Source: Bacteroidota bacterium (GTDB taxonomy: Bacteria; Bacteroidota; JABWAT01). From it: a stretch of DNA of 64,000 nt. Below the pieces are notes generated by a model that did not search any database, was not told the origin of the DNA, and saw only the letters and a list, made by a program, of their open reading frames with translations. A program made the position numbers and the translations under genes. Positions within the stretch are counted from its first letter, which is position 1; each line of letters begins with the position of its first letter. Shown here piece by piece: positions 1 to 64,000 of this stretch. The stretch covers positions 558,001 to 622,000 of the forward strand of contig JAKLJL010000001.1 of assembly GCA_023151185.1 (NCBI GenBank). Reading direction: 5' to 3'.

Positions 1-497
1 CAACATATAATAGCTTGGAAAATGAATTGTTAACTAAAAAAATACAATATGAAGTATTCGAAAAACTAAACGGTTCGAATTCACCTAAAAATATACTCTT
101 CAAAGAAGAGCTTTCAGTTCTTGAAACAAACGTTCTGAAGATTAAAAAGGAGGGGTTGGGTGACGGTATTATTCCTGCAGTAAAAGATATCCCTCAAAAA
201 ACCATAGATTATATTCGTTTTTATCGTGAAGTTCAAACATATCAAACAATTTTAGAATTCATTTTACCATTATATGAACAAGCTAAGTTCGAGGAGCAAA
301 AGCAAGTACCAATTTTGCAGATAATAGATCCTGCCATTGCTCCAACAAAACGTTCATTTCCGGCCAGAATACTATTAACGTTAGCAATTATTTTTCCACT
401 AATTATATTTTACATTGTTATTTTGACAGGTAAAGAAAATGGATATTTTCGAAATAATCCAGAAATTACTGAGCTTTTGAGAAATATTACTCGGTAA
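1..497 (+). CDS. Wzz-like chain-length determinant, C-terminal part (5' truncated)
   Basis: The open frame has no stop upstream of position 15, so the gene enters from outside the window and only about the last 165 residues are seen. The visible part is a charged helical stretch with a YREVQTYQTILEFILPLYEQ-type segment, then a DPAIAPTKRSFPAR motif and one strong membrane span near the C-terminus. This matches the end of Wzz/PCP polysaccharide co-polymerases, where the proline-rich motif precedes the second inner-membrane helix. These proteins set the chain length of O-antigen or capsule made by Wzy. The flippase and polymerase genes follow directly (4 nt spacing), which supports the role. There is no BY-kinase domain in the visible part. 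Confidence 0.8.
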   Translation, partial: TYNSLENELLTKKIQYEVFEKLNGSNSPKNILFKEELSVLETNVLKIKKEGLGDGIIPAVKDIPQKTIDYIRFYREVQTYQTILEFILPLYEQAKFEEQKQVPILQIIDPAIAPTKRSFPARILLTLAIIFPLIIFYIVILTGKENGYFRNNPEITELLRNITR

Positions 498-501
498 GAG
501 T

Positions 502-1878
502 GTGTTTAATAATTATTTTAATGTTGCCTTAAGTCAGCTATTAAGGCCTTTTATACAAACCATATTTTTACTATTATTTGCAAATGTATTATCATCTGAA
601 GTTTTTGGCCAAATAAGTTATGCGATTTCTTTAATAAATATATTTTTGGTGGTTAAGGATCTTGGATTATCTTCGGCCTTCATTCAAAATACAGATAATA
701 GCGTAAATCGTAGTGCAATTTTAGTATTTGTAATAATTTTGTCTGTTTTATGGATAGCGTTTGCAATATTATTCGGAATAATAGGTCAGTATTATTTTAA
801 TATAGATAACCTATTATTAACCTTAGTATTTATCTCTCCAGTAATTCTTTTCAGTAATATTCAATTGGTTTTGCAAGCTTTTCACGATAAGGAATATGAT
901 TTTAAATATGTAGCAAAATCAGATGTTATTTCAATAATAATAGTATTTAGTATTTCTGGTTTATTGACCTATTTTGGAAAATACTATTTATCGTACATAT
1001 TATTATTTATCCTGCCCCCATTATTTTCTTCAATTCTGCTTTACAGTCAATTAAGAGTAAAGATTATTTTTTCTACAAATATAGGTTCCCTAAAGTCACT
1101 GTATAAGTTTGCAAAGTATTTTTCATTATATAATTTAGTAAACTATTTTTATCGGAATTTTGATATTTTGCTTATTGGAGCTGTGTATGGGACTACCCAA
1201 CTGGGAATATATGCAATCTCCCTGAAAATTATTTTATTGCCTGTCCAAACATTAAGCTCAATAGTTCACAGAGTTCTATTCCCTAGGTATTCAAAAATAG
1301 AAAATAAACAAGATGTATATTTAAATTACGTTAAAATGTTAAATAAAATCATACGAATTACTACGCCAATATTTCTGATTGTATATTTATTGAGTGATAG
1401 CATATTTGGTTTTATCATACCCAATAAATGGGAAAGTATGTATCCATTTGTTCAATTACTTATTCCGATTGGATTTATTCAATTTATAAATTCTTTCAAC
1501 GGATTGATTTTAATGTCGTCAGGCAAGACAAAAATAATGTTTTTATGGTCGATATTTGAAACATTCATAATTTCAACTGGTTTTTATTTTGGATCATTTT
1601 ATTCTTTGCAAATATTGTTAAAAATATATTTATTACTAAATATCTTGATGTTTATTCCTGATATTATTATTGTTAGTTATTCATTTAATAAAAGTAATAT
1701 ACAGTTGTTGAAGAGTGTTCTTATGTATCCTGGAGTAATTATATTTGTATCTTTTATTATTTTCATTTTGTTGACTGAATATAATATTGATCATGTAATA
1801 CCGCTTGTAATCTTTTCCTTCGGACTGTTTTTATTTAATATCTATCCAATTTGGCAAAAGAATGAATATAACAATTAA
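502..1878 (+). CDS. Wzx-type polysaccharide flippase
   Basis: This 458-aa protein is almost entirely hydrophobic and has about 12 predicted membrane helices. Its start resembles the MOP/PST flippase family: an N-terminal FNNYFNVALSQLLRPF segment, then LSSEVFGQISYAISLINIF. It would flip lipid-linked oligosaccharide units across the inner membrane. The likely start is GTG at 502, preceded by AAGAG and 4 nt after the previous stop. The end overlaps the next gene by 17 nt, so the cluster appears translationally coupled. The gene is strongly AT-rich like its neighbours and unlike DNA after 8373. Flippase substrates cannot be read from sequence. Confidence 0.85.
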   Translation: MFNNYFNVALSQLLRPFIQTIFLLLFANVLSSEVFGQISYAISLINIFLVVKDLGLSSAFIQNTDNSVNRSAILVFVIILSVLWIAFAILFGIIGQYYFNIDNLLLTLVFISPVILFSNIQLVLQAFHDKEYDFKYVAKSDVISIIIVFSISGLLTYFGKYYLSYILLFILPPLFSSILLYSQLRVKIIFSTNIGSLKSLYKFAKYFSLYNLVNYFYRNFDILLIGAVYGTTQLGIYAISLKIILLPVQTLSSIVHRVLFPRYSKIENKQDVYLNYVKMLNKIIRITTPIFLIVYLLSDSIFGFIIPNKWESMYPFVQLLIPIGFIQFINSFNGLILMSSGKTKIMFLWSIFETFIISTGFYFGSFYSLQILLKIYLLLNILMFIPDIIIVSYSFNKSNIQLLKSVLMYPGVIIFVSFIIFILLTEYNIDHVIPLVIFSFGLFLFNIYPIWQKNEYNN

Positions 1879-3268
1879 GTATTTAGCACTTGGTTTTTTA
1901 TGCTTATTATTGTACATCATATTTTCAATTGTTTCTTTAAAAATGTTTGGTAATTATTCGATTCCACTAATTTATTCAATTCCATTTGCACTTATAATTA
2001 TAATTAAATATGAAGTGCGTAAATTATTTTATTTATTCATAATTATTTTACCAATACTTCAACATTATAATTTTGTAGCAATCGAAATTGGGGATTTTAT
2101 AATTACTCCATCATCTATATATTTGATAATATTATTTATGCTAGCCATTTACGATAATAAAGAAGGCAAAATATCTTTAAGTTACAAGTCCATACCAAAT
2201 AATAGTATAATATTGTTAATTATTATTATTGTCTCGTCAATTGTTTCACAATTGATAAATTACAATAGCATACATAATAATACTAAACAATTACTATTAT
2301 TTTATACTGGTATAGTAGAAAGTCTTTTATTTATTATTATAATTAATAAATATTATAATAAATATTTAAATGATATTATATTATGCGTTATTCTAAGCGT
2401 TCTTTCTTCAGTAGTTGTGGCCTTTATCGAAATACAATCAATTGGATTTTCGCTTTTAAACATCTATATGAATCGTGTAGCAATTGGATTTGGGTACCAT
2501 AATACAAATTTATTTGGAATAGTTAGTGCCCTATTGATTCCTCTAACAATATACTATTATAGATTCGGATATAAAATAAATTATACATTTTCAGTTGTTA
2601 TTACTTTATGTTTGGTTAGCCTATTTTGTCTCTCCTTATTAACATTAAATAGGGGAACAATTCTTGTGCTTGTTTTTCAAATTGTAATGATGTGGATTCC
2701 AAAGCAGTTACGTAAAACAATGTCAGTTGTTATTTTTTCGATTTGTTTAGTAGGAATATATAATTATGATCTAATTCTGATCTATGCAGATAGGTTTTCG
2801 GGGGTTGAAGTTGGTGAGAAAATTACAGACCCAAGTGCCCTATATAGACTTGAGGCATGGAAAGTTGGATTTGAATCTATTATATCAAATCCTTTCGGGT
2901 TAGGTGCTGGCGGTTTCCAGCAATATTGGGAAAATAACGGAATTGATCCAACGTTTTTTTTAGGCACACCTCATCAACTATTTTTGTCAATTGCGGTTGA
3001 TTATGGTGTTTTAAGTGCTATTTCATTTTTATTTTTATTGATTATAATGATATGGAACGGATTTAACCAATTCATTAGAAAAAATAATATATTACTTTAC
3101 ACAACCTCCATTTCATTTCTTTCTTATTTAATTTATGGCATGATTACTGATGGGGAACTTAGTCATTTATCTGGTTCTGTTTACCCAAATAACGCCTTTA
3201 CATTCTTTCTCATATTAATTATATTTATTCACTATGGTTCAAATAAAATCAAAAATCAAAATAGTTAA
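1862..3268 (+). CDS. Wzy-like O-antigen polymerase / ligase family membrane protein
   Basis: The 468-aa protein has about 12 hydrophobic segments and a large loop between late helices. That loop carries the O-antigen polymerase/ligase (Wzy_C/WaaL) pattern: RLEAWKVGFESI, then NPFGLGAGGF, then the GTPHQLFLSIAVDYG segment with its conserved His. Such proteins join lipid-linked repeat units in the periplasm. Polymerase is favoured over ligase because the gene sits between a flippase and glycosyltransferases, next to a Wzz-like gene. The start ATG overlaps the flippase end, and the 3' end overlaps the next gene by 35 nt. Base composition is very AT-rich. Confidence 0.82.
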   Translation: MNITIKYLALGFLCLLLYIIFSIVSLKMFGNYSIPLIYSIPFALIIIIKYEVRKLFYLFIIILPILQHYNFVAIEIGDFIITPSSIYLIILFMLAIYDNKEGKISLSYKSIPNNSIILLIIIIVSSIVSQLINYNSIHNNTKQLLLFYTGIVESLLFIIIINKYYNKYLNDIILCVILSVLSSVVVAFIEIQSIGFSLLNIYMNRVAIGFGYHNTNLFGIVSALLIPLTIYYYRFGYKINYTFSVVITLCLVSLFCLSLLTLNRGTILVLVFQIVMMWIPKQLRKTMSVVIFSICLVGIYNYDLILIYADRFSGVEVGEKITDPSALYRLEAWKVGFESIISNPFGLGAGGFQQYWENNGIDPTFFLGTPHQLFLSIAVDYGVLSAISFLFLLIIMIWNGFNQFIRKNNILLYTTSISFLSYLIYGMITDGELSHLSGSVYPNNAFTFFLILIIFIHYGSNKIKNQNS

Positions 3269-4367
3269 CCTTGTTTCTCCTTATATTTCACCGACATGTA
3301 CCTGGTTGCAAAATACCATGGTATTGAATTCAAAATATGAGAATATTGTATTTACACAAAAGAAAATAACTTTACAAAAAAATATTCTTGTTATTGGACC
3401 AGATGAGTTTAACGTAATTTATTTTATAATAAATCGTATTATAAGAAAAGTATTATTTATTTCTGGGTTTGGTTTTAATAAATATTATTTGCAACATAAA
3501 CCAAAAATATTTCACTCACATTTTTTGTATGAGTGTTATTATTGGCATTTCTTTACAACTAAATATAAGATACCACATGTTGTTAGTGTTTATGGCCATG
3601 ACATCTCAGAGTATGGAAAGTTAGAAAAATGGAAAAAAAGGTATAACAAATTATTCAAAATTATTGATAAGGTAATTGTTGAAGGGCCAAACATGGCCAC
3701 AATTTTGGAAAAAATGGGGTGCCCTTCAACTAAAGTGGAAATTATACCAATTGGAATAGATTCTTCAAATATAACTATAAAGAAAGATTATGGAATTGAA
3801 AATAGATTAAAAATATTGCAGGTGGCTTCCTTTAAGGAAAAAAAAGGGATTGAATATACATTATTGGCAATCAGTGAGGCTAAGAAAAATAATCTTGAAA
3901 TCGATTTGTATTTAATCGGAGATGGGGAGTTAAAGAATAAATATATTGAAATAATTAATAATGAAGGAATTGTTGAAAATGTACACTTCCTGGGCTTTGT
4001 AATTCCTGAAACTGTTCGCAAAACTCTACATATGTATGACATATTTATCCATCCAAGCGTTATAGCAGAAAATGGTGATTCAGAAGGTGGATTTCCTGTT
4101 ATTTTAACTGAAGCGTGTGCAGCTGGATTACCAATAATATCAACTTACCATGCGGATATACCTTTTATAATTCATAATGAATTAAATGGTATACTTGTAC
4201 CTGAAAGGGATTATATAGCATTATATGAATCCATTTATAAATTATTTGGAAATCAAAATCTCAGAGAAAAATATGGAACTAATTCTATTGAAGTTGTCAA
4301 GAGAAAATTTACAATTGAAAAACAAATAGAAACTTTGAATACTCTTTATAAAAGCCTAATTAAATGA
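3234..4367 (+). CDS. GT4-family glycosyltransferase
   Basis: This 377-aa protein shows two Rossmann-like halves of a GT-B glycosyltransferase. The N-terminal half has FHSHFLYE and SVYGHDISEYG. The C-terminal half has the family 4 donor-binding pattern: IPIGID, LKILQVASFKEKKGIEY, LIGDGELKNKY, FLGFV and HPSVIAENGDSEGGFPVILT, followed by EACAAGLPII. The arrangement resembles colanic-acid-type transferases (WcaL-like). It probably adds a sugar to the lipid-linked repeat unit at the cytoplasmic face of the inner membrane. It overlaps the polymerase gene by 35 nt, and its stop overlaps the next start in an ATGA arrangement. Donor and acceptor sugars are unknown. Confidence 0.87.
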   Translation: MVQIKSKIKIVNLVSPYISPTCTWLQNTMVLNSKYENIVFTQKKITLQKNILVIGPDEFNVIYFIINRIIRKVLFISGFGFNKYYLQHKPKIFHSHFLYECYYWHFFTTKYKIPHVVSVYGHDISEYGKLEKWKKRYNKLFKIIDKVIVEGPNMATILEKMGCPSTKVEIIPIGIDSSNITIKKDYGIENRLKILQVASFKEKKGIEYTLLAISEAKKNNLEIDLYLIGDGELKNKYIEIINNEGIVENVHFLGFVIPETVRKTLHMYDIFIHPSVIAENGDSEGGFPVILTEACAAGLPIISTYHADIPFIIHNELNGILVPERDYIALYESIYKLFGNQNLREKYGTNSIEVVKRKFTIEKQIETLNTLYKSLIK

Positions 4368-5581
4368 AAAATGTTTTTATAATAGCCCCCTTTTGGGGTA
4401 TAAAAAGTCATGTTGGATCAGAAAGAATAAATAAACTTGTTTCATGGTTTAGGGAATTAAATTGCAATGTAACTGTAGTTTCAAGTGTCAGTCAACAAAA
4501 AAATATTGGGATTACATTATTGTGTATAAAAAACCCTTTTACACGTGTTAAAAAAAATAATAATGAATATATAACTGATAGTAGTGGAAAAAATAATATT
4601 ACTAGAAAAATAAATGAACAAGTAAAGAATATTTTAATACCTGACCCAACAATTGTTTGGTCATTAAAAGCTTCAATCAAACTAATATTTAATCTTAAAA
4701 ATACTGAAAATGAAATAATTATTTCATCAAGTCCACCTGAATCTGTTCATATTGTCGGTTTATTAATTGGTTTATTTCATAATAAAATCAAAACGATATG
4801 TGATTTTCGCGACGGCTGGATTGACGAGCCCCTTAAGGGATATCTTCATACGAATTCAATTAAATCTAAAATTGAAAAACTACTGATAAAGCAAATTGAA
4901 ACAAGAGCAAAAAAAATTATTTTAAATACTGATAATTTATTATTTGACGCATTGTTAAGAAACCCAAAGATAGAAAATAAAACATATGTTATCACAAATG
5001 GATACCCAATTGAATATGAAAGAAAATCTATCCAAATATCAAGCCATGAAATAAATGGAATTATAAATATTAATTATTGTGGAAGAATATCTAAATCCAT
5101 CCCAAATAGAAATGAATATGATATTATAAAAATAATAACGTCATTTCGTCAAAATAATGAATTCAAAATAATATTTAATTTCGCGGGTGATTATACAATG
5201 CGGGAAATTGAAAATATTAATAAAGAAAACTATGGAAATATTGAAATAAATTTCTTTGAGCCTTTGTATGAATTGGATTACATTAATTTTCTTGGTAAGG
5301 CAGATGGTTTTATTCTTTTATCACCATCCCTTAATTCAATTCCTATAAAAACATTCGACTATTTATTTACAGGAAAACCAATTCTAGCTCTTACCAATAC
5401 AAATAGTGAAGTTAGTAAGTTAAAAAATATCTATAATGGAATTGTTTATTATGATTCTACACCCTCGTCGGTTTTCTCATTTGTTGATAAATGTAAATGT
5501 AAAAATATAAATCCAAAGCCGATTCAATTTACAAATACTTTTCTTCAAAACAAGTTATTAGCTATTATGGAAAGAATATGA
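4364..5581 (+). CDS. GT4-like glycosyltransferase
   Basis: A 405-aa protein with the pattern of a GT4 subgroup in surface polysaccharide clusters. It starts with IIAPFWGIKSHVGSERINKL, then shows SSSPPESVHIVG, then CDFRDGWIDEPL, then a weak C-terminal donor domain (INYCGRI, FNFAGDY, FEPLYELDYINFLGKAD, GFILLSPSLNSIPIKTFDYL, TGKPILALT). The E-x7-E motif of canonical GT4 enzymes is not obvious, so activity is inferred from family resemblance. The gene is extremely AT-rich with many AAA and ATA codons. It shares ATGA overlaps with both neighbours, which implies tight translational coupling. Confidence 0.75.
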   Translation: MKNVFIIAPFWGIKSHVGSERINKLVSWFRELNCNVTVVSSVSQQKNIGITLLCIKNPFTRVKKNNNEYITDSSGKNNITRKINEQVKNILIPDPTIVWSLKASIKLIFNLKNTENEIIISSSPPESVHIVGLLIGLFHNKIKTICDFRDGWIDEPLKGYLHTNSIKSKIEKLLIKQIETRAKKIILNTDNLLFDALLRNPKIENKTYVITNGYPIEYERKSIQISSHEINGIININYCGRISKSIPNRNEYDIIKIITSFRQNNEFKIIFNFAGDYTMREIENINKENYGNIEINFFEPLYELDYINFLGKADGFILLSPSLNSIPIKTFDYLFTGKPILALTNTNSEVSKLKNIYNGIVYYDSTPSSVFSFVDKCKCKNINPKPIQFTNTFLQNKLLAIMERI

Positions 5582-6468
5582 ATTTATCAATCATAATTGT
5601 TAATTACAACTTAATTGACGAGGTCGTAAATTTACTAATATCAATGAAAATACCTGACTTCATAGAGTATGAGATTATATTAATTGATAATAGCACTGAA
5701 TCGCTTGTCCAAGAATTTTGGTTCCTAAATAAAAATAAATTTATAAATCTGCATTACTACCCCTCAGAAAATTGTGGATTTGGGTCCGCATGTAATTATG
5801 GTGTTAAGTTGGCCAAATTTGAAAATTTGTTGTTTATTAATCCAGATACAATTATAAAAAAGTGGCCATTAGGTGAAATATTGAATGATTTGGGTGATAA
5901 AAGGGACATTATCGTCCCAATTATTTTGAACCGTAATAAAGTTATAAATAATGGGAATATTAAGCTTAATATTATAAGTTTATTTCTGGACCTTTTATTT
6001 ATGCAAAGATATTTTGATAATTGTATTATTAATTATAAAATTAAATATCCTGATAAAAACTATATTGCACTAAACTGGTTTTCTGGTGCTGCCTTTATAA
6101 TGAAAAGAAAACTATTTCTTGAGGTTGGTGGGTTCAATGAAAAATATTTTTTGTATTATGAAGATGTGTATCTATCTTTTTTGTTGAAAAAATTAAAAAA
6201 AAATATTAGTATTAATACTAATTGGATAATAGATCACTATGAAAGTACTACCACTAAGAAAAATTATTTTAACTATACCTATAATTATTACAAGAGTAAG
6301 ATTATATACTATTCAATGATATATAGGAAGAATAAAAATAAAACAGCAATTAGTAGATTGTTGATCAATATTAATATATATGAAATGATAATTCTGTTTT
6401 TTATCCTATATCCTTTTAACAGAATTAAATATACAAGTAAAATTAAAGCACTAATTAAAGTTAAATGA
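5578..6468 (+). CDS. GT2-family glycosyltransferase (rhamnosyltransferase-like)
   Basis: The 296-aa protein begins with the GT-A fold signature LSIIIVNYN, then EIILIDNST. The region NCGFGSACNYGV followed by LLFINPDTII contains the DxD-equivalent NPD. The acceptor-side motif NWFSGAAFIMKR precedes GGFNEKYFLYYEDVYLSFLL, typical of WbbL-type rhamnosyltransferases. A hydrophobic patch near the C-terminus may attach the enzyme to the inner membrane. Its start overlaps the previous stop, and the next gene begins 7 nt after its stop. The sugar transferred cannot be known from sequence. Confidence 0.83.
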   Translation: MNLSIIIVNYNLIDEVVNLLISMKIPDFIEYEIILIDNSTESLVQEFWFLNKNKFINLHYYPSENCGFGSACNYGVKLAKFENLLFINPDTIIKKWPLGEILNDLGDKRDIIVPIILNRNKVINNGNIKLNIISLFLDLLFMQRYFDNCIINYKIKYPDKNYIALNWFSGAAFIMKRKLFLEVGGFNEKYFLYYEDVYLSFLLKKLKKNISINTNWIIDHYESTTTKKNYFNYTYNYYKSKIIYYSMIYRKNKNKTAISRLLININIYEMIILFFILYPFNRIKYTSKIKALIKVK

Positions 6469-6475
6469 ATATATT

Positions 6476-7567
6476 ATGAAAATAGGAATTAATTTACTAA
6501 ATTTTCCAAGTAAACTGGGCGGCGCTGGTTATTATGCTTATAATATTCTTGAAAATATGCTAAAACATGTTGGAAATAATAAGTATTTTATTTTTGTTCC
6601 ACCAAATTCAAACTTTGAAAAACTTGATTTGAGCAAAACATTTAAGGTTATACGGATTCCGGTTGGAAGTCAATTAACAAGAATACTAATTGAACAATTA
6701 GTATTGCCTTTGCTGCTATATTATCATCGGATTAAGGTTATTTACTCTCCTTCTGTTGCTTTGCCATATTTATTTATTGGAAAAAAAATTGTTACAATAC
6801 ATGACTTATTATTTATTGAAAATCCTATTAAGTATCCTTGCTTACGGCGAAACTATATTAGAATTGTAACTTATTTATCCGCAATTTCCTCAAGTCATGT
6901 ATTTACTGTTTCCGAAAAGTCCAGAAATATGATATATAAAGTATATAATTTACCTTACAGTAAGGTTTCTGTAACTTATAATTCGGGTAGTGTGAGTTAT
7001 GAAAGAAATAAAATACCAACTGAAGTTCCAGAATATAAATATTTTATTTATGTTGGCGCGATTGAACCAGGAAAAAACCTTGAACTATTAATAGATGTAT
7101 ATTCAAAAGTTAAAGAAAAATACCCTGAAATTAAATATTTATTTACGACTGGAATTGGATGGAGAGTAAATCCGATATTGGAACAAATTGATAATAAATT
7201 GAATGATTCTGCCGTTTATTTAGGTTATCCAGATAGAATTTCTCTTGAAAATTATATACAAAATTCAATTGCACTTATTTATTTATCAGTTTATGAAGGA
7301 TTTGGACTTCCTGTAATTGAATCCATATATTTTGGAAAAAAGCCGATTGTGCCCAAAATTCCACCATATATTGAATATTGTAATAGCGACAATTCAATTT
7401 TACTTGAATCATTAGACGTTGAATATGTTGTTAACTATCTAGAACAATGCTTTCATGGGTTGATTGACACTTCTGTTTCTGACGATGAAATTAAGGAATT
7501 GCGTAAAAAATGCGATTGGGAAAAATCCAGTTCTACAATTATTAGAATATTGAATACCTATGATTAA
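6476..7567 (+). CDS. GT4-family glycosyltransferase (mannosyltransferase-like)
   Basis: This 363-aa GT-B enzyme opens with MKIGINLLNFPSKLGGAGYY, where the glycine-rich loop is expected for nucleotide-sugar binding. It then shows IYSPSVALPYL, VTIHDLLFIENP, VFTVSEKSR, YVGAIEPGKNLELLID and the GT4 signature LSVYEGFGLPVIESIYFGK. The paired glutamates of EGFGLPVIE correspond to the E-x7-E donor-binding motif. The protein most resembles mannosyl- or glucosyltransferases of O-antigen clusters. It overlaps the next gene by 8 nt. Confidence 0.87.
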   Translation: MKIGINLLNFPSKLGGAGYYAYNILENMLKHVGNNKYFIFVPPNSNFEKLDLSKTFKVIRIPVGSQLTRILIEQLVLPLLLYYHRIKVIYSPSVALPYLFIGKKIVTIHDLLFIENPIKYPCLRRNYIRIVTYLSAISSSHVFTVSEKSRNMIYKVYNLPYSKVSVTYNSGSVSYERNKIPTEVPEYKYFIYVGAIEPGKNLELLIDVYSKVKEKYPEIKYLFTTGIGWRVNPILEQIDNKLNDSAVYLGYPDRISLENYIQNSIALIYLSVYEGFGLPVIESIYFGKKPIVPKIPPYIEYCNSDNSILLESLDVEYVVNYLEQCFHGLIDTSVSDDEIKELRKKCDWEKSSSTIIRILNTYD

Positions 7568-8372
7568 ATTATCCATTGTTATTATTTCATGGAAAATGAA
7601 AGACATGCTCGATGTATGTCTTGGTTCAATTTATAATACTACCCAAACCCATTCCTTTGAAATTATTGTTATTGACAACGCGTCAAAGGACGGTACTAAA
7701 GAGCTAATAAATGAAAAGTACCCTAATATTATTTATATTGAAAACTCCGTAAATCTTGGGGTAGCTCCAGCAAGAAATCAAGGGTTGCCAATTGCAAAGG
7801 GACAATATACCTTAATACTAGATGCAGATATAAAAATAGTAAACAATGCTTTAGATCGATTGGTTGATTTCCTGGATTCAAATCAATCATTCGGAATGGT
7901 TGGTGCTAAATTATGCTATCCAGATATGACGCCACAAGCAAATTGCAAACGATTTCCAACTTTGTCAGCTTTGCTTTTACGACGAATTGAACATACTGAG
8001 TTTGCAAAAAATCACCCTCTATATCGCAACCACATTATGAGCGAATTCAATCATGATCAAACTATTGAAGTTGATTATTTGATAGGCGCCTGCCAAATGT
8101 TCCGTACTGAAATATTAAAATCAGTTGGGTTGCTTGATGATAAAATATTTTATGGTCCTGAAGACATTGATTTTTGCTTGAGAATTCGTTCAAAAGGATG
8201 GAAAATTGGTTATCTTCATGATGCAATCATGATTCATTATGAACAGCGTATTACAAAGCGTAAATTGTTTTCGCTGATAACGTTCAAACATATTTTAGGC
8301 CTTTTTTATATTTTCTATAAATATAATGGGAAATTGCATCCTTCTAGGGTGAAGCAAAATCATTATTTATAA
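7560..8372 (+). CDS. GT2-family glycosyltransferase
   Basis: A 270-aa GT-A enzyme with LSIVIISWKMKDMLDVCL, then EIIVIDNASKDGTKELI, NLGVAPARNQG and the metal-binding region YTLILDADIKI (DAD). The acceptor side shows DYLIGACQMFR, then GLLDDKIFYGPEDIDFCLRI with the conserved ED pair. It is the last gene of the AT-rich block. Its stop (8370-8372) is one base before the glycosylphosphotransferase gene, whose composition is clearly less AT-rich. It therefore marks the 3' edge of the presumably exchanged cassette. Confidence 0.87.
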   Translation: MIKLSIVIISWKMKDMLDVCLGSIYNTTQTHSFEIIVIDNASKDGTKELINEKYPNIIYIENSVNLGVAPARNQGLPIAKGQYTLILDADIKIVNNALDRLVDFLDSNQSFGMVGAKLCYPDMTPQANCKRFPTLSALLLRRIEHTEFAKNHPLYRNHIMSEFNHDQTIEVDYLIGACQMFRTEILKSVGLLDDKIFYGPEDIDFCLRIRSKGWKIGYLHDAIMIHYEQRITKRKLFSLITFKHILGLFYIFYKYNGKLHPSRVKQNHYL

Positions 8373-8373
8373 C

Positions 8374-9768
8374 ATGTTTACAGTTCCCCACCTAATTCTT
8401 TTCTTGGTTTTCCTGCTGGATCTCCTGGCTTTTAACTCCTCCTGGTGGATTTATTATAAAATCAGGGAATGGGTTCAACCTCAAGAATTCAAAATCGTTC
8501 CAGAAGAGCTCTGGTTAACGTCCCTGATTATGACCTTTTATTGGGTCCTGTTGTTTTTTCTCTCCGGTCTTTATCAGGTTAAAACCATTGTTTCCAGATT
8601 TGATGAAATCGTCCAGGTTATTAAAGCAACACTGGTCGGAACGCTTATTATCAGTTTTCTGATTTTCCTGGATGAAACCCGGATTTCGCAGGTGGCAGAT
8701 GTAAAGTTCGTCATCTTCCTTTACTGGGTTATCCTGACGGTTCTTGCCCTGATGTTCCGAATTGCAATCCGGACTTTGCAGCGGGCCCTGTTGGTAAGAG
8801 GGATTCTGGCCAGAAAGACGGTTGTTATCGGGAATGGTAAACGGGCCATCCTGGCGTCGCAGAATTTATTGAAATATCCAGCCCTTGGATTCCATTTTTC
8901 CGGATTTGTTACTTCGGATACTCCTTCAGTGAAACTGGAGCCTGCTTTGGGACCCAGCGGAAGTCTGAAAAAAATAATCAAAGAGAATGGAATTCATGAA
9001 CTGATTGTGGCGACGGAACTTGAAGACAGGAAGTTCCTGACTGAGGTTCTAAAAATTGCAGATTCAACAGGTGCCAGCGTTAAAATTATTCCTGATCTGT
9101 ATGATGTTGTTTCAGGTCAAGCCAGAACCCAGCAGATTTATGGATTTCCGCTGATCGATTTAAATCCGCATTTTCTGACTCCGCTTGAACGTGCCGGTAA
9201 ACGAACCTTTGACATTCTTTTTTCACTTGCCTTCCTTTTGGCCGCTTCACCGGTCATCCTTCTGAGCATTCTGATTATTAAACTGGAGAGTAAGGGACCC
9301 GTCTTTTTCATCCAGGAACGGGCAGGGAAAAACGGGAGACTCATCCGGGTGATCAAATTCAGATCCATGGTGGCAGATGCTGAAAAACTGACCGGCCCGG
9401 TTCTGGCAACCAAAGATGACCCCAGAATTACCAAATTCGGCAGGTTTATGCGGAAAACCCGTATTGATGAATTTCCGCAGTTAATCAATGTTCTGAAGGG
9501 AGATATGTCGGTTGTCGGGCCGCGCCCCGAACGGCAGCATTTTATTGATAAATACCGGGAAATCGTTCCCTTTTATGAAAGGCGCCTTAAAGTTCAGCCC
9601 GGAATCACCGGTCTTGCCCAAGTGAAGGGAAGCTATGAAAATTCCCTTGAAGATGTCTTTGAAAAACTGAAATATGATCTTTACTATATCGAAAATATGA
9701 GCTTCAAGATGGATTTAACCATTCTGTTCCACACCGTTTTTACCATGCTGAAAATGAAGGGCCAGTAA
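8374..9768 (+). CDS. Polyprenyl glycosylphosphotransferase (initiating sugar-1-P transferase)
   Basis: The 464-aa protein has four or five N-terminal membrane helices, a Rossmann-like middle domain starting near TVVIGNGKRAI, a further helix (ILFSLAFLLAASPVILLSIL), and a complete C-terminal sugar transferase domain. Catalytic-domain motifs are FIQERAGKNG, VIKFRSM, KTRIDEFPQLINVLKGDMS, VGPRPERQHFIDKY and QPGITGLAQVKG. Members transfer hexose-1-phosphate to undecaprenyl phosphate and so start repeat-unit synthesis. The composition matches the host-like genes downstream, not the AT-rich cluster upstream. It is probably the conserved anchor to which exchangeable glycosyltransferases are attached. 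Confidence 0.93.
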   Translation: MFTVPHLILFLVFLLDLLAFNSSWWIYYKIREWVQPQEFKIVPEELWLTSLIMTFYWVLLFFLSGLYQVKTIVSRFDEIVQVIKATLVGTLIISFLIFLDETRISQVADVKFVIFLYWVILTVLALMFRIAIRTLQRALLVRGILARKTVVIGNGKRAILASQNLLKYPALGFHFSGFVTSDTPSVKLEPALGPSGSLKKIIKENGIHELIVATELEDRKFLTEVLKIADSTGASVKIIPDLYDVVSGQARTQQIYGFPLIDLNPHFLTPLERAGKRTFDILFSLAFLLAASPVILLSILIIKLESKGPVFFIQERAGKNGRLIRVIKFRSMVADAEKLTGPVLATKDDPRITKFGRFMRKTRIDEFPQLINVLKGDMSVVGPRPERQHFIDKYREIVPFYERRLKVQPGITGLAQVKGSYENSLEDVFEKLKYDLYYIENMSFKMDLTILFHTVFTMLKMKGQ

Positions 9769-9799
9769 TAGCTGATGTAAACTATTAAAACAAGAGGAA

Positions 9800-9842
9800 T
9801 TAATCGCAAAGACGCGGGATAAACACGCTGGGAACGCAAGTT
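9800..9842 (+). repeat. Left inverted repeat of the GxxExxY element
   Basis: The repeat contains CGCAAAG, ACGCT and CGCAAG blocks spaced as in the right copy. Matching positions are concentrated at both ends and at the central ACGCT. Confidence 0.7.
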
Positions 9843-9938
9843 TTTATTGATTTAAATGCAAGGTATGACATTATTTGCAAAGATGAATGTAATTTCTAAA
9901 AGGCATTATATTATTTTCGGAAGAAATAATAATCAAAA

Positions 9939-10322
9939 ATGACTGAAAATGAAATAGCAAAATTAGTTGTGGATTTGGCACTTAAAATTCATAAAAAACT
10001 TGGCCCTGGTTTGCTTGAATCGGTTTATGAAGAATGTTTGTTTTATGAATTAACAAAGTCTGGAATCAAAGTTGAAAAACAGGTAGTCCTTCCCGTTATT
10101 TATGATTCTATTCGCATCGAAGCGGGTTATCGAATCGATTTGAAAGTTGGGGAAAAAGTAATTATTGAAATAAAAGCTGTTGATTCAGTTCATGCGATTC
10201 ATTATTCTCAATTGTTGACTTATCTGAAACTCTCCGGTTGTAAATTAGGGCTTCTGATTAATTTTAATGTCCCTCAAATCAAATTCGGGATAAAAAGGGT
10301 TGTTAATAATCTTGATGAATAA
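9939..10322 (+). CDS. GxxExxY protein (PD-(D/E)XK nuclease-like)
   Basis: This 127-aa protein carries the eponymous motif in KKLGPGLLESVYEECL (G-L-L-E-S-V-Y). It also has a nuclease-like core: GYRIDLKVGEKVIIEIKAVD gives the D...E-x-K residues of the PD-(D/E)XK fold. Then come HYSQLLTYLKLSG and LGLLINFNV. The biochemical function of the family is not established. The gene is AT-rich relative to neighbours and enclosed by 43-bp inverted repeats, so it is probably cargo of, or the helper for, a small mobile cassette. It has no evident link to polysaccharide synthesis. Confidence 0.88.
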   Translation: MTENEIAKLVVDLALKIHKKLGPGLLESVYEECLFYELTKSGIKVEKQVVLPVIYDSIRIEAGYRIDLKVGEKVIIEIKAVDSVHAIHYSQLLTYLKLSGCKLGLLINFNVPQIKFGIKRVVNNLDE

Positions 10323-10397
10323 TAAACTAAAAAAATCTTTTCAAATTTGTTTTGTGCTTTTTCGATTTAGTTTTTAAAAAGAATTTTTATAGACGAT

Positions 10398-10440
10398 AAC
10401 TTGCGGACTTAGCGTATTTTTCTTGCGCCTTTGCGATTAA
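10398..10440 (-). repeat. Right inverted repeat of the GxxExxY element
   Basis: Reverse complement of this stretch begins TTAATCGCAAAGGCGC and ends CCGCAAGTT, aligning without gaps to 9800-9842 with nine mismatches. It lies directly upstream of the aminotransferase ribosome-binding region. Confidence 0.7.
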
Positions 10441-10458
10441 GTATAAAAAGGAAATGTT

Positions 10459-11565
10459 ATGAAGCCCATTCAAATGGTTGATCTAAAAAACCAATATCTC
10501 AAAATCAAGGACGAGGTGGATGCTGCTGTTCATCATGTTCTGGATACTACCGCCTTTATTTCTGGTCCTGAATGCGGTGAGTTTGAACGGGATATGGCGA
10601 ATTATGTCGGGGTCAGTCATGCGATCGGATGTGCAAACGGTACCGATGCGTTGCAAATTGCCATGATGGCTTTGAACATTGGCCAGGGGGATGAAGTCAT
10701 TACAACAGCCTTTTCCTTTGTTGCCACAACCGAAACGATTGCGGTTACCGGTGCCCGGCCGGTTTATGTGGATATAGATCCGGTTACCTATAACCTGGAT
10801 CCGGCCAAACTGGAAGCGGCCATTACAAAAAAAACAAAGGCCATTATCCCGGTCCATTTGTACGGACAGCCGGCAGATATGGATGAAATACTGGCCATTG
10901 CTGGGAAATACGGTTTACCGGTAATTGAGGATAACGCCCAATCCATTGGTGCTACCTACAAAAGACAAAAAACAGGATCAATGGGACTGATTTCAACAAC
11001 CTCTTTCTACCCGGCGAAAAATCTGGGTTGTTTCGGGGATGGCGGAATGATTTTTACCCGGGATTCAGAACTTGCAGAAAAACTGAGAATGATCGCCAAC
11101 CATGGATCAAAGAAACGGTATTTTCATGAATTACTTGGTCTGAACAGCCGTCTGGATACCCTTCAGGCAGCTATATTGAAAGTAAAATTGCCCCATCTTG
11201 ACGGATGGGCAGCAGCAAGACAGGAGGCAGCCCGTTTATACAATGAAAACCTCCCTTCCGACCTGGTTAAAATTCCGGCAGTTAAACCCGATCGGGACCA
11301 TGTATATCATCAATATTCGATCTTAGCCGAAAACCGGGATGCGCTTCAAGCCTTTCTGAAAGAGAAGGGGATCCCGACCGCCGTTCACTATCCGATGGCA
11401 CTGCACCTTCAGCCGGCCTTTTCTCATTATGGATTCAACCGGGGTGATTTCCCAATTGCAGAAAACGCTGCTGACCACATTTTATGTCTTCCGATTCATA
11501 CAGAACTGGATGCGGAACAAATCCGGTATGTCTGCGACGGAATCCGGTCATTTTACAAGAGCTGA
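10459..11565 (+). CDS. DegT/DnrJ/EryC1-family PLP aminotransferase (sugar aminotransferase)
   Basis: The 368-aa protein matches sugar aminotransferases such as WecE, DesV or WbpE. It starts with QMVDLKNQYLKIKDEVD and has CANGTDALQIAMMAL for the PLP phosphate site. ETAFSFVATTE-like and PVYVDIDP segments follow, then PVHLYGQPADMDEI, IEDNAQSIGATYK and TTSFYPAKNLGCFGDGGMI, in which the lysine is the expected Schiff-base residue. The enzyme would convert a keto-sugar nucleotide to an amino sugar for the surface glycan. AAAAGGAAATGTTATG gives a plausible ribosome-binding site. The stop is followed after 2 nt by the next gene. Confidence 0.93.
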   Translation: MKPIQMVDLKNQYLKIKDEVDAAVHHVLDTTAFISGPECGEFERDMANYVGVSHAIGCANGTDALQIAMMALNIGQGDEVITTAFSFVATTETIAVTGARPVYVDIDPVTYNLDPAKLEAAITKKTKAIIPVHLYGQPADMDEILAIAGKYGLPVIEDNAQSIGATYKRQKTGSMGLISTTSFYPAKNLGCFGDGGMIFTRDSELAEKLRMIANHGSKKRYFHELLGLNSRLDTLQAAILKVKLPHLDGWAAARQEAARLYNENLPSDLVKIPAVKPDRDHVYHQYSILAENRDALQAFLKEKGIPTAVHYPMALHLQPAFSHYGFNRGDFPIAENAADHILCLPIHTELDAEQIRYVCDGIRSFYKS

Positions 11566-11567
11566 TT

Positions 11568-12302
11568 ATGTCTGAAAAAAAATCTGAAAACCGTGTTCTG
11601 ATTGTCATTCCGACTTACAATGAACATGAAAATATTGACCGTCTTCTCGCAAAAATCCGGGAACAGCCAATTCAAACAGATCTGCTGTTTATTGATGATA
11701 ATTCTCAGGATGGAACGGCAGAACTGATAAAAAGCCACATGACAAAAGATCCGGGAATCAATCTGATTCAGCGGCCGGGAAAAATGGGGTTAGGAACAGC
11801 CTATCTCGCCGGATTCAAATGGGCCCTGGAACGGGATTATACCCATGTAATGGAAATGGATGCTGACCTGAGCCACGATCCGGTTGAAGTTCCCCGATTT
11901 TTGGAGGCAGCCGGTGAGGCAGATGTTGTCCTTGGCAGCCGGTACATTACCGGTGTCAATGTGATCAACTGGCCGTTAAAACGCCTGATTCTGAGTTATG
12001 GTGCCAATGTTTATGCAGGAATCATCCTTGGTGCAAAAATCAAAGATCTGACCGGCGGATATAAGCTATTCAGACGTGAGGTTCTCGAAAAAATCGATCT
12101 TGAACGGGTGAAATCAAACGGGTACAGTTTCCAGATCGAAATGACGTTCAGAGCTTTAAACCTTGGTTTCAAAGTGAAAGAAGTCAGTATCATTTTTTAT
12201 GACCGGACGGCCGGCCACAGCAAAATGTCCAAGAAAATTGTCCGGGAAGCCATTTTAATGGTTTGGAAACTTAAAATGCGCCAACTGCTCGGACGGCTCT
12301 GA
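11568..12302 (+). CDS. Polyprenol-phosphate mannosyltransferase-like GT2
   Basis: The chosen ATG at 11568 gives 244 aa beginning MSEKKSENRVLIVIPTYNEH. An upstream in-frame start at 11484 lies inside the aminotransferase gene and would add unrelated sequence. Motifs follow dolichol-phosphate mannose synthase: NIDRLLAKI, LLFIDDNSQDGTAELI, the acidic EMDADLSHDP, VLGSRYITG, LTGGYKLFRREVLE and a C-terminal region with KMSKKIVREA. There is no C-terminal membrane pair, so this is the soluble DPM1-like form. It would load a sugar onto polyprenyl phosphate at the cytoplasmic face for glycosylation outside the membrane. Confidence 0.9.
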   Translation: MSEKKSENRVLIVIPTYNEHENIDRLLAKIREQPIQTDLLFIDDNSQDGTAELIKSHMTKDPGINLIQRPGKMGLGTAYLAGFKWALERDYTHVMEMDADLSHDPVEVPRFLEAAGEADVVLGSRYITGVNVINWPLKRLILSYGANVYAGIILGAKIKDLTGGYKLFRREVLEKIDLERVKSNGYSFQIEMTFRALNLGFKVKEVSIIFYDRTAGHSKMSKKIVREAILMVWKLKMRQLLGRL

Positions 12303-12308
12303 GCATTT

Positions 12309-14138
12309 ATGGATCTGAGTGTTGTCATTGTTTCCTTCAACGTCCGGAATTACCTGCTGAACTGCATCCGGTCTGTTCAGAAAGCAACCGGACCCTATTC
12401 GGTTGAGATCATTGTTGTCGACAATGCTTCAGAGGATTCAAGTGTTCAGTCTGTCAGGGAAACCTTTCCGGAAGTAAAACTGATTTCCAATCTGGTTAAT
12501 GCCGGCTTCGGATCTGCCTGCAATCAGGGTGCTGAGGCTGCAACCGGGACCTACCTGCTTTTTCTTAATCCGGATACGTTGGTCGGCGAATCAGTCTTTA
12601 CGGAACTGATTCCGTTTATGGAAAAAACTCCCGATGCCGGATTGACAGGCTGCAGGATTCTGAACGAGGACGGAACACTTCAACTGGCCTGCAGGCGCTC
12701 ATTCCCGACTCCCTGGGTCGCGTTTACCCGGCTAACCGGGTTATCCTCACTTTTCCCGAAATCACCCCTTTTCGCAAAATACAACCTGACCTATCTCGAC
12801 GAACATTCCCTTCATTCTGTTGATGCCGTTTCAGGGTCGTTTATGCTGTTGCCCCGAAAAGTCTTTGATGTGACAGGTGGGTTTGACGAAACCTTTTTTA
12901 TGTATGGCGAGGATCTGGACCTTTGCTACCGGGTAAAGGAAGCCGGTTATAAAGTATATTACCAGCCCTCTGCAAGCATTGTCCACTTTAAAGGCAGGTC
13001 GAAATCGGACCGGGTGGATACCCGGTATTTTTTTTATGAGTCCATGCGGATTTTCAGCAGAAAACATGGGAAGTCTGCCTCTGTCTGGGATTTCTTTTTG
13101 AACAGTGCAATTTCAGCGAGGTATCTTTTCTCGCGGATAAGTCATTTGTCAGGTCCGTTTTTTTCATTTCTTACCGATTTTGCGGTTACGGCTGCAGCGT
13201 TTGAACTCATTTCTTTTTTCAGGTTCGGGCGGATGTTTTACTATCCGGCCGAGTCTTACCCGATTATTTACCTGTTTATTTTCTTCGTTCAGGCAGCTGT
13301 GTATAACTGGTTCGGAGTGTATTCCGGCAGAACAAAGGTAAAACGGCGGTTAATTGCTGCAGCCGGTCTGACCTGGATTTTTCTGAGTCTTGCTGCTTTC
13401 TTTTCGGTTGATTTTGCTTTCAGCCGGATCGTCATGCTGATTTCAATCCTGACCATTCCGTTTTTGCAGATTGCCTGGCGGTTTCTGATTGATCTGAAAC
13501 GGGGCGGGCAAATTCAGCGAAAGGCCATGCTGGTTACAGGAAACAGTTCCTTTTCGCTGACTGCCTGGTTCAGGTTATGGATTGACTGGATTCAGCAAAT
13601 GAATCTGACCGGCATAATCAAAAAAGATGAAAACGAAGCCGCACCCTGGACTGACCTGCCCATTTATTTTAAACCCGGACAGTTAACCGACCTGATTCTG
13701 GATACAGATTCACTGACCTACCGGGAGCAGGTCCAACTTATTCAGCTTTGCCGTGAACATAAACTGAGACCCCATCTCATTCCGGAATCAAGTTTGAAAG
13801 AAATGATTTTAAATGATATTTTAACCAGAGAAGAAAAAACCGGTGGCTTTAACCGGATGGCAAAACGGTTTACCGATTGGCTGATCAGTCTCGAAACCGG
13901 CCTTCAGAAAACGAATAAACCAGGTGTTTTCCTTACCGGGGCACGAATTTCCGGAAAAAGGACACCTGCCTATCCGGGGGGAATCAGTATTCAGGCAGAA
14001 TTTCCTGAGCTGACCACTGAAGATGATCAGCAGTTACTCACTTTATTTTATAACCGGTTTCACACCTATCATCTGGACCGGAAACTGGCTAAAAACAGCC
14101 TTGAAAGACAACGACAGGAAAAGGGGCGTCATGGCTAA
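12309..14138 (+). CDS. GT2 glycosyltransferase fused to a membrane/Rossmann module
   Basis: Residues 1-270 form a WbbL-type GT2: [63 protein letters not shown] and [20 protein letters not shown]. About residues 280-420 contain four hydrophobic helices. About residues 420-500 look like the Rossmann domain in the N-terminal half of glycosylphosphotransferases: [27 protein letters not shown], then [10 protein letters not shown]. The catalytic sugar-transferase domain of those enzymes is absent. The same layout occurs at 8374-9768 with the catalytic domain present. The gene overlaps accA by 8 nt. The fused half may anchor or regulate the transferase. Confidence 0.82.
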
Positions 14139-15090
14139 AGTTGTATTGGATTTTGAAAAGCCGATTTACAGTCTTCAGGCGAAGATTGATGAAATGCGGT
14201 CTTATCATATTGAAGGAAATCTGGATCTGTCAACCGAAATAGACCGGCTTGAGAAAAAGGTCAACGAACTCAGAAAAAGTATTTACTCGAATCTGACCCG
14301 CTGGCAACGGGTTCAGTTAGCCCGCCATCCGGAACGGCCCTACACACTGGATTACATTTACCTTATGTTTTCCAATTTTACCGAACTGCATGGCGACCGG
14401 AATTTTGGTGATGATAAAGCAATTGTCGGCGGATTTGCCCAAATGGGAAAGCAAACGGTTATGGTTGTCGGCCATCAGAAAGGCCGGGATACCAAAAGCA
14501 ATCTGATGCGGAATTTTGGAATGCCAAATCCGGAAGGATACCGGAAAGCCCTCAGACTGTTTAAACTGGCAGAAAAATTCAATAAACCCGTCATAACCTT
14601 TATCGATACACCCGGTGCCTTTCCCGGTCTGGAAGCTGAAGAACGGGGGCAGGGTGAGGCAATTGCCAGAAATTTATTTGAAATGGCCAAGCTGAAGGTT
14701 CCGGTGATATGTGCGGTAATCGGTGAAGGAGCATCCGGTGGTGCACTGGGAATTGGGGTTGGTGACCGTTTGATTATGATGGAAAATACCTGGTATTCAG
14801 TGATTTCACCCGAATCCTGCTCTTCGATTTTATGGCATAGCTGGGATTACAAAGAACAGGCTGCGGAAGCACTCAAGCTAAGTGCTCAGGACCTTCTGGA
14901 TCAGGGCCTGATTGATAAAATAGTTGAAGAACCGCTTGGCGGGGCCCATCATGATCCGGAAGAGGCTGCAAAAAATCTGAAAAAGGCAATTTCTGACGAG
15001 TTGAAAAGTCTGAAAAAGTTGAGTCAGGAAGAATTGGTTTCAGCCCGGATCGAAAAGTATTCCAAAATGGGTGTTTACGATTATCTCTGA
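14131..15090 (+). CDS. accA: Acetyl-CoA carboxylase carboxyltransferase subunit alpha
   Basis: With ATG at 14131 the protein has 319 aa, the usual AccA length. The start is supported by an AGGAAAAGG site just upstream. Frames beginning at 14023 would add 36 residues foreign to the family. Diagnostic segments are [91 protein letters not shown] and [10 protein letters not shown]. AccA transfers carboxyl groups from biotin to acetyl-CoA in the first step of fatty acid synthesis. The partner gene accD is not in this window. Confidence 0.96.
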
Positions 15091-15514
15091 TCCGGAACCT
15101 GGATCCCCAAAACCGCTTTCGGAGAAACTTGGGATCCGGAGTGGTTTTACCGTTCTGCTTATCAATCCGCCGGAATCCATTAGAACCGATCTAAATCCCT
15201 TACCGCCAGATGTAAATCTGGCAGAAGATGAAGTTGTGAACCCGGATCTGGTTATATTTTTTGCTGAAGACCAGGCAGATACGGCTTTTTTTCTTTCACG
15301 GATCAGGGAAACCTACCCAGATATCCTGCCGGTTTGGGTTGCCTGGAAAAAGAATTCTGGTAAGGTAGCTGGATATTTGACTGAAAATCAGATCCGTGAG
15401 GTTGCTCTACCGCTTGGATTTGTAGATAATAAAGTCTGTTCATTGAATCGGCAGTGGTCGGCCCTCAGACTCACGGTCAGGAAAAAACTGAGAAAAACCC
15501 GGGCCGGGAATTAA
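15071..15514 (+). CDS. DUF3052-family protein
   Basis: This 147-aa protein of unknown function has the pattern I associate with DUF3052: [20 protein letters not shown] at the N-terminus, a [11 protein letters not shown] segment, [10 protein letters not shown], then [20 protein letters not shown] and a closing [12 protein letters not shown]. The frame begins at a GTG (15071) that overlaps the accA end by 20 nt, and no better start is seen before the conserved region. No catalytic residues are evident. Co-transcription with accA and a thioesterase gene is likely but gives no function. Confidence 0.72.
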
Positions 15515-15526
15515 ATCCGGATAGTC

Positions 15527-15937
15527 ATGATAGAATTTACCCACCGTCTACGTGTTTTATATGGTCATACCGACCAGATGGGAATTGTTTATTACGGCCG
15601 TTACTTCGAGTTTTTTGAAGCCGGCAGGAACGAACTTCTCCGGCATCTCGGGCTTCCCTATTACCGGATGGAGGACCAGGGCTTTTACCTGCCGGTTGCC
15701 GAGGCACAGGCCAGTTACAAAGGATCGTTTACCTACGATGACTGGATGAACATCAGAACCACCGTCAGGGAGTTGCCATCCGTTAGAATCCGGATAGACT
15801 ATGAACTCAGTAACGATGAGGGAACGGTTTTAGTCACAGGTTATACAGTCCATGCCTTTGTGGATCAGAAATCACGCCGGCCAAGACGGATTCCGGATGC
15901 TGTCCTTCAGATTTTTACCCCATATTTTGAGAAATAA
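15527..15937 (+). CDS. YbgC/4-HBT-family acyl-CoA thioesterase
   Basis: The 136-aa protein is a single hotdog domain. The active-site region reads YGHTDQMGIVYYGRYFEFFEAGRNE, in which the Asp and the GIVYYGRY motif define the 4-hydroxybenzoyl-CoA thioesterase/YbgC family. The segment LPVAEAQASYKGSFTYDD follows in the usual place. These enzymes hydrolyse acyl-CoA thioesters in the cytoplasm. It starts 12 nt after the DUF3052 gene and ends one base before the zinc-ribbon gene. Confidence 0.88.
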   Translation: MIEFTHRLRVLYGHTDQMGIVYYGRYFEFFEAGRNELLRHLGLPYYRMEDQGFYLPVAEAQASYKGSFTYDDWMNIRTTVRELPSVRIRIDYELSNDEGTVLVTGYTVHAFVDQKSRRPRRIPDAVLQIFTPYFEK

Positions 15938-15938
15938 A

Positions 15939-16112
15939 ATGGTTGATGCCCGTTTGCTTGATATTCTGATCTGCCCGAAATGCAAATCTGAAAAACTGGA
16001 ACTAAAACCTGCAGATCAGGTCATTGTTTGTACCGACTGCGGGCAGGTTTACCGGATTATTCAGGAAATACCGGTCATGATTCCGGATGATCCGCAACCC
16101 GAAAAAAAATAA
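15939..16112 (+). CDS. Trm112/UPF0434-like zinc-ribbon protein
   Basis: The real start is probably ATG 15939, one base after the thioesterase stop, giving 57 aa. A longer in-frame extension to 15852 would lie inside the thioesterase gene. The sequence LLDILICPKCKSEKLEL, followed by CTDCGQVYRIIQEIPVMIPD, gives two CxxC pairs for zinc binding and the IPVMIPD tail typical of the YcaR/Trm112-like family. The molecular role of bacterial single-domain members is poorly known. Confidence 0.83.
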   Translation: MVDARLLDILICPKCKSEKLELKPADQVIVCTDCGQVYRIIQEIPVMIPDDPQPEKK

Positions 16113-16139
16113 GATTAACCGACTGCTGAGACTGCAATT

Positions 16140-16985
16140 ATGCCTGAACTCAATTCACTGAAACTCCGGATCCGGGCCGCCCTGGATGAAGATATTCAAT
16201 CAGGAGACGTAACAACTCTTTCCACCATCAGCGAAAACCAGGTTTCTTCTGCAAAACTGCTGGCCAAGGCAGATGGTGTATTCTGCGGTTCTGATGTGGC
16301 CGATCTGGTTCTTAAATCGTTTGATGAAACGCTTTCCTTTACCTGGCATCTGACAGACGGAACCCGGGTTCGCCGGGGAGACATCATCGGGACATTCAGG
16401 GGTAACACCCGTATCCTTTTGCAGGCAGAAAGAACTCTGCTCAACCTGATTCAGCGGATGAGCGGAGTTGCAACCCAAACCAGCAGGTTTGCGGATCTCA
16501 TTTCGCATACCGCCTGCAGAATCCTGGATACCCGTAAAACCAACCCCTTGTGGCGTGATCTGGATAAATATGCCGTGAGGATGGGTGGCGGAACCAATCA
16601 CCGGATCGGGCTATATGATATGGTACTCATTAAGGACAATCATATTGCCGCAGCCGGTTCAATCACCCGGGCAGTTGAACGGGTCATGGACTATTTTAAC
16701 CAATCAGGGACCCGGCTTGATGTGGAAGTTGAAGTTAAGAACCGGGAAGAACTGGCAGAAGTTTTGATGTTATCCGGCATAACCCGTATCTTGCTTGACA
16801 ACATGACACCGGAACAGCTCAGGGAATCGGTTACCTTTACGAATGGCCGGGTACCGCTTGAAGCTTCCGGTAATGTCTCACTGGAAACCGTAAAAATCAT
16901 CGCCGAAACCGGTGTTGATTTTATTTCGGTTGGTTCACTGACACATTCTGTTCAGGCCATGGATATTTCCTTACTTATTGATTGA
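16140..16985 (+). CDS. nadC: Nicotinate-nucleotide pyrophosphorylase (carboxylating)
   Basis: The 281-aa length is normal for NadC (quinolinate phosphoribosyltransferase), which makes nicotinate mononucleotide from quinolinate and PRPP in NAD synthesis. Seen motifs are ALDEDIQSGDVTT, AERTLLNLIQRMSGVAT, ILDTRKTNPLWRDLDKYAVR, MGGGTNHRIGLYDMVLIKDN, VEVEVKNREE, ILLDNM, EASGNVSLE and DFISVGSLTHS. The Arg and Lys residues in these segments bind the two phosphates. Neither nadA nor nadB is in the window. Confidence 0.96.
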   Translation: MPELNSLKLRIRAALDEDIQSGDVTTLSTISENQVSSAKLLAKADGVFCGSDVADLVLKSFDETLSFTWHLTDGTRVRRGDIIGTFRGNTRILLQAERTLLNLIQRMSGVATQTSRFADLISHTACRILDTRKTNPLWRDLDKYAVRMGGGTNHRIGLYDMVLIKDNHIAAAGSITRAVERVMDYFNQSGTRLDVEVEVKNREELAEVLMLSGITRILLDNMTPEQLRESVTFTNGRVPLEASGNVSLETVKIIAETGVDFISVGSLTHSVQAMDISLLID

Positions 16986-16992
16986 AAGCTGT

Positions 16993-17478
16993 ATGATGAC
17001 CATTGCAAAAAACTCAGTTGTGGTTCTTGATTATGAATTGAAAGTTGACGGACAGGTTGTCGATTCCTCTGCCGGTCATGAACCCCTGGCGTTTATTCAC
17101 GGAACCGGTGCTCTGATTCCCGGGTTTTCCTCTGCCCTTGACGGGTTGAAATCGGGGGATAAAAAATCTTTCGTTGTATCTCCGGAAGACGGGTACGGAA
17201 TTTTGGACCAGGAAGCACTGAGAAAATACGATATTAATGATTTCCCGGGAGATGTGGACCTGACTCCTGGCGCCCAACTCTTTTTTGAAACTGAAGATCA
17301 GATGGAAATTCCCTGCTTCATCAAGGAAGTGAACGGAAATGAAGTTACCATTGATTTTAACCATCCGCTGGCCGGAAAAGAACTGCATTTCAATGTTGAA
17401 ATCAGAGAAGTCCGTCCTGCAACCGAAGAAGAAAAAGCTCATGGCCATGTTCATGGTGCTCATGGGCATCATCACTAA
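16993..17478 (+). CDS. SlyD-like FKBP-type peptidyl-prolyl isomerase
   Basis: The start is taken as ATG 16993 (or 16996), 7 nt after the nadC stop and behind GAAAG. A frame starting at 16978 would overlap nadC. The protein of about 161 aa has the FKBP core: VLDYELKVDGQVVDSS, PLAFIHGTGALIPGF, LDGLKSGDKKSFVVSPEDGYG, followed by an insert-in-flap segment (PGAQLFFETED...VTIDFNHPLAGKEL). This arrangement is characteristic of SlyD chaperone-isomerases. The C-terminus HGHVHGAHGHHH is a metal-binding tail. It acts in the cytoplasm on prolyl bonds and may bind nickel. Confidence 0.92.
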   Translation: MMTIAKNSVVVLDYELKVDGQVVDSSAGHEPLAFIHGTGALIPGFSSALDGLKSGDKKSFVVSPEDGYGILDQEALRKYDINDFPGDVDLTPGAQLFFETEDQMEIPCFIKEVNGNEVTIDFNHPLAGKELHFNVEIREVRPATEEEKAHGHVHGAHGHHH

Positions 17479-17569
17479 CCCTGTTCTGAATTTATAAAGC
17501 TCTGCCGGGCTGATTTTTGGGTCAGCCTTGCAGAACTTACCCGTCAACCAGTATTTTGCCGGATTCTTC

Positions 17570-17932
17570 ATGCACGGACTTGGCATTGATCTTATCGAAA
17601 TTGAACGGGTCGAACGGGCTGTCCGTCTTTATGGTGACCGTTTTCTGACCCGGATTTTCACTCCGTCCGAGATTGCCTACTGCCAGACCAAACCCAATCC
17701 CTACCCGCATTACGCTGCCCGGTTTGCTGTAAAAGAAGCTTTTTCGAAAGCTTTGGGAACCGGAATCGGTGAAGCTCTGACCTGGAAAGACATTGAAGTT
17801 GCCCGGGAGTTTTCAGGGAAACCATCCGTTTTGCTTTCTGACCGGGTCCGGAACCAGTTCCCGCATAAATCCATCCAGATCAGCCTTTCCCATACTCATC
17901 AATACGCTGCAGCAGTTGTGATTCTGGAGTGA
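17570..17932 (+). CDS. acpS: Holo-[acyl-carrier-protein] synthase
   Basis: ATG 17570 gives 120 aa, the usual AcpS size, beginning MHGLGIDLIEIERVERAV with the metal-binding Asp. FTPSEIAYCQTK and AARFAVKEAFSKALGTGIG supply the second metal-binding Glu and the CoA-binding basic residues. ISLSHTHQYAAAVVI closes the fold. An earlier start at 17528 would add 14 non-family residues. The enzyme transfers 4'-phosphopantetheine from CoA to apo-ACP. It lies one base before the MerR gene. Confidence 0.93.
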   Translation: MHGLGIDLIEIERVERAVRLYGDRFLTRIFTPSEIAYCQTKPNPYPHYAARFAVKEAFSKALGTGIGEALTWKDIEVAREFSGKPSVLLSDRVRNQFPHKSIQISLSHTHQYAAAVVILE

Positions 17933-17933
17933 T

Positions 17934-18302
17934 ATGCCGGTTTCAATCAGAAAACTGTATTATTCCATCGCCGAAGTTGCTGAAATAACCGGTGTTGAGC
18001 CTCATGTTCTGAGGTTTTGGGAAGGCGAGTTTAAATTGCTTGCCCCTGCAAAAAACAAAGGCGGCAACCGGATTTATACCGAACGGGATATCCAGATTAT
18101 TCAGGTTATCAGAGCCCTGCTGAAGGATAAAGGGTATACCATTGAGGCTGCAAATTCACATATCAGGCTGAAGGATCTTCCTGATCTGGTATCCGAACTC
18201 AGGCAGCCGGATGTCAAAACCAAAAAGCGGGAACTCCTGCTCCAGATCAGGAATGAACTGGCCGAATTACAGGAAAAACTCAAAACCTGGACCTGCTGGT
18301 GA
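17934..18302 (+). CDS. MerR-family transcriptional regulator
   Basis: The 122-aa protein begins with a winged helix-turn-helix of the MerR type: YYSIAEVAEITGVEPHVLRF, then WEGEFKLLAPAKNKGGNRIY and TERDIQIIQVIRALLKDKGY. A charged helix (ELRQPD...LLLQIRNELAELQEKL) follows, as in the dimerisation coiled coil. No effector-binding domain or Cys-rich metal loop is present. This short class occurs widely in FCB genomes next to housekeeping genes. Its targets are not evident. Confidence 0.85.
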   Translation: MPVSIRKLYYSIAEVAEITGVEPHVLRFWEGEFKLLAPAKNKGGNRIYTERDIQIIQVIRALLKDKGYTIEAANSHIRLKDLPDLVSELRQPDVKTKKRELLLQIRNELAELQEKLKTWTCW

Positions 18303-18368
18303 AACTTTACTGGTGGTTGCCGTGTTGTCCCTGTTGATTTTCAAACCAAAACCAACAAGGATACAGCA

Positions 18369-18887
18369 ATGCAAAAACGCACCGACGTTTACAAATTCAA
18401 AGGAAACCCCTTAACCCTTCTCGGACCGGCACTTAAAGCTGGCGATAAAGCCCCGGATTTTAAAATCCGGAAAGGACTGCTTCCAGAAAGTACCTTCGGG
18501 TTGGACTCTTTTGCCGGAAAACACCTGGTTATCAGTTTTGCACCTTCTCTGGATACTGCCGTTTGTGCCACCCAAACCCGTAAATTCAATGAAAAAGCTG
18601 CCAGCCTCCCGGATGCAACCGTGTTGACTGTAACCGTTGACCTTCCGCCGGCACAAAGCCGTTTTTGCACAACTGAAGGCATTCAGAACCTGACTGTTGG
18701 CTCGGATTATGCTGAAAAGTCATTCGGCTTAGCTTATGGAATACTTGTTGAAGAAATGCAAACTCTTGCCCGCGGAGTGGTTGTTGTTGATAAAACCGGT
18801 GTGATCCGGCATTTTGAAATAACTTCTGATATCATCGTTGAACCCGATTATGATGCTGCACTGGCAGTACTTTCAGGATTAAAGTAA
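18369..18887 (+). CDS. tpx: Thiol peroxidase
   Basis: The 172-aa protein is an atypical 2-Cys peroxiredoxin. The peroxidatic cysteine is C66 in PSLDTAVCATQTRKFN, and the resolving cysteine is C100 in DLPPAQSRFCTTEG, both spaced as in E. coli Tpx. The N-terminal FKGNPLTLLGPALKAGDKAP is also diagnostic. The enzyme reduces hydroperoxides at the expense of thioredoxin. It has its own 66-nt upstream gap and is the last + gene before a convergent operon. Confidence 0.94.
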   Translation: MQKRTDVYKFKGNPLTLLGPALKAGDKAPDFKIRKGLLPESTFGLDSFAGKHLVISFAPSLDTAVCATQTRKFNEKAASLPDATVLTVTVDLPPAQSRFCTTEGIQNLTVGSDYAEKSFGLAYGILVEEMQTLARGVVVVDKTGVIRHFEITSDIIVEPDYDAALAVLSGLK

Positions 18888-18924
18888 GGTCTAAAAAGCC
18901 ATCAGAATCCAACATCTATCAGAG

Positions 18925-18956
18925 CTGCCGGGTGACTGTTCCTGTTCATCCGGCAG
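18925..18956. other. Intergenic hairpin between convergent genes
   Basis: An 11-bp stem (18925-18935 with 18946-18956, one G-T wobble) closes a 10-nt loop between the converging tpx gene and the small minus-strand gene. No T-run follows on either strand, so use as an intrinsic terminator is uncertain. Confidence 0.4.
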
Positions 18957-19002
18957 ACCCTCTGAACAAGATCCCGATCCGGTTTTCAGTTTTTAAATCC
19001 AG

Positions 19003-19143
19003 CTATTCCATTCTTTTTCTGCGCCGGTTCAGCAATTCCCGTTTAGTCTGTTTGATATGACTTTTGGCTTTCCGGTCATACCGGGTAAGCATCCAGACCA
19101 GAAAAAGTGCAATTGAAAAAACAAGCCCGATTATCACAAACAT
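19003..19143 (-). CDS. Small single-span membrane protein (46 aa)
   Basis: Reading the minus strand from ATG at 19143 gives 46 aa: a hydrophobic helix (MFVIIGLVFSIALFLVWML) followed by a very basic tail with KSHIKQTKRELL and NRRRKR. By the positive-inside rule the tail is cytoplasmic. The start lies one base after the dtd stop, which argues for co-translation with the operon. The composition matches neighbours, and the stop TAG is at 19003-19005. I recognise no family. A chance frame of this length is possible, but the tight spacing and helix-plus-tail layout favour a real gene. Confidence 0.6.
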   Translation of the reverse strand: MFVIIGLVFSIALFLVWMLTRYDRKAKSHIKQTKRELLNRRRKRME

Positions 19144-19144
19144 G

Positions 19145-19594
19145 TCACCCCTCCGGTGATTCCAGCCAGATTGTTACCGGCCCATCGTTAATCAAATGAA
19201 CTTTCATCATGGCCCCGAAAATTCCTGTTTCGGTTTTTTTTCCTGTCAGAGTTTCGAGGTGACTGCAAAAAAAACGGTACAGCGGTTCAGCATGATCCGG
19301 CCCGGCAGATTCGATGAAGGAGGGCCGGTTTCCTTTCCGGGCATCGCCGTAAAGGGTAAACTGGGAAACGACCAGGCAGCTTCCGCCGGTATCCAGGACT
19401 GATAAATTCATTTTTTCGGCAGCATCCTGAAAAATCCTGAGACGTGCACACTTTTCTGCCAGCCAGACTGCCTGTTTTTCTGAATCGGTCTGATGAATCC
19501 CCAAAAGAATCAGCAGCCCGTGACCAATCCGGCCGGTAATGCGGTCATCAACCCGTACCTCTGCTTCTGTAACCCGTTGTAGTAATGCCCTCAT
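19145..19594 (-). CDS. dtd: D-aminoacyl-tRNA deacylase
   Basis: The 149-aa length is standard for DTD. Motifs are MRALLQRVTEAEVRVD, GHGLLILLGIHQTD, VSQFTLYGDARKGNRPSF (catalytic SQFTL region) and the C-terminal GAMMKVHLINDGPVTIWLES, which corresponds to the cross-subunit Gly-cisPro site found as GxMQV...NDGPVT in the family. The enzyme removes D-amino acids mischarged on tRNA. It overlaps prmC by 4 nt. Confidence 0.95.
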   Translation of the reverse strand: MRALLQRVTEAEVRVDDRITGRIGHGLLILLGIHQTDSEKQAVWLAEKCARLRIFQDAAEKMNLSVLDTGGSCLVVSQFTLYGDARKGNRPSFIESAGPDHAEPLYRFFCSHLETLTGKKTETGIFGAMMKVHLINDGPVTIWLESPEG

Positions 19595-20451
19595 TTTTTT
19601 CCTTTGAGAATTCTCGGTTTTCCCTGCATATCCCTGACGATTTCAACGTCCTCAAGAACCGGATTAAATAAAGCTGCCACAGCCGGTGCGGTCACTTCAT
19701 GAAGTTCAAGAAAGATCCACCCGCCAGGTTTAAGATGATGACGGGCACAGGAGGCAAGGGCTTTGTAAAACGACAATCCGTCTGCCCCGTCTGTCAGAGC
19801 AGAAACCGGTTCAAACTGTCTGACTTCCGGCTGAAGTGAGGCGATTTCAGGTTCCGGAATATATGGCGGGTTTGAGATAATCACATCAAACGCTTCTTTT
19901 GGGGTCCAGCAAAGGAAATCTGTTTGCAGCAGGGTAACCTGATCCGCCGCATGAAAAAGTTCCAGGTTTTCCCGGGCGATCCGGAGGGCCTCATCCGAAA
20001 CATCCAGAGAAAGAACAGAGGGTTTTGCTAGTTTTTTTGCCAGAGCAACCGGAAGGCATCCGCTTCCTGTTCCAACTTCAAGAATACGCAAGCCAGCGAA
20101 AGGCAGAAGTGTTTTGATGGCCAGATCAGCCAACTCTTCAGTTTCGGGCCGCGGAATTAAAACCCCGGGTCCGACTTTCAGCAGAAAATCCATAAACTGA
20201 GCTTCGCCGAGGATGTACTGCAACGGCTCCCGCTTCGCCCGCCGTGAAAGAAATTCTCTGAGACGGGTGACCTCATCCGGGGCTAGCGGATAGTCAAATT
20301 TCAGGTAAAGCCCCATCCGGTTCAGGTTCAGGATTTTCCCGAGCATCAACTGAACATTCAGGCGTGCATCCTCAATGCCTTTCGATTCGAGCCAGTTGAC
20401 CGATAAATTCAGGTAATCGAGCAGAGTGACCGGTTGTACAGGTTCAGACAC
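19591..20451 (-). CDS. prmC: Peptide chain release factor N5-glutamine methyltransferase
   Basis: This 286-aa protein has the PrmC/HemK layout. An N-terminal helical domain (LLDYLNLSVNWLESKGI, RREPLQYILGEAQFMDF-like region) precedes a class I methyltransferase domain. That domain has ILEVGTGSGCLPVALAK for SAM binding and the catalytic NPPYIPEPEI. RPETEELADLA is also conserved. The enzyme methylates the GGQ glutamine of release factors. It overlaps hutG by 8 nt and dtd by 4 nt on the minus strand. Confidence 0.95.
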   Translation of the reverse strand: MSEPVQPVTLLDYLNLSVNWLESKGIEDARLNVQLMLGKILNLNRMGLYLKFDYPLAPDEVTRLREFLSRRAKREPLQYILGEAQFMDFLLKVGPGVLIPRPETEELADLAIKTLLPFAGLRILEVGTGSGCLPVALAKKLAKPSVLSLDVSDEALRIARENLELFHAADQVTLLQTDFLCWTPKEAFDVIISNPPYIPEPEIASLQPEVRQFEPVSALTDGADGLSFYKALASCARHHLKPGGWIFLELHEVTAPAVAALFNPVLEDVEIVRDMQGKPRILKGKK

Positions 20452-21424
20452 CGGCAGCTCCAGACGAAAAATGTCCCGAGATAAACTGGTAAATCAGCAT
20501 TGCAGCCAGTTTTGAGGTTTGGTTATCCCGGTCGAATACCGGGTTCACTTCACAGATATCCAGACTGGTTACCCGGCCCGATTTTCCCAGTCTTTCCAGT
20601 ACCGGAAACATGAGATCCGGAGTTAAACCGGTAACCTGAGGTGCACTGCAGCCCGGTGCCCATGCAGACCCGAACCCGTCGATGTCGATCGTCAGATAAA
20701 CCGGACTGTCATCCTTTCCCGGAAGTAGGCCGGGGTGAATTTCCTTTTGGATAGCAGACAGCCAGTTCAGGCGGATCCGGTTTTCCTCAGCAAATCTGAC
20801 ATACGCAGCCGAGTTGGCATTGGGCTGGGCACCAAAAATCCAATACCCGGAAAGCAGTCCGGAAGGATGCTGAATCATCTGGCGGAATGGTGTTCCCGAC
20901 GTCCCGGTTCCGTCTGAAGGAATTTCACGCACGTCGAGGTGGGCATCAAAATTAACTACCGAAACTTCTTTTCTTGCCTCTACATATCCCAAAAAATGTC
21001 CATACGCGGTTTCATGTCCACCACCCAGCACAACCGGGAGTCCACCTTTCAGCAGGATCCAGCCAACAACTTCACCGAGCCGTTTCTGAGCATCCGGCAG
21101 GGAATTCCCGGTCTGGATATTACCCAGATCGAAGATTCTGCAGCGGTCAAAACTTTCAAGTCCGTTTTCCATATTCGATGCCGGAAGCCGGTAAAACATT
21201 TCTCTGATTCTATCCGGCGCCTCAGAAGATCCTTCCCGGCCGTGGTTCCGTATTACCCCACGATCTTCAGGAAAACCCACGAGGCAAATATCTCCCGGGG
21301 TGATATCCGGCAGATTCTCTGACGGAAAGTGGATGATTTCTCCCATCCGGCGGTCATTCGGATCATTTCTGGAAAACCGTTGAAGAGTCGGGATTGGGTT
21401 CAGATAAAGAGACATTCGTTCCAT
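20444..21424 (-). CDS. hutG: Formimidoylglutamase (arginase family)
   Basis: The 326-aa protein has all arginase-fold metal motifs: LGGGHETAYG, VNFDAHLDVRE and LTIDIDGFGSAWAPGCSAP. The DGFGSAWAPGCSAP form is closer to HutG than to arginase or agmatinase. It would hydrolyse formiminoglutamate in histidine degradation, consistent with the adjacent hutI. Two in-frame ATGs occur (21424 and 21415). The first overlaps hutI by 25 nt, and the second has a weak GGAA ahead of it. Neither hutH nor hutU is in the window. Confidence 0.85.
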   Translation of the reverse strand: MERMSLYLNPIPTLQRFSRNDPNDRRMGEIIHFPSENLPDITPGDICLVGFPEDRGVIRNHGREGSSEAPDRIREMFYRLPASNMENGLESFDRCRIFDLGNIQTGNSLPDAQKRLGEVVGWILLKGGLPVVLGGGHETAYGHFLGYVEARKEVSVVNFDAHLDVREIPSDGTGTSGTPFRQMIQHPSGLLSGYWIFGAQPNANSAAYVRFAEENRIRLNWLSAIQKEIHPGLLPGKDDSPVYLTIDIDGFGSAWAPGCSAPQVTGLTPDLMFPVLERLGKSGRVTSLDICEVNPVFDRDNQTSKLAAMLIYQFISGHFSSGAAGV

Positions 21425-22647
21425 TGTTCAGATTGCCAGACTAACTGCCCGGAAGCAAAGACTTTCCCGGCATGGTTTAAAGATGGGTGATAAATCAGAT
21501 GTTCTAGTGACGGAGAGTTCCACAGAACCAGGTCTCCCCGGAAACCAGGTTCAATTTTCCCGGTTATGTGATGAATTCCCACAGCTTTTGCAGCATTCAG
21601 GGTTACGGCAGACAGAATTTCATCGGGTGACATGGACATGTACAAGGCGGCCAGCATCCAGATAAAAGAAAACTGGTCCAAAGTGCAGGAACCCGGATTA
21701 AAATCGGTTGCCAGGGCAACAGTTGCGCCTGAGTTGATAAGTTTTCGTGCCGGTGCATACGGCATTTTAAGATACCAGGCCGTTCCCGGTAGCAGGACGC
21801 CGACGGTTTCGGATGCAGCCAGATCCCGGATGCCATCATCAGTAATGCAGAGCAGGTGGTCAGCAGAAAGAGCCTGAAGCCGGGCGGCAAGTGAGGCACC
21901 CCCGAGAGGCGTCAGTTCGTCTGCGTGAAATTTTATTTTAAGTCCATTTTGAAGCGCAGCCCGGGCGATTTTTTCGGATTCTTCGAGAGAGTAAACCCCG
22001 GTTTCACAGAAAACGTCACAAGCCTCTGCCAACTGATTCCGGGCAATTTCAGGAAGCAATTCCTGAGTCAGGACAGAAATCCACCCGGATCGGTCATCCC
22101 TGTATTCCGGCGGAATTTCATGAGCTCCCATAAAGGTTGCCTGTACCGTTCCCGGGAATTCCTGTTTCAGCCGGTTGATGACCCGAAGCAGTTTCAATTC
22201 ACTTTCAACCGACAGGCCGTAACCCGATTTGATTTCAAGTGAGGTGACTCCCTGGCTGAGCCACCTGGCGGCCCGGATGCGGGCATTGCGGAGCAAGTCA
22301 TTTTCAGACATATCCCTGGTTTTCTGAACCGTAGACAAAATTCCGCCACCCGATGCAGCAATTTCTGAATAAGTTGTCCCCTGGGTCCGCCGGATAAATT
22401 CACCCGACCGGTCACCGGCAAAAACCAGGTGGGTGTGGCAGTCAATCAGACCGGGAGTCAGGATCTGACCGGTCCCGTCGATTACCAGATCTGAGTTTTG
22501 TGGAACCGGAGCACCCGCCGTCCCGCCAACATAGATAATTCCGGACTCATCAACAATGACTGTTCCGTTTTCAATTTTCAGCAGAGGGGTATTTCCCGGC
22601 GATACTGGAGTCAGAATTTGCCGGATGTTCCGGATGTGAGTTGCCAT
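21400..22647 (-). CDS. hutI: Imidazolonepropionase
   Basis: The 415-aa protein is an amidohydrolase with the HutI signatures LTPGLIDCHTHLVFAGDRS, then RRTQGTTYSEIAASGGGILS. Further motifs are ATFMGAHEIP, CETGVYSLEES, KFHADELTPLGGASLAA, SADHLLCI and ALATDFNPGSC. The metal-binding His and Asp residues are in place. It opens 4-imidazolone-5-propionate to formiminoglutamate, which hutG then cleaves. The gene begins one base after the response-regulator stop, an uncommon association. Confidence 0.95.
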   Translation of the reverse strand: MATHIRNIRQILTPVSPGNTPLLKIENGTVIVDESGIIYVGGTAGAPVPQNSDLVIDGTGQILTPGLIDCHTHLVFAGDRSGEFIRRTQGTTYSEIAASGGGILSTVQKTRDMSENDLLRNARIRAARWLSQGVTSLEIKSGYGLSVESELKLLRVINRLKQEFPGTVQATFMGAHEIPPEYRDDRSGWISVLTQELLPEIARNQLAEACDVFCETGVYSLEESEKIARAALQNGLKIKFHADELTPLGGASLAARLQALSADHLLCITDDGIRDLAASETVGVLLPGTAWYLKMPYAPARKLINSGATVALATDFNPGSCTLDQFSFIWMLAALYMSMSPDEILSAVTLNAAKAVGIHHITGKIEPGFRGDLVLWNSPSLEHLIYHPSLNHAGKVFASGQLVWQSEQWNECLFI

Positions 22648-22648
22648 G

Positions 22649-24124
22649 TCAGGTTTTCAGCCCGAGTTCTTTACACATCCGGGAGTAATTTGGCGGTGCA
22701 ATTCCCAGTTTTTTTGCAGCATCCGCATCACTTGAGGAATGATCCCGGACAAAGGAGACATACTCACGTCTGAACTCAAGTTCTATATCCCGAAGGGGAA
22801 CTCCTTTGTGAAGAAAAGGAGCAAACAGGTCCTTTTTGTCGGATTCGGACAGGGAAGAGGCAACCGGCTGATCGGCCAGGCCAAGGGCTTTCTGGACGAT
22901 CTGGACAGTAATTTTTTGTTCCTCACCAAAGAGCAGTCTCTGGGCAATGTTTTTCAGCTCCCTTACGTTCCCCGGCCAGTTATAGGACAGAAGCAGTTTC
23001 TTAGCCTCAGCCGTCAGTTCAACCGGGTCTTTTCCCATATCCCGTGTGAACGATTCCAGAAAATGATCGAGAAGCAGGGTAATATCCTCACGCCGGTCCT
23101 TTAATGCCGGAACATGGATCCGGATAACATTCAGCCGGTAATATAAATCTTCACGGAACCGTTTCTGTGCAATTTCCTCCTCGATGTTCCGGTTGGTTGC
23201 TGCAATTACCCTGACGTCAACTTTAACCTTCCCCGTCCGGCCGATTTTTTCAATTTCCCCTTCCTGAAGAACCCGAAGCATTTTAACCTGGGCAGAAAGT
23301 GGTAGTTCAGTGATTTCATCCAGAAAAATTGTTCCGTTGCTGGCAATTTCGAACAGCCCGGGTTTATTGGAATTGGCACCGGTAAAAGATCCTTTTGCAT
23401 AGCCAAACAGTTCTGATTCGACCAGTTCAAGCGGAATGGAGCCACAGTTAATGGCAACAAAATTTTCGAAACGCCTGTCACTGGTATAGTGGATGTTATT
23501 GGCCACCATTTCCTTGCCGGTTCCCGAAGGCCCGGTAATGAAAACACTTGCCGAATTCTGGGCACTTTTCCGGATATCTTCCCGAAGGATTTTGATTGCC
23601 GGTGCTTCACCGACAATCATTTTCTGGGAAAGGATATTCTCAACGTTTTTATTCAGTTTTTTAGCCGACCGGAGCTGTTCTTCCTCGAGACGTTTCTTTT
23701 GCCAGGCATTGACGATACTGAGAATAAAATCGGTGGGCTGATAAATGTAATCCTCGATATCGCCTGGGTATTTGGTGCAGTACCAGAAGGCGCCGGCCTG
23801 GATCAGTTTGGCGGCGAAATCGAAATTGGTCAGGTTGATGGTCATTTTGGTGATGACAATGACCTGAAGAGCCGGGGCAAGAATCCGGATCCGGCGAATC
23901 AGTTCATCCCCCATGATCCCGCCGGAAATCTGGTAATCGGTAATCACCACATCATAGCCGCCGGGGTTGGCCTGCAAAAGCTCCAGGGCCGCTTTTCCGT
24001 TAGACACAATATCTTCAATCCGGATTTCAGCAGAGTACGGGTCCAGAGTTTTTTTTATCCGTCGGATGTCATAATCTTCATCTTCGATAACCAGCAGCCG
24101 GATGGTAGTTTCAGTGAGTTTCAT
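22649..24124 (-). CDS. Sigma-54-dependent response regulator (NtrC type)
   Basis: The 491-aa protein has three parts. The receiver (about 8-135) carries the acidic pair in VIEDED, phosphoacceptor D63 in VVITDYQ, T92 and K118. The AAA+ domain (about 168-400) has Walker A GPSGTGKE (198-205), Walker B GTIFLDE (264-270) and a sigma-54 contact loop reading GSFTGA (245-250) instead of GAFTGA. A C-terminal Fis-like helix-turn-helix (DADAAKKLGIAPPNYSRMCK) follows. It should activate RpoN promoters on phosphorylation. Two kinase genes lie immediately upstream in the same operon, so they are the likely partners. Confidence 0.93.
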   Translation of the reverse strand: MKLTETTIRLLVIEDEDYDIRRIKKTLDPYSAEIRIEDIVSNGKAALELLQANPGGYDVVITDYQISGGIMGDELIRRIRILAPALQVIVITKMTINLTNFDFAAKLIQAGAFWYCTKYPGDIEDYIYQPTDFILSIVNAWQKKRLEEEQLRSAKKLNKNVENILSQKMIVGEAPAIKILREDIRKSAQNSASVFITGPSGTGKEMVANNIHYTSDRRFENFVAINCGSIPLELVESELFGYAKGSFTGANSNKPGLFEIASNGTIFLDEITELPLSAQVKMLRVLQEGEIEKIGRTGKVKVDVRVIAATNRNIEEEIAQKRFREDLYYRLNVIRIHVPALKDRREDITLLLDHFLESFTRDMGKDPVELTAEAKKLLLSYNWPGNVRELKNIAQRLLFGEEQKITVQIVQKALGLADQPVASSLSESDKKDLFAPFLHKGVPLRDIELEFRREYVSFVRDHSSSDADAAKKLGIAPPNYSRMCKELGLKT

Positions 24125-27100
24125 TAGGTCCTGTCCTGTTTTTCCCGGAATACCGGATGAGCAGTTCCTGAACGTCGGTCAGTTTAAACGGTTTGCTCAG
24201 ATAATCATCCATTCCGGAATCGATACATTTTTCACGGTCACCGTCCATGGCATTCGCTGTCATGGCAACGATTTTTACCGGTCTGTCCGGATAAAGTGTT
24301 CTGATCTGCCGGGTTGCTTCAAGACCATCCATTTCGGGCATCTGAATATCCATCAGAATGATGTCAAAATCCTGCTCTTCCAGTTTTTTGAGAACTTCCA
24401 GCCCGTTTTCTGCAACTGAGGCTGCGTACCCCATTTTTTTCAGGACATTGAGGGCCAGTTTCTGGTTGACGGGATTGTCTTCGGCCAGAAGAAGCCTGAG
24501 CGGAAATTTTTCGGCAAGTTCCTTATCCAGAGAACCCGGCTTTTCTGATTTTGGCTTTGGCTGCGTTCTTGCAAGGAGTTGCAGAACGGCCTGAGCAAGA
24601 GAAAAGTGCCTGAACGGAAGACTGACCGGGATTACATTCTCGGTTTTGGGCTGCCCGGGATATTCCCGGCCCGGTACATTAAGCGCAACCACTGGAATAT
24701 CTTTCCATTTCAATGGGATTTCTGCTTCCCGTCCAAATTTCTCACCTGGCAAAATGAGGACATCCGGGTCTGATTTTTCAGCTTCCGGACCGGAAATTGC
24801 CGAAAATCCATACATTTCCAAAGTTGTCCGGATGGATTTGCTCCGGATCGGTGAGTCATCCAGAATGACAATCAGGCGGTTTTCGATGAGGTTCTTTTCT
24901 GCGCCTGAAAACGGATTCTGGCGTTTTTTCGAGACTGTAGCCGGAAGAGTAAAGGTGAAAACGGATCCCTTCCCGGGTGTACTCGATACGGAAATCGTTC
25001 CCTGCATCAGACTGACCAGTTTTCGGGTTATGGCAAGACCCAGGCCGGTACCACCGTACTTTCTGGACGTCGAGGAATCAACCTGGGTAAAAGATTCGAA
25101 CAGAAGCGGAATTTTTTCCGCCGGAATTCCGATTCCGGTGTCTTTGATTTCGAACCGGATTGTTGTTGCATGATCCTGCCGTCCGATTCTTGAAACGTGG
25201 ACTTCAATTCCGCCGGTTTCTGTAAATTTCACGGCATTACCGATCAGATTGACTAAAATCTGCCGCAGCCGGAACGCATCCCCGGAGATGGAGCCGGGAA
25301 CATCGGTGTCGATGCAATAGGAAAAATCGAGGTTTTTCTGGTTGATTTTGGGTGCCAGTAAGTCAATGACCTCTTCGATGCAGAAGTCGAGTGCAAGGGG
25401 CTGGTAATCCAGTTCCAGTTTTCCGGTTTCAATTTTAGAGAAATCCAGAATGTCATTGATGATTTCAAGCAGATTTTCGCCGCTGGACTTAATGGTTTCT
25501 GCATAATCCCGCTGTTCGGCATTCAGGTTGGTTTCCAGCATCAGAGCAGTCATCCCGATCACCCCGTTCATCGGAGTTCTGATTTCATGGCTCATGGTTG
25601 CAAGAAACTCAGTTTTTGCCTTGTCTGCTGCCTCGGCGGCATTTTTTGCCTTCAGCAATTCCTGTTCTGCCAGTTTACGTTCGGTTATATCATACCGGAT
25701 GGCCATGAACCGGGACGGCTTGCCGAATTCATCCAGAATCGGGAATATGGTTGCATCAACCCAATAGGGAACCCCCAGCTTGCTGATATTTTTAATTTCC
25801 CCTTTCCAGACTTTTCCGGCTTTAATTGTGTCCCAGAGAATTCTGAAAAAGTCCTTAGAGTGAAATCCCGAGTTCACAATGCGGTGCGACTGGCCGACCA
25901 GTTCTTCAAGGGAATAACCGGCCACCTGGCAAAAATTATCATTCGCTTCGAGGATCACACCCCGTGAATCGGTGATGGATATAATGGCCGAGGCGTTCAT
26001 GGCATTCTGCAGATCCTGAAGTTGCCGGTAGAATCCAGCCAGCCGGATTTCATCGGTTTTCCGGTCGGTAAAATCCTGAATGGTTCCCCTGACTGTGACG
26101 ACCTCTCCTTTCGGATTCAGAACCGGGCGGCCGAAACCGAGAAAATATCTGAGCTGTCCTTCCTGATCCCTGAACCTGAATTCAAGACTGAACGTCCGCT
26201 TTTCAGTGACTGCATCGTTAAGAAGTTTAAGTCCGGACGTGTACTCAGTCGGGAACAACCCCCGCCTGATCATATCGATGGTTGTTTCATCACCCGTACT
26301 CTGCGGGATTTTGAGCAGGGTTTTCAGTTCGGGTGATACCGTGACTTTCATCGTCAGAATATCCAGTTCCCATGTTCCCATCCGGGCAAGACCGAGAGCA
26401 TCTACCAAAACAGTGCGCTGTTCATCGAGTGCCCGTTCGACTTTTTTCTTTTCGGTCATATCCTTGAACACAAACGAGAAAAACTCAACACTTCCATCTT
26501 CTTTTTTATGGGAGTTGACGGTCATCAATACCGGAATTTTCTCGTGGCTCCGGCTGATCAGTTCAGTTTCTCCCTGCCAGAGTCCCGATTCCCGTGATCG
26601 GGGAATGACCAGATCCCTGACAACTGAAATCCCGGAGTGGGTAAACAGATGATCCAGCTTCAAGGTCCAGTTATCCTTACCGGTAAAGGATTCCATTTTC
26701 AGATTCTGATACATGACAAAACTGCCCGGATCCACAAATAAAATCATATCCGGAGAATCTTCAAGAACCCGGCTAAGGCGGCGGATGGCCGATTCACTCA
26801 TCATTTTTGCCGACACATCCCGCAGGGTAACCAGAAAGAATTTTTTATCCCCTGAGGGGAAGGGGACCACTACAATTTCAAGGAATAACGGAAAGATGCC
26901 CGTTACTGGTGAGGTGACCTGCAATTCACAAATGGAGGTTTCCTGCTGGTTTTCCTCTGAAACAGAATTAAGTTTACTGTGCGTCAGGCAGGAAAAAACT
27001 TCATGAACCGAGTTGCTTTTCTTCCCGGCAGCTTTCAGAAACTGGTTTGCAGGGTCATTTCTGAACTGGATCTGACCTGACGCATCAAGAATCAGGACGC

Positions 27101-27275
27101 CGAAGGGAACCAGGCTGAAAAAGTTGACTGATGCGGGAAGACTGGATTCTTCAGATTCCGGGAAAAGACGGGAATAGGTCTCATTGACCTGAGTCAGAAA
27201 AGAGAGATTCTGCCTGTTGACGGGCATTCCGGCTGATTCAAGATGCTGTCTCAGCAGCGGATGTAGATCTTTCAT
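24111..27275 (-). CDS. Hybrid sensor histidine kinase with multiple PAS domains
   Basis: The 1054-aa protein has no clear membrane span. About four PAS-like domains are seen (near 45-155, 165-280, 290-405, 415-535), the last followed by a coiled coil. The HisKA box has H563 in ATMSHEIRTPMNG. The ATPase domain shows NLIGNAVKFTETGG (N near 680) and DTGIGIP, then YGGTGLGLAI. Residues about 800-900 look like a receiver without a phosphoacceptor Asp. A complete receiver follows (LLLAEDNPVNQ, D976 in ILMDIQMPEMDG, DYLSKPF). It overlaps the response-regulator gene by 14 nt. Confidence 0.92.
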   Translation of the reverse strand: MKDLHPLLRQHLESAGMPVNRQNLSFLTQVNETYSRLFPESEESSLPASVNFFSLVPFGVLILDASGQIQFRNDPANQFLKAAGKKSNSVHEVFSCLTHSKLNSVSEENQQETSICELQVTSPVTGIFPLFLEIVVVPFPSGDKKFFLVTLRDVSAKMMSESAIRRLSRVLEDSPDMILFVDPGSFVMYQNLKMESFTGKDNWTLKLDHLFTHSGISVVRDLVIPRSRESGLWQGETELISRSHEKIPVLMTVNSHKKEDGSVEFFSFVFKDMTEKKKVERALDEQRTVLVDALGLARMGTWELDILTMKVTVSPELKTLLKIPQSTGDETTIDMIRRGLFPTEYTSGLKLLNDAVTEKRTFSLEFRFRDQEGQLRYFLGFGRPVLNPKGEVVTVRGTIQDFTDRKTDEIRLAGFYRQLQDLQNAMNASAIISITDSRGVILEANDNFCQVAGYSLEELVGQSHRIVNSGFHSKDFFRILWDTIKAGKVWKGEIKNISKLGVPYWVDATIFPILDEFGKPSRFMAIRYDITERKLAEQELLKAKNAAEAADKAKTEFLATMSHEIRTPMNGVIGMTALMLETNLNAEQRDYAETIKSSGENLLEIINDILDFSKIETGKLELDYQPLALDFCIEEVIDLLAPKINQKNLDFSYCIDTDVPGSISGDAFRLRQILVNLIGNAVKFTETGGIEVHVSRIGRQDHATTIRFEIKDTGIGIPAEKIPLLFESFTQVDSSTSRKYGGTGLGLAITRKLVSLMQGTISVSSTPGKGSVFTFTLPATVSKKRQNPFSGAEKNLIENRLIVILDDSPIRSKSIRTTLEMYGFSAISGPEAEKSDPDVLILPGEKFGREAEIPLKWKDIPVVALNVPGREYPGQPKTENVIPVSLPFRHFSLAQAVLQLLARTQPKPKSEKPGSLDKELAEKFPLRLLLAEDNPVNQKLALNVLKKMGYAASVAENGLEVLKKLEEQDFDIILMDIQMPEMDGLEATRQIRTLYPDRPVKIVAMTANAMDGDREKCIDSGMDDYLSKPFKLTDVQELLIRYSGKNRTGPNETH

Positions 27276-27291
27276 GAGTACCGATCCGGAG

Positions 27292-28782
27292 TTAAGAAAC
27301 CGGTGTTACCGGCAGACTGAAGGTAAACCGGCAGCCTTTTTTTTGGGCAAGATTTTCTGCAACAACCGTCCAGCCGCACCGCTGGGTTGCCAGTTGATAT
27401 GCAATATAACATCCGTAACCGCTGTTTTGTCCCTCAACGTTCTTGGTGGAGATGTTTTCCCTGAAAATTTTCTGAACACCGTCATCGCCGGGTTCCAGCA
27501 GAGACTGCTGAATTCCTTTTCCGTCATCTTCGATGAAGATTTCGGCCCGGTTTTCTGCCGGGTGATACACGGTTCTGACCATAATGGTCAGCCGGTCGTC
27601 GCCGCCGTGGTCGATACTGTTCTGAATAACCGGTTCCAGAATTTCCCAGATAACAAATTCATTGATAGGTACAACCGGCAGTTCAGGATCCAGTTCGATC
27701 TGAAAAGAAACATGATCATTTGCAGCCGAAATCCGGAGAAAAATATTATGAATGATAAAATGAATCAGTTCATTGATCGAGGTTCTGAAAAACGGACTCC
27801 GGATGGTATGGACCGGCGGATCGTACCATTTCATATCATAAATAACCCGGGAAATAAAGTTGGAATACCGGATAACCCGCTGCTTGATTTCCTCGGCATT
27901 CTGTTCACTCAGGTTTCTGAGATCTTCCTTGATAAATCCCATTACCTTTTCTGCTTTGTGATGGGTGTGGTAAATCCGTTTGGTAAACATCGATTCCTTT
28001 TCGTGGATAATCTGTTCCCGCAGGTGGTCTTCGTGTTCAATCAGCAGGGCTTCTTCTGCTTCGTCCCGTTCGACGGCTGTGTAAGTAGCAATGTAATACA
28101 TGGCCAGCAGTCCAAGCAGAATTATGGAGAGATAAATGATGGTGGTTTCATCGTAACTGGCAATGATCTCACGGGTAAAGGTGGCGAAATCGGGCTGCAT
28201 TTTAAAGTAGATGTAGCCGGTCAGTCCCGACGAAAAGGTAAACGGATACAGAATATGAAGAAATTTGTCCTTTTCAATCCGGGTATAAATCTGGCTGGCA
28301 GAAACCGAACCTGATGAACGGACATCCGAAAACATTCTGACCGCTTTGTCATGGTCCATTGAAGCAGGCGGAAGCTGCGTTCCGGGATTTTCGGCAAACT
28401 GAAGCAGGGCCTCACCCCGGTCGATGATTACGGTTGAATCCCCCCTTGAAACAAAAAAACAAATTTCTTTCAGAGCCGGATTGCTTGAATCGGGAAGAAG
28501 GGATTTATTCAGTGCCATGATCAGATCGAACCGGTTCGATTCCGGAAGGTGTTTTCCGTTGCGGATCAGAAAGTCAAGGGTCCCTATGGTCTGTGTGGCG
28601 AGTTGACGAACATATTCCCGCTCTGTTTTTTCGGAATAATTATTCAGGAAACTTCTGAGTGAGGCTTTGTGGACAAACGACAGTATCAGCTGAAATGCAA
28701 TCAGAATTACGAATAAAATCGTAATGTGTTTAAATTCAAACCGGTATTTTCTTCCGGATGCGGCCTGTACTGGTTGTTTCAT
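27292..28782 (-). CDS. Membrane-bound sensor histidine kinase (atypical H-box)
   Basis: The 496-aa protein has a first membrane helix at about 19-37, a periplasmic sensor region to about 212, a second helix at about 214-235, a cytoplasmic helical segment and a HATPase_c domain. The ATPase has VIQNSIDHGGDD (N388), IEDDGKGI (D419) and NSGYGCYIAYQLA. I find no standard HExxxP H-box. The candidate histidines are in KRIYHTHHKAEKVMGF (271-275), close to the second helix. It is the first gene of the minus-strand operon and ends 16 nt before the hybrid kinase start. Confidence 0.85.
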   Translation of the reverse strand: MKQPVQAASGRKYRFEFKHITILFVILIAFQLILSFVHKASLRSFLNNYSEKTEREYVRQLATQTIGTLDFLIRNGKHLPESNRFDLIMALNKSLLPDSSNPALKEICFFVSRGDSTVIIDRGEALLQFAENPGTQLPPASMDHDKAVRMFSDVRSSGSVSASQIYTRIEKDKFLHILYPFTFSSGLTGYIYFKMQPDFATFTREIIASYDETTIIYLSIILLGLLAMYYIATYTAVERDEAEEALLIEHEDHLREQIIHEKESMFTKRIYHTHHKAEKVMGFIKEDLRNLSEQNAEEIKQRVIRYSNFISRVIYDMKWYDPPVHTIRSPFFRTSINELIHFIIHNIFLRISAANDHVSFQIELDPELPVVPINEFVIWEILEPVIQNSIDHGGDDRLTIMVRTVYHPAENRAEIFIEDDGKGIQQSLLEPGDDGVQKIFRENISTKNVEGQNSGYGCYIAYQLATQRCGWTVVAENLAQKKGCRFTFSLPVTPVS

Positions 28783-28910
28783 ATCCGACTGCTCATTAGT
28801 TCTTAAAGTTAATTTACAGGCATGATTTTACCAAAATTCAGGAATCAGAAAAGCCGGAATTAACCTGAATAACCCCAATCAAAATGCATCTTAACTGTTT
28901 TCAATTTTAA

Positions 28911-28939
28911 TTGACACCCTGTTAAATTATACCTAATAT
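28911..28939 (+). promoter_or_regulatory. Predicted sigma-70-type promoter for the surface-protein gene
   Basis: A perfect -35 TTGACA (28911-28916) and a -10 TAATAT (28934-28939) are separated by 17 bp. Transcription would start near 28946 and read into the gene at 28998. The site lies in the 215-bp gap shared with the divergent kinase operon. The E. coli-like spacing differs from the TTTG/TAnnTTTG promoters of Bacteroidia. Confidence 0.65.
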
Positions 28940-28997
28940 TGCGAAGACGTTAATCGCAGTCCACCCAAAATCCAGTAATCCATTTCGGGAGATGATA

Positions 28998-31622
28998 ATG
29001 AAATTCATCATTGCGAGTATTTTCCTTTTTGTCCCGTTTCTCTTACATGCACAGTGGTCCTGGGCTCCAATAACCCGGGGAGACACAACCGGCACTTACT
29101 TTCAGCCCATGAAACCATACTTCCTCGATCCGGTTCATTTGCCCTCATTGAAGGTTACTGGTGACAGTCAATCGACTGACGGCAACGGGTCGGGACGTGT
29201 ACACTGGAAAATCTGGGCCTTTGATCAATGGGGAGGTTATACCTTTACCCGGCATCTGGTTCAGAGAAATTCCCCCTATGAACGGATTTATGATTTAAGT
29301 GACTGGAAAACCCTTTCCTTCCGGATTAAAATTGACAGTTTACCTTTCCTTTCTGCTCCCGGAAAATGGCAGATTGAGTTTAAACTGGTTGCACGTGACG
29401 TACCACCCGGAACCGGGGAAAACCGAAGTGTTTACACACTTCCTGATTCTGTTGTGCAAAAAACCGGGGTTTGGCAAAAAGTGAGCGTTCCGCTTGAGTT
29501 CTCTTTCTGGGACCTTCAAAGCGGGGAGCTGACCGGAGAGTTCGACCCGTTCTTATTTAACGGGTTCGACCTTGCTGTGGTTTATCTGCCTTCAGCCGGT
29601 GGGGGAATTGAACCACTGCCATTTGCAGAAGGCGAATTTTTAATTGATCAGATTGAAGTATCGGATCCTGCCTATCCGTCTAATTTTAGGACCGAAAACC
29701 TGGCTGACACCACTTCACAACCCTGGGACCATCCTGCGACATGGGTTCTCTCGGATCGGACAGGGGCCCCGGCTGCTTTGGCGGGCCAGCTTTCCCTTTC
29801 ACTCGATAATAAAGATATAATCGATGGATCTTCATCCCTGCGGGTTGACTATCAGATTCAGACTGAACCGGATTGGGGTGCTTATACTGAATTCAGCCAC
29901 CAGTTCAGAAAAAGTCCTGTTGAAATCTGCCAGGACTTAAAATTCTATTTCAAAAACCTGAAACCTGTGAGTGTAAAAGGCCAGGCGGCTCTGGCGCTTG
30001 TTTTGTGGGACAGGCCAGATTCTTATTCTGAGGAGGAATGCTGGTATTCTTTGGTTCAGGTGAATCTGGATGATACACTTAACTGGCAGCAAATCCGGTA
30101 TGAGCCGTACGATATTAAAAAACCCTGGGATCAACTCAGGCCGGGTGATAAGGGTAGTTCACTCAGACAGGGAAAAAACAACGGGTACCCCGATCTTTCT
30201 TGTCTTACCCGGGTTGGCATGGGCATCCGGGTTTTCGGGGATGAGGCACTTCAAACCGGTATGAACTCTTCTGTTTCGGGATCCTTTCTGATAGACCGGT
30301 TTTCTCAAGCGGTCTCTTCTGCCTGCTGTGAACCCCCTTTTTATATTGATGGCGGAATCACCGGCCTTTATTCAGAAGGGAATGGAACTATTCGGATTAA
30401 CTGGCAGGATGTTGAAGAGGAAGAATCGAACGAATTCTATTCGGTTTTCATCTCACGGTATCCAATTCACGATCTGAGTGAACCTGGAGTTGAAAAAATC
30501 CTGGACCGGATTCCGGAGCACACCGGGACTGCTGTTTTTCAAGTTCCTGTGCCTGAATCGGGACAGATGCTCAGAACCTGGGTGGCAATATCCATCAATA
30601 ATGTGGCCTCTTTTCCGGAATTTAATTCCCCGGTTGATGTTGAAGGAGCCCTGGTCCCGGTTATTGGGTTAACTCCGCCTGCAGGTTTTTTGCCGGATGG
30701 AAACCCGGAGGAATGGAAAGACCGGCCTTTCTGGCACCTTTCTGCAGAAGACAGTACAGCCACGGTTCTCAGGGAATTGAACTGGAGTTCCCCTGGCCGA
30801 ACTGATTTGAGCAGCCAGTCCTGGCTGGCATTCTCCGGGGATTCCCTTTATGGCGCCATTCTTGTGAAAGATGATTGGGTTGAAATGGACGGGTTACCGG
30901 GAAAAACACCTGACTACCCATCGCTTGCGATTGGCCTTTACCCGTACGAAGGTAAAGATCATTACTTTTACCGGCGGGGCATCATCCCCGATTATTACCT
31001 TTCATTCCTGCCGGATCAAATCCTGGTCAATTCAGCAGTAAGTCTGATTCAACAGGGTTCGGGTTATTTCTATGGTAAAACGGATTCGGGTTATGCTGTT
31101 GAGTTCCGTATTTCTCTTTCTGACCTGGCTAAAGCCTTTCCGGGAGATTTCAGGTTTAAACCTGAGAGAGGAATGAGGATCGGGCTGGACTGGGTCATTC
31201 TGGATACCGATCAAGCCGGAATCACAGAATCGGGGTTGCGGTGGGGATACACCCGGACTGCGGATGCAGATTCCCGGATTTCTGGTTGGAAATTCACCTG
31301 GATTGGTCTTCCGGACAGTATTGAAACCGATGTCGGGGAAGATAATTCAAAAAGTCCCGCCCGCTTCACTCTGGAACAAAACTACCCTAATCCGTTTAAC
31401 CCGGAAACCCAAATTCCGGTTATTCTTTCAGCACCCGGAAAACTAAAACTGGAAGTTTTTGACCTGCTTGGCAGGGAAGTTGCCGTTCTGTTCGACGGCA
31501 CACTTCCGGCAGGCCGCCATGTTTTCCCGTTTGACGGCCGTGAAACTGCTGCCGGTCTTTATTTTGTGCGGATGGTTTCAGGTTCTGCTCCTCAGGTCAA
31601 AAAATTAGTCCTGATCCGGTGA
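28998..31622 (+). CDS. T9SS-exported surface glycan-binding protein (CBM11-like, FN3, CBM9-like)
   Basis: ATG 28998 is preferred over 28992 because GGGAG (28987-28991) then lies 6 nt upstream. The 874-aa product starts with a signal peptide ending LLHAQ. Two repeated jelly-roll modules follow (about 20-235 and 240-450), each with a WGGYTFTRH or WGAYTEFSH motif and a DLSxWKxLSFRI-type strand, resembling CBM11-like carbohydrate-binding domains. An FN3-like domain, a CBM9-like domain (PDGNPEEWKDRPFWHL) and a T9SS tail (QNYPNPFNPETQIPV... ending KKLVLIR) complete it. No catalytic site is seen. It is a diverged paralog of the protein at 34277. Confidence 0.78.
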   Translation: MKFIIASIFLFVPFLLHAQWSWAPITRGDTTGTYFQPMKPYFLDPVHLPSLKVTGDSQSTDGNGSGRVHWKIWAFDQWGGYTFTRHLVQRNSPYERIYDLSDWKTLSFRIKIDSLPFLSAPGKWQIEFKLVARDVPPGTGENRSVYTLPDSVVQKTGVWQKVSVPLEFSFWDLQSGELTGEFDPFLFNGFDLAVVYLPSAGGGIEPLPFAEGEFLIDQIEVSDPAYPSNFRTENLADTTSQPWDHPATWVLSDRTGAPAALAGQLSLSLDNKDIIDGSSSLRVDYQIQTEPDWGAYTEFSHQFRKSPVEICQDLKFYFKNLKPVSVKGQAALALVLWDRPDSYSEEECWYSLVQVNLDDTLNWQQIRYEPYDIKKPWDQLRPGDKGSSLRQGKNNGYPDLSCLTRVGMGIRVFGDEALQTGMNSSVSGSFLIDRFSQAVSSACCEPPFYIDGGITGLYSEGNGTIRINWQDVEEEESNEFYSVFISRYPIHDLSEPGVEKILDRIPEHTGTAVFQVPVPESGQMLRTWVAISINNVASFPEFNSPVDVEGALVPVIGLTPPAGFLPDGNPEEWKDRPFWHLSAEDSTATVLRELNWSSPGRTDLSSQSWLAFSGDSLYGAILVKDDWVEMDGLPGKTPDYPSLAIGLYPYEGKDHYFYRRGIIPDYYLSFLPDQILVNSAVSLIQQGSGYFYGKTDSGYAVEFRISLSDLAKAFPGDFRFKPERGMRIGLDWVILDTDQAGITESGLRWGYTRTADADSRISGWKFTWIGLPDSIETDVGEDNSKSPARFTLEQNYPNPFNPETQIPVILSAPGKLKLEVFDLLGREVAVLFDGTLPAGRHVFPFDGRETAAGLYFVRMVSGSAPQVKKLVLIR

Positions 31623-31628
31623 GGGTTC

Positions 31629-32261
31629 ATGAAAAAGCTGGTATTTTTTTGCTGATTTTTCTTCCAGCCTCTGTAAATGCTCATTGGGTCTCGGCACCGC
31701 TTGATTCCGGTCTGGTAACTGCTTCCGGTTACTGGGATAAAATGCCGGGGTACTATTGGGAATTAAATTCAAGCAGAATGATGCATCTTTAGCTTCGGAA
31801 TCGGTTGACGGGCACGGGGCCCTTCGATTTTCTTACCGTATATTTCCCGTCAACAGTTGGGGGGATTATGCGCCGGTTCGCCATACGGTAAGTCCTTCCT
31901 TTAATCCGGTTTCCGGATATGATCTGTCCAACAGCCGGTATCTGAGCTTCTGGATCAAAAATACCAAACCCGGTAAACTGACTGCACCGGGAAAACTGGT
32001 CTTCGATTTCAGTCTGCTTACCCTGAACGAAACCGGACTTACCCTGAAACCCGGATACCGGTTTTTGTTCCTGGTGCCGGGTATTTAACCTGGGAGGTTT
32101 ATGATCTGGCGGGGCGGCAGATTTCTGTTTGTCAGAACTGGTACCTGCCAGGCGAGAACAAAGACATCCTGCACCTGGGTCAGCAGCCAACAGGTCTTTA
32201 CTTTGTCAGGTCTTCCTTTGGCGGGCAATCAACAGTGTCGAAACTCCTGCTTCTTAAATAA
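31629..32261 (+). pseudogene. Decayed third copy of the surface glycan-binding protein gene
   Basis: ATG 31629 starts MKKLVFF and meets TGA after a T-run. One frame over, the signal peptide continues (LIFLPASVNAHWVSAPLDSG) to a stop near 31790. A third frame from about 31756 carries the CBM11-like module (GHGALRFSYRIFPVNSWGDY, SRYLSFWIKNTKPGK). From about 32037 the original frame encodes a T9SS tail (TYPETRIPVFVPG, VYDLAGRQISV, PTGLYFVR, ending SKLLLLK). The second module, FN3 and CBM9-like parts are missing. Roughly 210 codons remain of about 880, split over three frames, so the copy is inactive. Confidence 0.85.
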
Positions 32262-32405
32262 ATGAAGCGAAATCCCCCTGCCGGTTGCCTGGTTAAAGTA
32301 ACTGGCAGGATATTATAAAAAGTTTCAGTCATTTGTCATTTATTGTCTGAATCCTGGGTAAAACTCCTTTATTTCGTGATTTTGATCACAAAAAATCCGC
32401 TTTCA

Positions 32406-32460
32406 TATCAATTTGATAACAATTCGGGGTGATCAATTTGATAACCCTATCAAAATGATA
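32406..32460 (+). promoter_or_regulatory. Three clustered palindromes, candidate activator sites
   Basis: Three 13-bp sites occur: TATCAATTTGATA (32406-32418), GATCAATTTGATA (32431-32443) and TATCAAAATGATA (32448-32460). The first and third are symmetric about their centre, and the second differs at one outer base. Their centres lie about 142, 117 and 100 bp upstream of the start point expected from the sigma-54 promoter at 32527. That is the usual distance for enhancer-binding activators. Which protein binds is inference. Confidence 0.6.
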
Positions 32461-32526
32461 ACGTTTGTGGAAGCATTTCCATTCCTGTTTCCACTGTTTA
32501 CCGGATAAAAAACCGCTTCCATTTTT

Positions 32527-32543
32527 TTGGCACGTTGTATGCA
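32527..32543 (+). promoter_or_regulatory. Sigma-54 (RpoN) promoter
   Basis: The sequence TTGGCACGTTGTATGCA matches the -24/-12 consensus TGGCACG-N4-TTGCA with one mismatch, and GG (32529-32530) and GC (32541-32542) are 10 nt apart as required. Transcription should start near 32554. That excludes the ATG at 32547 as the symporter start and points to the GTG at 32583. Confidence 0.8.
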
Positions 32544-32582
32544 TAGATGCGTGCGAACGCAATCAAAAAACCAGGACTCACT

Positions 32583-34211
32583 GTGTTTGAAACTTTCGGC
32601 TTTCTGGATTCAACTGTTATACTGGTCTATTTCGCGGTAACGCTGGGAATCGGCCTGTATTTTGCCCGGAGGAAGGAATCCTCTGCAGTTGATTATTTCC
32701 TTGCCGGACGGAACATCGGGTGGGTTGCCGTTGGTTTTTCTCTGTTTGCAACAAATATCTCAAGTGAACACTTCCTCGGCCTGGCCGGATCGGGAGCAAA
32801 CCGGGGCCTTGCAGTCGGGAGTTTTGAATGGATGGCCATCTTCATTTTGGTTGTGATGGGATGGGTCGTCGCTCCGGTTTTCATCCGGCTGGGCGTGTTC
32901 ACTGTGCCTGAATATCTTGAAATCCGTTATGACCGCCGCAGCCGCGTCTACCTGACCTCCATCTCCCTTTTTGCCTACATTGTCACCAAAATTTCCGTGA
33001 TGCTGTTTGCGGCCGGTTTCCTTCTGAATCATATGCTGGGCTGGGATGTCTACACCACTGCGATTATTCTGGTTTTTCTTGCCGGAATTTACACGGTTGC
33101 CGGCGGACTGACTGCAGTTATTTACACCCAGATCTTCCAGACAGTTGTCCTGATTGCCGGTGCACTTCTGGTGACCTTTATCGGGCTGAATGAAGTCGGC
33201 GGATTTTCGGGACTTCAGGAAAAGCTGCCACCTGATTATTTTACCCTTTTTAAACCCATGTCGGATCCTGATTTTCCCTGGACCGGCATAATTTTCGGGG
33301 CCCCAATTGTGGGTTTCTGGTATTGGTGTACTGACCAGTATATCGTGCAGCGGGTTTTAGCATCGAAAAGCATTGATGACGCCAGAAAGGGAACCCTTCT
33401 GGCTGCTGCGTTTAAAATTCTCCCTGTTCTGATGTTGGTTGTTCCGGGATTGATTGCGGTTGCACTCTTCCCGGACGTTTCCGGAGATGAGGCTTACCCT
33501 GCGCTGCTGGAAAGTGACCTGCTTCCGGCAGGCGTAAGAGGATTGGTTGTTGCCGCCATCATTGCAGCCTTAATGTCTTCACTGGCAAGTGTGTTCAACA
33601 GTGCCGCCACCCTGTTCACCGTTGATTTTTACCAGCCCCGTCACCCCGAAACCTCCGAAAGAAAGCTGGTTCTGGTTGGACGCCTTGCCACCCTTTTTAT
33701 CACAATTACTGCTATCCTTTGGGTTCCGCTGACCAAACTGATTTCGACGAATATTTACATTTACATGCAAAGTATTCAGTCTTACATCAGTCCACCCATT
33801 GTTGCCGTCTTTCTTTTTGGTATCTTCAGTAAAAAAATGAATGCTTCAGGGGCATTCTGGTGCCTGATAACCGGTGGTGTTCTGGGTCTTTCCCGGCTGG
33901 TTATTGAGTTCATGGTGAACTCAGGAACTCTTACAGCGCCATGGGCAGTCAGTTTTGCCTCGCTGAATTACCTGCATTTTGCTATTTTGTTATTTTTACT
34001 ATGTACGGGTGTCCTGATTGCTGTCAGCCGGTTGACTGACAGCCAAACCACACAGCAGGCATCCGGACTGATGATTGCCGGGAAACAAATCCCGGACTCT
34101 TCCTATGCCCCGCTTCCGGCAAAAAAAACCGGCAGGTGGGCTAAACAGAATGTGTTTACATCAGTCATCATCTGTGTGCTTGTCATCAGTCTGATGGGAT
34201 TACTGGCATGA
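32583..34211 (+). CDS. Sodium/solute symporter (SSS family, sugar-type)
   Basis: The GTG at 32583 is chosen because AGGA lies 6 nt upstream and the predicted sigma-54 start point is downstream of the ATG at 32547. The product is about 542 aa with 13-14 membrane helices. Family motifs are YFLAGRNIGWVAVGFSLFATN (first part), ISSEHFLGLAGSG, GGLTAVIYTQIFQT, WYWCTDQYIVQRVLASK and the SSLASVFNSAATLFT segment of sodium binding. It resembles the sodium/glucose branch and probably imports a monosaccharide released by the locus enzymes across the inner membrane. Confidence 0.9.
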   Translation: MFETFGFLDSTVILVYFAVTLGIGLYFARRKESSAVDYFLAGRNIGWVAVGFSLFATNISSEHFLGLAGSGANRGLAVGSFEWMAIFILVVMGWVVAPVFIRLGVFTVPEYLEIRYDRRSRVYLTSISLFAYIVTKISVMLFAAGFLLNHMLGWDVYTTAIILVFLAGIYTVAGGLTAVIYTQIFQTVVLIAGALLVTFIGLNEVGGFSGLQEKLPPDYFTLFKPMSDPDFPWTGIIFGAPIVGFWYWCTDQYIVQRVLASKSIDDARKGTLLAAAFKILPVLMLVVPGLIAVALFPDVSGDEAYPALLESDLLPAGVRGLVVAAIIAALMSSLASVFNSAATLFTVDFYQPRHPETSERKLVLVGRLATLFITITAILWVPLTKLISTNIYIYMQSIQSYISPPIVAVFLFGIFSKKMNASGAFWCLITGGVLGLSRLVIEFMVNSGTLTAPWAVSFASLNYLHFAILLFLLCTGVLIAVSRLTDSQTTQQASGLMIAGKQIPDSSYAPLPAKKTGRWAKQNVFTSVIICVLVISLMGLLA

Positions 34212-34276
34212 GATTTCAGTCCGGTAATGATCACCTCGAATCGCAATCAACACCAAACAACTCATGGAGAATAAAC

Positions 34277-36925
34277 ATGAAACGACTGCTTACGACGCTG
34301 TTCGCACTTACTGCGATGGTCAGTCTGGCTTCCGCTCAATGGGCATGGGCCCCTCTGAACACAGGCCAGGGAAGTGACGAAACCTACGTTCCTTCGAAAG
34401 AAAACGCAGGTTATTATGATAACGGTCCGACAGCTTACTGTAAAATTTCTGATACTACTGTTTCCAAAGACGGCAAAGGCGCTTTCCACGTGAAATACCG
34501 TGTTGAAGCCGGCGACGGATGGGGCGGTTATGTAGTACGCGTTCACTTTAATGATCTCGCAACTGTTGGAAAAGCTGGATATTATGATCTTCAAGCCGGT
34601 AAATACCTGAGCTTCTGGATTAAAAACACGGTAAAACCAACTAAAGATCAGGCTGGTGACGTGAATTTTGAATGGAAACTGAAAGAAAAAGGCCTGACTG
34701 ATGGTGGTGAAGACCGTTGGGTTAAAGGATTCGGAACTATTCTGGAATCCTCACCGGATGAATGGACCCAGTTTACAGTTCCTCTGGAAGGTTCCGAGTG
34801 GAGCCGCCAGGCTGGAGATGCTGATGGAGAATTTACCCCATGGCAAACTTTCGGCTGGGAATTCGCAGTTGTTTACATTACTGCCGGCGGTGGAGCTACT
34901 CCTCCTGCAGTGACCGGTGAATTTATTCTTGACAACGTTCAGATTCTGGATCAACGGTTTACACCGGTTATGTCTTTCGACAACCAATCTGACACCACAT
35001 CCAACCGTTCCCGTAAAGATGCTACCTGGCTGCTCAATGATATGAGCTGGGATGGTGCTGCCGGTGCCCGCAAAATGGTTCTTTCCAATGAATCTGTTGA
35101 TACGGTTGAAGGTCTCGGTGCCATGAAGGCTGAATATGCCATCGTGGGTTCACAGGACTGGGGCGGATATGCTGAACTGGAACACGTTTTTGAAACTCCG
35201 GTTGATCTTTCCACCAATTCCGGTTTTGCTCTTTATGTTAAAACTCTGGTTGCCAATCAATTAACCGGCCGGTTTATGCTTCGTCTGGATGTTACCGATG
35301 AAGTAAACGGTGCACAGGAAATGTGGACAACCGTCATTAATGCTGATGTTGATCACGTTACCGACTGGCAATATGTTCAAATGCCGTTTGAATTAACCGA
35401 TACAGCCTGGACCAATCTGAAACCCGGTCACACCGGATTTACCAAACGGGAAGGGAATAACAACGGAATATTCGATCAGGATAAGATTAAAAAACTCCGG
35501 ATCGGGTTTATTGTTCTTCATAAAGCCGGTGAGCCTGTTGGTCCTAACGTAATCGCCAGCGGTACTCTTCTGTTTGACCTCTGGACACCAACCGGATACA
35601 GAGATATCGATATTACTGCTCCCGATCCTGTACAGGATGTTCTGGGTCTTGCAATTGAAGATGGCAAAAACTCTATCGTCTGGACTGATAATTCCGGCGA
35701 AGAAAAAGAAAAATACAATGTGTATTACAGCTATCAACCGATGACTGAAGACACTGATCTGAATGGTGAAGGCGTATTTGCCCTTGCTTCCCTGATCAAC
35801 GAATCAATCGGATCTGCCAGCCACGTCTTCTACAATCCGTTGGTACCGTCTACCTTCAAACATTACTATGCTGTTAACTGTGTTGACAAATCCGGTAATG
35901 TAGGAAAGCCTGGAGTATCTCCTGATGCAGTCTCGGGTGTTTCTAAAGCTGCTCCTGTTGTCAGCGATATGGCACCGGCTAACTTTGCTGCTGATGGCGA
36001 CCTGTCTGACTGGGCTTCCATTCCTGGCTGGACTCTGAAGATTTCTGATGGTTCCGCTACCGAAATCAATCCATCCTCCTGGGATATTGCAGATGACAAC
36101 GATGCTTCCATGGAAGCCAAAGTTGCCCTGGCCGATGGTAACCTTTATGTTGCCATGAAAGTAACTGACGACATCTATTTCGTGGATGCAACCAAAGCTT
36201 CCTATGAACAGGATGCTCCAGATTTGTTTATCGGTCTGTACAAATACCGCGGCAAGAACCATGTTGGATACAAGAGAGGTGAAACACCTGATTACCACTT
36301 CCGTTTCAACTTTGATAAAGTGACCAACGACCTGAACGGTACAACCGTTGCCGTACCCGGTGACAACTACAAATGGCTTCAAACTGCTACCGGATACACT
36401 CTGGAATGGAAAATGCCGATCGCTGATATGCTGGCCCTCTATGCCGGTGATGTCGCCACTTATGAAGTTGGCGATATGATTCCGCTTGACTTCATCCTGA
36501 ACGATGCCGATGAAACCGGCGCCCGTTCCGGTGGTCTGCGCTGGTCAGCCAGCAATGAAGATAACGGATGGAACAATGTAACTTCCTGGGCTTATACCTG
36601 GGTTGGACATAATGGTACCGATTTCAAATTCGTCAGTGTAGAAAACAATGGTTCTGCACCGGTAGAATTTGCTCTGAACCAAAACTATCCGAACCCCTTC
36701 AACCCTGCTACCACGATTCCTTTCAGCGTAAAGGTAAGCGGTAATGTTTCTCTGAAGGTTTACAACGTTCTGGGTGCTGAAGTTGCAACCCTGTTCAACG
36801 GATACAAAGAAGCTGGAAAACATGTTCAGTCCTTCGATGCCTCCAGTCTGTCCAGCGGTGTTTACTTCGTCCGCATGAATGCAACCGGATATACCTCAGT
36901 CATCAAAATGATGTACCTGAAGTAA
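34277..36925 (+). CDS. T9SS-exported surface glycan-binding protein, highly expressed type
   Basis: ATG 34277 follows GGAGA and gives a signal peptide MKRLLTTLFALTAMVSLASA, so upstream in-frame codons from 34208 are not used. The 882-aa protein has two CBM11-like modules (DGWGGYVVRVHF with KYLSFWIKNT, then QDWGGYAELEHVF), an FN3-like domain (about 460-560), a CBM9-like domain (FAADGDLSDWASIPGW, GNLYVAMKVTDDIYF) and a T9SS tail (QNYPNPFNPATTIPF ... IKMMYLK). No enzyme motif is seen. Codons are unusually biased (Arg CGT/CGC rather than CGG), suggesting heavy expression. It probably captures polysaccharide at the cell surface. Confidence 0.82.
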   Translation: MKRLLTTLFALTAMVSLASAQWAWAPLNTGQGSDETYVPSKENAGYYDNGPTAYCKISDTTVSKDGKGAFHVKYRVEAGDGWGGYVVRVHFNDLATVGKAGYYDLQAGKYLSFWIKNTVKPTKDQAGDVNFEWKLKEKGLTDGGEDRWVKGFGTILESSPDEWTQFTVPLEGSEWSRQAGDADGEFTPWQTFGWEFAVVYITAGGGATPPAVTGEFILDNVQILDQRFTPVMSFDNQSDTTSNRSRKDATWLLNDMSWDGAAGARKMVLSNESVDTVEGLGAMKAEYAIVGSQDWGGYAELEHVFETPVDLSTNSGFALYVKTLVANQLTGRFMLRLDVTDEVNGAQEMWTTVINADVDHVTDWQYVQMPFELTDTAWTNLKPGHTGFTKREGNNNGIFDQDKIKKLRIGFIVLHKAGEPVGPNVIASGTLLFDLWTPTGYRDIDITAPDPVQDVLGLAIEDGKNSIVWTDNSGEEKEKYNVYYSYQPMTEDTDLNGEGVFALASLINESIGSASHVFYNPLVPSTFKHYYAVNCVDKSGNVGKPGVSPDAVSGVSKAAPVVSDMAPANFAADGDLSDWASIPGWTLKISDGSATEINPSSWDIADDNDASMEAKVALADGNLYVAMKVTDDIYFVDATKASYEQDAPDLFIGLYKYRGKNHVGYKRGETPDYHFRFNFDKVTNDLNGTTVAVPGDNYKWLQTATGYTLEWKMPIADMLALYAGDVATYEVGDMIPLDFILNDADETGARSGGLRWSASNEDNGWNNVTSWAYTWVGHNGTDFKFVSVENNGSAPVEFALNQNYPNPFNPATTIPFSVKVSGNVSLKVYNVLGAEVATLFNGYKEAGKHVQSFDASSLSSGVYFVRMNATGYTSVIKMMYLK

Positions 36926-36939
36926 TTCTGACCTCTTTT

Positions 36940-36967
36940 CAGCCGCCTGCAGGTCTGCAGGCGGCTG
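36940..36967 (+). terminator. Strong hairpin after the surface-protein gene
   Basis: A perfect 13-bp inverted repeat (CAGCCGCCTGCAG and its complement, 2-nt gap) begins 14 nt after the stop at 36925. Only a short T-poor stretch (ATCTGTTCC) follows, so it may act as a partial terminator or an mRNA 3'-end stabiliser separating the abundant surface-protein message from the receptor genes. Confidence 0.6.
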
Positions 36968-37000
36968 ATCTGTTCCTCCAACCTAACCTGTGAAGTCAAC

Positions 37001-39643
37001 ATGAAAAAAATTCTATTGCTGTTTACCTGCATTTTTGCCCTGGCAGGTTTGGTCAATGCCTCGAATACAGGGAAAATTACCGGAACGGTCACCGACAGTA
37101 AGACAGGTGAAGCCGTTATCGGCGCCAATGTGATTGTGCTTGGAACCCATTACGGTGCAGCAACCGATCTGGATGGGAAATATTCAATTTATAACGTACC
37201 TCCCGGTGAGTACAAACTGGTCATCAGCTCGGTCGGTTACCAGAAAATCACCGTTTCAAAAGTTATTGTCAAAATCAACCTGACCACCCGTCAGGATGTT
37301 AAAATGGTGACAGAGGATATTCTGTCTGATGAAATTGTTGTTGAAGCTGAGGCTCCGCTTGTTCAGAAAGACTTAACCAGTACATCGGTTACGGTTACGT
37401 CTGCTGATATCAAGGCTATGCCGGTTGAAAACATGTTTCAGGTTGTCAATATGCAGGCCGGTGTTGTCGATGGCCACTTCCGTGGCGGCCGGAGCAACGA
37501 AGTCGGTTACCTGGTTGACGGAGTACCGGTAAATGATGTATATAACAACTCGGTTGCAGTCGGCGTTGAAAATGCTTCAATCCGTCAGCTTGAAGTGATT
37601 TCCGGGGCATTTAATGCAGAATATGGCCGGAATATGTCCGGTATCGTGAATATTGTTACTCAGGATGGATCCCTCGAAAAATATGAATCCAATTACTCTG
37701 TAACATTAGGGAATTATTATTCTTCAAATACAAAAATTTTCAGAAACCTGGATAATCCCTGGAATATCGCAACCAAGGATTATTCGGCTACTTTTTCAGG
37801 CCCGGTGCCGATGCTGGATGGTGTTTCATTTTTTGTCACCGGCCGGTATTATGACGACCAGGGTTATTTCTGGGGCAAACGGATCTATAATATTGCCGAC
37901 ACGGATTCTCTGTTCCCGATCAAGTTCATGACGAACACCGGGGATAAAAAATGGGTCCCGATGCAAACTTCCAAAAAGCTTTCTTTAAGCCCAAAAATTA
38001 CCTGGTCTACTGAAACCTTCAAGTTGTCATACAGTTTGTTTTATGATGACAATGAAAATCAGTATTACAGCCATGACTGGTCTTATTCACCCGACGGCCG
38101 GCTGACCCATTTCCGGACCAACTACGTCAATACAGTGAAATTTACCCATTTTCCTACCAGTTCTACTTTTCATGAGTTGTCTCTTGCCGCCAACATTCAC
38201 CGGTACAAAGGCTATCTGTATGAAAATGAGTATGATTCACGGTATGTAGATCCGAGTCTGGGCTCACCTGATGGAAATTACGCGTTCCGGTATGGCGGAA
38301 ATGATGGATCCCGGTATGAGCGATACACCAATTCCTATCTGGTTAAATGGCAACTCACTTCGCAACTGAACGACAAACATAAACTGGGCGCAGGAGCTGA
38401 AGTCCGTTTTCATGAGCTTTATGATCACGGTAAGTCCATTCAGTCCCGTTTTGCTGAAGATACTGTTTTCGTAGTCAGATATGCCCCTCTGCACTTTGGC
38501 GGAAACCAGCAATATCATGAAGATCCGCTTGAAATGGCCTTTTATCTTCAGGATAAAATGGAATATGATATGATGATTATCAATGCCGGACTCAGGTATG
38601 AGTATTTTGACCCCCGTTCCAGAATGCCGGCAGATTTGCAAAACCCAACCAGCAATCCATTGTATCCCGGCGGATGGGTGGGTTCAAAAGTCTCAACCCA
38701 ACTTTCCCCCCGTCTGGGCGTTTCCTTCCCGATTTCTGACCGGGGTGTCCTTCACTTTTCTTACGGACATTTCTTCCAGCCCCCCTCCTTCCAGCAGGCT
38801 TATCTGAATCATGAGTACTATATCAACGGCGGAAGCAGTGTCAGTACCCAGGTCGGAAATGCAAACCTGAAGCCAGAGAGTACCACGAGTTATGAATTCG
38901 GCCTTCAGCAAGCCCTTTCGGACGATATGGGATTTGAGACCACGATTTACTACCGGGATATCCGTAACCTGATCGGTGGTGAAATTTTAAAAACCTATGA
39001 TGGTCTGTACTATTCCAGATACATCAACCGGGACTACGGTAATGTTAAGGGATTCATTCTTTCCTATGATTACCGGTTGGCCAAATTACTTAAACTGACT
39101 GCAGATTATACCTATCAGATTGCAGAAGGGAATTCGTCCAATCCGAATCAAGCCTTTCAGGCTGCACAGGATGATGCCAAATTTATCGAGAAACACGTAG
39201 TTGCCCTTGACTGGGATCAGCGCCACACTCTGAATTTATCTGCCATCGTAACGGAAGAAACCTACGGGACCTTCTCCTTTATCTTTAATTACGGTTCAGG
39301 AAACCCATATACCGAGGACATCCGGCATACAGGTGGAATTACCGTGACCAACGGAGGCACAAAACCGGCTGTTTACTCATTTGATATGAGATATGACAAA
39401 GGATTTGAATTCCTTGATCTCCGGATGAATACCTTCGTCCTGATTTACAATGTGTTCAATATCGAGAATGAGTATGGCGTTTTCGGGTCAACCGGGCGTG
39501 CAACCAAAGATATCGAAGCAGAATACAACATCACGACCAACTACCAGGTTGCAGGGTATAACACCATCCGGGACTATATCAATGATCCCACCCGGTATTC
39601 CGGCCCCAGAACCATCAAAGTTGGCTTGAATTTTTCCTTGTAA
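37001..39643 (+). CDS. TonB-dependent outer-membrane receptor
   Basis: The 880-aa protein has a signal peptide (MKKILLLFTCIFALAGLVNA) and an N-terminal CarboxypepD_reg-like domain (KITGTVTDSKTGEAVIGANV, YNVPPGEYKLVISSVGY). A plug domain (VTSADIKAMPVENMFQVVNM, GGRSNEVGYLVDGVPVNDVY, FNAEYGRNMSGIVNIVTQDG) and a long aromatic-rich beta-barrel ending IKVGLNFSL follow. It should import oligosaccharides using TonB energy. The two genes that follow encode a surface partner and a PorV-like barrel, but no SusD gene is found. The layout is SusC-like in position only. Confidence 0.92.
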   Translation: MKKILLLFTCIFALAGLVNASNTGKITGTVTDSKTGEAVIGANVIVLGTHYGAATDLDGKYSIYNVPPGEYKLVISSVGYQKITVSKVIVKINLTTRQDVKMVTEDILSDEIVVEAEAPLVQKDLTSTSVTVTSADIKAMPVENMFQVVNMQAGVVDGHFRGGRSNEVGYLVDGVPVNDVYNNSVAVGVENASIRQLEVISGAFNAEYGRNMSGIVNIVTQDGSLEKYESNYSVTLGNYYSSNTKIFRNLDNPWNIATKDYSATFSGPVPMLDGVSFFVTGRYYDDQGYFWGKRIYNIADTDSLFPIKFMTNTGDKKWVPMQTSKKLSLSPKITWSTETFKLSYSLFYDDNENQYYSHDWSYSPDGRLTHFRTNYVNTVKFTHFPTSSTFHELSLAANIHRYKGYLYENEYDSRYVDPSLGSPDGNYAFRYGGNDGSRYERYTNSYLVKWQLTSQLNDKHKLGAGAEVRFHELYDHGKSIQSRFAEDTVFVVRYAPLHFGGNQQYHEDPLEMAFYLQDKMEYDMMIINAGLRYEYFDPRSRMPADLQNPTSNPLYPGGWVGSKVSTQLSPRLGVSFPISDRGVLHFSYGHFFQPPSFQQAYLNHEYYINGGSSVSTQVGNANLKPESTTSYEFGLQQALSDDMGFETTIYYRDIRNLIGGEILKTYDGLYYSRYINRDYGNVKGFILSYDYRLAKLLKLTADYTYQIAEGNSSNPNQAFQAAQDDAKFIEKHVVALDWDQRHTLNLSAIVTEETYGTFSFIFNYGSGNPYTEDIRHTGGITVTNGGTKPAVYSFDMRYDKGFEFLDLRMNTFVLIYNVFNIENEYGVFGSTGRATKDIEAEYNITTNYQVAGYNTIRDYINDPTRYSGPRTIKVGLNFSL

Positions 39644-39658
39644 GAGTGGAGTAATCAC

Positions 39659-42600
39659 ATGTTAAAGAAAATTTTTATTCTGTTCAGTCTGCTCGCAGCA
39701 GCGCTGCCTGAACTTTCTTCTGCACAAACTGTGGATCCTGAAGCGGCACGTTACCGTGCGGATCAGATGGGAAGTTACATTCACCGTAAAGAAGGGATCA
39801 TGGATGGGAACCTGGTAAAGACCCTTTTCTATAATACCGGTGAAGTGGCTCAATGGCCATTCTCTCCTTCAGGCGAATGGCCGAAGGGAACCGGGATCGA
39901 CTACGTCGACGGTATCTGTATGATTGTGACAGCCCGTGCCAAATCGCTCCGGACTGACCGCGAAAGATACATGACCCCCGTTGAGACGTTCTACCGGGAA
40001 GAAATGGATATTACAACGACTGTTCCTGCAAATCTGGTCAATGAGGCCTGGGGCTGGAATCCGGTTCCCGGCTATTCGAACCTGCTGACCACCATTCCGG
40101 CAATGAGTATTGAGACCAGCAGCTGGCCGCCAACCTGGCCTGCTGCACTTGATTTACCTTCAACCTACGATGGTAACTGGTACGGTTATTTTGGCCGCGG
40201 AATCTTCAATGCCGATCTGGAAACTTTTTTCGTCATGGATGATTCCAAAGATGCAGAATGGACCAAGTATCCTAACTTTTTCTATCCGATTATCAGCGAT
40301 GCACCGAAGAAAAATGACGGTACTTATGATTACGCCAACGGAACCCAATGGTACAATCCGGATATCCGGAAAGGGTTGGGACTCCGGGTCGAAACCCGTG
40401 GTTTCCAATGGTCCCAGGCCCTTGCCGAAGACATTATTTTCTGGCATTATGATATCTCCAACCTGGGTGACCATGATTATGACTCCACCTTTTTCGGTTT
40501 TTATACAGATACCGGTCTCGGTGGTGATGTTGACAACGGTGATGATAACGCCGGCTACGATTCAGAACTGGATTTGACCTGGGGCTATGACTATGACAAC
40601 ACTATTTCGGGACGCCCGGATGTTGTTCTTGGTGTTTATGGGTATGCTTATCTGGAATCCCCCGGTAATTCAAATGATGGCAGAGACAATGATGAAGACG
40701 GGTTGGTGGATGAACGGCGCGACGATCCGGATGAAGCTACTGAATTAACCGTTACCAATGGAAAAACCCATTTTAAAGCAGACGAAGACGGTGACTGGCA
40801 GCCCTTTATGGATTTAAACGGCGACGGTGTCTGGACAATTTATTCAGCCCCGGGTGCCGAAAATTTCAGTGCTGAACCGTTGCTTGATGACGTCGGAAAG
40901 GATGGCGTTGGCGCCTTTGACGAGCCCTGGGACTCGGTTAAAAAAGCTTTTAAAACCCACGTACCCGATGCTGGAGAAGGGAATGGCAGACCCAATCAGG
41001 GAGAACCCAATTACGGAAAACTGGATAAAGATGAATCTGATCAGATTGGTTTGACCTCGGTCGTCATTGAAGAACTTTCCGGGAAAACTGTACGGGACAT
41101 CTGGCCACGGAATGACGAAGTCATCTGGGACCGGATGAGTTCTGCCAAGTTTGACACTTCAATTCAACGGAAAAACATCCAGATTCTGTTTGGTTCCGGT
41201 CCGTTTTTGTTGAGAGGTGCAATTAACTCTGATGGATACGGACGTGAACGCTTTTCAATGGCCCTGCTTTTCGGCGAGGATAAGGAAGATCTGGTTTTCA
41301 ACAAAAAAACCGTTCAGATCATTTACAATGCCGGTTACAACTTTACCAAACCACCCCTTACTCCGATTCTGACCGCCCGTGCCTCAGACAAAAAGGTTTA
41401 TCTGAGCTGGGACAGCCGTGCTGAAGAATCACGTGACCCAATTCTGGGATATGAAAACAACGACCCGGCTCAGGGTCCAAGAAAAGATTTTGAAGGGTAT
41501 GCGCTTTACAGAAGCACTGAACCGGAATTTGCAGACGTTAAAACGATCACCAATTCAAAAGGTGTTCCCCAGTACTACAAGCCGATTAAAAAATGGGATT
41601 TGATTGATGGTATCGAAGGTCCTGATCCGGTCGGAATTCTGGGTGCTGCTTATTACCGTGGCGACGAAACCGGGTTAAGCCATGCTTATATCGATGAAGA
41701 TGTAAAAAATGGGGTAACTTATTATTATGCGCTGGTTTCTTATGACCAGGGTGTTTCGGCAGATACGGCCGCCTTCAGAATTCAGCCGACTGAAAGTCCG
41801 AAAACAATTAAACGGGCTAATTCAGGCGTCATCACCTTCGTGGATCAAAACTGTGCAGTGGTCACCCCGAATGCCCCGGCACTGGGATATGTACCGGCAT
41901 CCTTCACTCTCGATCAGACTCCTGACCAGGGAACCGGAACCATGGATATTATTGCAGTTGATCCCGGAAAAATCAGAGATGATGTGAAATACAAAATCGT
42001 TTTTGATACAACCGGTACCTTTCCGTTCTATGAAACCTCGGGTGCAATTGTTATCCGGAATGATGTCGACACGCTTGGTGTACGGATAAAAGAAGACCAG
42101 ATCGGAACCGATATCAATGAAAAAGCAACAGATGTCTTCGATGGGGTAGCAGTTCAAATCAAAAACTCCAGAAAAACGGCAGTTTTAGGAGAGCAATCGA
42201 CCTGGGTGTCTGGAAATTCGGCAAATTTACCGACCATTCTGGCCTACCAAACTCCTGTACCGCCGGTATCTTACGGCCCGATGTATTATTTCTACATTAC
42301 CGGAAAATCAACACCCAACCCCTACTACAAGTACTTTGGCGGTGATTATGAAATTGAGTTTTTTGACTCGATGGTTGATTCTTCATTAAAGACAGAGAAT
42401 AAAACTGACCATTACTTCCAGAAACGGCCTGTTAATTTCAAAATCAAGAATATTACCAGCGGGAAGTATGTTGACTTTAATGTCTGGCTGCCATTGGCAT
42501 ACCGGGATTCTGTGAATCTGGTTCCGGATGGTACAACCAAGATCATCATCGTGGAATATGCAACCAGTGTTGAATCGGGCGAAACCGCAGAACGGTGGCC

Positions 42601-43075
42601 GGTTATGTTCCAGTACGGGATGTCCGGCGACGAGAATAAGGCCAGGCCGAAGGCTGGTGATAAATTCAGAATCCGGATTGAGAAAAAATTCGTGAAGGGA
42701 GATTCGTTTACCTTCACAACTAAAGCCGAATCAATGAATAAGTCAGCAGCCAAATCGGCTTTGAATTCAATCAAAGTAGTGCCGAACCCGTACATTTCTG
42801 CAGCCACCTGGGAACCGGCACAGTATAAGGTTACCGGCCGTGGTGAACGTAAAATTGATTTTATCCACCTGCCCAGTACCTGTACCATCCGGATCTATAC
42901 CCTTTCGGGTAAACTGGTGAAAACACTTGAAAAAACCGAATCATTGGCAAACGGAGCAGTTTCCTGGAATCTGATCAGCGATGACGGTATGGATGTTGCC
43001 TATGGGCTTTATATTTATCATGTAGATGCCCCGGGTGTTGGTGAACATATCGGCAAATTTGCCCTGATCAAGTAA
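39659..43075 (+). CDS. Large secreted partner of the TonB receptor with Ca-binding motifs
   Basis: This 1138-aa protein has a signal peptide (LFSLLAAALPELSSAQ). A mixed N-terminal region includes acidic calcium-type repeats (NDGRDNDEDGLVDERRDD, DLNGDGVW), an FN3-like segment (PILTARASDKKVYLSWDSRA ... GYALYRSTEPEF), and a VVPNPY-type tail (SIKVVPNPYISAATWEP, then CTIRIYTLSGKLVKTLEK, ending GKFALIK). That tail is a T9SS-type C-terminal domain variant common in FCB lineages. It starts 15 nt after the receptor and may form the surface lid that SusD provides elsewhere. No enzyme motif was recognised. Confidence 0.65.
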   Translation: MLKKIFILFSLLAAALPELSSAQTVDPEAARYRADQMGSYIHRKEGIMDGNLVKTLFYNTGEVAQWPFSPSGEWPKGTGIDYVDGICMIVTARAKSLRTDRERYMTPVETFYREEMDITTTVPANLVNEAWGWNPVPGYSNLLTTIPAMSIETSSWPPTWPAALDLPSTYDGNWYGYFGRGIFNADLETFFVMDDSKDAEWTKYPNFFYPIISDAPKKNDGTYDYANGTQWYNPDIRKGLGLRVETRGFQWSQALAEDIIFWHYDISNLGDHDYDSTFFGFYTDTGLGGDVDNGDDNAGYDSELDLTWGYDYDNTISGRPDVVLGVYGYAYLESPGNSNDGRDNDEDGLVDERRDDPDEATELTVTNGKTHFKADEDGDWQPFMDLNGDGVWTIYSAPGAENFSAEPLLDDVGKDGVGAFDEPWDSVKKAFKTHVPDAGEGNGRPNQGEPNYGKLDKDESDQIGLTSVVIEELSGKTVRDIWPRNDEVIWDRMSSAKFDTSIQRKNIQILFGSGPFLLRGAINSDGYGRERFSMALLFGEDKEDLVFNKKTVQIIYNAGYNFTKPPLTPILTARASDKKVYLSWDSRAEESRDPILGYENNDPAQGPRKDFEGYALYRSTEPEFADVKTITNSKGVPQYYKPIKKWDLIDGIEGPDPVGILGAAYYRGDETGLSHAYIDEDVKNGVTYYYALVSYDQGVSADTAAFRIQPTESPKTIKRANSGVITFVDQNCAVVTPNAPALGYVPASFTLDQTPDQGTGTMDIIAVDPGKIRDDVKYKIVFDTTGTFPFYETSGAIVIRNDVDTLGVRIKEDQIGTDINEKATDVFDGVAVQIKNSRKTAVLGEQSTWVSGNSANLPTILAYQTPVPPVSYGPMYYFYITGKSTPNPYYKYFGGDYEIEFFDSMVDSSLKTENKTDHYFQKRPVNFKIKNITSGKYVDFNVWLPLAYRDSVNLVPDGTTKIIIVEYATSVESGETAERWPVMFQYGMSGDENKARPKAGDKFRIRIEKKFVKGDSFTFTTKAESMNKSAAKSALNSIKVVPNPYISAATWEPAQYKVTGRGERKIDFIHLPSTCTIRIYTLSGKLVKTLEKTESLANGAVSWNLISDDGMDVAYGLYIYHVDAPGVGEHIGKFALIK

Positions 43076-43088
43076 GGAGAATTGAAGA

Positions 43089-44114
43089 ATGAAAAAGACA
43101 CTTTTACTAACCGTTCTGCTTGTACTTGGTTTTTCAGTTCAGGCGCAGCAATTTGTTGAGAACGTATCTAAACGCGGAACTACAGCCGGACAGTTTCTTC
43201 ACCTTGGAATGGGTGCAAGAGCGTTGGCAATGGGTTCTGCCTTTACTGCAATCGCCGATGATCCGTCGGCGGTTTACTGGAATCCGGCGGGAATTACCCG
43301 CCTGAAGGGGATTCAAACCATGTTCGATCATACCCAATGGCTTGCCGGCATTAATTATAACTTTTTTGCCGTTACCATGGGTATGGGTGATTATGGAAAC
43401 CTGGGTGTTTTCTATGTCGCATCTGATATTGACGATATGGAAAAAACAACGGTTGATTCGCCGGAAGGAACCGGGGAAATTTTCAGTGTCAAGGATGTTG
43501 CCGTCGGCGTAACCTACGCCCTGGCCCTGACTGATAAATTCAGCGTTGGGTTAACGCCCAAGGTTGTCTATCAATCGATTTACAACACCAGTGCGCTTGG
43601 ATTTGCTGCCGATCTGGGTGTCTTGTATGAAACACCGTTTGAGGGATTTACTCTTGGCGCAGGAATTTATAATCTTGGCACACAGATGCAGTTAACCGGA
43701 AATGCCCTTTACCTCACCCATGATCCTGATCCTAAAAACTCGGGAACAACCGGTGATGCACCTGGGTATTATGAGACCAGCAAGTTTCACCTTCCGGTCA
43801 ACTTTAAAGTAGGACTTTCCTACCTGGCTGTTAAGGATGAGTTTAATAAACTTCTTCTGTCTGCTGAAGCATCACACCCCTCTGACGATTATGAAAGTGT
43901 AAATCTTGGCGGTGAATATGTTTATGCCGATTTTCTGAGCCTCAGAGCTGGTTATAATGAACTTTTTCAAGAGGACTCTGAAAAAGGATTTACAGTCGGC
44001 GGTGGTATAAAACAAGCGATTTACGGTGTTTTTAATGTTGCCATCGATTATTCCTATATGGATTTCGGCCGGCTGAAAAACACTCAGAAATTCACCATCG
44101 GTCTCATTTTCTAA
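43089..44114 (+). CDS. PorV/PorQ-like outer-membrane beta-barrel
   Basis: The 341-aa protein has a signal peptide and the family start GTTAGQFLHLGMGARALAMG, followed by AIADDPSAVYWNPAGI. That pattern is characteristic of PorV/UPF0164-type barrels related to FadL. Alternating strands run to the C-terminal IGLIF. PorV shuttles T9SS cargo to the attachment machinery, and related barrels accompany specific receptors. Its place directly after the receptor and its partner, with AAGGAG ahead of its ATG, suggests a dedicated transport or assembly role for this locus. Confidence 0.82.
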   Translation: MKKTLLLTVLLVLGFSVQAQQFVENVSKRGTTAGQFLHLGMGARALAMGSAFTAIADDPSAVYWNPAGITRLKGIQTMFDHTQWLAGINYNFFAVTMGMGDYGNLGVFYVASDIDDMEKTTVDSPEGTGEIFSVKDVAVGVTYALALTDKFSVGLTPKVVYQSIYNTSALGFAADLGVLYETPFEGFTLGAGIYNLGTQMQLTGNALYLTHDPDPKNSGTTGDAPGYYETSKFHLPVNFKVGLSYLAVKDEFNKLLLSAEASHPSDDYESVNLGGEYVYADFLSLRAGYNELFQEDSEKGFTVGGGIKQAIYGVFNVAIDYSYMDFGRLKNTQKFTIGLIF

Positions 44115-44125
44115 AAAGGTATGCT

Positions 44126-45955
44126 ATGCACAAGGTTCTTGCTGTTTTAACACTTTTTTTGATTTCAAATTCAGCGATTGCAGCAAAACCGTATAAAGGT
44201 GCAGAATACCGGACCAAGGCGGCCTATCTGTATGGCCGCTTTGAAGTCAGAATGAAATCGACCCCCAATGAAGGTGTTCTGTCGACGTTTTTTACCTACT
44301 TCGACGGAACACCCGATAATCCCTGGGCGTCAGGAAAATGGAATGAAATTGATATTGAGATCATCGGCCGGTACAGGAATGATGTTCAGCTCAATACCAT
44401 CACCCCCAACCAGATCAGCCACGTAAGTCATATCTGGACCGATTTTGATCCTGCCCAGGATTACCACACCTACTCGATTGAATGGACTCCCGACTACGTA
44501 AGCTGGTTTATTGACGGTGTTCTTGTCAGAAAACAAACGGGCGAACACATCAGCACACTGGTTTATCCCCAGAAAATCATGATGAATACCTGGAATCCGG
44601 AGTATAAGGACTGGGTCGGAACATTTGAACCTAAAAGCCTGCCTGCTTTCACTTACTATGACTGGGTCAGTTACTCTTCCTATACACCTGGAACCGGAAC
44701 TACAGGTGAAGGGAACAACTTTACTCCGGAATGGACGGATTCCCTGACCGCTTTTGATGCCGACAGATGGGAAAAAGCAACACACACCTTTATTGGCAAC
44801 AACTGTGACTTTGTTACTGCAAATGCTGTTTTTGATAACGGCAAACTGGTTCTTTGCCTCACCGATGCCGTCAATACCGGATACAAGGATGTATTGCCGC
44901 CGTCATTGACCGGTGCTGTTCTTACCGACTCAACCCTGTCTATCCGGTACAGTGAACCGGTTTCTGCAGAAAAAGCACTGGTTCCCGGCAATTACCAAAT
45001 TCCCGGATTGACAGTTAAAGAAATTAAAAAAACAAAAGATCCGGCCGTTTTTAATCTCCAGGTTTCAAAACCGGACGTGGCCAAGTCGTATAAACTCTAT
45101 GCAATCGGTCAAACGGACCTGTTTTCTGCTCCCAATACCATGGCTACTTCTCAACTTACTGTCACCCAGATTCCCAAACCAACCTTTCCGTTATACATCA
45201 ACGCCGGTGGGGCAAAGGCTGCTTACCAATATAAAGCCGACAAAACTTTTGCCTTTAATACTGATTTCGGCGGGTCTGACGGGAAACTGTTAACCTTTTC
45301 GGGTGCAGTAAAGGGAACTGAACTGGATTCTGTTTATCTCTACGACCGTGATAACCTGGCCATGTATCAGGTCAGGGTTCCTCCTGGTAAGTACCGGGCG
45401 GTTCTGATGTTTGCCGAAAAGTATTATACCTCATCGGGAAAGCGGATCATGGATATTACGGTTGAAGGGTCTGCCCTGCAAAAAAAGGGAATCGACGTGT
45501 ATTCAAAGGTTGCTGACTGGACCGCTTATGATGTCAGTTTCGGTCCGGTTGAAGTAACAGACGGGATTCTCGATATTCATTTTTCGTCCGTGGTCGGGTA
45601 TCCGATTTTATCCGGAATCCGGGTTGATTATTTTGGTCCGGCTACCCATGTTGAAACCGGAAGTACGGCCATTCCCGACAAGCTTGAACTGATCGGGAAT
45701 TACCCCAACCCCTTTAATGGTACCACCACTTTCCGATTTTTGTCTTCACGCCGTGAACCCGCAGCCATTAAAATATTCGATACTCTGGGGCGCCAGATTT
45801 ATGAAGGATTTGCAGGAAACACCTCTGCGGATGAACAAACCTTCCAGTGGTCTGCCAGGACAACGGCCGGGCAGGGCATTGCCTCCGGAACTTATTTCTG
45901 CCGGATTACTTCCGGGGAAAAATCACTTGTAGTTCCCGTCGTTTATATAAAATAA
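44126..45955 (+). CDS. Circularly permuted GH16 beta-1,3-1,4-glucanase with T9SS tail
   Basis: After the signal peptide (609 aa in all) the protein starts at the part of lichenase that is internal in Bacillus enzymes: GAEYRTKAAYLYGRFEVRM, then catalytic WNEIDIEIIG (E74 nucleophile, D76, E78 acid/base) and IMMNTWNPEYKDWVG. The usual N-terminal strand follows only at about 199-248 (FTPEWTDSLTAFDADRWEKA, DNGKLVLCLTD). This is the order known from Fibrobacter succinogenes glucanase. An Ig-like domain, a malectin-like module (INAGGAKAAYQYKADKTF, then MFAEKYYTSSGKRIMDI) and a T9SS tail (GNYPNPFNGTTTFRF) follow. It probably cuts mixed-linkage glucan at the surface. Confidence 0.88.
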   Translation: MHKVLAVLTLFLISNSAIAAKPYKGAEYRTKAAYLYGRFEVRMKSTPNEGVLSTFFTYFDGTPDNPWASGKWNEIDIEIIGRYRNDVQLNTITPNQISHVSHIWTDFDPAQDYHTYSIEWTPDYVSWFIDGVLVRKQTGEHISTLVYPQKIMMNTWNPEYKDWVGTFEPKSLPAFTYYDWVSYSSYTPGTGTTGEGNNFTPEWTDSLTAFDADRWEKATHTFIGNNCDFVTANAVFDNGKLVLCLTDAVNTGYKDVLPPSLTGAVLTDSTLSIRYSEPVSAEKALVPGNYQIPGLTVKEIKKTKDPAVFNLQVSKPDVAKSYKLYAIGQTDLFSAPNTMATSQLTVTQIPKPTFPLYINAGGAKAAYQYKADKTFAFNTDFGGSDGKLLTFSGAVKGTELDSVYLYDRDNLAMYQVRVPPGKYRAVLMFAEKYYTSSGKRIMDITVEGSALQKKGIDVYSKVADWTAYDVSFGPVEVTDGILDIHFSSVVGYPILSGIRVDYFGPATHVETGSTAIPDKLELIGNYPNPFNGTTTFRFLSSRREPAAIKIFDTLGRQIYEGFAGNTSADEQTFQWSARTTAGQGIASGTYFCRITSGEKSLVVPVVYIK

Positions 45956-45970
45956 AAAACAGGATCTGTC

Positions 45971-48304
45971 ATGAAACGTTTCAGTTCACTCTTCCTTTTT
46001 CTGGGATCTGCCGGACTTGCTTTACAGGTCCAGGCTCAGGAAGCTACTTTGCAGGCAACCTTTTCCCTGAAAACAGTAAACGGAGTAACCGTTCCCGTAC
46101 AAAACGGACTGGCGGTTCCTTCCTTTGACGGGCAGAACCGGCCGGTGATATCGCTCAACGGGACCTGGAAAAAGCAAAGAGTCACAGCCAATGATGCACT
46201 AACCCTGATTAAAAGAACCCCTGAGGCCATTGCTGCCCTTGAAACTGAATCAGATGGCCGGTATCAGACCGATTATGATGATTCAGCCTGGGAAACCAAA
46301 ACCCTGCCCGGCGTCGAAAATACACTGAACGGGTATGAAACTGTACCTGAATATTATGAAGACGGAGTTTGGTACCGGAAATCCTTTTTTGTAGAAGAAA
46401 GTTTAAAGGTTAAAAAGGCGGTTCTGAAGTTTCTGGCTGTGAATTATGTGGGTGATGTCTGGATTAACGGAAAGTATGTGGGCTACCATGAGGGCGGATA
46501 TACTCCTTTTGCGTTTAATGTGACCTCCTTTCTCAATTTCGGAGCTGAGAATAAACTCGCCGTCCGGGTTGACAATCCGGCATGGGGGACCCGGAATGAC
46601 ATCGTTCCCTACGGAAAGGTTGACTGGTTCAACTATACCGGAATCATCCACGATGTCACACTGGAATTTGTTCCTTCCGTTCATATTGTCAGGACGGACG
46701 TTGTTCCGCAGTCAGTTGACGGAACACTTTCCGTTAAACTGGTTGCCGGATCAGAAAACCAGGACGGTGGTTCCTTCACTGCTGAAGTAACTGCCTATCA
46801 GGCGTCGGTCACGGCAGCAAACCGGCTGTCCTTTTTTGCTAGTGATCTGGTTGGAACTCCGGTTACCCTGACAGGTGAAACCACTTTTCCGGTCTCCTTT
46901 TCGTCAGGGGATTCTCTTGCAGCTGTCGAAAAAACGCTGACGATTCCAAAACCCAGGTTATGGGTCCCAAAATCCCCCTCTTTATATATTCTGAAAGTTG
47001 TCCTGAAGAAAGACGGGACGGCCGTTGATGAGTATTACACCCAGTTCGGAATCCGGACAGTAACCGCATCAGGAAATAAAATTCTTCTGAACGGGGTTGT
47101 GACGTTTTTCCCAGGTGTGGCCCGCCACGAAGACCATCCGGATTATGGCCGGTCAGTTCCACCTTCTGTGACCTGGTCTGATTTTGAACTGATTAAAAGT
47201 CTGAATGTGACGATGGTCAGAACCTCTCACTATCCCAACCATCCGTATGTGTATCAGGCTGCAGACCGGATCGGACTTGCAATTGTTGAAGAAATTCCGG
47301 TTTGGCAGTTCGACCGGCCAGAAAATTTTATCATCCAGAATGAACGGAGAAAAATTGCCCACCAGATGTGGCGTGAAATGATTTTCAGAGACTTCAACCG
47401 ACCGTCCATTTTTCTCTGGAGCGGTCAGAATGAAAGCCTTGAACTGACCAACCGGACGGTTTTCCTCCAATCGATCCATCAGGACCTGGATACCAATTAC
47501 CCGGATGGCCGTTTGGTGACACAATCTGCCGCAGCTGACCGTCCCGGCCCCGAAGACACAAGTCAGGATGTTGTGGATGTCGCAGGATGGACCATGTATT
47601 TTGGTGTGTTCTATGGCAATAAAGCCGAACCGGATACAAAGGCCTTCCTTTCTGCTGCTCAGAAGGCCCACCCGCAAAAGCCCATTTTAAACACGGAATA
47701 TGGTATCTGGGATACAGAAAGCCACAATGCCCAGCAAAAGCAAAATGAAGTATTTGATAATACTTTCAGAGCACTTGAAGCTTATGCAGCCAGAAATAAA
47801 TCCGGAAAAGTTGCAGATACAACAGCCGTCATGGCTGCAACCTGGTGGTGTGTTTTCGATTGGTACCGGCATGGATCCGGAGCCGGAAATACAGGATTCC
47901 AAACCATGGGACTTTATCAGATGAACCGGACGACAGCCAAAACAGTTGCTTCCACTCTGAAAACCAGGTACTCCATTTATGCGTTGACCCAGCCGGTAAA
48001 TACAGTTGTAGCAGCAGAGCAATCACCAGATGGATTTGATCTTGAGCCAGCCTATCCGAATCCGTTTAACCCGGAAACAACTATCGGATTTACCCTGACG
48101 GAATCCAGCCCTGTTACCCTCACAGTTTTTGATGTGACCGGAAGGGAAATTGCGGTACTGATCAGCGAAACGCTGCCGGCCGGGCATCACGTCCATCATT
48201 TCAATGCAGCCCAATCCGGCATTCCGCTTGGTTCCGGACTTTATTTTTACCGCCTTTCTACCCCGGCAACATCCAAAACTGCCAAAATGATTCTGATCAA
48301 ATAA
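45971..48304 (+). CDS. GH2-family glycoside hydrolase with T9SS tail
   Basis: The 777-aa protein has a signal peptide (LALQVQAQ) and a sugar-binding jelly roll with WYRKSFFVEE and DVWINGKYVGYHEGGYTPF. An Ig-like immunoglobulin domain and a TIM barrel follow. Catalytic candidates are E488 in LWSGQNESL (acid/base) and E576 in PILNTEYGIW (nucleophile). The family includes beta-galactosidase, beta-glucuronidase and beta-mannosidase, and the motifs do not decide among them. The C-terminus is a T9SS tail (AYPNPFNPETTIGFTL ... AKMILIK), so it acts on the cell surface. It begins 15 nt after the GH16 gene. Confidence 0.88.
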   Translation: MKRFSSLFLFLGSAGLALQVQAQEATLQATFSLKTVNGVTVPVQNGLAVPSFDGQNRPVISLNGTWKKQRVTANDALTLIKRTPEAIAALETESDGRYQTDYDDSAWETKTLPGVENTLNGYETVPEYYEDGVWYRKSFFVEESLKVKKAVLKFLAVNYVGDVWINGKYVGYHEGGYTPFAFNVTSFLNFGAENKLAVRVDNPAWGTRNDIVPYGKVDWFNYTGIIHDVTLEFVPSVHIVRTDVVPQSVDGTLSVKLVAGSENQDGGSFTAEVTAYQASVTAANRLSFFASDLVGTPVTLTGETTFPVSFSSGDSLAAVEKTLTIPKPRLWVPKSPSLYILKVVLKKDGTAVDEYYTQFGIRTVTASGNKILLNGVVTFFPGVARHEDHPDYGRSVPPSVTWSDFELIKSLNVTMVRTSHYPNHPYVYQAADRIGLAIVEEIPVWQFDRPENFIIQNERRKIAHQMWREMIFRDFNRPSIFLWSGQNESLELTNRTVFLQSIHQDLDTNYPDGRLVTQSAAADRPGPEDTSQDVVDVAGWTMYFGVFYGNKAEPDTKAFLSAAQKAHPQKPILNTEYGIWDTESHNAQQKQNEVFDNTFRALEAYAARNKSGKVADTTAVMAATWWCVFDWYRHGSGAGNTGFQTMGLYQMNRTTAKTVASTLKTRYSIYALTQPVNTVVAAEQSPDGFDLEPAYPNPFNPETTIGFTLTESSPVTLTVFDVTGREIAVLISETLPAGHHVHHFNAAQSGIPLGSGLYFYRLSTPATSKTAKMILIK

Positions 48305-48317
48305 CTACGGAAATATG

Positions 48318-50534
48318 ATGAAAAAACTATCTCTGATCACCTTTATTCTGTTGATGGCAATGAACCTCTTTTCCCAGACAACCCAAACCCAGGTTAAAGA
48401 CCTGGTATCCAAAATGACCCTCGAAGAAAAAGTCGGGCAAATGACCCAGGTTACCTTCGATGTGATCGGGAAACCGGAAAATGAAAATGACGGATTCCCG
48501 GTGGATATGAAAAAACTGGAAACAGCCATTCTGACCTATCATGTCGGGTCTATACTGAATACTCCCTACAACAAAGCCCAAACGGTTGAAACCTGGAACA
48601 AAATTATCTCTACCGTGCAGGATGTATCAAAGAAAACCCGTCTTCAGATTCCGGTGCTTTATGGAATTGATGCCATTCACGGTACGACCTACACCCGGGG
48701 TGGTACCCTGTTTCCGCAGGCAATCAATATGGGAGCCACCTTTAATCCGGAACTCAGCCGTGCAGCCGGTGCTGTAACAGCTAGAGAAATGAAAGCCTCC
48801 GGAATGACCTGGAATTTTTACCCGGTTCTTGATATTGGCCGTCAGCCACTCTGGAGCCGGTTCTGGGAAACTTACGGTGAAGATGTTCATGTTGCAGCCG
48901 TTCATGGGACTGCCTATATCGATGGTCATCAGGGAAGTGATTATTCCAAACCTGACAAAGCCCCGACCTGCATGAAACACTACACCGGTTACGGATTTCC
49001 TCTGAACGGAAAAGACAGAACTCCGGCCTGGATCGGTGAAAAAACCCTGCGTGAAATTTATCTGCCCTCCTTTGAAGCCGCCATTAAAGCCGGTTCGCCG
49101 ACGATCATGATCAATTCAGGTGAAATTGACGGAATTCCGGGTCATGCCAATTATCACTTACTGACTGAAATTCTGCGGGATGAACTCAAATTTGAAGGAA
49201 TTGCAGTTTCAGACTGGGAAGATATTGTGAGATTATATGCCCGGGATAAAGTGGCCGCTTCACCTGAAGAAGCCGTGAAAATGGCTGTCATGGCCGGTGT
49301 GGATATGAGTATGGTTCCCTACAATTTCAGTTTTTATGATATCCTGCTGAAACTGGCTAAAAACGGGGATGTTCCCATGAGCCGGATCGATGAAGCGGTT
49401 TCCCGGATTCTGAAAGTTAAAATCGAAAGCGGATTGCTCAGGGATCCCTATCCGCAAAAACAACTGATCAGTCAGTTTGCCAATAAAGAAGCTACTGAAC
49501 TGAATCTGGCTGCTGCCCGTGAATCGATAGTTCTCGCCAAAAATGAAAACCAGGTTCTTCCGCTGAAAAAGGATGCAAAAATTCTGGTTACCGGTCCGAC
49601 CGCAAATCTCCTTCAGGTCCTCAACGGCGGATGGACAGTGACCTGGCAGGGAGATGATGAACCGTTGTATCCACAGGAAAAACAAACTGTTCTTGAGGCT
49701 GTTCAGGCAGCGTCGAAGGGAACTGTGACTTATGTTGAAGGGACTACGTTCAATCAGTCTGTGAACATTCAGGAGGCGGTTACAAAAGCAGCTCTGAACG
49801 ATGTTATTCTGCTCTGTCTTGGTGAAAAAGCCTATTGTGAAACACCGGGAAATATCGAAAACCTGACCCTCGATCAAGCCCAGCTTGACCTTGCCTCAGC
49901 CCTGCTTGCCACCGGAAAACCGGTTATCCTTGTTTTGCTTGAAGGACGACCAAGAGTCATAACTCCGATCGCTGAAAAGGCTCAGGCTGTTGTTGTTGCC
50001 ATGCGTCCCGGAATGGAAGGTGCGGTTGCCCTTGCCGATATTTTATTCGGAAATTACAATCCGGATGCCAAACTGCCATTTTCTTATCCCAGAAATACCA
50101 ATGGATTTTCAACCTACGATTACAAACCGCTCGAAGTATACGACGGCAATGTGGTGAATCCGCTGTACCCATTCGGTCACGGACTCAGCTATACGACTTT
50201 TGAACTTTCCGGTCTGACTCTTGGAAAGAAGGAAATCAAACCGGGTGAAGGTCTGGAAGTCAGTGTTACAGTAAAAAATACCGGGACCCGCGCCGGGAAG
50301 GAATCAGTTCTGATTTATCTGAACGATCAGGCCGCCCAGGTCTCACGGCCTGTTAAGCAGCTAAAAGCGTTTAAAAAGGTTGCGCTTGCACCGGGTGAAA
50401 GCCAGGTTGTGAAATTTAAACTGACGGATGCTGACTTCTCCTATATCGGACTTAAAAACCACCGGATTGTTGAGCCCGGAAAGTTCACCGTCTTTTCTGG
50501 TACTCTGAAAGACGAATTTACCCTTTTACCCTGA
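48318..50534 (+). CDS. GH3-family beta-glucosidase
   Basis: ATG 48318 has GGA 6 nt upstream, and the adjacent ATG at 48315 is possible. The roughly 738-aa protein has a signal peptide and the two-domain GH3 catalytic core. LYGIDAIHGTTY and KHYTGYGFPL bind the sugar, and FEGIAVSDWEDI carries the nucleophile (about D299). A C-terminal FnIII-like domain (LEVSVTVKNTGTRAGKESVLIYL) ends the protein. There is no T9SS tail, so a periplasmic location is likely. It would release glucose from cello- or laminari-oligosaccharides produced by the GH16 enzyme and imported by the receptor. Confidence 0.92.
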   Translation: MKKLSLITFILLMAMNLFSQTTQTQVKDLVSKMTLEEKVGQMTQVTFDVIGKPENENDGFPVDMKKLETAILTYHVGSILNTPYNKAQTVETWNKIISTVQDVSKKTRLQIPVLYGIDAIHGTTYTRGGTLFPQAINMGATFNPELSRAAGAVTAREMKASGMTWNFYPVLDIGRQPLWSRFWETYGEDVHVAAVHGTAYIDGHQGSDYSKPDKAPTCMKHYTGYGFPLNGKDRTPAWIGEKTLREIYLPSFEAAIKAGSPTIMINSGEIDGIPGHANYHLLTEILRDELKFEGIAVSDWEDIVRLYARDKVAASPEEAVKMAVMAGVDMSMVPYNFSFYDILLKLAKNGDVPMSRIDEAVSRILKVKIESGLLRDPYPQKQLISQFANKEATELNLAAARESIVLAKNENQVLPLKKDAKILVTGPTANLLQVLNGGWTVTWQGDDEPLYPQEKQTVLEAVQAASKGTVTYVEGTTFNQSVNIQEAVTKAALNDVILLCLGEKAYCETPGNIENLTLDQAQLDLASALLATGKPVILVLLEGRPRVITPIAEKAQAVVVAMRPGMEGAVALADILFGNYNPDAKLPFSYPRNTNGFSTYDYKPLEVYDGNVVNPLYPFGHGLSYTTFELSGLTLGKKEIKPGEGLEVSVTVKNTGTRAGKESVLIYLNDQAAQVSRPVKQLKAFKKVALAPGESQVVKFKLTDADFSYIGLKNHRIVEPGKFTVFSGTLKDEFTLLP

Positions 50535-50597
50535 TGTGAGGAGTTCCCGGCAGGGAGACCTGACGGGAGATGACTGAAAGCAGCAAAGCAGTTGACT

Positions 50598-52463
50598 ATG
50601 ATTCGGATTGTTTTTTCGTTTTTCCTGATTCTGGCGGTGACGGTTCCCGGATTTTCCCAGTCTGTGCCGGTGGTTCCGGATCCGGTTCTTGCCCGGGTTG
50701 GCGATCAGATCATTACCGGGAAGGATTTCACCCGCCGGTGGGAATTGAGTCCGCAGGTGGGAAGGGAACAATCAGGAAAAATGACGGAAAGCAGAAAGAA
50801 GCTGCTTTATACCCTGGCTTCCGAAAAACTCCTGGCCTTTCAGGGCGAAGAACTGGGAATTGATACAACCTGGCTCTTCAGACGGCAGTTGAAAAGTATG
50901 GAGGAAATCTGGATCCGGGATCAGGTTTACAAGGCAGATATTGAAAGCCGGGTGAACGTTACTCCCGCCATGTTACAGGAAGCACTGCGCAGGTCAGAAT
51001 CCTGGGTCAAAGTTAATTTCCTTCATTCCGGATCAGAAGACAGCATCCGGGCTTTAAGGGTCCTGATACTGGCAGGAACTCCATTTGATTCCCTTTTGAA
51101 AAACCGGCCTGAAAAAAAGGAACAACCTGGTTATTTCGAGGTTACTTACGGCAAAATGGAACCGGAGGCTGAAGATGCCGTTTTCAAGCTTTCAAAGGGA
51201 GAAATTTCGCAGCCGGTTAAAAGACCCAATGGCTATTTTGTTTTTTACTGCCGCGAAACTGGAAATTACCCGCCCAAAACCGGAGAAGCACTCAAGGCAC
51301 TTGAAAGAAAACTCAGGGATATGGTTCATATCCGGGAATCGGATACCTATTACCAGGAATTCATGCGGTCCTTTTTTAAAGGGAAAAACCTGACGACCGA
51401 CGGAAAGTTGTATAAAAGTCTTTCAAATAAACTGGCTGACAGACTTTCTTTTATATTTTCCACCCTGAACACAAAAAAAATCGACAAACCGGTCGGACTT
51501 CCTGCTGAGCAGTATCAGGAAATTGAAAAGGAATTTGGGCCCGATTCTCTGAATATGCGGTTTATCAAATATGACCCCTATCCGGTAACACTGCGCGATT
51601 TTCTGTACGATTTACAGTTCCGGGGATTTGGAGTAACTTCGGGGAATAAATCCTCGATAAAAAAAGCTTTTCATTCAACCGTTGAGATCATGGTCAGAGA
51701 TGCGGCAATTCATGCCGAGGGGTATAAAAGAGGCTATCAGAACAATCCGGAAGTCAAATCTTACCTCGAGGAACACCGGATGAATATGCTTTCCGAAAAA
51801 GTTAAAGGACGGGTGTTCAGCAAAGTTTCGGTTTCGGATTCTGAAATTAAAGAAGCCTGGGAAAAGCAAATTATGCGCCAGGCAGACACCCTTGCACTTA
51901 ATGCACTCGAAATTCAGACTTCATCAGAAGATCAGGTTCAGCTTATTCTGGCAGAGCTTCAGGCCGGGACGGACTTTATTTCTGTTGCTGAACGGTATAA
52001 CGAAAACGGAATTTTGGCAGAAAGAAAATTTGAGACTGGCTTTTTCGTTCCCTCTCAACGGCCACTTGCAGGTCAAAACCTTGCCGGGATCGAGCCCGGT
52101 GAAGTAACAGGACCGGTCAGACAGGGCAGTTTGTATTCACTATTTAAATTACTTGATAAAAAACGGGTTTTCCTGGGGAAAAATGATCCCCAAAAACCAT
52201 TGGATCAGGTTTACACCGAGGTTAAGGCCAAGCTCTGGGAAAAGAAATACCTGAAAAACCTGACTGAACTCACCCTTCAGTCAGCAAAAAAGCATGGGCT
52301 GGAACTGGATGAAAAGGCGCTTGATTCTCTGCCGCTGACCTCTGTAAATCTTGCTGCGTTTCAGGAAATGGGGTTTGGCGGCAAAATTATGGCAGCCCCT
52401 TACACGAGTGAATTTACTGAGTGGGTAACCGACTGGAAGAAATCGGAGACACCGGCACCCTGA
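50598..52463 (+). CDS. SurA-like periplasmic peptidyl-prolyl isomerase with two parvulin domains
   Basis: ATG 50598 gives a signal peptide (IVFSFFLILAVTVPGFSQ) and 621 aa, while the TTG at 50592 is less likely. An N-terminal chaperone region (VARVGDQIITGKDF-like) precedes a first parvulin domain (KPKLGKGEIS-like segment: AVFKLSKGEISQPVKRPNG). A second sits at about residues 430-530 (ALEIQTSSEDQVQLILAELQ, GLEPGEVTGPVRQG-like). This resembles SurA, which helps fold outer-membrane proteins. Its presence inside the polysaccharide locus suggests service to the receptor, the barrel or secreted enzymes. It lacks a lipobox. Confidence 0.75.
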   Translation: MIRIVFSFFLILAVTVPGFSQSVPVVPDPVLARVGDQIITGKDFTRRWELSPQVGREQSGKMTESRKKLLYTLASEKLLAFQGEELGIDTTWLFRRQLKSMEEIWIRDQVYKADIESRVNVTPAMLQEALRRSESWVKVNFLHSGSEDSIRALRVLILAGTPFDSLLKNRPEKKEQPGYFEVTYGKMEPEAEDAVFKLSKGEISQPVKRPNGYFVFYCRETGNYPPKTGEALKALERKLRDMVHIRESDTYYQEFMRSFFKGKNLTTDGKLYKSLSNKLADRLSFIFSTLNTKKIDKPVGLPAEQYQEIEKEFGPDSLNMRFIKYDPYPVTLRDFLYDLQFRGFGVTSGNKSSIKKAFHSTVEIMVRDAAIHAEGYKRGYQNNPEVKSYLEEHRMNMLSEKVKGRVFSKVSVSDSEIKEAWEKQIMRQADTLALNALEIQTSSEDQVQLILAELQAGTDFISVAERYNENGILAERKFETGFFVPSQRPLAGQNLAGIEPGEVTGPVRQGSLYSLFKLLDKKRVFLGKNDPQKPLDQVYTEVKAKLWEKKYLKNLTELTLQSAKKHGLELDEKALDSLPLTSVNLAAFQEMGFGGKIMAAPYTSEFTEWVTDWKKSETPAP

Positions 52464-52521
52464 AAAAATGGTTAAATTGTCCGGTTTTTAGACACCGGAA
52501 ACAAGAAGTCTTGATGAACGT

Positions 52522-52560
52522 GTTATTTTCGTTTCCTTCACCCTGAAAAAACGAAATAAC
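52522..52560. other. Inverted repeat upstream of the GH92 gene
   Basis: GTTATTTTCGTTT (52522-52534) pairs with AAACGAAATAAC (52549-52560), leaving one bulged base and a 14-nt loop. It ends 11 nt before the GH92 ATG. A smaller TCCGGT/ACCGGA hairpin lies about 20 nt earlier. The pair could be an operator or an mRNA structure, and no T-run marks it as a terminator. Confidence 0.45.
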
Positions 52561-52571
52561 CTTAAATAAAA

Positions 52572-54770
52572 ATGAAAAAAATCGCAATCTATCTTCTATT
52601 TGTACTGCTGATTACGGGGTTTACAGAAACTGTGTCTGCTCAGGCAGATCAGGTAAATCCGATGATCGGGACCGGTGGCGACGGGAACACCTTTCCGGGA
52701 GCTGTTCTTCCCTGGGGATTGGTGTCAGTCAGTCCGCATAACAGCACGTCACCCTCCGGATATAAATACGGTGGTGAAAAAATAACCGGATTCGGGCATG
52801 TTCATTTAAGCGGCGTCGGGTGTCCGGCACAGGGAAGTGTTATTCTTTTACCTCAAACCGGATCACTGATTACCAGTCCGTCAGAGAGAGGTTCCACTTA
52901 TTCCGGTGAAAAGGCAACCGCCGGGTATTATTCTGTTCATCTCGACCAAACCGGAATTACGGCAGAACTGACTGCAACCCTGCGCACAGGGCTTAGCCGG
53001 TACCGGTTTCCTGCGGTTAAAGGCAATTTCCATCTGGTGGTGGATGCCGGTACCAGCCTTTCTGAACGGCGGGGCGGGGAAGTAAAAGTGGTTTCGCCAA
53101 CAGAAATTGAGGGGTACAACCTGACCGGCGGCTTTTGCGGAAGCCCCGTTCAGCACAAGGTTTATTTTGTAATCCAGACCAGCAAAAAGTCAATAGCTTC
53201 AGGAACCTGGCTGGGCAATTCAGTTTCGGATGAACAGTCGGTCAGCTCAGCTGACTCTGCTTTGGGTGCCTGGTTCAGTTTCAAAGGAAAGGCCGGTGAT
53301 ACTCTTCTGGTCAAGGTTGGAGTTTCCTATGTCAGCATTGCCAATGCCCGTGAAAACCTGAAGACCGAACAGAAAGGGTTTAACTTTTCTAAAATCAGGA
53401 AACAGGCGGTTACTGAGTGGAATAAAGTTCTTTCCCGGATATCTGTCAAAGGGGGAAGGCCTGATGAGAAGGTCCAGTTTTATACCGCCCTTTACCATTC
53501 CCTGATTCATCCCGGAATCAAGTCGGATGTGACTGGTGAGTATGTGAAAATGGGTGGCGCCGGAACCGGAAAATCAAAAGAGCCGCAGTATACTGTTTTC
53601 TCTCTTTGGGATACGTACCGGACGGTTCATCCTCTGCTGAATCTGGTCTATCCGGAAAAGAATCAGGAAATTGTCCGTTCCATGCTGACAATGGCAGAAG
53701 AATCCGGCCAATTGCCCAAGTGGGAACTGGCATCGGGGGAAACCCGGGTCATGGTAGGTGATCCGGCAACGATCGTAATAACAGAAGCCTGGCTGAAAGG
53801 CAACCGGAAGTTTGATGCCGAAAAGGCCTGGAAGTATCTCTGGGCTTCAGCAACCGATACCCTGCAGAAAAAACCGATCCGGAACGGACTGAAATCCTAC
53901 ATCCGGAATGGCGGGTGGATTGCTCTTGACGATACGACTGACTGGATCTGGGGACCGGTTTCAACTTCGCTTGAATATAACCTTGCAGACTGGCATCTGG
54001 CAGAATTTGCCCGTGGCCTTGGAAAAAAACAGGAAGCGGAATTGCTTTTCAAGCGGTCTGAAGGGTGGCGACGGTATTTTGATTCCGAAACCGGCTTCCT
54101 CCGTCCGGTTAAACAGGATGGGACTTTTTTAACTCCCTTCAACCCGGATACCCTGGAGACAACAGGACAATGGCCGGGTTCAGGTGGTCCGGGTTATGTG
54201 GAAGGGAATGCCTGGCAGTATACCTTTTTTGTTCCGCACGATCTGGCCGGGCTGGTGACGGCCTTTGGCGGAAAGAAAAACTTTCTGCGGCAGTTAAATC
54301 TGGCCGTCAAAAAAAGACATCTTAATCTATCGAATGAGCCTTCATTCAGCATTCCGTTCATCTTCAATTCCTTACCGAATGAAAGCCACAGAACTCAGGA
54401 ATGGCTGAGGGAAACTTTGCCGGTTCTTTTTAAAAATACTCCGGATGGACTTCCGGGAAATGATGATGCAGGCACCCTTTCTGCCTGGTTTTTATTCTCT
54501 TCTCTCGGCCTTTATCCGGATAACCCCGGTTCTGGTCTTTATCAGTTTACAAGTCCCCTTTGGGATGAAATTTCGATCCGACCCGGAAAAAAACAACCGC
54601 CTATTGTCATCAGGGCCCATGATAACAGCCCGCAGAACACAACAGTCGGCAGAAGATTCCTGAACGGAAAACAGATCAATGAGTATTCCGTTGATCATGA
54701 AACCCTGATGAAGGGTGCAAAACTTGATTTTTTTATGTACGACCGGATTGTCCAGATGACAATCGACTAA
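52572..54770 (+). CDS. GH92-family alpha-mannosidase
   Basis: The 732-aa protein has a signal peptide (LFVLLITGFTETVSAQ) and the hallmark GH92 start QVNPMIGTGGDGNTFPGAVL, then PWGLVSVSPHN and GFGHVHLSGVGCP. Later family motifs include FSLWDTYRTVHPLL, EGNAWQYTFFVPHD (E544 as proton donor candidate) and LPGNDDAGTLSAWF with the calcium/catalytic Asp pair (D631, D632). GH92 enzymes are calcium-dependent exo-alpha-mannosidases that trim mannosyl glycans. There is no T9SS tail, so it probably works in the periplasm. Its gene is unexpected if the locus targets only beta-glucan. Confidence 0.93.
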   Translation: MKKIAIYLLFVLLITGFTETVSAQADQVNPMIGTGGDGNTFPGAVLPWGLVSVSPHNSTSPSGYKYGGEKITGFGHVHLSGVGCPAQGSVILLPQTGSLITSPSERGSTYSGEKATAGYYSVHLDQTGITAELTATLRTGLSRYRFPAVKGNFHLVVDAGTSLSERRGGEVKVVSPTEIEGYNLTGGFCGSPVQHKVYFVIQTSKKSIASGTWLGNSVSDEQSVSSADSALGAWFSFKGKAGDTLLVKVGVSYVSIANARENLKTEQKGFNFSKIRKQAVTEWNKVLSRISVKGGRPDEKVQFYTALYHSLIHPGIKSDVTGEYVKMGGAGTGKSKEPQYTVFSLWDTYRTVHPLLNLVYPEKNQEIVRSMLTMAEESGQLPKWELASGETRVMVGDPATIVITEAWLKGNRKFDAEKAWKYLWASATDTLQKKPIRNGLKSYIRNGGWIALDDTTDWIWGPVSTSLEYNLADWHLAEFARGLGKKQEAELLFKRSEGWRRYFDSETGFLRPVKQDGTFLTPFNPDTLETTGQWPGSGGPGYVEGNAWQYTFFVPHDLAGLVTAFGGKKNFLRQLNLAVKKRHLNLSNEPSFSIPFIFNSLPNESHRTQEWLRETLPVLFKNTPDGLPGNDDAGTLSAWFLFSSLGLYPDNPGSGLYQFTSPLWDEISIRPGKKQPPIVIRAHDNSPQNTTVGRRFLNGKQINEYSVDHETLMKGAKLDFFMYDRIVQMTID

Positions 54771-54811
54771 CCACGAATTCAACCGTAATCATGTCAACCC
54801 AGGAGTAGACC

Positions 54812-56125
54812 ATGGCATCTGCAGCGCCTTCAACGGCAACAAAGGGAACCTACAGTACCACCAATGGCACCAATTATACCGGTGCTCTGACAGTTTTAAC
54901 CTCACTGTTTTTTATGTGGGGATTTATTACCTGTCTGAATGATATTCTCATTCCGCATCTGAAGGCAGTTTTTGATCTGAATTACACTCAGGCCATGCTG
55001 ATTCAGTTTACTTTTTTCACCGCCTATTTTATTGTGTCTCTTCCTTCAGGGTATCTGGTTGAAAAGGTGGGGTATAAATCGGGAATCATTATTGGGCTTG
55101 CAACTGCCGGTGCCGGCTGTCTCATGTTTTACCCGGCTGCCGGTGAACGGTCTTATCCCATTTTCCTGACGGCTTTGTTTGTTTTGGCCTCGGGAATTAC
55201 CCTTCTTCAGGTGGCTGCCAATCCGTATGTGGCAATTCTGGGAAAACCGGAAACTTCATCAGCCCGTTTAAATCTGACCCAGGCCTTTAATTCACTGGGA
55301 ACTACGATTGCCCCGTACTTTGGTGCTCTGGTAATTTTATCACAGGCTGTCAAAACCACCGAAGAACTGGCCGTTATGGACCCGGAAGCCAAATCCCTTT
55401 ATCAGGCTGCAGAAGCTGCTGCGGTTCAGAATCCCTATCTGGGACTTGCTGCTGCACTTTTTGTAATTGCGGTTATCATTGCTCTTTTCAAACTACCGAA
55501 AATTGAAGCAGCAGATCAGCAATCATCCGCCGGCGGCAGTCTGGATCATCATCACGATTCTGCCTGGGGGTACCGTCATCTAATTCTGGGTGCAGTCGGA
55601 ATTTTCGTTTACGTCGGTGCTGAAGTTTCCATCGGAAGCTTTCTGGTCAACTACCTCAGTTTGCCCGAAATTGGCAACATGGTTGAATCTGAAGCAGGAA
55701 AATATGTCTCGTTTTACTGGGGTGGAGCCATGGTCGGCCGGTTTGCCGGATCTTACATCCTGACCCGGATCCAGCCGGGAAAAGTTCTGGCGTTCAACGC
55801 TGCTGCTGCTGCGCTGCTGGTTATTGTGACCATGCTGACCAACGGACAGGTGGCCATGTGGTCGGTTCTGATCATCGGGCTGTTCAATTCAATCATGTTC
55901 CCGACTATTTTTACTCTTGCTGTTGACGGACTCGGAAAACATACCGGTCAGGGTTCCGGAATCCTGTGTATGGCAATTGTCGGCGGTGCATTGATTCCTC
56001 TGTTCCAGGGCATGCTGGCTGATCAGATCGGAATTCATCATGCCTTTATTCTGCCTGTACTGTGTTACGGCTTTATCGTATATTACGGGCTGAAAGGTCA
56101 CAAAGCCGATCTGGCTGCGGCCTGA
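54812..56125 (+). CDS. FucP-type MFS sugar permease
   Basis: The 437-aa protein has about 12 membrane helices and the FucP/GluP family motifs [32 protein letters not shown]-like ([18 protein letters not shown]), [34 protein letters not shown] and [14 protein letters not shown]. These carriers import L-fucose, glucose or galactose with protons. The start ATG at 54812 has GGAG upstream. A non-hydrophobic loop with HHHHD-type residues separates the halves. It would move monosaccharide released by GH3 or GH92 into the cytoplasm, where the ROK kinase follows. Confidence 0.92.
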
Positions 56126-56156
56126 ATCCTGAACAGGTAAATTAAAGGACTACGTT

Positions 56157-57128
56157 ATGTCAAAATCCTGGATCGTGTTGGGTGTGGATATCGGCGGGAC
56201 GACAACCAAATTTGGTTTTGTGGATATGTTTGGTGAAGTTTTTCTTGAAAGTTCACTGCCAACCCGTGCCGATGAACCGGCTGAATTTCTGATCGACCGT
56301 CTGCATCAGGCGGTTGAAACCCAATGGGATTCCATGGATGAGGGGTATCAGTTGGTTGGAATCGGGATGGGAGCCCCCAATGCAAATTATTATAAAGGTA
56401 CGGTTGAAAATCCACCGAATCTGAAATGGGGAGTGGTTAACCTGGTTGATCTGCTTCGCCAGTATTATCCTGAAATACCGATCCGTCTGACGAATGATGC
56501 CAACGCTGCAGCTCTGGGTGAAGGTCAGTTCGGTGCCGCACAGGGGCTCAGAGATTACATTGTAATTACCCTGGGTACCGGACTTGGCAGCGGAATCGTT
56601 GCCAACGGGCAGATGATTTACGGTCATGACGGATTTGCAGGCGAAGTGGGACATACCATTGCGGTCAGGAACGGCAGAAACTGCGGATGCGGAAGAAAAG
56701 GCTGTCTTGAAACCTATGCATCGGCTTCCGGAATCCGGAGAACGGTTATGGAACTTCTGGCAGAGAAAACCGAACCCAGTGAACTCAGATCCATTCCGTT
56801 TTCGGATATGAATGGAAAAGTTATCGCAGAATCGGCCAAACGGGGTGATCCCCTTGCCTGGGAAGCTTTTCAAAGAACCGGAAAAATTTTAGGAACTGCA
56901 CTTGCCGATGCTATCAGCTACACCAGCCCCGAAGCCATCATTATGGTTGGGGGTCTGGCACAGGCCGGTGATATCCTGTTTAAGCCGACACGGGAAGCCA
57001 TGGATGCCAATACCCTGAATATTTTCAAGGGCAAAGTCAAACTGCTTCCCTCCGGATTGAAATCCGGAAATATTGCTATTTTAGGGGCAGCAGCCCTGAT
57101 CTGGCATGAAATTCTTCAGTCAGAATAA
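56157..57128 (+). CDS. ROK-family sugar kinase (glucokinase-like)
   Basis: The 323-aa protein has the phosphate-1 motif GVDIGGTTTKFGFVD, then GMGAPNANYYKG, LTNDANAAALGEG, YIVITLGTGLGSGIV and the ROK signature HDGFAGEVGHT. The CGCGRKGCLETYAS zinc-binding Cys cluster follows. Substrate-binding Glu and His are in EVGHT. Phosphorylation of glucose is most likely, but ROK kinases of mannose or N-acetylmannosamine share these motifs. AGGA precedes the ATG, and the gene ends at a terminator. Confidence 0.93.
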   Translation: MSKSWIVLGVDIGGTTTKFGFVDMFGEVFLESSLPTRADEPAEFLIDRLHQAVETQWDSMDEGYQLVGIGMGAPNANYYKGTVENPPNLKWGVVNLVDLLRQYYPEIPIRLTNDANAAALGEGQFGAAQGLRDYIVITLGTGLGSGIVANGQMIYGHDGFAGEVGHTIAVRNGRNCGCGRKGCLETYASASGIRRTVMELLAEKTEPSELRSIPFSDMNGKVIAESAKRGDPLAWEAFQRTGKILGTALADAISYTSPEAIIMVGGLAQAGDILFKPTREAMDANTLNIFKGKVKLLPSGLKSGNIAILGAAALIWHEILQSE

Positions 57129-57141
57129 GGTTTAGTTTCAG

Positions 57142-57170
57142 GAGGCAGAGAAATTCTGCCTCCGGTTTTG
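57142..57170 (+). terminator. Rho-independent terminator after the ROK kinase gene
   Basis: A 9-bp stem, GGAGGCAGA (57142-57150) with TCTGCCTCC (57156-57164), closes a 5-nt loop and is followed by GGTTTT. It lies 13 nt after the kinase stop and probably ends the central operon. Confidence 0.75.
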
Positions 57171-57220
57171 CATTACCCTGAGCAACCAGATTTTTCTGCA
57201 ATCAAATCAAAAAGACAAGT

Positions 57221-60200
57221 GTGAAGAATAATCCAAACAGAGAAAAGTACCGGTTTGTCCTGATACTGGCACTGATCGTTCAGGTCAGCACTGCAAGTTC
57301 ACAGGTTCTCAGACTCAACGAGGCAGCATCCGTTAATCCCGGATATCTGACTGACGGTGACGGAGACTCACCTGATTGGTTTGAAGTGGTTAACCCTGAG
57401 CTTTCGGCAGTGAATCTGACTGGCTGGTCGGTTACCGATGACCGGAAGGAGCCGGGGAAATGGGTGTTTGCCAATGGTCTTCTGCAACCATCCGAACGGC
57501 TGGTGGTTTTTGCATCCGGGAAAAACAGATTTCCGGAAGTTTCCGGCTGGAATACAGTCATTGCCAACCAAAATGCCTGTAAATATACCATCGGCTCTGC
57601 CTCACTGTCACCTTCCTGGCGCTTTCGTCAGTTCAGCGACACCGGCTGGCTGGATGGAAAAGTTTCTGTCGGTTTCGGGGATAATGATGATGCAACTGTC
57701 ATTTCCGCAACTGGCTCGGTATTTATCCGGATTCATTTTTCGATAGAAGACACTGCCCTGATTCAATCGGGATTTCTTTTTGCGGATTATGATGATGGAT
57801 TTGTTGCCTGGCTGAACGGAGCAGAACTTGTGAGGGCCAATATGGCAGGGGTGAAGGACACCCCGCCGGCGTGGAATGCCTATGCCGCTTCAATTCATGA
57901 AGCTGCCATGTACTCGGGCGGTAAACCGGATAAATTTCAGCTTGCCAAATTCACTCACCTTCTTGTCCCTGGTGATAATGTTCTTGCTGTTCAGGTTCAC
58001 AATTCAGACGCCGGTTCCTCTGACCTGACGTTTATACCGTTCCTTGTTTTCGGAATGAAATCGGGCGGTAATTCCGGGAAACCGCTTCCGGCTGTCTGTG
58101 AGGTCCCCCGCCAGGAGTATCACACCAATTTCAGTTTGTCCTCCTCGGGTGAAACTATTTTCTTCATTCATCCGGATGGCACAACAGCAGATTCAGTCAC
58201 CCTTCCGGCTATGACCTCCGGACTCTCCTGGGCCCGGATTCCGGATGGAAGTGAGTTCTGGCAGCTCACCCAGGTTCCTACACCGGGTCAACCTAATCCC
58301 ACTACCGGGTTTCCCGGTGCGGCACCACCGGTTCAACTGGCTGTTACAGGAGGTGCCTTTACGTCGCCCTTTCAGGTACCGCCTCCGGTTTCTTCATCCG
58401 GTGAAACCATCCGGTATACACTGAACGGAATGGAACCAACAGCCTCCTCTCCGGTTTTTTCGGCAGCAGTTCCTATTTCAAAAACATCTGTTCTGAAAAC
58501 CCGTTCTTTTAAATCCGGCTTCCTGCCGGGGCCGGTAACCACCGAAACCTTTTTAATCAGCAGCCCCCATAAAATTCCGGTAATTTCTATTTCAGTTGAC
58601 TCCCTGTGGTTTTTTCAGCCGGATACCGGAATTTATGTTATGGGTCCAAATGCAAGCGGCAGTTTTCCTTACTTCGGAGCCAATTTCTGGCTGGATAAAG
58701 AAGTACCGGTCTGCTGGGAACTGTTTGATGAGACAGGTAAAAAGCAAACACAGTTTGGCTCTGGTCTTAAAATTTTCGGTGCCTATTCACGGGGACAGGC
58801 CCAACGGTCTTTTGCCCTGTTTGCCCGCCCGCAATATGGCAGCAAGGAATTTGACTTCCCGCTGTTTCCGGGCAACCCGGTCAGTTCCTTCCAAAGTGTT
58901 GTCCTCCGTAATTCAGGAAATGACTGGGCCTATTCTGGAATCCGTGATTACCTGACCTGCCGCCTGACTGAAAATCTGGGCGTTGACCGGCTTCAGTCCC
59001 GGCCGGTTTCCGTTTATCTGAACGGGCGGTACTGGGGTGTTTACTTCCTGATGGAAAAAACCAGCGAACATCTTATTGCAGAACGATACGGATTCCGGCC
59101 GGAATCCATGGAAATGGTGGAACTGGGTTCTGGATGGGGTGAATTCCGGGCTTTTAATGGCACCGCAGATGCCTGGAACAGCTTTTATGACTGGCTTGCC
59201 GGAAAGGATATGAATTCACCCGAGGTTCAGGCTATTATCCGGGCCCGGATGGATGTGGAAAATTTTATGGCTTATCAGGCCGTGAACATCTGGATCCTGA
59301 ATAATGACTGGCCCGGGAATAACTACAAATTCTGGCGGTCAGTGAACCCGGTTACACCGTGGAAATGGATCCTGTATGATACAGATTTCGGATATGGTCT
59401 TTTTAACGGCAACGCCTACTCAGTCAATGGAATTGAATTTGCTTCGACGGAATTGGGTGACCCGTTCTGGCCGAATCCTCCCATTTCAACCTATTTATTC
59501 CGTAGATTGCTCGAGGGTGAGGCCTTCCGGAATCTGTTTATCAATACCGCCATGGATCTGATGAATTCCCGTCTGAAGTCCCAGGCAACACAGTCGATTC
59601 TGAAAGAGATTAAAAACGAAGTTTCTGCCGATATGGTTCATCAGCGGATCCGGTGGGCTGCTGATATGCAGGGAAATTGGTCTGATCAGGTTGCTTCAAT
59701 CGGGAATTTCCTGTATAACCGGAATCAGTATATGCTGCTCCATCTTTTCCAGATGATTAAAAAAGGCGGAACCGGAATCGTCAACCTGACCGGTGATCCG
59801 GAAAAGGGAAGCATCCGCCTTAATTCCCTGACTCTGACCCAGGCGACTTTTCAGGGACCGTACTTTTCTGAGATTCCGGTGACCATCTCGGCGGTACCCA
59901 AACCAGGTTACCGGTTTACAGGCTGGACAGGAACCCTTTCAGATACGTCCCGAACCCTGACTCTGAAACCGCCAACAACTGGTTTATATCTTACGGCTGT
60001 TTTTGAGCCGGCTTTTTCACAGGAAACCCTGATCTCATTCAATGAGATCAACTATAATTCAAAACCCGGTTCAGGAACCGGAGACTGGGTTGAATTCGTC
60101 AATTCGGGTAGCCTTTCGGCTGATCTTTCGGGATGGGTGTTTAAAGATGAGGATAATGCTCATTCCTGTCTGATCCCCACCGGTACCCTGATTCCGCCAG

Positions 60201-60802
60201 GTGGGTTTCTGGTCATCGCAGAAAGACCGGATACACTTTTAAAGCGGTTCCCGGGAAAAAATATTCTGCCGGTTGCACTTACTTTCGGGTTCAGCGGATC
60301 CGGTGAAGTTTTAAGACTGTATAAACCGGATGGTTCACTTGCGGATTCGGTTCATTATCTGGATTCAGATCCCTGGCCTTCAGAAGCAGACGGGACCGGA
60401 AAAACCCTCGAAAAAATCAATCCGGGAAAACTTTCTTCCGATCCGGTAAACTGGAAATCCGGTTCGGATGGCGGTACCCCGGGAAGCACCAACAGTGTCT
60501 TTGTTTCAGTGGACCAACCGGTTAAAAATCAGCAGCCTTCAACTCTGACTCTTGCCGGAAACTTTCCGAATCCGTTTAATCCCGAGACCACCCTGCAGTT
60601 CTATTTGCCGGGTCCCGGGGTTGTTTCATTCGAAATTTACGAGGTAACCGGCAGACGGGTCTCAGCTTTTCAACGGAATTATCAGGAAGCGGGGAGGAAA
60701 GAAATTTCGTGGAAGCCTGAAAATATAGCCAGCGGAATTCTGTTTTACCGGCTTTCCTGGAAAAACCAGAGTCAAACCGGTAAAATGCTGTTACTCAAAT
60801 AG
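57221..60802 (+). CDS. T9SS-exported CotH-family protein with lamin-tail domains
   Basis: A GTG at 57221 gives the only frame with a full signal peptide (FVLILALIVQVSTASSQ). The 1193-aa order is: a lamin-tail domain (about 28-110: LRLNEAASVNPGYL, DWFEVVNPELSAVNLTGWSV), a jelly-roll module, a chitobiase-C-like segment (GETIRYTLNGMEPTASSPVF), a CotH kinase-like domain (about 450-790: YWGVYFLMEKTSEHLIAERYG, ILYDTDFGYG), an InlB B-repeat-like segment (PKPGYRFTGWTGTLSDTSR), a second lamin-tail domain (FNEINYNSKPGSGTGDWVEF) and a T9SS tail (NFPNPFNPETTLQF). CotH homologues include protein kinases, but activity here is unproven. Confidence 0.83.
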   Translation: MKNNPNREKYRFVLILALIVQVSTASSQVLRLNEAASVNPGYLTDGDGDSPDWFEVVNPELSAVNLTGWSVTDDRKEPGKWVFANGLLQPSERLVVFASGKNRFPEVSGWNTVIANQNACKYTIGSASLSPSWRFRQFSDTGWLDGKVSVGFGDNDDATVISATGSVFIRIHFSIEDTALIQSGFLFADYDDGFVAWLNGAELVRANMAGVKDTPPAWNAYAASIHEAAMYSGGKPDKFQLAKFTHLLVPGDNVLAVQVHNSDAGSSDLTFIPFLVFGMKSGGNSGKPLPAVCEVPRQEYHTNFSLSSSGETIFFIHPDGTTADSVTLPAMTSGLSWARIPDGSEFWQLTQVPTPGQPNPTTGFPGAAPPVQLAVTGGAFTSPFQVPPPVSSSGETIRYTLNGMEPTASSPVFSAAVPISKTSVLKTRSFKSGFLPGPVTTETFLISSPHKIPVISISVDSLWFFQPDTGIYVMGPNASGSFPYFGANFWLDKEVPVCWELFDETGKKQTQFGSGLKIFGAYSRGQAQRSFALFARPQYGSKEFDFPLFPGNPVSSFQSVVLRNSGNDWAYSGIRDYLTCRLTENLGVDRLQSRPVSVYLNGRYWGVYFLMEKTSEHLIAERYGFRPESMEMVELGSGWGEFRAFNGTADAWNSFYDWLAGKDMNSPEVQAIIRARMDVENFMAYQAVNIWILNNDWPGNNYKFWRSVNPVTPWKWILYDTDFGYGLFNGNAYSVNGIEFASTELGDPFWPNPPISTYLFRRLLEGEAFRNLFINTAMDLMNSRLKSQATQSILKEIKNEVSADMVHQRIRWAADMQGNWSDQVASIGNFLYNRNQYMLLHLFQMIKKGGTGIVNLTGDPEKGSIRLNSLTLTQATFQGPYFSEIPVTISAVPKPGYRFTGWTGTLSDTSRTLTLKPPTTGLYLTAVFEPAFSQETLISFNEINYNSKPGSGTGDWVEFVNSGSLSADLSGWVFKDEDNAHSCLIPTGTLIPPGGFLVIAERPDTLLKRFPGKNILPVALTFGFSGSGEVLRLYKPDGSLADSVHYLDSDPWPSEADGTGKTLEKINPGKLSSDPVNWKSGSDGGTPGSTNSVFVSVDQPVKNQQPSTLTLAGNFPNPFNPETTLQFYLPGPGVVSFEIYEVTGRRVSAFQRNYQEAGRKEISWKPENIASGILFYRLSWKNQSQTGKMLLLK

Positions 60803-60810
60803 GAAAACCA

Positions 60811-61542
60811 ATGAAATCAATCAGGGTTATCTTTGTCCTTCTTTTTGCTGGTCTTGCGGGATGCAGCCAGCTTGCTCCACTTGGAACCGGACAGTCTGAA
60901 CAGCATTTTTCGGGTGAGTATGTCAGAAAGGTGGAACTGGGATATCTTTTATATCTTCCCGAACCCTATAAGAAGACCGAACCCGATTCCTGGCCTTTGG
61001 TTGTTTTTCTTCATGGTTCAGGTGAACGGGGAACTGATCTGGCAAAAGTTGCTGTACACGGACCTGCCCGGCTGGTCAATGAGGGAAAACAATTCCCCTT
61101 TATTCTGGTATCACCCCAATGTCCTGAAGGAGTTTGGTGGAATCCGGAAGATATCATGGCCCTCATCCGGGAAATCCAGGAAAAATACCGGGTTGATTCC
61201 ACCCGGATATATATCACGGGATTAAGCATGGGCGGTTACGGAACCTGGGATTTAATTGCCCGCTATCCGGGATTTTTTGCTGCGGCAGTTCCGGTTTGCG
61301 GAGGTGGTGAACCCAAACTGATGCGGTTTGCAACCGAAACACCTGTTTGGGCATTTCACGGCGGGAAGGACAATGTGGTCCTGCCCGAAGAGTCAAAAGC
61401 AATGGTTGAGGCTTTGACTAAAGCCGGCGGCACTGCAAACCTGACTTTATATCCGGAAGCAGGCCATGATGCCTGGACGGAAACCTATTCAAATCAGGAG
61501 GTTTATTCCTGGCTTTTATCTCATCAGAAAGGTAAAAAATAA
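60811..61542 (+). CDS. Lipoprotein esterase/phospholipase (alpha/beta hydrolase)
   Basis: The 243-aa protein has a lipoprotein signal with lipobox LAGC (Cys18), so it is lipid-anchored in the periplasm or at the outer membrane. The alpha/beta-hydrolase core shows PLVVFLHGSGERGTDL, SPQCPEGVWW, and the nucleophile elbow GLSMGGYGTW (S139). GGKDNVVLPE follows with the Asp and EAGHDAW with the His. The family includes acetyl-xylan and feruloyl esterases as well as PHB depolymerase-like lipases. In this setting a carbohydrate esterase role is plausible. It starts 8 nt after the CotH gene. Confidence 0.82.
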   Translation: MKSIRVIFVLLFAGLAGCSQLAPLGTGQSEQHFSGEYVRKVELGYLLYLPEPYKKTEPDSWPLVVFLHGSGERGTDLAKVAVHGPARLVNEGKQFPFILVSPQCPEGVWWNPEDIMALIREIQEKYRVDSTRIYITGLSMGGYGTWDLIARYPGFFAAAVPVCGGGEPKLMRFATETPVWAFHGGKDNVVLPEESKAMVEALTKAGGTANLTLYPEAGHDAWTETYSNQEVYSWLLSHQKGKK

Positions 61543-61572
61543 ACCGGCTTTTTGTGGATCTGTGGAGGGATT

Positions 61573-62484
61573 ATGAAATTGAAATGGTTCATGCTTTTTT
61601 TAATGTCAGGAATTTTCTGGACGGCTTTCAGTCAGCCCCAGACCGGCCGGATTTCCGGACGGGTATTTGATAATATGTCGGGGAAGACAATTTCCCAGGA
61701 AATGGTGCTGCTTTATCACGGTGAAAAACAGACCATGTCTGCCCGGACAAATCAAAGCGGGAATTTCAGTTTCATCTCTCTTGAACCCGGTGAATACACA
61801 CTCCGGATTGGGCGTTCAGGGTACCAGGCTTTCCTCAGAAAAGTAAGAGTCAATCCAAATTTCACCTCTAAAATTGAAGTAACTCTGAAACCCATGCAGG
61901 CAGATGAGAAAAAGGGAACCCCTGCTGACGGGGAGGTTTCAGCTCCCAAAACAGAGGTAGCTGCTTCTGTGCCTTCTACCCCACCACCTGTGACCGGAAC
62001 CAGGCAGGATTTGCCCACCCAACCTGAAAAAACAGAAAAGGAACCGGTTCAGGTTGCAGAACCTGCACTGCAAACTTCCCAGGAAGTAACGACTGGGTTA
62101 ACAACGTCTGAATTGCCCGTTATTCCGGAATCCATTGAGGAAATTCAGGCCGAAACTGTGGCGAGTGCCAGTGAATTTGAAACGGAATATTATGATGCTG
62201 TTGAAGATCAGCCTGAACCTGTTGGTGGCTGGAGAGCACTCATGAAAAACATAACCTACCCCCAGATTGCGGTCAGGATGAATGTTCAGGGAACTGTTTA
62301 CCTGCAGGCGTGGGTCAGTGAAACCGGTGAAGTGACCAGTTTGTCTGTTCAGAAATCCATCCCTGTCCTTGATTTTGCAGCTCAGGATGCAGTTTATAAA
62401 ACCAAATTTACACCCGGCAAAATTGGTGGAAATCCGGTTCCCGCCAAAATCACCATCCCGGTTGTTTTTAAGCTGGCAAAATGA
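61573..62484 (+). CDS. Secreted CarboxypepD_reg-TonB_C fusion protein
   Basis: ATG 61573 follows GGAGGGA, while an in-frame GTG at 61552 would precede it without a site. The 303-aa protein has a cleavable-looking signal peptide (MLFLMSGIFWTAFS). A CarboxypepD_reg domain follows (GRISGRVFDNMSG, FISLEPGEYTLRIGRSGYQ), then a Pro/Glu-rich linker and a C-terminal TonB domain (YPQIAVRMNVQGTVYLQAWV, TKFTPGKIGGNPVPAKITIP). A typical TonB has an uncleaved N-terminal anchor and no CarboxypepD_reg domain. This one may be a periplasmic adaptor rather than an energiser. It overlaps the next start by 4 nt. Confidence 0.82.
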   Translation: MKLKWFMLFLMSGIFWTAFSQPQTGRISGRVFDNMSGKTISQEMVLLYHGEKQTMSARTNQSGNFSFISLEPGEYTLRIGRSGYQAFLRKVRVNPNFTSKIEVTLKPMQADEKKGTPADGEVSAPKTEVAASVPSTPPPVTGTRQDLPTQPEKTEKEPVQVAEPALQTSQEVTTGLTTSELPVIPESIEEIQAETVASASEFETEYYDAVEDQPEPVGGWRALMKNITYPQIAVRMNVQGTVYLQAWVSETGEVTSLSVQKSIPVLDFAAQDAVYKTKFTPGKIGGNPVPAKITIPVVFKLAK

Positions 62485-64000
62485 AAAAAACACTTCTTTC
62501 AGTCAGTCTTCTGGCTGGTATCACCCTTCAGCTTTCTGCTCAGGATATGACTTATTCAGGGGGCAGAGGTAGTTATTTCAGTAAAAAAATCTATTCCGGC
62601 GGTGACCTGCCGGTTTTCCCGGAGTCCAGGAAATTACTTCCAGAACCTGTTCTGAGTGCAAATCCGGGGTACATCCGGCTTTACTGGAAGGCCTGGGAAC
62701 TTGCCTTCGCCCATTTTAAACGGCCACCAGCCGGATCTCCGTTCGTTTCGAATTTTATTGACGAGGCATTCTCGCCGGCTGTTTTTCAGTGGGATACCTT
62801 TTTCATGGTTGAGTTTGCCCGGTATGGCCATGCCGTATTTCCGGCCATTAATTCTCTGGATAATTTTTACTGCCGGCAGTGGGATGACGGATTCATCCAC
62901 CGTGAAATTCAGGAAAAGGATGGGATGGAATTCTGGTTTGAAGGTCCACAGCATGGGGTAAATCCGCCGCTTTTCGCCTGGGCTGAGGTTGAATCCTGGA
63001 AACTGACGGGGGATAACTCCCGGTTTAAACAGGTCTATCCGGTTCTGATCAAGCATGCAGAATGGCTCGAAAAAAACAGAAAGGCAACTCTTTCCTTTCA
63101 CCATTTATACTGGAATACCGGTCTGGGATCCGGAATGGATAACACACCGAGAGGCGGATCGGGTTGGGTGGATATGTCAGCCCAGATGGTCATGGTATAC
63201 AACAGTCTGGCGGTTATTGCCGATGCAACCGGCAAGCCGGATGAGGCAGAAGCACACCGGAAAAAGGCTTCCGAAATCGGTGAAGCGATGAACCGCTGGA
63301 TGTGGAATGAACAGGATGGTCTGTATTATGATGTTGATAATGACGGACATCAGATCAAACATCAGACAATTGCCTGTTTCTGGCCGATGCTGGCTGGAAT
63401 CTGCTCGAAATCTCAGGTTGAGAAACTGCTCGGAAATTTGAAAAATCCGCATACTTTCTGGCGCACCAATGTGTTTCCGTCACTGGCCGCCAACCATCCT
63501 GACTTCAAAGCCGACGGGCAGTACTGGCAGGGTGGCGTCTGGGCTCCGACCAATGTTATGGTGATGAAAGGGCTTGACCGGTATGCCGGCGTGTACAATA
63601 CCACCGAATTTGGTGTTCTTGCCACTGAACGGTACCTGGACAATCTGCTCGAAGTGTATCAGAAAACCGGAACCATCTGGGAAACTTACTCTTCTGAGGC
63701 AGCTCTGCGGGGAAGCTGGTCACAACCTGATTTTGTTGGCTGGAGCGGTTGCGGACCGATTCAACTGCTGATTGAAAATTGCCTGGGCTTCCGGCCCGAT
63801 GGAGCCGGCAGGAAACTGGTCTGGTATGTGAACCGGATCGACGAACATGGGATTAAAAACCTGACTTTTGGCGGGATCACAGCCTCGGTTATTGCTTCAT
63901 CCCGGCCTGATGTGAATTCCGGTTTTACCGTTACCGCAACAGCATCTGAGGCCTTCTCACTGACCCTTCATTTCAATGAACAGAATGCACGTCACTGGAA
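62481..64000 (+). CDS. GH63/trehalase-like glycoside hydrolase (3' truncated)
   Basis: The frame opens at ATG 62481, overlapping the previous stop, and runs beyond the window end (506 codons seen). A signal peptide (LLSVSLLAGITLQLSAQ) precedes an (alpha/alpha)6-barrel region with PAVFQWDTFFM, HREIQ, FWFEGPQHGVNPPLFAW, YWNTGLGSGMDNTPRGG and WVDMSAQMVMVYNSL. The C-terminal part has DGQYWQGGVWAPTNVMVMKG and GWSGCGPIQLLIE. These correspond to the trehalase/GH63 and mannosylglycerate-hydrolase-like families, which cleave alpha-linked glucosides or related bonds by inversion. Presence of a T9SS tail cannot be judged because the end is missing. Confidence 0.82.
   Translation, partial: MKKTLLSVSLLAGITLQLSAQDMTYSGGRGSYFSKKIYSGGDLPVFPESRKLLPEPVLSANPGYIRLYWKAWELAFAHFKRPPAGSPFVSNFIDEAFSPAVFQWDTFFMVEFARYGHAVFPAINSLDNFYCRQWDDGFIHREIQEKDGMEFWFEGPQHGVNPPLFAWAEVESWKLTGDNSRFKQVYPVLIKHAEWLEKNRKATLSFHHLYWNTGLGSGMDNTPRGGSGWVDMSAQMVMVYNSLAVIADATGKPDEAEAHRKKASEIGEAMNRWMWNEQDGLYYDVDNDGHQIKHQTIACFWPMLAGICSKSQVEKLLGNLKNPHTFWRTNVFPSLAANHPDFKADGQYWQGGVWAPTNVMVMKGLDRYAGVYNTTEFGVLATERYLDNLLEVYQKTGTIWETYSSEAALRGSWSQPDFVGWSGCGPIQLLIENCLGFRPDGAGRKLVWYVNRIDEHGIKNLTFGGITASVIASSRPDVNSGFTVTATASEAFSLTLHFNEQNARHW

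Follow-up and report, generated by a model that had tools for sequence, protein, structure and literature searches.

Organization of the locus

The 64,000-nucleotide stretch of DNA that was analysed (the window) carries a single operon from position 32547 to its end at 64000, in which all genes are co-directional and the intergenic spacing ranges from -4 to 108 bp. The gene order is SSF symporter, CBM9 surface protein, TonB-dependent receptor (T), large surface protein (V), outer-membrane barrel (P), GH16, GH2, GH3, PPIase, GH92, MFS permease and ROK kinase. A gene for a first secreted protein begins upstream at 28992 and is separated from the operon by 924 bp.

22649-24124, minus strand: sigma-54 activator response regulator (Pfam)
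24111-27275, minus strand: PAS hybrid histidine kinase (Pfam)
27292-28782, minus strand: HATPase protein (Pfam)
28992-31622, plus strand: secreted surface protein, Type A T9SS tail (TIGR04183, 35.4 bits)
32547-34211, plus strand: SSF sodium:solute symporter, inner membrane (PF00474, E 5e-94)
34208-36925, plus strand: CBM9-domain surface protein, Type A T9SS tail, immediately 5' of T (PF06452, CBM9_1, E 5e-15; PF18962, E 6e-11)
37001-39643, plus strand: T, TonB-dependent receptor of the triad clade (PF13715, PF07715, PF00593)
39659-43075, plus strand: V, calcium-motif/FN3 surface protein of 1138 aa with a VVPNPY-class C-terminal domain (no Pfam family)
43089-44114, plus strand: P, PorV/PorQ-family (FadL-like) outer-membrane barrel (NF033709, 205.5 bits, cut-off 90)
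44126-45955, plus strand: GH16 with malectin domain and Type A tail (PF00722, E 5e-30; PF11721; PF18962; TIGR04183, 37.9 bits, cut-off 23)
45971-48304, plus strand: GH2 with Type A tail, surface exo-glycosidase (PF02836/PF02837; TIGR04183, 38.5 bits, cut-off 23)
48315-50534, plus strand: GH3 with signal-peptide-like leader, tail-less, probably a periplasmic beta-glucosidase (PF00933, E 1e-68)
50592-52463, plus strand: PpiC-type peptidyl-prolyl isomerase, probably periplasmic (PF00639)
52572-54770, plus strand: GH92 alpha-mannosidase with signal-peptide-like leader, tail-less, probably periplasmic (PF07971, E 2e-144)
54812-56125, plus strand: MFS permease (PF07690)
56157-57128, plus strand: ROK-family sugar kinase (PF00480, E 1e-62)
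57221-60802, plus strand: CotH/LTD surface protein with weak T9SS tail (PF08757, E 9e-42; PF18962, 20.4 bits, below cut-off)
60811-61542, plus strand: alpha/beta hydrolase with lipoprotein-like leader (PF00326, PF01738)
61552-62484, plus strand: TonB-type protein with carboxypeptidase-regulatory domain, a possible energiser (PF03544, E 1e-18)
62481-64000, plus strand: GH63/MGH1-like glycosidase extending beyond the window end (PF22422, E 7e-37)

The divergent genes (22649-28782) are probably local regulators; HATPase and response-regulator genes of similar type adjoin a mannan triad locus (L024) and are also found in locus L231. The single sigma-54 promoter candidate 5' of the operon (32528-32543, one mismatch) was at chance level and was discarded. 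The protein encoded at 28992-31622 belongs to the same family (cluster) as the CBM9 protein at 34208-36925 and is probably an accessory protein binding glycan. The cluster of the CBM9 protein was found in 66 of the 80 related loci and the SSF symporter in 23, while a gene cluster related to the PPIase (cluster 1), some members of which have no Pfam match, adjoins the triads in 26.

A preliminary description of this DNA had placed a T9SS-tailed protein of 1138 aa and a PorV-like barrel after the receptor at 37001, and the ORFs and their families agree with this, as do the Pfam assignments of the SSF and MFS permeases and the ROK kinase. The surface-to-periplasm split of the enzymes was also recovered: GH16 and GH2 are tailed, whereas GH3 and GH92 have leaders and no tail. 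For the T9SS proteins of glycan capture, described as CBM11/CBM9-like, Pfam supported CBM9 but made no CBM11 assignment. The active-site motif of GH16 (EIDIE) is lichenase-like, and the protein is predicted to be a surface endo-glucanase. The enzyme set suggests mixed-linkage beta-glucan or a mannose-containing glycan as the substrate.

The receptor and the absence of SusD

T contains CarbopepD_reg_2, plug and barrel domains and stayed far below the cut-off of the SusC/RagA model TIGR04056 (68.6 bits, cut-off 368.25). In the tree it grouped with 36 further triad receptors, all on one side of a branch (SH-aLRT 93, 0 of 500 shuffles) that has 13 of the genome's non-triad TonB receptors on the other. 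In the set sampled, the clade of T was seen only beside V and P.

As claimed for this PUL-like locus, SusD (PF07980) was missing: it had no match in the genome (3.74 Mb, 97.7% complete). SusD as a hidden partner of T, which would have spoken against the preliminary description, was rejected, as no SusD-like gene recurred beside T in related loci either. SusD was present in 80 of the 148 sampled genomes of the window's GTDB phylum, and SusD and V occurred together in 34 sampled genomes. Polymer-degrading Ignavibacteriales and Kapabacteria are reported to have few or no SusCD genes: susCD was scarcely detected in gene clusters of the former and not at all in the latter (PMC10576277).

Recurrence of the triad

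The T, V and P genes form a strictly conserved unit. In all 86 V loci whose sequence extends to either side of V, the complete triad lay on one strand, an order that is beyond chance by far. T was located at most 300 bp from V in 89 of 93 cases, and P directly downstream of V, again within 300 bp, in 87 of 92. The possibility that the triad is limited to the window operon was rejected. The window genome has six diverged triads, and the unit recurs across dozens of bacterial families in Ignavibacteriota, Calditrichota, Fidelibacterota, Stahlbacteria, Rhodothermota and the window's own phylum. The idea of a recurring architecture was thus upheld, but not its confinement to non-Bacteroidota, since the triad (like SusD) occurs in the phylum of the window.

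Glycan markers were detected in 63 of the 80 related loci sampled, and most triad copies lie near glycoside hydrolases, phosphorylases, sugar ABC transporters, LacI regulators or peptide-degradation genes. However, one triad of the window genome is situated in a cyanophycin/peptide locus (S51, M14, Asparaginase_2, a dipeptide-epimerase-like protein and DcuC) and another beside ribosomal-protein genes and GWxTD proteins. A carbohydrate-only role was rejected because of the cyanophycin/peptide copy. Triads without a link to carbohydrate genes had been named beforehand as evidence against the glycan reading, and these copies therefore count against it in part.

Protein V and its C-terminal domain

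V has no Pfam family and no NCBIfam family over cut-off. Assignment to a known enzyme or binding family was abandoned after Pfam, NCBIfam and PDB sequence searches had returned at most weak matches to Fn3 and the PorU tail; no part of V was recognised as a carbohydrate-binding module. The AF2 model is all-beta (pLDDT 82.7) and had no global match in the PDB; Foldseek gave local matches alone (FN3 chains, PorZ, PorU, GH116) with low TM scores, the best being PorZ (5m11), and SusD was absent from the matches listed. The calcium-loop motif (DxDxDG/DxNxDG) reported earlier for the 1138-aa protein was present in all 87 V homologues, with a median of 2 against a mean of 0.2 after shuffling.

V begins with a signal-peptide-like leader and ends in a T9SS-type C-terminal domain (approximately residues 1036-1138) of its own class, VVPNPY. 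The tail of the window V matched neither the Type A models TIGR04183/PF18962 (at E 0.01) nor the Type B models TIGR04131/PF13585; a distant V paralogue (L026) scored 24.6 with the Type A model (cut-off 23). The VVPNPY and Type A classes are homologous yet distinct (hhalign 94.7%, E 6e-8), and the PNP and C-terminal motifs of the V tail resemble those of Type A. The tail of one V paralogue matched PorZ (37 bits, E 1e-9), whereas outside the tail V had no sequence match to PorZ or PorU. A specifically PorU-like tail was rejected because the end of the PorU model matches dozens of tails in the genome.

With tails scored on the same sequences that had been used for building the models, P accompanied 105 of the 108 V homologues with a VVPNPY tail, and none of the 11 Type A-tailed V homologues (nine loci, four families) was encoded beside P or T. 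The three misses are locus fragments starting within V, from paralogues with the order T-P-V. One genome with a Type A-tailed V also holds another V with VVPNPY tail and full triad. The Type A-tailed homologues are mostly shorter proteins from a small number of ortholog groups, which leaves the tail rule with only a few independent events behind it. Judged by sequence, the V tail, formerly taken for an ordinary T9SS tail, forms a class of its own that accompanies P, unlike the Type A tail.

Barrel P and the secretion machinery

The genome has a T9SS (SprA_N, E 1.5e-76; PorU, 756 bits, cut-off 420), and PorU is adjoined by a separate PorV-family gene. P passes the PorV/PorQ family model and has a FadL-like barrel fold. 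It remained below both equivalog cut-offs, with a higher score for PorQ (NF033711, 98.1 bits, cut-off 220) than for PorV (NF033710, 66.7 bits, cut-off 250). The closest PDB folds to its AF2 model (pLDDT 88) were those of PorV in the T9SS translocon (8gl6 and 6h3i). We propose that P is a dedicated anchor or shuttle for V.

Proposed mechanism and alternatives

On balance we think it likely that the operon serves glycan utilisation and that the T-V-P triad is its outer-membrane importer, V being exported by the T9SS, held by P and serving T. V would be exported through the Sec system and then the SprA translocon, from which P would collect it by its C-terminal domain. PorZ is known to retain its tail, uncleaved, on PorQ, the tail of PorU being held on PorV (PMC10202324); P might likewise keep the uncleaved domain of V bound, and V would consequently be tethered beside T. 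There V, which we infer to contact T, could present oligosaccharides and cover the receptor as a capture protein or lid, assisted by the CBM9 proteins and enzymes that are displayed nearby through their Type A tails. The ligand would be drawn in by TonB energy, digestion completed in the periplasm by GH3 and GH92, and uptake finished by the SSF/MFS permeases and the ROK kinase.

The arrangement resembles SusCD in that the gene of a TonB receptor, equipped with CarbopepD_reg and plug domains, adjoins those of a large surface protein, of glycoside hydrolases and of inner-membrane permeases, although some triads lack the linked hydrolases and sugar permeases. It differs in the low SusC score of T, in the beta-rich, T9SS-type V, which has no homology to the helical lipoprotein SusD, and in the constant third protein, P. 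V is best read as a work-alike of SusD with no detected common fold. There is perhaps an even chance that T-V-P represents a separate class of outer-membrane nutrient importer, widespread in Bacteroidota and other FCB phyla, with a T9SS-delivered lid, a PorQ-like holder and a third class of sorting domain. Such a class would take up glycans and peptides, probably further polymers too, and would stand in for SusCD where a lineage has none. No description of a SusD-less receptor/PorV unit was found in the open-licence literature, and the receptor-lid-anchor trio appears to be undescribed. The conserved triad with its tail/partner rule is a concrete candidate for the importer of large oligomers in such bacteria and can serve as a marker for PULs missed by SusCD-based searches.

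A doubtful but serious alternative is that V and P are self-contained, a surface-anchored protein with its barrel, and are merely co-regulated with T; V would bind substrate or form a surface layer, and T would import alone or with the CBM9 protein. In its favour, CBM9-family secreted proteins are encoded directly 5' of T in many loci, and Type A-tailed V homologues do without T. However, loci without a neighbouring CBM9 protein (e.g. L025 and L026) still pair T with a VVPNPY-tailed V, and the triad receptors have their own branch.

It is less probable still that P is an ordinary copy of the PorV shuttle, which adds secretion capacity only and passes V to PorU for tail cleavage and attachment to LPS in the Type A manner. 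Its PorV/PorQ family membership and the Type A-like motifs of the V tail agree with such a role; the coupling of tail class to P, the Type A-tailed proteins of the same operons that have no P of their own, and the preference for PorQ over PorV argue against it. In the triad, as in the PorZ-PorQ and PorU-PorV pairs, a PorV/PorQ-family barrel goes with a surface protein that ends in a T9SS C-terminal domain; in some V proteins this domain matches PorZ. V differs in being multi-copy and in its link with nutrient genes and a TonB receptor, and retention of its tail is our proposal. Type B proteins offer another parallel, since their special tail goes with a cognate PorP/SprF shuttle-anchor gene directly downstream (PMC9143113, PMC12618676), and V likewise combines a tail of special type with an outer-membrane partner of its own, encoded just 3'. 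P is of the PorV/PorQ family, however, the V tail does not match Type B, and the triad includes a receptor. The V/P pairing suggests a third T9SS tail/carrier pair.

In the Bacteroidota BAM complex the FadL-fold barrel BamG docks the surface protein BamH beside a second barrel (PMC12611786), but BamH is a lipoprotein, the second barrel is BamA, and P matched the BamG model weakly (25.7 bits, cut-off 250). A general role of the triad in the envelope or in assembly (export or outer-membrane maintenance, for example), as a module that PULs recruit and that imports no nutrient, is quite improbable: the same fold principle, the copy between ribosomal-protein genes and GWxTD proteins and the PPIase-type genes recurrent nearby would fit it, but most copies lie among genes of sugar or peptide degradation and transport, and the six copies of the window genome are diverged, as substrate-specific importers would predict.

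Gene organization around the receptor

From position 32547 to the end of the window all genes have the same direction and are separated by intergenic distances of -4 to 108 bp. In order of position they encode SSF symporter, CBM9 surface protein, TonB receptor (T), surface protein (V), PorV/PorQ-family barrel (P), GH16, GH2, GH3, PpiC-type isomerase, GH92, MFS, ROK kinase, CotH protein, alpha/beta hydrolase, TonB-type protein and GH63-like glycosidase. ORF and family assignment over the window bore out the gene map of the preliminary description; its CBM11 assignment was not confirmed. The three genes studied here (the T-V-P triad) are:

37001-39643, T, TonB receptor
39659-43075, V, surface protein of 1138 amino acids
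43089-44114, P, PorV/PorQ-family barrel

Ordinary (Type A) T9SS tails were found on GH16, which contains an EIDIE motif, and on GH2, while GH3 and GH92 have signal-peptide-like leaders without a T9SS tail. The source genome encodes SprA, PorU and a PorV-family protein adjoining PorU. In line with the lack of SusD claimed for the locus, the source genome (3.74 Mb, 97.7% complete) gave no SusD match. At window positions 1-8000 the G+C content falls to 27% vs 46-50% deeper in the window, and the arrangement of its genes suggests that this part is a surface-polysaccharide island gained by lateral transfer.

Properties of the three proteins

T has the domains of a TonB receptor (CarbopepD_reg, plug and barrel) and scored 68.6 bits with the SusC/RagA model, far below the cut-off of 368. 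P matched the PorV/PorQ-family model with 205.5 bits (cut-off 90); at the equivalog level PorQ scored higher than PorV, both under cut-off. The structures nearest to its AlphaFold model (pLDDT 88) are those of PorV of the T9SS translocon (8gl6 and 6h3i).

For V, Pfam gave no family and NCBIfam none above cut-off. Its model (pLDDT 82.7, pTM 0.77), mainly beta strands and loops, matched no PDB structure globally, and locally it matched PorZ, FN3 chains and PorU. At least one DxDxDG-type calcium loop was present in all 87 V homologues (shuffled mean 0.2). A seven-stranded domain made up of the C-terminal 100 residues shows the PNP and C-terminal motifs known from T9SS sorting domains. Type A tail models did not match the window's V, its tail was assigned to neither Type A nor Type B, and profile comparison placed it in a distinct class (VVPNPY class). 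The tail of a V paralogue matched PorZ (E 1e-9).

Conservation of the triad

Scanning 84,980 species genomes turned up at least 544 relatives. The 80 loci nearest to the window's V, hence not a random sample, came from Ignavibacteriota (Melioribacteraceae, Stygiobacter and others), Calditrichota, Neomarinimicrobiota/Fidelibacterota, Stahlbacteria, Rhodothermaceae and MAGs labelled Bacteroidetes; 20 more, picked for variety, were added after searching 148 genomes belonging to the window's phylum. The search for the triad in other genomes, proposed in the preliminary description, showed that it recurs in several phyla: wherever a locus had sequence on both sides (86 loci), T and P adjoined V and shared its strand, without exception. 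The distance from V to T was at most 300 bp in 89 of 93 loci and that to a downstream P at most 300 bp in 87 of 92; one sampled locus had the order T-P-V. Further V/T/P homologues in the source genome are on contigs C25, C21, C11 (456-463k), C24 and C20.

When 37 triad receptors were placed in a tree with 13 other TonB receptors of the source genome, a single branch (SH-aLRT 93) separated the triad receptors from the rest; 0 of 500 shuffles were as low. The exact root is unsure because of long branches among the other receptors. The source genome's triad receptors are scattered over the triad branch as old paralogues, and the window's T clusters with receptors of Melioribacteraceae and Ignavibacteria.

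PPIase-type genes repeatedly adjoin triads, as at window 50592-52463 and in the mannan triad locus (L024:7889-9295). Such a cluster was present in 26 of the 80 loci, some members having no recognised domain; possibly these are folding helpers for surface proteins.

Tail class and presence of partners

In some V homologues an ordinary Type A tail (NYPNPF) replaces the VVPNPY-class tail. Among the loci sampled, P accompanied 105 of 108 V proteins with a VVPNPY-class tail; the remaining three are on short fragments that start inside V and come from paralogues whose relatives are ordered T-P-V. Both P and T were missing beside the Type A-tailed homologues (11/11 proteins, nine loci, four families: L030, two proteins; L194; L195; L196; L197; L230; L231; L233, two proteins; L235). 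One genome (G267) has both kinds of tail, each obeying the rule (L230, L232). Since the eleven proteins fall in few ortholog groups and are mostly shorter than V, they represent few independent tail events. Such a rule would be expected if P specifically carried or anchored the VVPNPY tail. The V-like proteins of L028 and L031 are more distant and their placement in the rule is uncertain; L031:109-6658 (start of contig C22) encodes, at a contig end, a tandem pair of near-identical V-like proteins of 1106 aa, with T and P not in view.

Proposed mechanism

In the known T9SS, PorV collects Type A tails from SprA and passes the proteins on to PorU for tail cleavage. Two tails stay uncut, that of PorU, which remains on PorV, and that of PorZ, which remains on PorQ, and cognate PorV-like barrels have been proposed to shield tails from cleavage (PMC10202324). 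Type B proteins need PorP/SprF partners, encoded adjacently, as shuttle and anchor (PMC9143113, PMC12618676). Because P is closest to PorQ and the tail of a V paralogue matches PorZ, we propose that V sits on P via an uncut tail, sharing the anchoring logic of PorZ-PorQ. The tail would keep V on P beside T, for which V could serve as capture protein or lid; the Type A-tailed CBM9 proteins, GH16 and GH2 would be displayed through the general PorV/PorU route. The triad would thereby do the work of SusCD with proteins assigned to neither SusC nor SusD. In BamG-BamH-BamA, structures show how a barrel of the FadL fold holds a surface protein next to a second barrel (PMC12611786). No description of the T-V-P triad was found in the open-licence literature searched.

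Substrates and distribution

Related loci carry GH3, GH130, GH94, sugar ABC transporters, LacI regulators, ROK and SSF. At least one such marker other than SSF/MFS was present in 63 of the 80 loci, and many of the remainder are short contigs. In the 20 varied loci the commonest families after the Type A tail were LacI, sugar ABC, alpha-amylase, GH130 and rotamase. In the source genome, C21 encodes GH26 and a mannan-binding-type surface protein. These markers favour the original reading as a polysaccharide-utilisation locus, but it does not cover two other triads. One (L025:2089-17694; C11:446000-465900) occurs with an S51 peptidase (cyanophycinase family) bearing a T9SS tail, M14 carboxypeptidase, Asparaginase_2, a dipeptide-epimerase-like MR_MLE protein, a DcuC carrier and RpiR regulators, a candidate locus for cyanophycin or isoaspartyl-peptide utilisation. 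The other (L026:8984-19901; C24) lies directly downstream of the ribosomal-protein/rpoA cluster, adjoins GWxTD-domain proteins and possibly represents a housekeeping copy that serves another ligand. Given these glycan, peptide-type and ribosomal contexts, the triad appears to be a general importer module used, like SusCD, mostly but not only for glycans.

The suggestion that this architecture is non-Bacteroidota fails in GTDB taxonomy, because SusD-rich families share the window's phylum. SusD was found in 80 of 148 genomes of that phylum and a strong V match (E < 1e-50, a threshold chosen in this analysis) in 61, of which 34 had SusD and 27 did not. A SusCDE operon has been reported in Melioribacter roseus (PMC3534657), so that family can have SusCD and the triad side by side. 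According to PMC10576277, susCD genes are rare in the gene clusters of Ignavibacteriales and lacking in Kapabacteria.

About 44 kb downstream of the window locus, a 2.9 kb segment (L033:169-3057; C11 about 636170-639060) is 89% identical to window 34199-37084. It spans the gene for the CBM9 surface protein together with the beginning of T, here joined to a PQQ/BamB-like beta-propeller ORF, and is a recent partial duplication of the window locus.

Follow-up and report, generated by a model that had tools for sequence, protein, structure and literature searches.

The window analysed here is a 64-kb stretch of DNA from a Bacteroidota genome, and all positions without a locus prefix are counted from its first nucleotide. 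An SSF sodium:solute symporter gene (32583-34211, plus strand) heads a putative 30-kb glycan operon. It almost certainly starts at the GTG at 32583 and not at the ATG at 32547, since this ATG precedes the predicted transcription start and the orthologues, by which the start was set, begin at that GTG. The rest of the putative operon (34208-62484, plus strand) follows, no gap being longer than 108 bp, and includes genes for a CBM9/T9SS protein, a TonB-dependent receptor (at 37001), a 1138-aa protein, an outer membrane protein, GH16, GH2, GH3, PPIase, GH92, MFS, ROK and CotH proteins, an esterase and TonB. The organisation differs from that of a canonical SusCD polysaccharide utilization locus in that the receptor is present and its SusD partner absent, no match to SusD_RagB (PF07980) being found in the genome. 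The 1138-aa protein (39659-43075) has no Pfam match, and relatives keep it behind the TonB-dependent receptor; as the genome is without SusD, this protein may fill the SusD role. A search against Rfam returned no known RNA in the window.

The region before the symporter gene contains three palindromes of the type TATCA-N3-TGATA, namely TATCAATTTGATA (32406-32418), GATCAATTTGATA (32431-32443, with one mismatch) 25 bp after the first, and TATCAAAATGATA (32448-32460) 42 bp after the first, a spacing that is kept at loci L152, L228, L196 and L197. They are followed by a predicted sigma-54 −24/−12 promoter, TGGCACGTTGTATGCA (32528-32543, plus strand; TGGCACG-TTGT-ATGCA), which departs from TGGCACG-N4-TTGCA by one mismatch and has the GG-N10-GC form, with GG at 32529-30 and GC at 32541-42, 10 bp apart. 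The expected start lies at approximately 32554, relative to which the palindromes are centred at −142, −117 and −100, as upstream enhancer sites of conserved position. A direct reading of the sequence thus agrees with the initial annotation, made from the letters of the window, which had placed three palindromes at these distances from a near-consensus −24/−12 element. Two further elements lie between the enhancer and the −24 element: a candidate operator for a LacI-family repressor, TGGAAGCATTTCCA (32468-32481), and a candidate half-operator, GCTTCCA (32515-32521), which adjoins the −24 element and is conserved in three SSF promoters.

Neither the palindrome nor the box is rare when taken singly. 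With up to one mismatch, five palindromes were found in the 64-kb window against 2.07 expected after shuffling, three of the five falling inside 55 bp. The −24/−12 box alone is not unusual (three found against 4.55 expected in the 64-kb window, two mismatches allowed), and exact TGGCACGN5TGC occurs three times in the genome, compared with two for the reversed control. The case must therefore rest on arrangement and conservation, and significance is carried by the combination, above all by its conservation elsewhere. The lack of significance of the box in the window would also suit an ordinary sigma-A promoter with a coincidental box, the palindromes then serving as operators for some unrelated repressor, for example of the LacI, GntR or TetR type, and a LacI-type operator does exist at 32468; this explanation is considered very unlikely in view of the comparative data described below, where palindromes and a TGGCA box recur together, 50-80 bp apart, in distant genomes.

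Within the genus, the orthologous symporter promoters of two congeneric genomes keep the three palindromes, with the same 25- and 17-bp spacing, and a TGGCATG box at equal distance, and the GH3 promoters of both genomes carry the same palindrome triad. In an alignment of six promoters, the conserved columns fall mainly in the palindromes, a TGGAAGC element, the TGGCA box and a ATCGCAAT-like stretch after the box. The initial annotation had proposed a search for further palindromes near sigma-54 boxes, and such sites were indeed found both in the same genome and in relatives. A second target in the genome lies 2 kb beyond the window, where two exact palindromes 42 bp apart (C11:624038/624080) precede a GH3 gene whose promoter also has a degenerate middle site and TGGCACGATTCCTGCA. 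Additional candidates combining palindrome and TGGCA box are located before GH5 and CBM9 genes on contig C21 and before a GH5 gene at C11:378128.

Not all of the 23 copies of TATCA-N3-TGATA in the genome were accepted as regulon members, since many of them stem from 42-bp repeat elements (L017, L019, L023, L026) or from coding sequence (L018, L021, L025). The repeat units, 42 bp long and containing the 13-bp palindrome (L019:7065-7329, L026:6317-6455, L023:7177-7231, L017:5527-5539), are in tandem at three places. They border a conserved element of about 300 bp that occurs four times in the genome. No promoter-like context was seen at the places of the 42-bp repeats, and the repeat elements have no Rfam match. 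Their period equals the distance between enhancer sites 1 and 3. The activator may bind the arrays, which would then act as decoy sites, or the match may be a coincidence. The occurrence of the 13-mer in arrays or single units at four genome places, together with the shared 42-bp distance, could be taken to mean that the promoter palindromes themselves stem from a dispersed family of non-coding repeats and reached this site by transposition. This origin is hardly credible, because the promoter palindromes are embedded in sequence that resembles neither the repeat unit nor the element beside it, the flanks of the repeat are largely missing from the promoter sites of relatives as well, the arrays have no good −24/−12 element placed as a promoter would be, ahead of a gene, and other genomes share the promoter sites.

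The conservation extends beyond the genus. The window organism, whose own class is represented here by four genomes, is related to Ignavibacteria-type MAGs, from which symporter homologues (i.e. those from MAGs named Ignavibacteria, Ignavibacteriales or similar) were compared with homologues from other phyla. Most of the Ignavibacteria-type loci have TGGCA-N6/7-TG approximately 45-75 bp before the coding start, together with a wider palindrome, TTATYA-N3-TRATAA, often paired 22 bp apart. Palindrome and TGGCA-N6/7-TG were jointly present at 10 of 15 Ignavibacteria-type symporter loci versus none of 65 homologues from other phyla (Fisher's test, 1.8e-9, not corrected for shared ancestry; shuffle expectation 0.01), the remaining five Ignavibacteria-type loci failing the joint test. 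When the search for a palindrome pair plus TGGCA was made blind to the symporter, 12 matches were obtained in 197 genomes of the related class and none in the reversed control, and eight of the 12 lay directly before a symporter gene. This search used a wider gap range than a double-palindrome search with a narrower gap, which gave no matches in 57 genomes. The TGGCA of the −24 element is constant, whereas at −12 many relatives have TGT or TGA in place of TGC, a relaxation of the GC in GG-N10-GC.

The regulator proposed to act at these sites is encoded at 22649-24124 on the minus strand and is of the NtrC type, with a receiver (Response_reg, 42.6 bits; phospho-acceptor D63 in VVITDYQ), an AAA+ module (Sigma54_activat, 3.4e-68) in which the GAFTGA-type sigma-54 contact loop reads GSFTGA, and a putative C-terminal HTH. 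The Pfam HTH_8 model stays below threshold at the C-terminus, and the NorR model aligns to its end; the recognition helix is nearly invariant, in keeping with the conserved operator. Next to it on the same strand are genes for a soluble hybrid histidine kinase (24111-27275) with PAS repeats, HisKA, HATPase and receiver domains, and for a membrane histidine kinase (27292-28782) with an extracytoplasmic sensor. The membrane kinase gave no HisKA Pfam match; the best matches of its predicted fold (pLDDT 68, moderate confidence) are histidine-kinase cores, its FTKRIYHTHHKAEK box is conserved, and it is homologous to the regulator-adjacent kinase in the relatives examined. An NtrC-type regulator and its kinases, facing away from the symporter about 8 kb distant, are found as the initial annotation had described; they occupy 22649-28782 on the minus strand. 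The absence of rpoN had been named there as grounds for abandoning the idea of sigma-54 control; the genome encodes one sigma-54 (PF04552, E = 3.8e-54) with an intact RpoN box, ARRTVTKYR.

Orthologues of the regulator are encoded in 53 of the 197 genomes of the related class, including all 12 that bear the motif (Fisher's test, 5e-8, not corrected for shared ancestry), and in G251, G218, G232, G144, G240 and G098 the regulator gene and the match are separated by 16 bp to 5.5 kb. A different set of 60 genomes was searched with the single-palindrome pattern; where the orthologue was absent, most matches fell inside genes. The proposal of two-component, sigma-54 control made in the initial annotation is supported by this co-occurrence, as the presence of the regulator tracks that of the motif across genomes; that the pattern occurs class-wide only where the NtrC-type regulator is encoded also speaks against an unrelated repressor.

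In 20 of 24 modules from relatives and paralogues, a membrane-anchored protein of the SBP_bac_1 family precedes kinase and regulator. Such a solute-binding protein is absent beside the kinase and regulator genes at the window locus and in its congeners. Among the modules examined, the hybrid kinase inserted between membrane kinase and regulator (24111-27275) occurs only in the genus of the window. Its presence seems to accompany the loss of the sugar-binding protein; the relative G001, from another genus, has neither binding protein nor hybrid kinase at this locus. A second complete module of binding protein, kinase and regulator (L159:5181-9451, on C21) is paralogous to that of the window and shares its contig with the GH5 and CBM9 genes bearing the same palindromes. 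The regulator at C21:80011 is 56% identical to the 22649 regulator, with the same or a nearly identical recognition helix, and the palindromes before the GH5/CBM9 genes lie 18-35 kb from it. It is conceivable, if rather doubtful, that this paralogue, or both regulators, act at the sigma-54 promoter before the symporter, with beta-glucan-type and mannan-type loci forming one regulon. The assignment of the symporter promoter to the 22649 regulator is favoured over the paralogue by the finding that the symporter-linked regulator is of the 22649 type in G000, G001, G002 and G003.

The candidate LacI operator at 32468, which did not feature in the initial annotation, has a distribution of its own. 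In each of the four class genomes, a LacI-family gene has the TGGAAGCATTTCCA element 45-47 bp upstream. The element also precedes a CBM48/alpha-amylase-type gene in two genomes and recurs in the genus's symporter and GH3 promoters, there between enhancer and −24. The LacI-family gene (L217:4999-6030, G000:C25) is preceded by TGGAAGCCTTTCCA in all four class genomes. The product of the gene at C25 is a candidate regulator of several carbohydrate promoters, and the simplest reading would be that the repressor is probably autoregulated and also restrains the glycan promoters. Because this operator differs from the palindromes in sequence and has its own conserved target, a LacI gene, it argues against the view that the palindromes themselves are repressor sites. 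Its position between enhancer and promoter implies that activation is probably not the sole input.

Together, it is suggested, with a probability of about 0.88, that a sigma-54 promoter drives the symporter gene and the glycan operon and is activated by the NtrC-type 22649-24124 regulator via the three palindromes. The computed basis consists of the sites, the box, rpoN, the conservation, the co-occurrence of the regulator and the motif shared with the second GH operon. As to protein-DNA binding and phosphotransfer, we infer that the regulator, once phosphorylated by the membrane kinase (27292-28782) as phosphate donor, would bind the three TATCA-N3-TGATA sites as dimers or higher oligomers, loop the DNA and, through its AAA+ GSFTGA module, open the sigma-54 holoenzyme at TGGCACG-N4-ATGCA. 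In most relatives, the kinase paired with the membrane-anchored SBP_bac_1 sugar-binding protein would constitute a three-component sugar sensor, which in the genus of the window would have been modified by absence of the binding protein and addition of the hybrid kinase. The LacI-family protein would probably repress or modulate the same promoter through TGGAAGCATTTCCA. Regarding the identity of the inducing sugar, beta-glucan or mannan oligosaccharides are plausible candidates.

The proposed system resembles those of the NtrC/DctD/ZraR/NorR type in its regulator of receiver, AAA+ module and putative HTH, GAFTGA-type loop, upstream palindromic enhancers and −24/−12 promoter, whereas it differs in its targets (a TonB-receptor glycan operon and a symporter), in its TATCA-N3-TGATA operator and in the relaxed −12 C of relatives. 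LevR, ManR and CelR of the Bacillota are PRD-domain proteins of PTS operons that likewise place sugar uptake genes under sigma-54; in contrast, a phosphorylated response regulator is here proposed to control SSF and glycan genes. For CelR, sigma-54 control of sugar uptake genes is described in PMC10864463. CuaDSR of Ruminiclostridium cellulolyticum is a three-component sugar sensor of solute-binding protein, kinase and regulator (PMC10384115) with the same gene order as in relatives of the window locus. Unlike the present system, however, CuaR carries an HTH of the AraC type, its description includes no sigma-54 step (PMC10384115), and the window locus is without the binding protein.

Glycan loci of Bacteroidota are usually described in terms of hybrid two-component and ECF systems, which serve the same biological task as the locus studied here. 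The kinases and the regulator at the window locus are separate proteins without an AraC HTH, and the sensor-AraC HTH fusion of the hybrid systems is thus lacking. The view expressed in the initial annotation that control is unlike that usual in Bacteroidota holds for this locus, but the genome also contains 22 matches to the Y_Y_Y domain, which is found in hybrid-type sensors. A 2024 review of hemicellulase regulation covers hybrid two-component systems, ECF and catabolite repression, and sigma-54, RpoN and NtrC all go unmentioned in its main text (PMC10766802). In Flavobacterium psychrophilum, −24/−12 promoters comparable to that proposed here were demonstrated in a member of the Bacteroidota, with the difference that the sigma-54 targets there serve protein quality control, envelope stress and gliding or are exported proteins, and do not concern the uptake of glycans (PMC9723704). 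In the passages found in a 2025 cross-phyla survey, no glycan or polysaccharide-utilization targets are given for Bacteroidota (PMC12316311). No direct precedent linking sigma-54 with polysaccharide loci in Bacteroidota was found in the open-access papers searched.

It is somewhat more likely than not that the circuit of sugar-binding protein, kinase, NtrC-type regulator and sigma-54 promoter is old and lineage-wide and adds to the hybrid two-component and ECF systems a third major mode of controlling how Bacteroidota sensu lato take up glycans; in the lineage of the window, a LacI repressor would make it a dual-input switch. For MAG lineages that are largely uncultured, a sigma-54 route conserved in Ignavibacteria and neighbours supplies a regulator, an operator and a list of targets, and predicts which symporters and hydrolases respond to one common signal. 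The sensing mechanism, in which a binding protein would touch a kinase that drives an enhancer-binding protein, becomes directly testable.

Follow-up and report, generated by a model that had tools for sequence, protein, structure and literature searches.

The standard example of a glycan importer in Bacteroidota is SusCD. In the window, the whole 64,000-nucleotide stretch of DNA analyzed here, a TonB-dependent receptor (TBDT) gene lies among genes for glycan use and is followed by the gene for a partner protein, which the first-pass annotation put forward as a candidate functional replacement of SusD. The locus raises the question of whether this partner stands in for SusD or serves an importer of a different kind.

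The partner gene and its product

The receptor, the partner with its segments, and the gene behind it were assigned as follows:

37001..39643, + strand: TonB-dependent receptor with a CarbopepD_reg_2 N-terminal extension, member of the cassette clade (profiles and tree)
39659..43075, + strand: partner protein, 1138 aa, ATG start
39659..39724, + strand: predicted signal peptide, cut after SSA at residue 22, without a lipobox Cys (partner sequence)
39752..41344, + strand: N-terminal beta-supersandwich domain, residues 32-562 (structure model and fold matches)
40667..41041, + strand: residues 337-461, a conserved acidic insert whose DxDxDG-like motifs, at 343 and 385, resemble calcium loops (alignment of relatives)
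41345..41818, + strand: FN3-like segment, residues 563-720 (FN3 structures among the Foldseek matches)
41819..42757, + strand: beta-rich region, residues 721-1033 (full-length model)
42758..43072, + strand: PorU/PorZ-like T9SS C-terminal domain, residues 1034-1138 (tail profiles)
43089..44114, + strand: outer-membrane barrel of the PorV/PorQ family, which would shuttle and anchor the partner (NF033709, 205 bits, cut-off 90)

The partner ORF begins 15 nt after the receptor ORF, and the ORF coordinates thus bear out both this spacing and the very large size that had been annotated for the protein. The partner protein was searched against public genomes, and 78 loci were kept, from Ignavibacteria, other Bacteroidetes-labelled genomes and Candidatus Neomarinimicrobiota; most of the encoded relatives were 35-63% identical to the partner over near-full length, and one was 88% identical. 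Since relatives are encoded at 78 loci, we regard the ORF as a genuine gene. Pfam profile searches matched the partner to no family at E<=1, and NCBIfam gave only weak matches to T9SS tails. A lipobox-like pattern was present in the first 60 residues of one of 68 aligned relatives. The partners of four loci (L033, L035, L042, and L052) had a longer N-terminus (1140-1171 aa) than those of near relatives.

Alignment of the relatives also upheld the EF-hand-like acidic repeats noted at first pass. DxDxDG-like motifs averaged 1.83 per row in 94 aligned relatives versus 0.19 in composition-preserving shuffles, and D343, D345, D347, D351, and E352 were kept in 91-94 of the 94 rows. The invariant acidic residues of the partner include E188, E333, E352, and E459. 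The annotated FN3 segment fared less well, as FN3 structures were among the Foldseek matches but Pfam fn3 gave no match in the partner at E<=1, and on the basis of the model we describe residues 563-720 as FN3-like by fold only.

Modelled fold of the partner

The AlphaFold2 model of the full partner (68 sequences) had a pLDDT of 78.9 and a pTM of 0.74. In this beta-rich model 104 (9%) of the 1115 mature residues were helical and 370 (33%) were in strands, and, with the signal peptide excluded, only two helices had a length of at least 8 residues, in agreement with the earlier remark that the TPR-like helices of SusD were not evident. When residues 32-562 were modelled alone (94 sequences), the pLDDT rose to 88.5 and the pTM to 0.89. 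All 50 VIA-align matches listed for this region were carbohydrate-active enzymes (Z 15.2-19.8, with 212-273 residues aligned at 2.9-4.0 A), among them dextran dextrinase, glucoamylase, cyclic glucan synthase, GH94, GH116, GH149, GH65 and similar enzymes, and Foldseek returned the same kinds of enzyme (E 1.5e-5). With the full model as query, Foldseek placed PorZ at the top, followed by FN3/complement-type matches of low TM-score, an outcome that does not decide the fold. SusD was absent among the Foldseek and VIA-align matches listed for the full model and for residues 32-562, although this absence is no proof in itself.

Catalysis in the matched enzymes, which are of the GH15/GH94/GH116 type, resides in an alpha/alpha barrel, and the part matched by the partner is what we take to be the supersandwich domain located ahead of that barrel. 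The N-terminal supersandwich domain was present in the partner model; the (alpha/alpha)6 catalytic barrel was not found in the full model, from which any helical barrel was absent. As modelled, the N-terminal half of the partner folds like the beta-supersandwich of these enzymes without the catalytic barrel. This match is evidence on the predicted fold and not on binding.

The C-terminal tail and the adjoining barrel

The last 105 residues of the partner scored 17.1 bits with TIGR04183 (T9SS type A sorting domain), below the cut-off of 23, and fitted the PorU tail better. The same tendency was seen in the tails of 31 relatives, which at E<=0.01 matched the PorZ profile in 29 cases, the PorU profile in 27, and TIGR04183 in 15. 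When the genome's own PorU tail was used as query, the window partner was matched at E 4e-7; for four further T9SS cargo tails encoded in the window, E ranged from 0.002 to 0.75. The surface-attachment tail of the first-pass annotation is therefore retained, its type being established by the PorU/PorZ-profile matches. The genome has genes for T9SS (SprA, 1360 bits; PorU, 756 bits), and from its C-terminal sorting domain and the T9SS-bearing host the partner is predicted to be T9SS cargo.

The main addition to the first-pass annotation is the PorV/PorQ-family gene directly downstream of the partner. Its product did not reach the PorQ, PorV, or PorVQ2 equivalog cut-offs. Ten PorV-family genes of the genome were over the family cut-off; six of them adjoin cassette-clade TBDTs and one adjoins PorU. 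Passages of PMC10202324 report that the PorU tail stays uncleaved and bound to PorV, and that the PorZ tail is retained and binds PorQ. As the partner has a PorU/PorZ-like tail and the barrel gene lies downstream of it, we infer by analogy that the barrel encoded at 43089 would be both shuttle and anchor of the partner.

A conserved three-gene cassette

TBDT, partner, and PorV genes form a conserved three-gene cassette across many bacterial families, an order established directly from the loci. Neighbors were scored with one profile for each of the three window proteins. At 75 of the 76 close loci with room for it, and at 36/39 distant loci, a TBDT was located at most 300 nt upstream of the partner. 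A PorV-family gene was located at most 400 nt downstream at 70/72 close loci with room and at 38/39 distant loci. The distant loci were chosen from 18 families of the phylum, with L247, a weak relative in the window's own genome, excluded; contigs that end there removed L062 and L072 from the TBDT tally and six loci from the PorV tally. The median gap between TBDT and partner was 9 nt for the close and distant sets together. Of the 394 genomes sampled from the phylum, 138 had a match to the partner-family profile at E<=1e-30. Chance adjacency of partner and TBDT is rejected by the TBDT counts in the two sets.

Several loci departed from the common arrangement. L044 had no TBDT match within 7.9 kb, the TBDT was at 490 nt in L211 and at 1680 nt in L213, TBDT and partner overlapped by 326 nt in L212 (given the chosen start), and L232 had no PorV match. 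The PorV gene was further off in L024 and L048, because the partner ORF is split in the former and two partners lie in tandem in the latter (L048:7929-14379, with one TBDT, then the two partner genes, then one PorV-like gene).

Variants were also observed within the window's own genome. On C21 (L130:2926-10685) the order was altered to TBDT-PorV-partner, with genes for a PPIase and a GH26 protein after it. On C20 (L128:1574-7184) a cassette-clade TBDT was followed by a PorV-like gene, the partner being absent; the start of this TBDT contains the end of a 589-aa ORF that begins like a lipoprotein and matches no Pfam family. Two tandem ORFs of 1106 aa on C22 (L256:109-6658), apparently near-identical, had the partner-type tail and no clear supersandwich match. 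Tandem half-size relatives of 587 and 597 aa on C26 (L146:9663-13235) consisted of the supersandwich part and a standard Por_Secre_tail, with no TBDT nearby, and the weak relative at L247 had neither TBDT nor PorV beside it.

Identity between cassette copies of one genome was 33-52% whichever part was compared (TBDT, supersandwich, FN3-like part, or PorV), and in six of seven compared copy pairs at least one copy had a single nearest relative for every gene part or for all except one. For most copies, this nearest relative belonged to a cassette of like kind in another place. Based on these identities and shared nearest relatives, the three genes seem to have been co-inherited, as a unit, through ancient duplications. 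The distance correlation between TBDT and supersandwich was 0.77 (at most 0.18 in 200 permutations), and the partial correlations with the TBDT over 102 triads were 0.17 for the supersandwich, 0.50 for the FN3-like segment, and 0.64 for PorV. The correlation of 0.77 is no proof of contact, because shared descent explains most of it, as the partial value indicates.

Relation to SusC and SusD

The receptor scored 68.6 bits against the SusC model TIGR04056, whose cut-off is 368.25. In a tree of 77 TBDTs, all 54 cassette TBDTs and that of L128 fell in one clade (SH-aLRT 100), and the eight SusCs, which were those taken beside SusD genes, formed a separate clade (support 100). This grouping was not built in, because the loci had been collected by partner similarity, although any TBDT with a cassette-profile score below 60 bits would have escaped. 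Fourteen of the 15 partnerless TBDTs of the own genome were outside the cassette clade, although the placement of these rows is unsure because the tree was made by a quick method and several of them are long branches. Judged by this tree, the cassette TBDTs form a clade of their own, apart from SusC. As the receptor is not a SusC, no SusD slot needed refilling. Of the 20 TBDTs compared in the own genome, the five with a partner measured 819-983 aa and the 15 partnerless ones 732-1116 aa, the former being the longer group (Mann-Whitney p 0.03).

Homology of the partner to SusD is rejected, as there was no SusD profile match, the model is beta-rich, and the lipobox Cys is absent. Searches for SusD itself found no PF07980 in the own genome or the other three genomes of its class, and no PF12771 in these four or in 20 named cassette-bearing genomes; in the latter 20, PF07980 gave one weak partial match (G402, 68 of 297 positions). 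A SusD profile made from seven SusDs matched no ORF at E<=10 in 126 cassette-related stretches. Among the 394 genomes, 72 had partner and SusD, 66 partner only, 140 SusD only, and 116 neither, at cut-offs that differ between the two (partner E 1e-30, SusD E 1e-3). Mutual exclusion at the genome level is rejected, as neither avoidance nor attraction was seen (Fisher p 0.67). Nor is SusD missing from all Ignavibacteria, because SusC/SusD/SusE genes are reported in the genome of Melioribacter roseus in a passage of PMC3534657. The cassette exists alongside SusCD and, in some lineages, alone.

The proposal of a functional replacement of SusD is therefore sustained in part. It draws support from TBDT adjacency conserved across families, predicted surface export, a carbohydrate-enzyme-type fold, the glycan context, and the lack of a SusD profile match in the own genome and the three others of its class. 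Against it are the receptor, which is not a SusC, the genomes that carry both partner and SusD (72/394), and the half-size relatives without a TBDT; because of the last two, "replacement" is too strong a word.

Glycan context of the cassette

The other genes around the cassette in the window were the following:

32547..34211, + strand: sodium:solute symporter, SSF (Pfam)
34208..36925, + strand: CBM9-type protein with Por_Secre_tail, which may be a further glycan binder at the surface (Pfam)
44126..45955, + strand: GH16 beta-glucanase with malectin domain and Por_Secre_tail (Pfam, NCBIfam)
45971..48304, + strand: GH2 with Por_Secre_tail (Pfam)
48315..50534, + strand: GH3
50592..52463, + strand: PPIC-type peptidyl-prolyl isomerase
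52572..54770, + strand: GH92
54812..57128, + strand: MFS transporter and ROK-family kinase/regulator

Across the loci, the cassette neighbors varied by TBDT subclade and were often glycan-related. The window-type subclade had GH16/SSF/GH3; an ABC solute-binding protein and permeases were beside the cassette in L208, L210, L211, L213, L241, and L242; GH144 was beside it in L209, L212, L227, L233, and L234; and CBM20 or amylase proteins were near it at nine of the 39 distant loci (including L218, L223, L231, L235, L243, and L246). At least one listed glycan-type gene was present at 58/78 close loci and at 13/39 distant loci, CBM20 being uncounted in the distant set. Some distant loci had a PPIase (13/39) or an LTD/LamG protein (5/39) nearby rather than a clear glycan gene, and some TBDT subclades had no evident glycan genes close by. 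The PPIC-type isomerase recurs near the cassette, in the window, at L130:10789-12195, and at these 13 distant loci; a PPI fold is also found in BamM of the Flavobacterium BAM complex.

Proposed mechanism and alternatives

We consider it probable that the partner is a surface glycan-binding protein exported by the T9SS, that it serves a dedicated subfamily of TBDTs, and that a PorV/PorQ-like barrel of its own keeps it in place. By analogy, it would act like SusD without being a SusD homologue. The partner would be made with a signal peptidase I signal, leave the cell via T9SS through its C-terminal domain, and be retained on the outer membrane by the 43089 barrel, as PorU is on PorV and PorZ on PorQ. 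Its supersandwich would derive from a GH15/GH94-type carbohydrate enzyme minus the catalytic barrel and would be stiffened by the calcium loops. Oligosaccharides released by the surface GH16 and GH2 enzymes would be bound by the supersandwich and handed to the adjoining TBDT, and periplasmic enzymes with the SSF and MFS carriers would complete glycan use. We infer glycan binding, calcium binding, anchoring on the barrel, and contact with the TBDT. Counting against this TBDT-partner reading are the weak partial correlation of the supersandwich with the TBDT (0.17), the distant loci that have a PPIase or an LTD/LamG protein in place of a clear glycan gene, the TIGR04183 score of the window tail below its cut-off, and the supersandwich modules in tailed proteins without a TBDT (L146, L247).

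The half-size relatives without a TBDT are also among the points in favor of an accessory surface glycan-binding protein (SusE/SGBP-like), a partner on the surface that does not touch the TBDT, which works alone. Many non-SusC TBDTs function lidless, the cassette TBDT is not SusC-like, and a tailed CBM9 protein is encoded on its other side. However, the fixed slot beside one TBDT clade, seen at 36/39 distant loci, is stricter than an accessory binder would predict, and we consider this explanation unlikely. We find it more doubtful still that the partner is a true SusD-like lid, forming with the TBDT a hinged clamshell over the channel while the PorV-like protein is merely a shuttle: its operon position is that of SusD and the own-genome TBDTs with a partner are the longer ones, but its fold and export route differ from those of SusD and the N-terminal lipid is absent.

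Catalysis on glycans by the supersandwich or another part of the partner appears very improbable. The fold is that of enzyme N-domains and several acids are invariant, including the four glutamates given above, but the beta-rich model is without the alpha/alpha barrel that holds catalysis in the matched enzymes and many of the invariant acids sit in calcium-type loops.

The reading of the partner as a barrel-held surface glycan binder can be extended to a broader proposal, to which we give somewhat less than an even chance. The cassette may represent a third type of outer-membrane nutrient importer that evolved independently within the wider Bacteroidota/Marinimicrobia group, in which a TBDT subfamily of its own would be combined with a T9SS-exported binder built from a disarmed glycoside-hydrolase-type domain and with a dedicated PorV/PorQ-like barrel that delivers the binder and keeps it by the channel. 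Its copies would serve different glycans, in parallel to SusCD or instead of it.

Comparison with known systems

Titles and abstract openings in the open-licence literature yielded no description of a TBDT-partner-PorV cassette, which is weak evidence of novelty. The cassette resembles SusC/SusD (RagA/RagB) in that the TBDT gene is directly followed by that of a surface partner in a glycan-use operon, with paralogous copies in differing glycan contexts. It differs in that its TBDT lies outside the SusC clade and its partner is beta-rich, has no lipobox, is predicted T9SS cargo, and is encoded beside a PorV-like barrel. In BtuB/BtuG of Bacteroides, for which stable complexes are reported in PMC10404256, a TBDT that is not a SusC likewise has a surface partner that is not a SusD, but BtuG is a surface lipoprotein for vitamin B12, whereas the cassette partner is without a lipoprotein signal and has another context.

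In PorU-PorV and PorZ-PorQ, according to passages of PMC10202324 and PMC5562754, a surface CTD protein is held on a PorV/PorQ-family barrel by its uncleaved CTD, and the tail here is PorU/PorZ-like; those pairs process T9SS cargo, whereas the cassette pair is encoded with a TBDT and enzymes acting on glycans. A similar arrangement exists for type B CTD cargo and its PorP/SprF-like barrels, where the cognate barrel gene directly follows that of the cargo and the barrel is shuttle and anchor (PMC9143113 and PMC12618676). In the cassette, unlike in that system, the tail belongs to the type A/PorU kind and the barrel to the PorV/PorQ family; according to PMC12618676, type A tails all use a single PorV. 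In BamG-BamH of the Flavobacterium BAM complex, a FadL/PorV-type barrel bears a surface protein on an extracellular pillar, although there the surface protein, BamH, is a lipoprotein and belongs to the BAM machine (PMC12611786).

Biological significance

If the proposed mechanism is true, a second sugar-capturing partner would exist at the cell surface of these bacteria, with another fold, another route to the surface, and another anchor than SusD. It would classify a family that is unannotated, with no Pfam matches, and present in 138/394 sampled genomes, and PorV/PorQ paralogues would gain a role beyond protein secretion. This partner would be used by deep relatives without SusD (Ignavibacteria, Neomarinimicrobiota, and some others) as well as by many SusD-bearing genomes.
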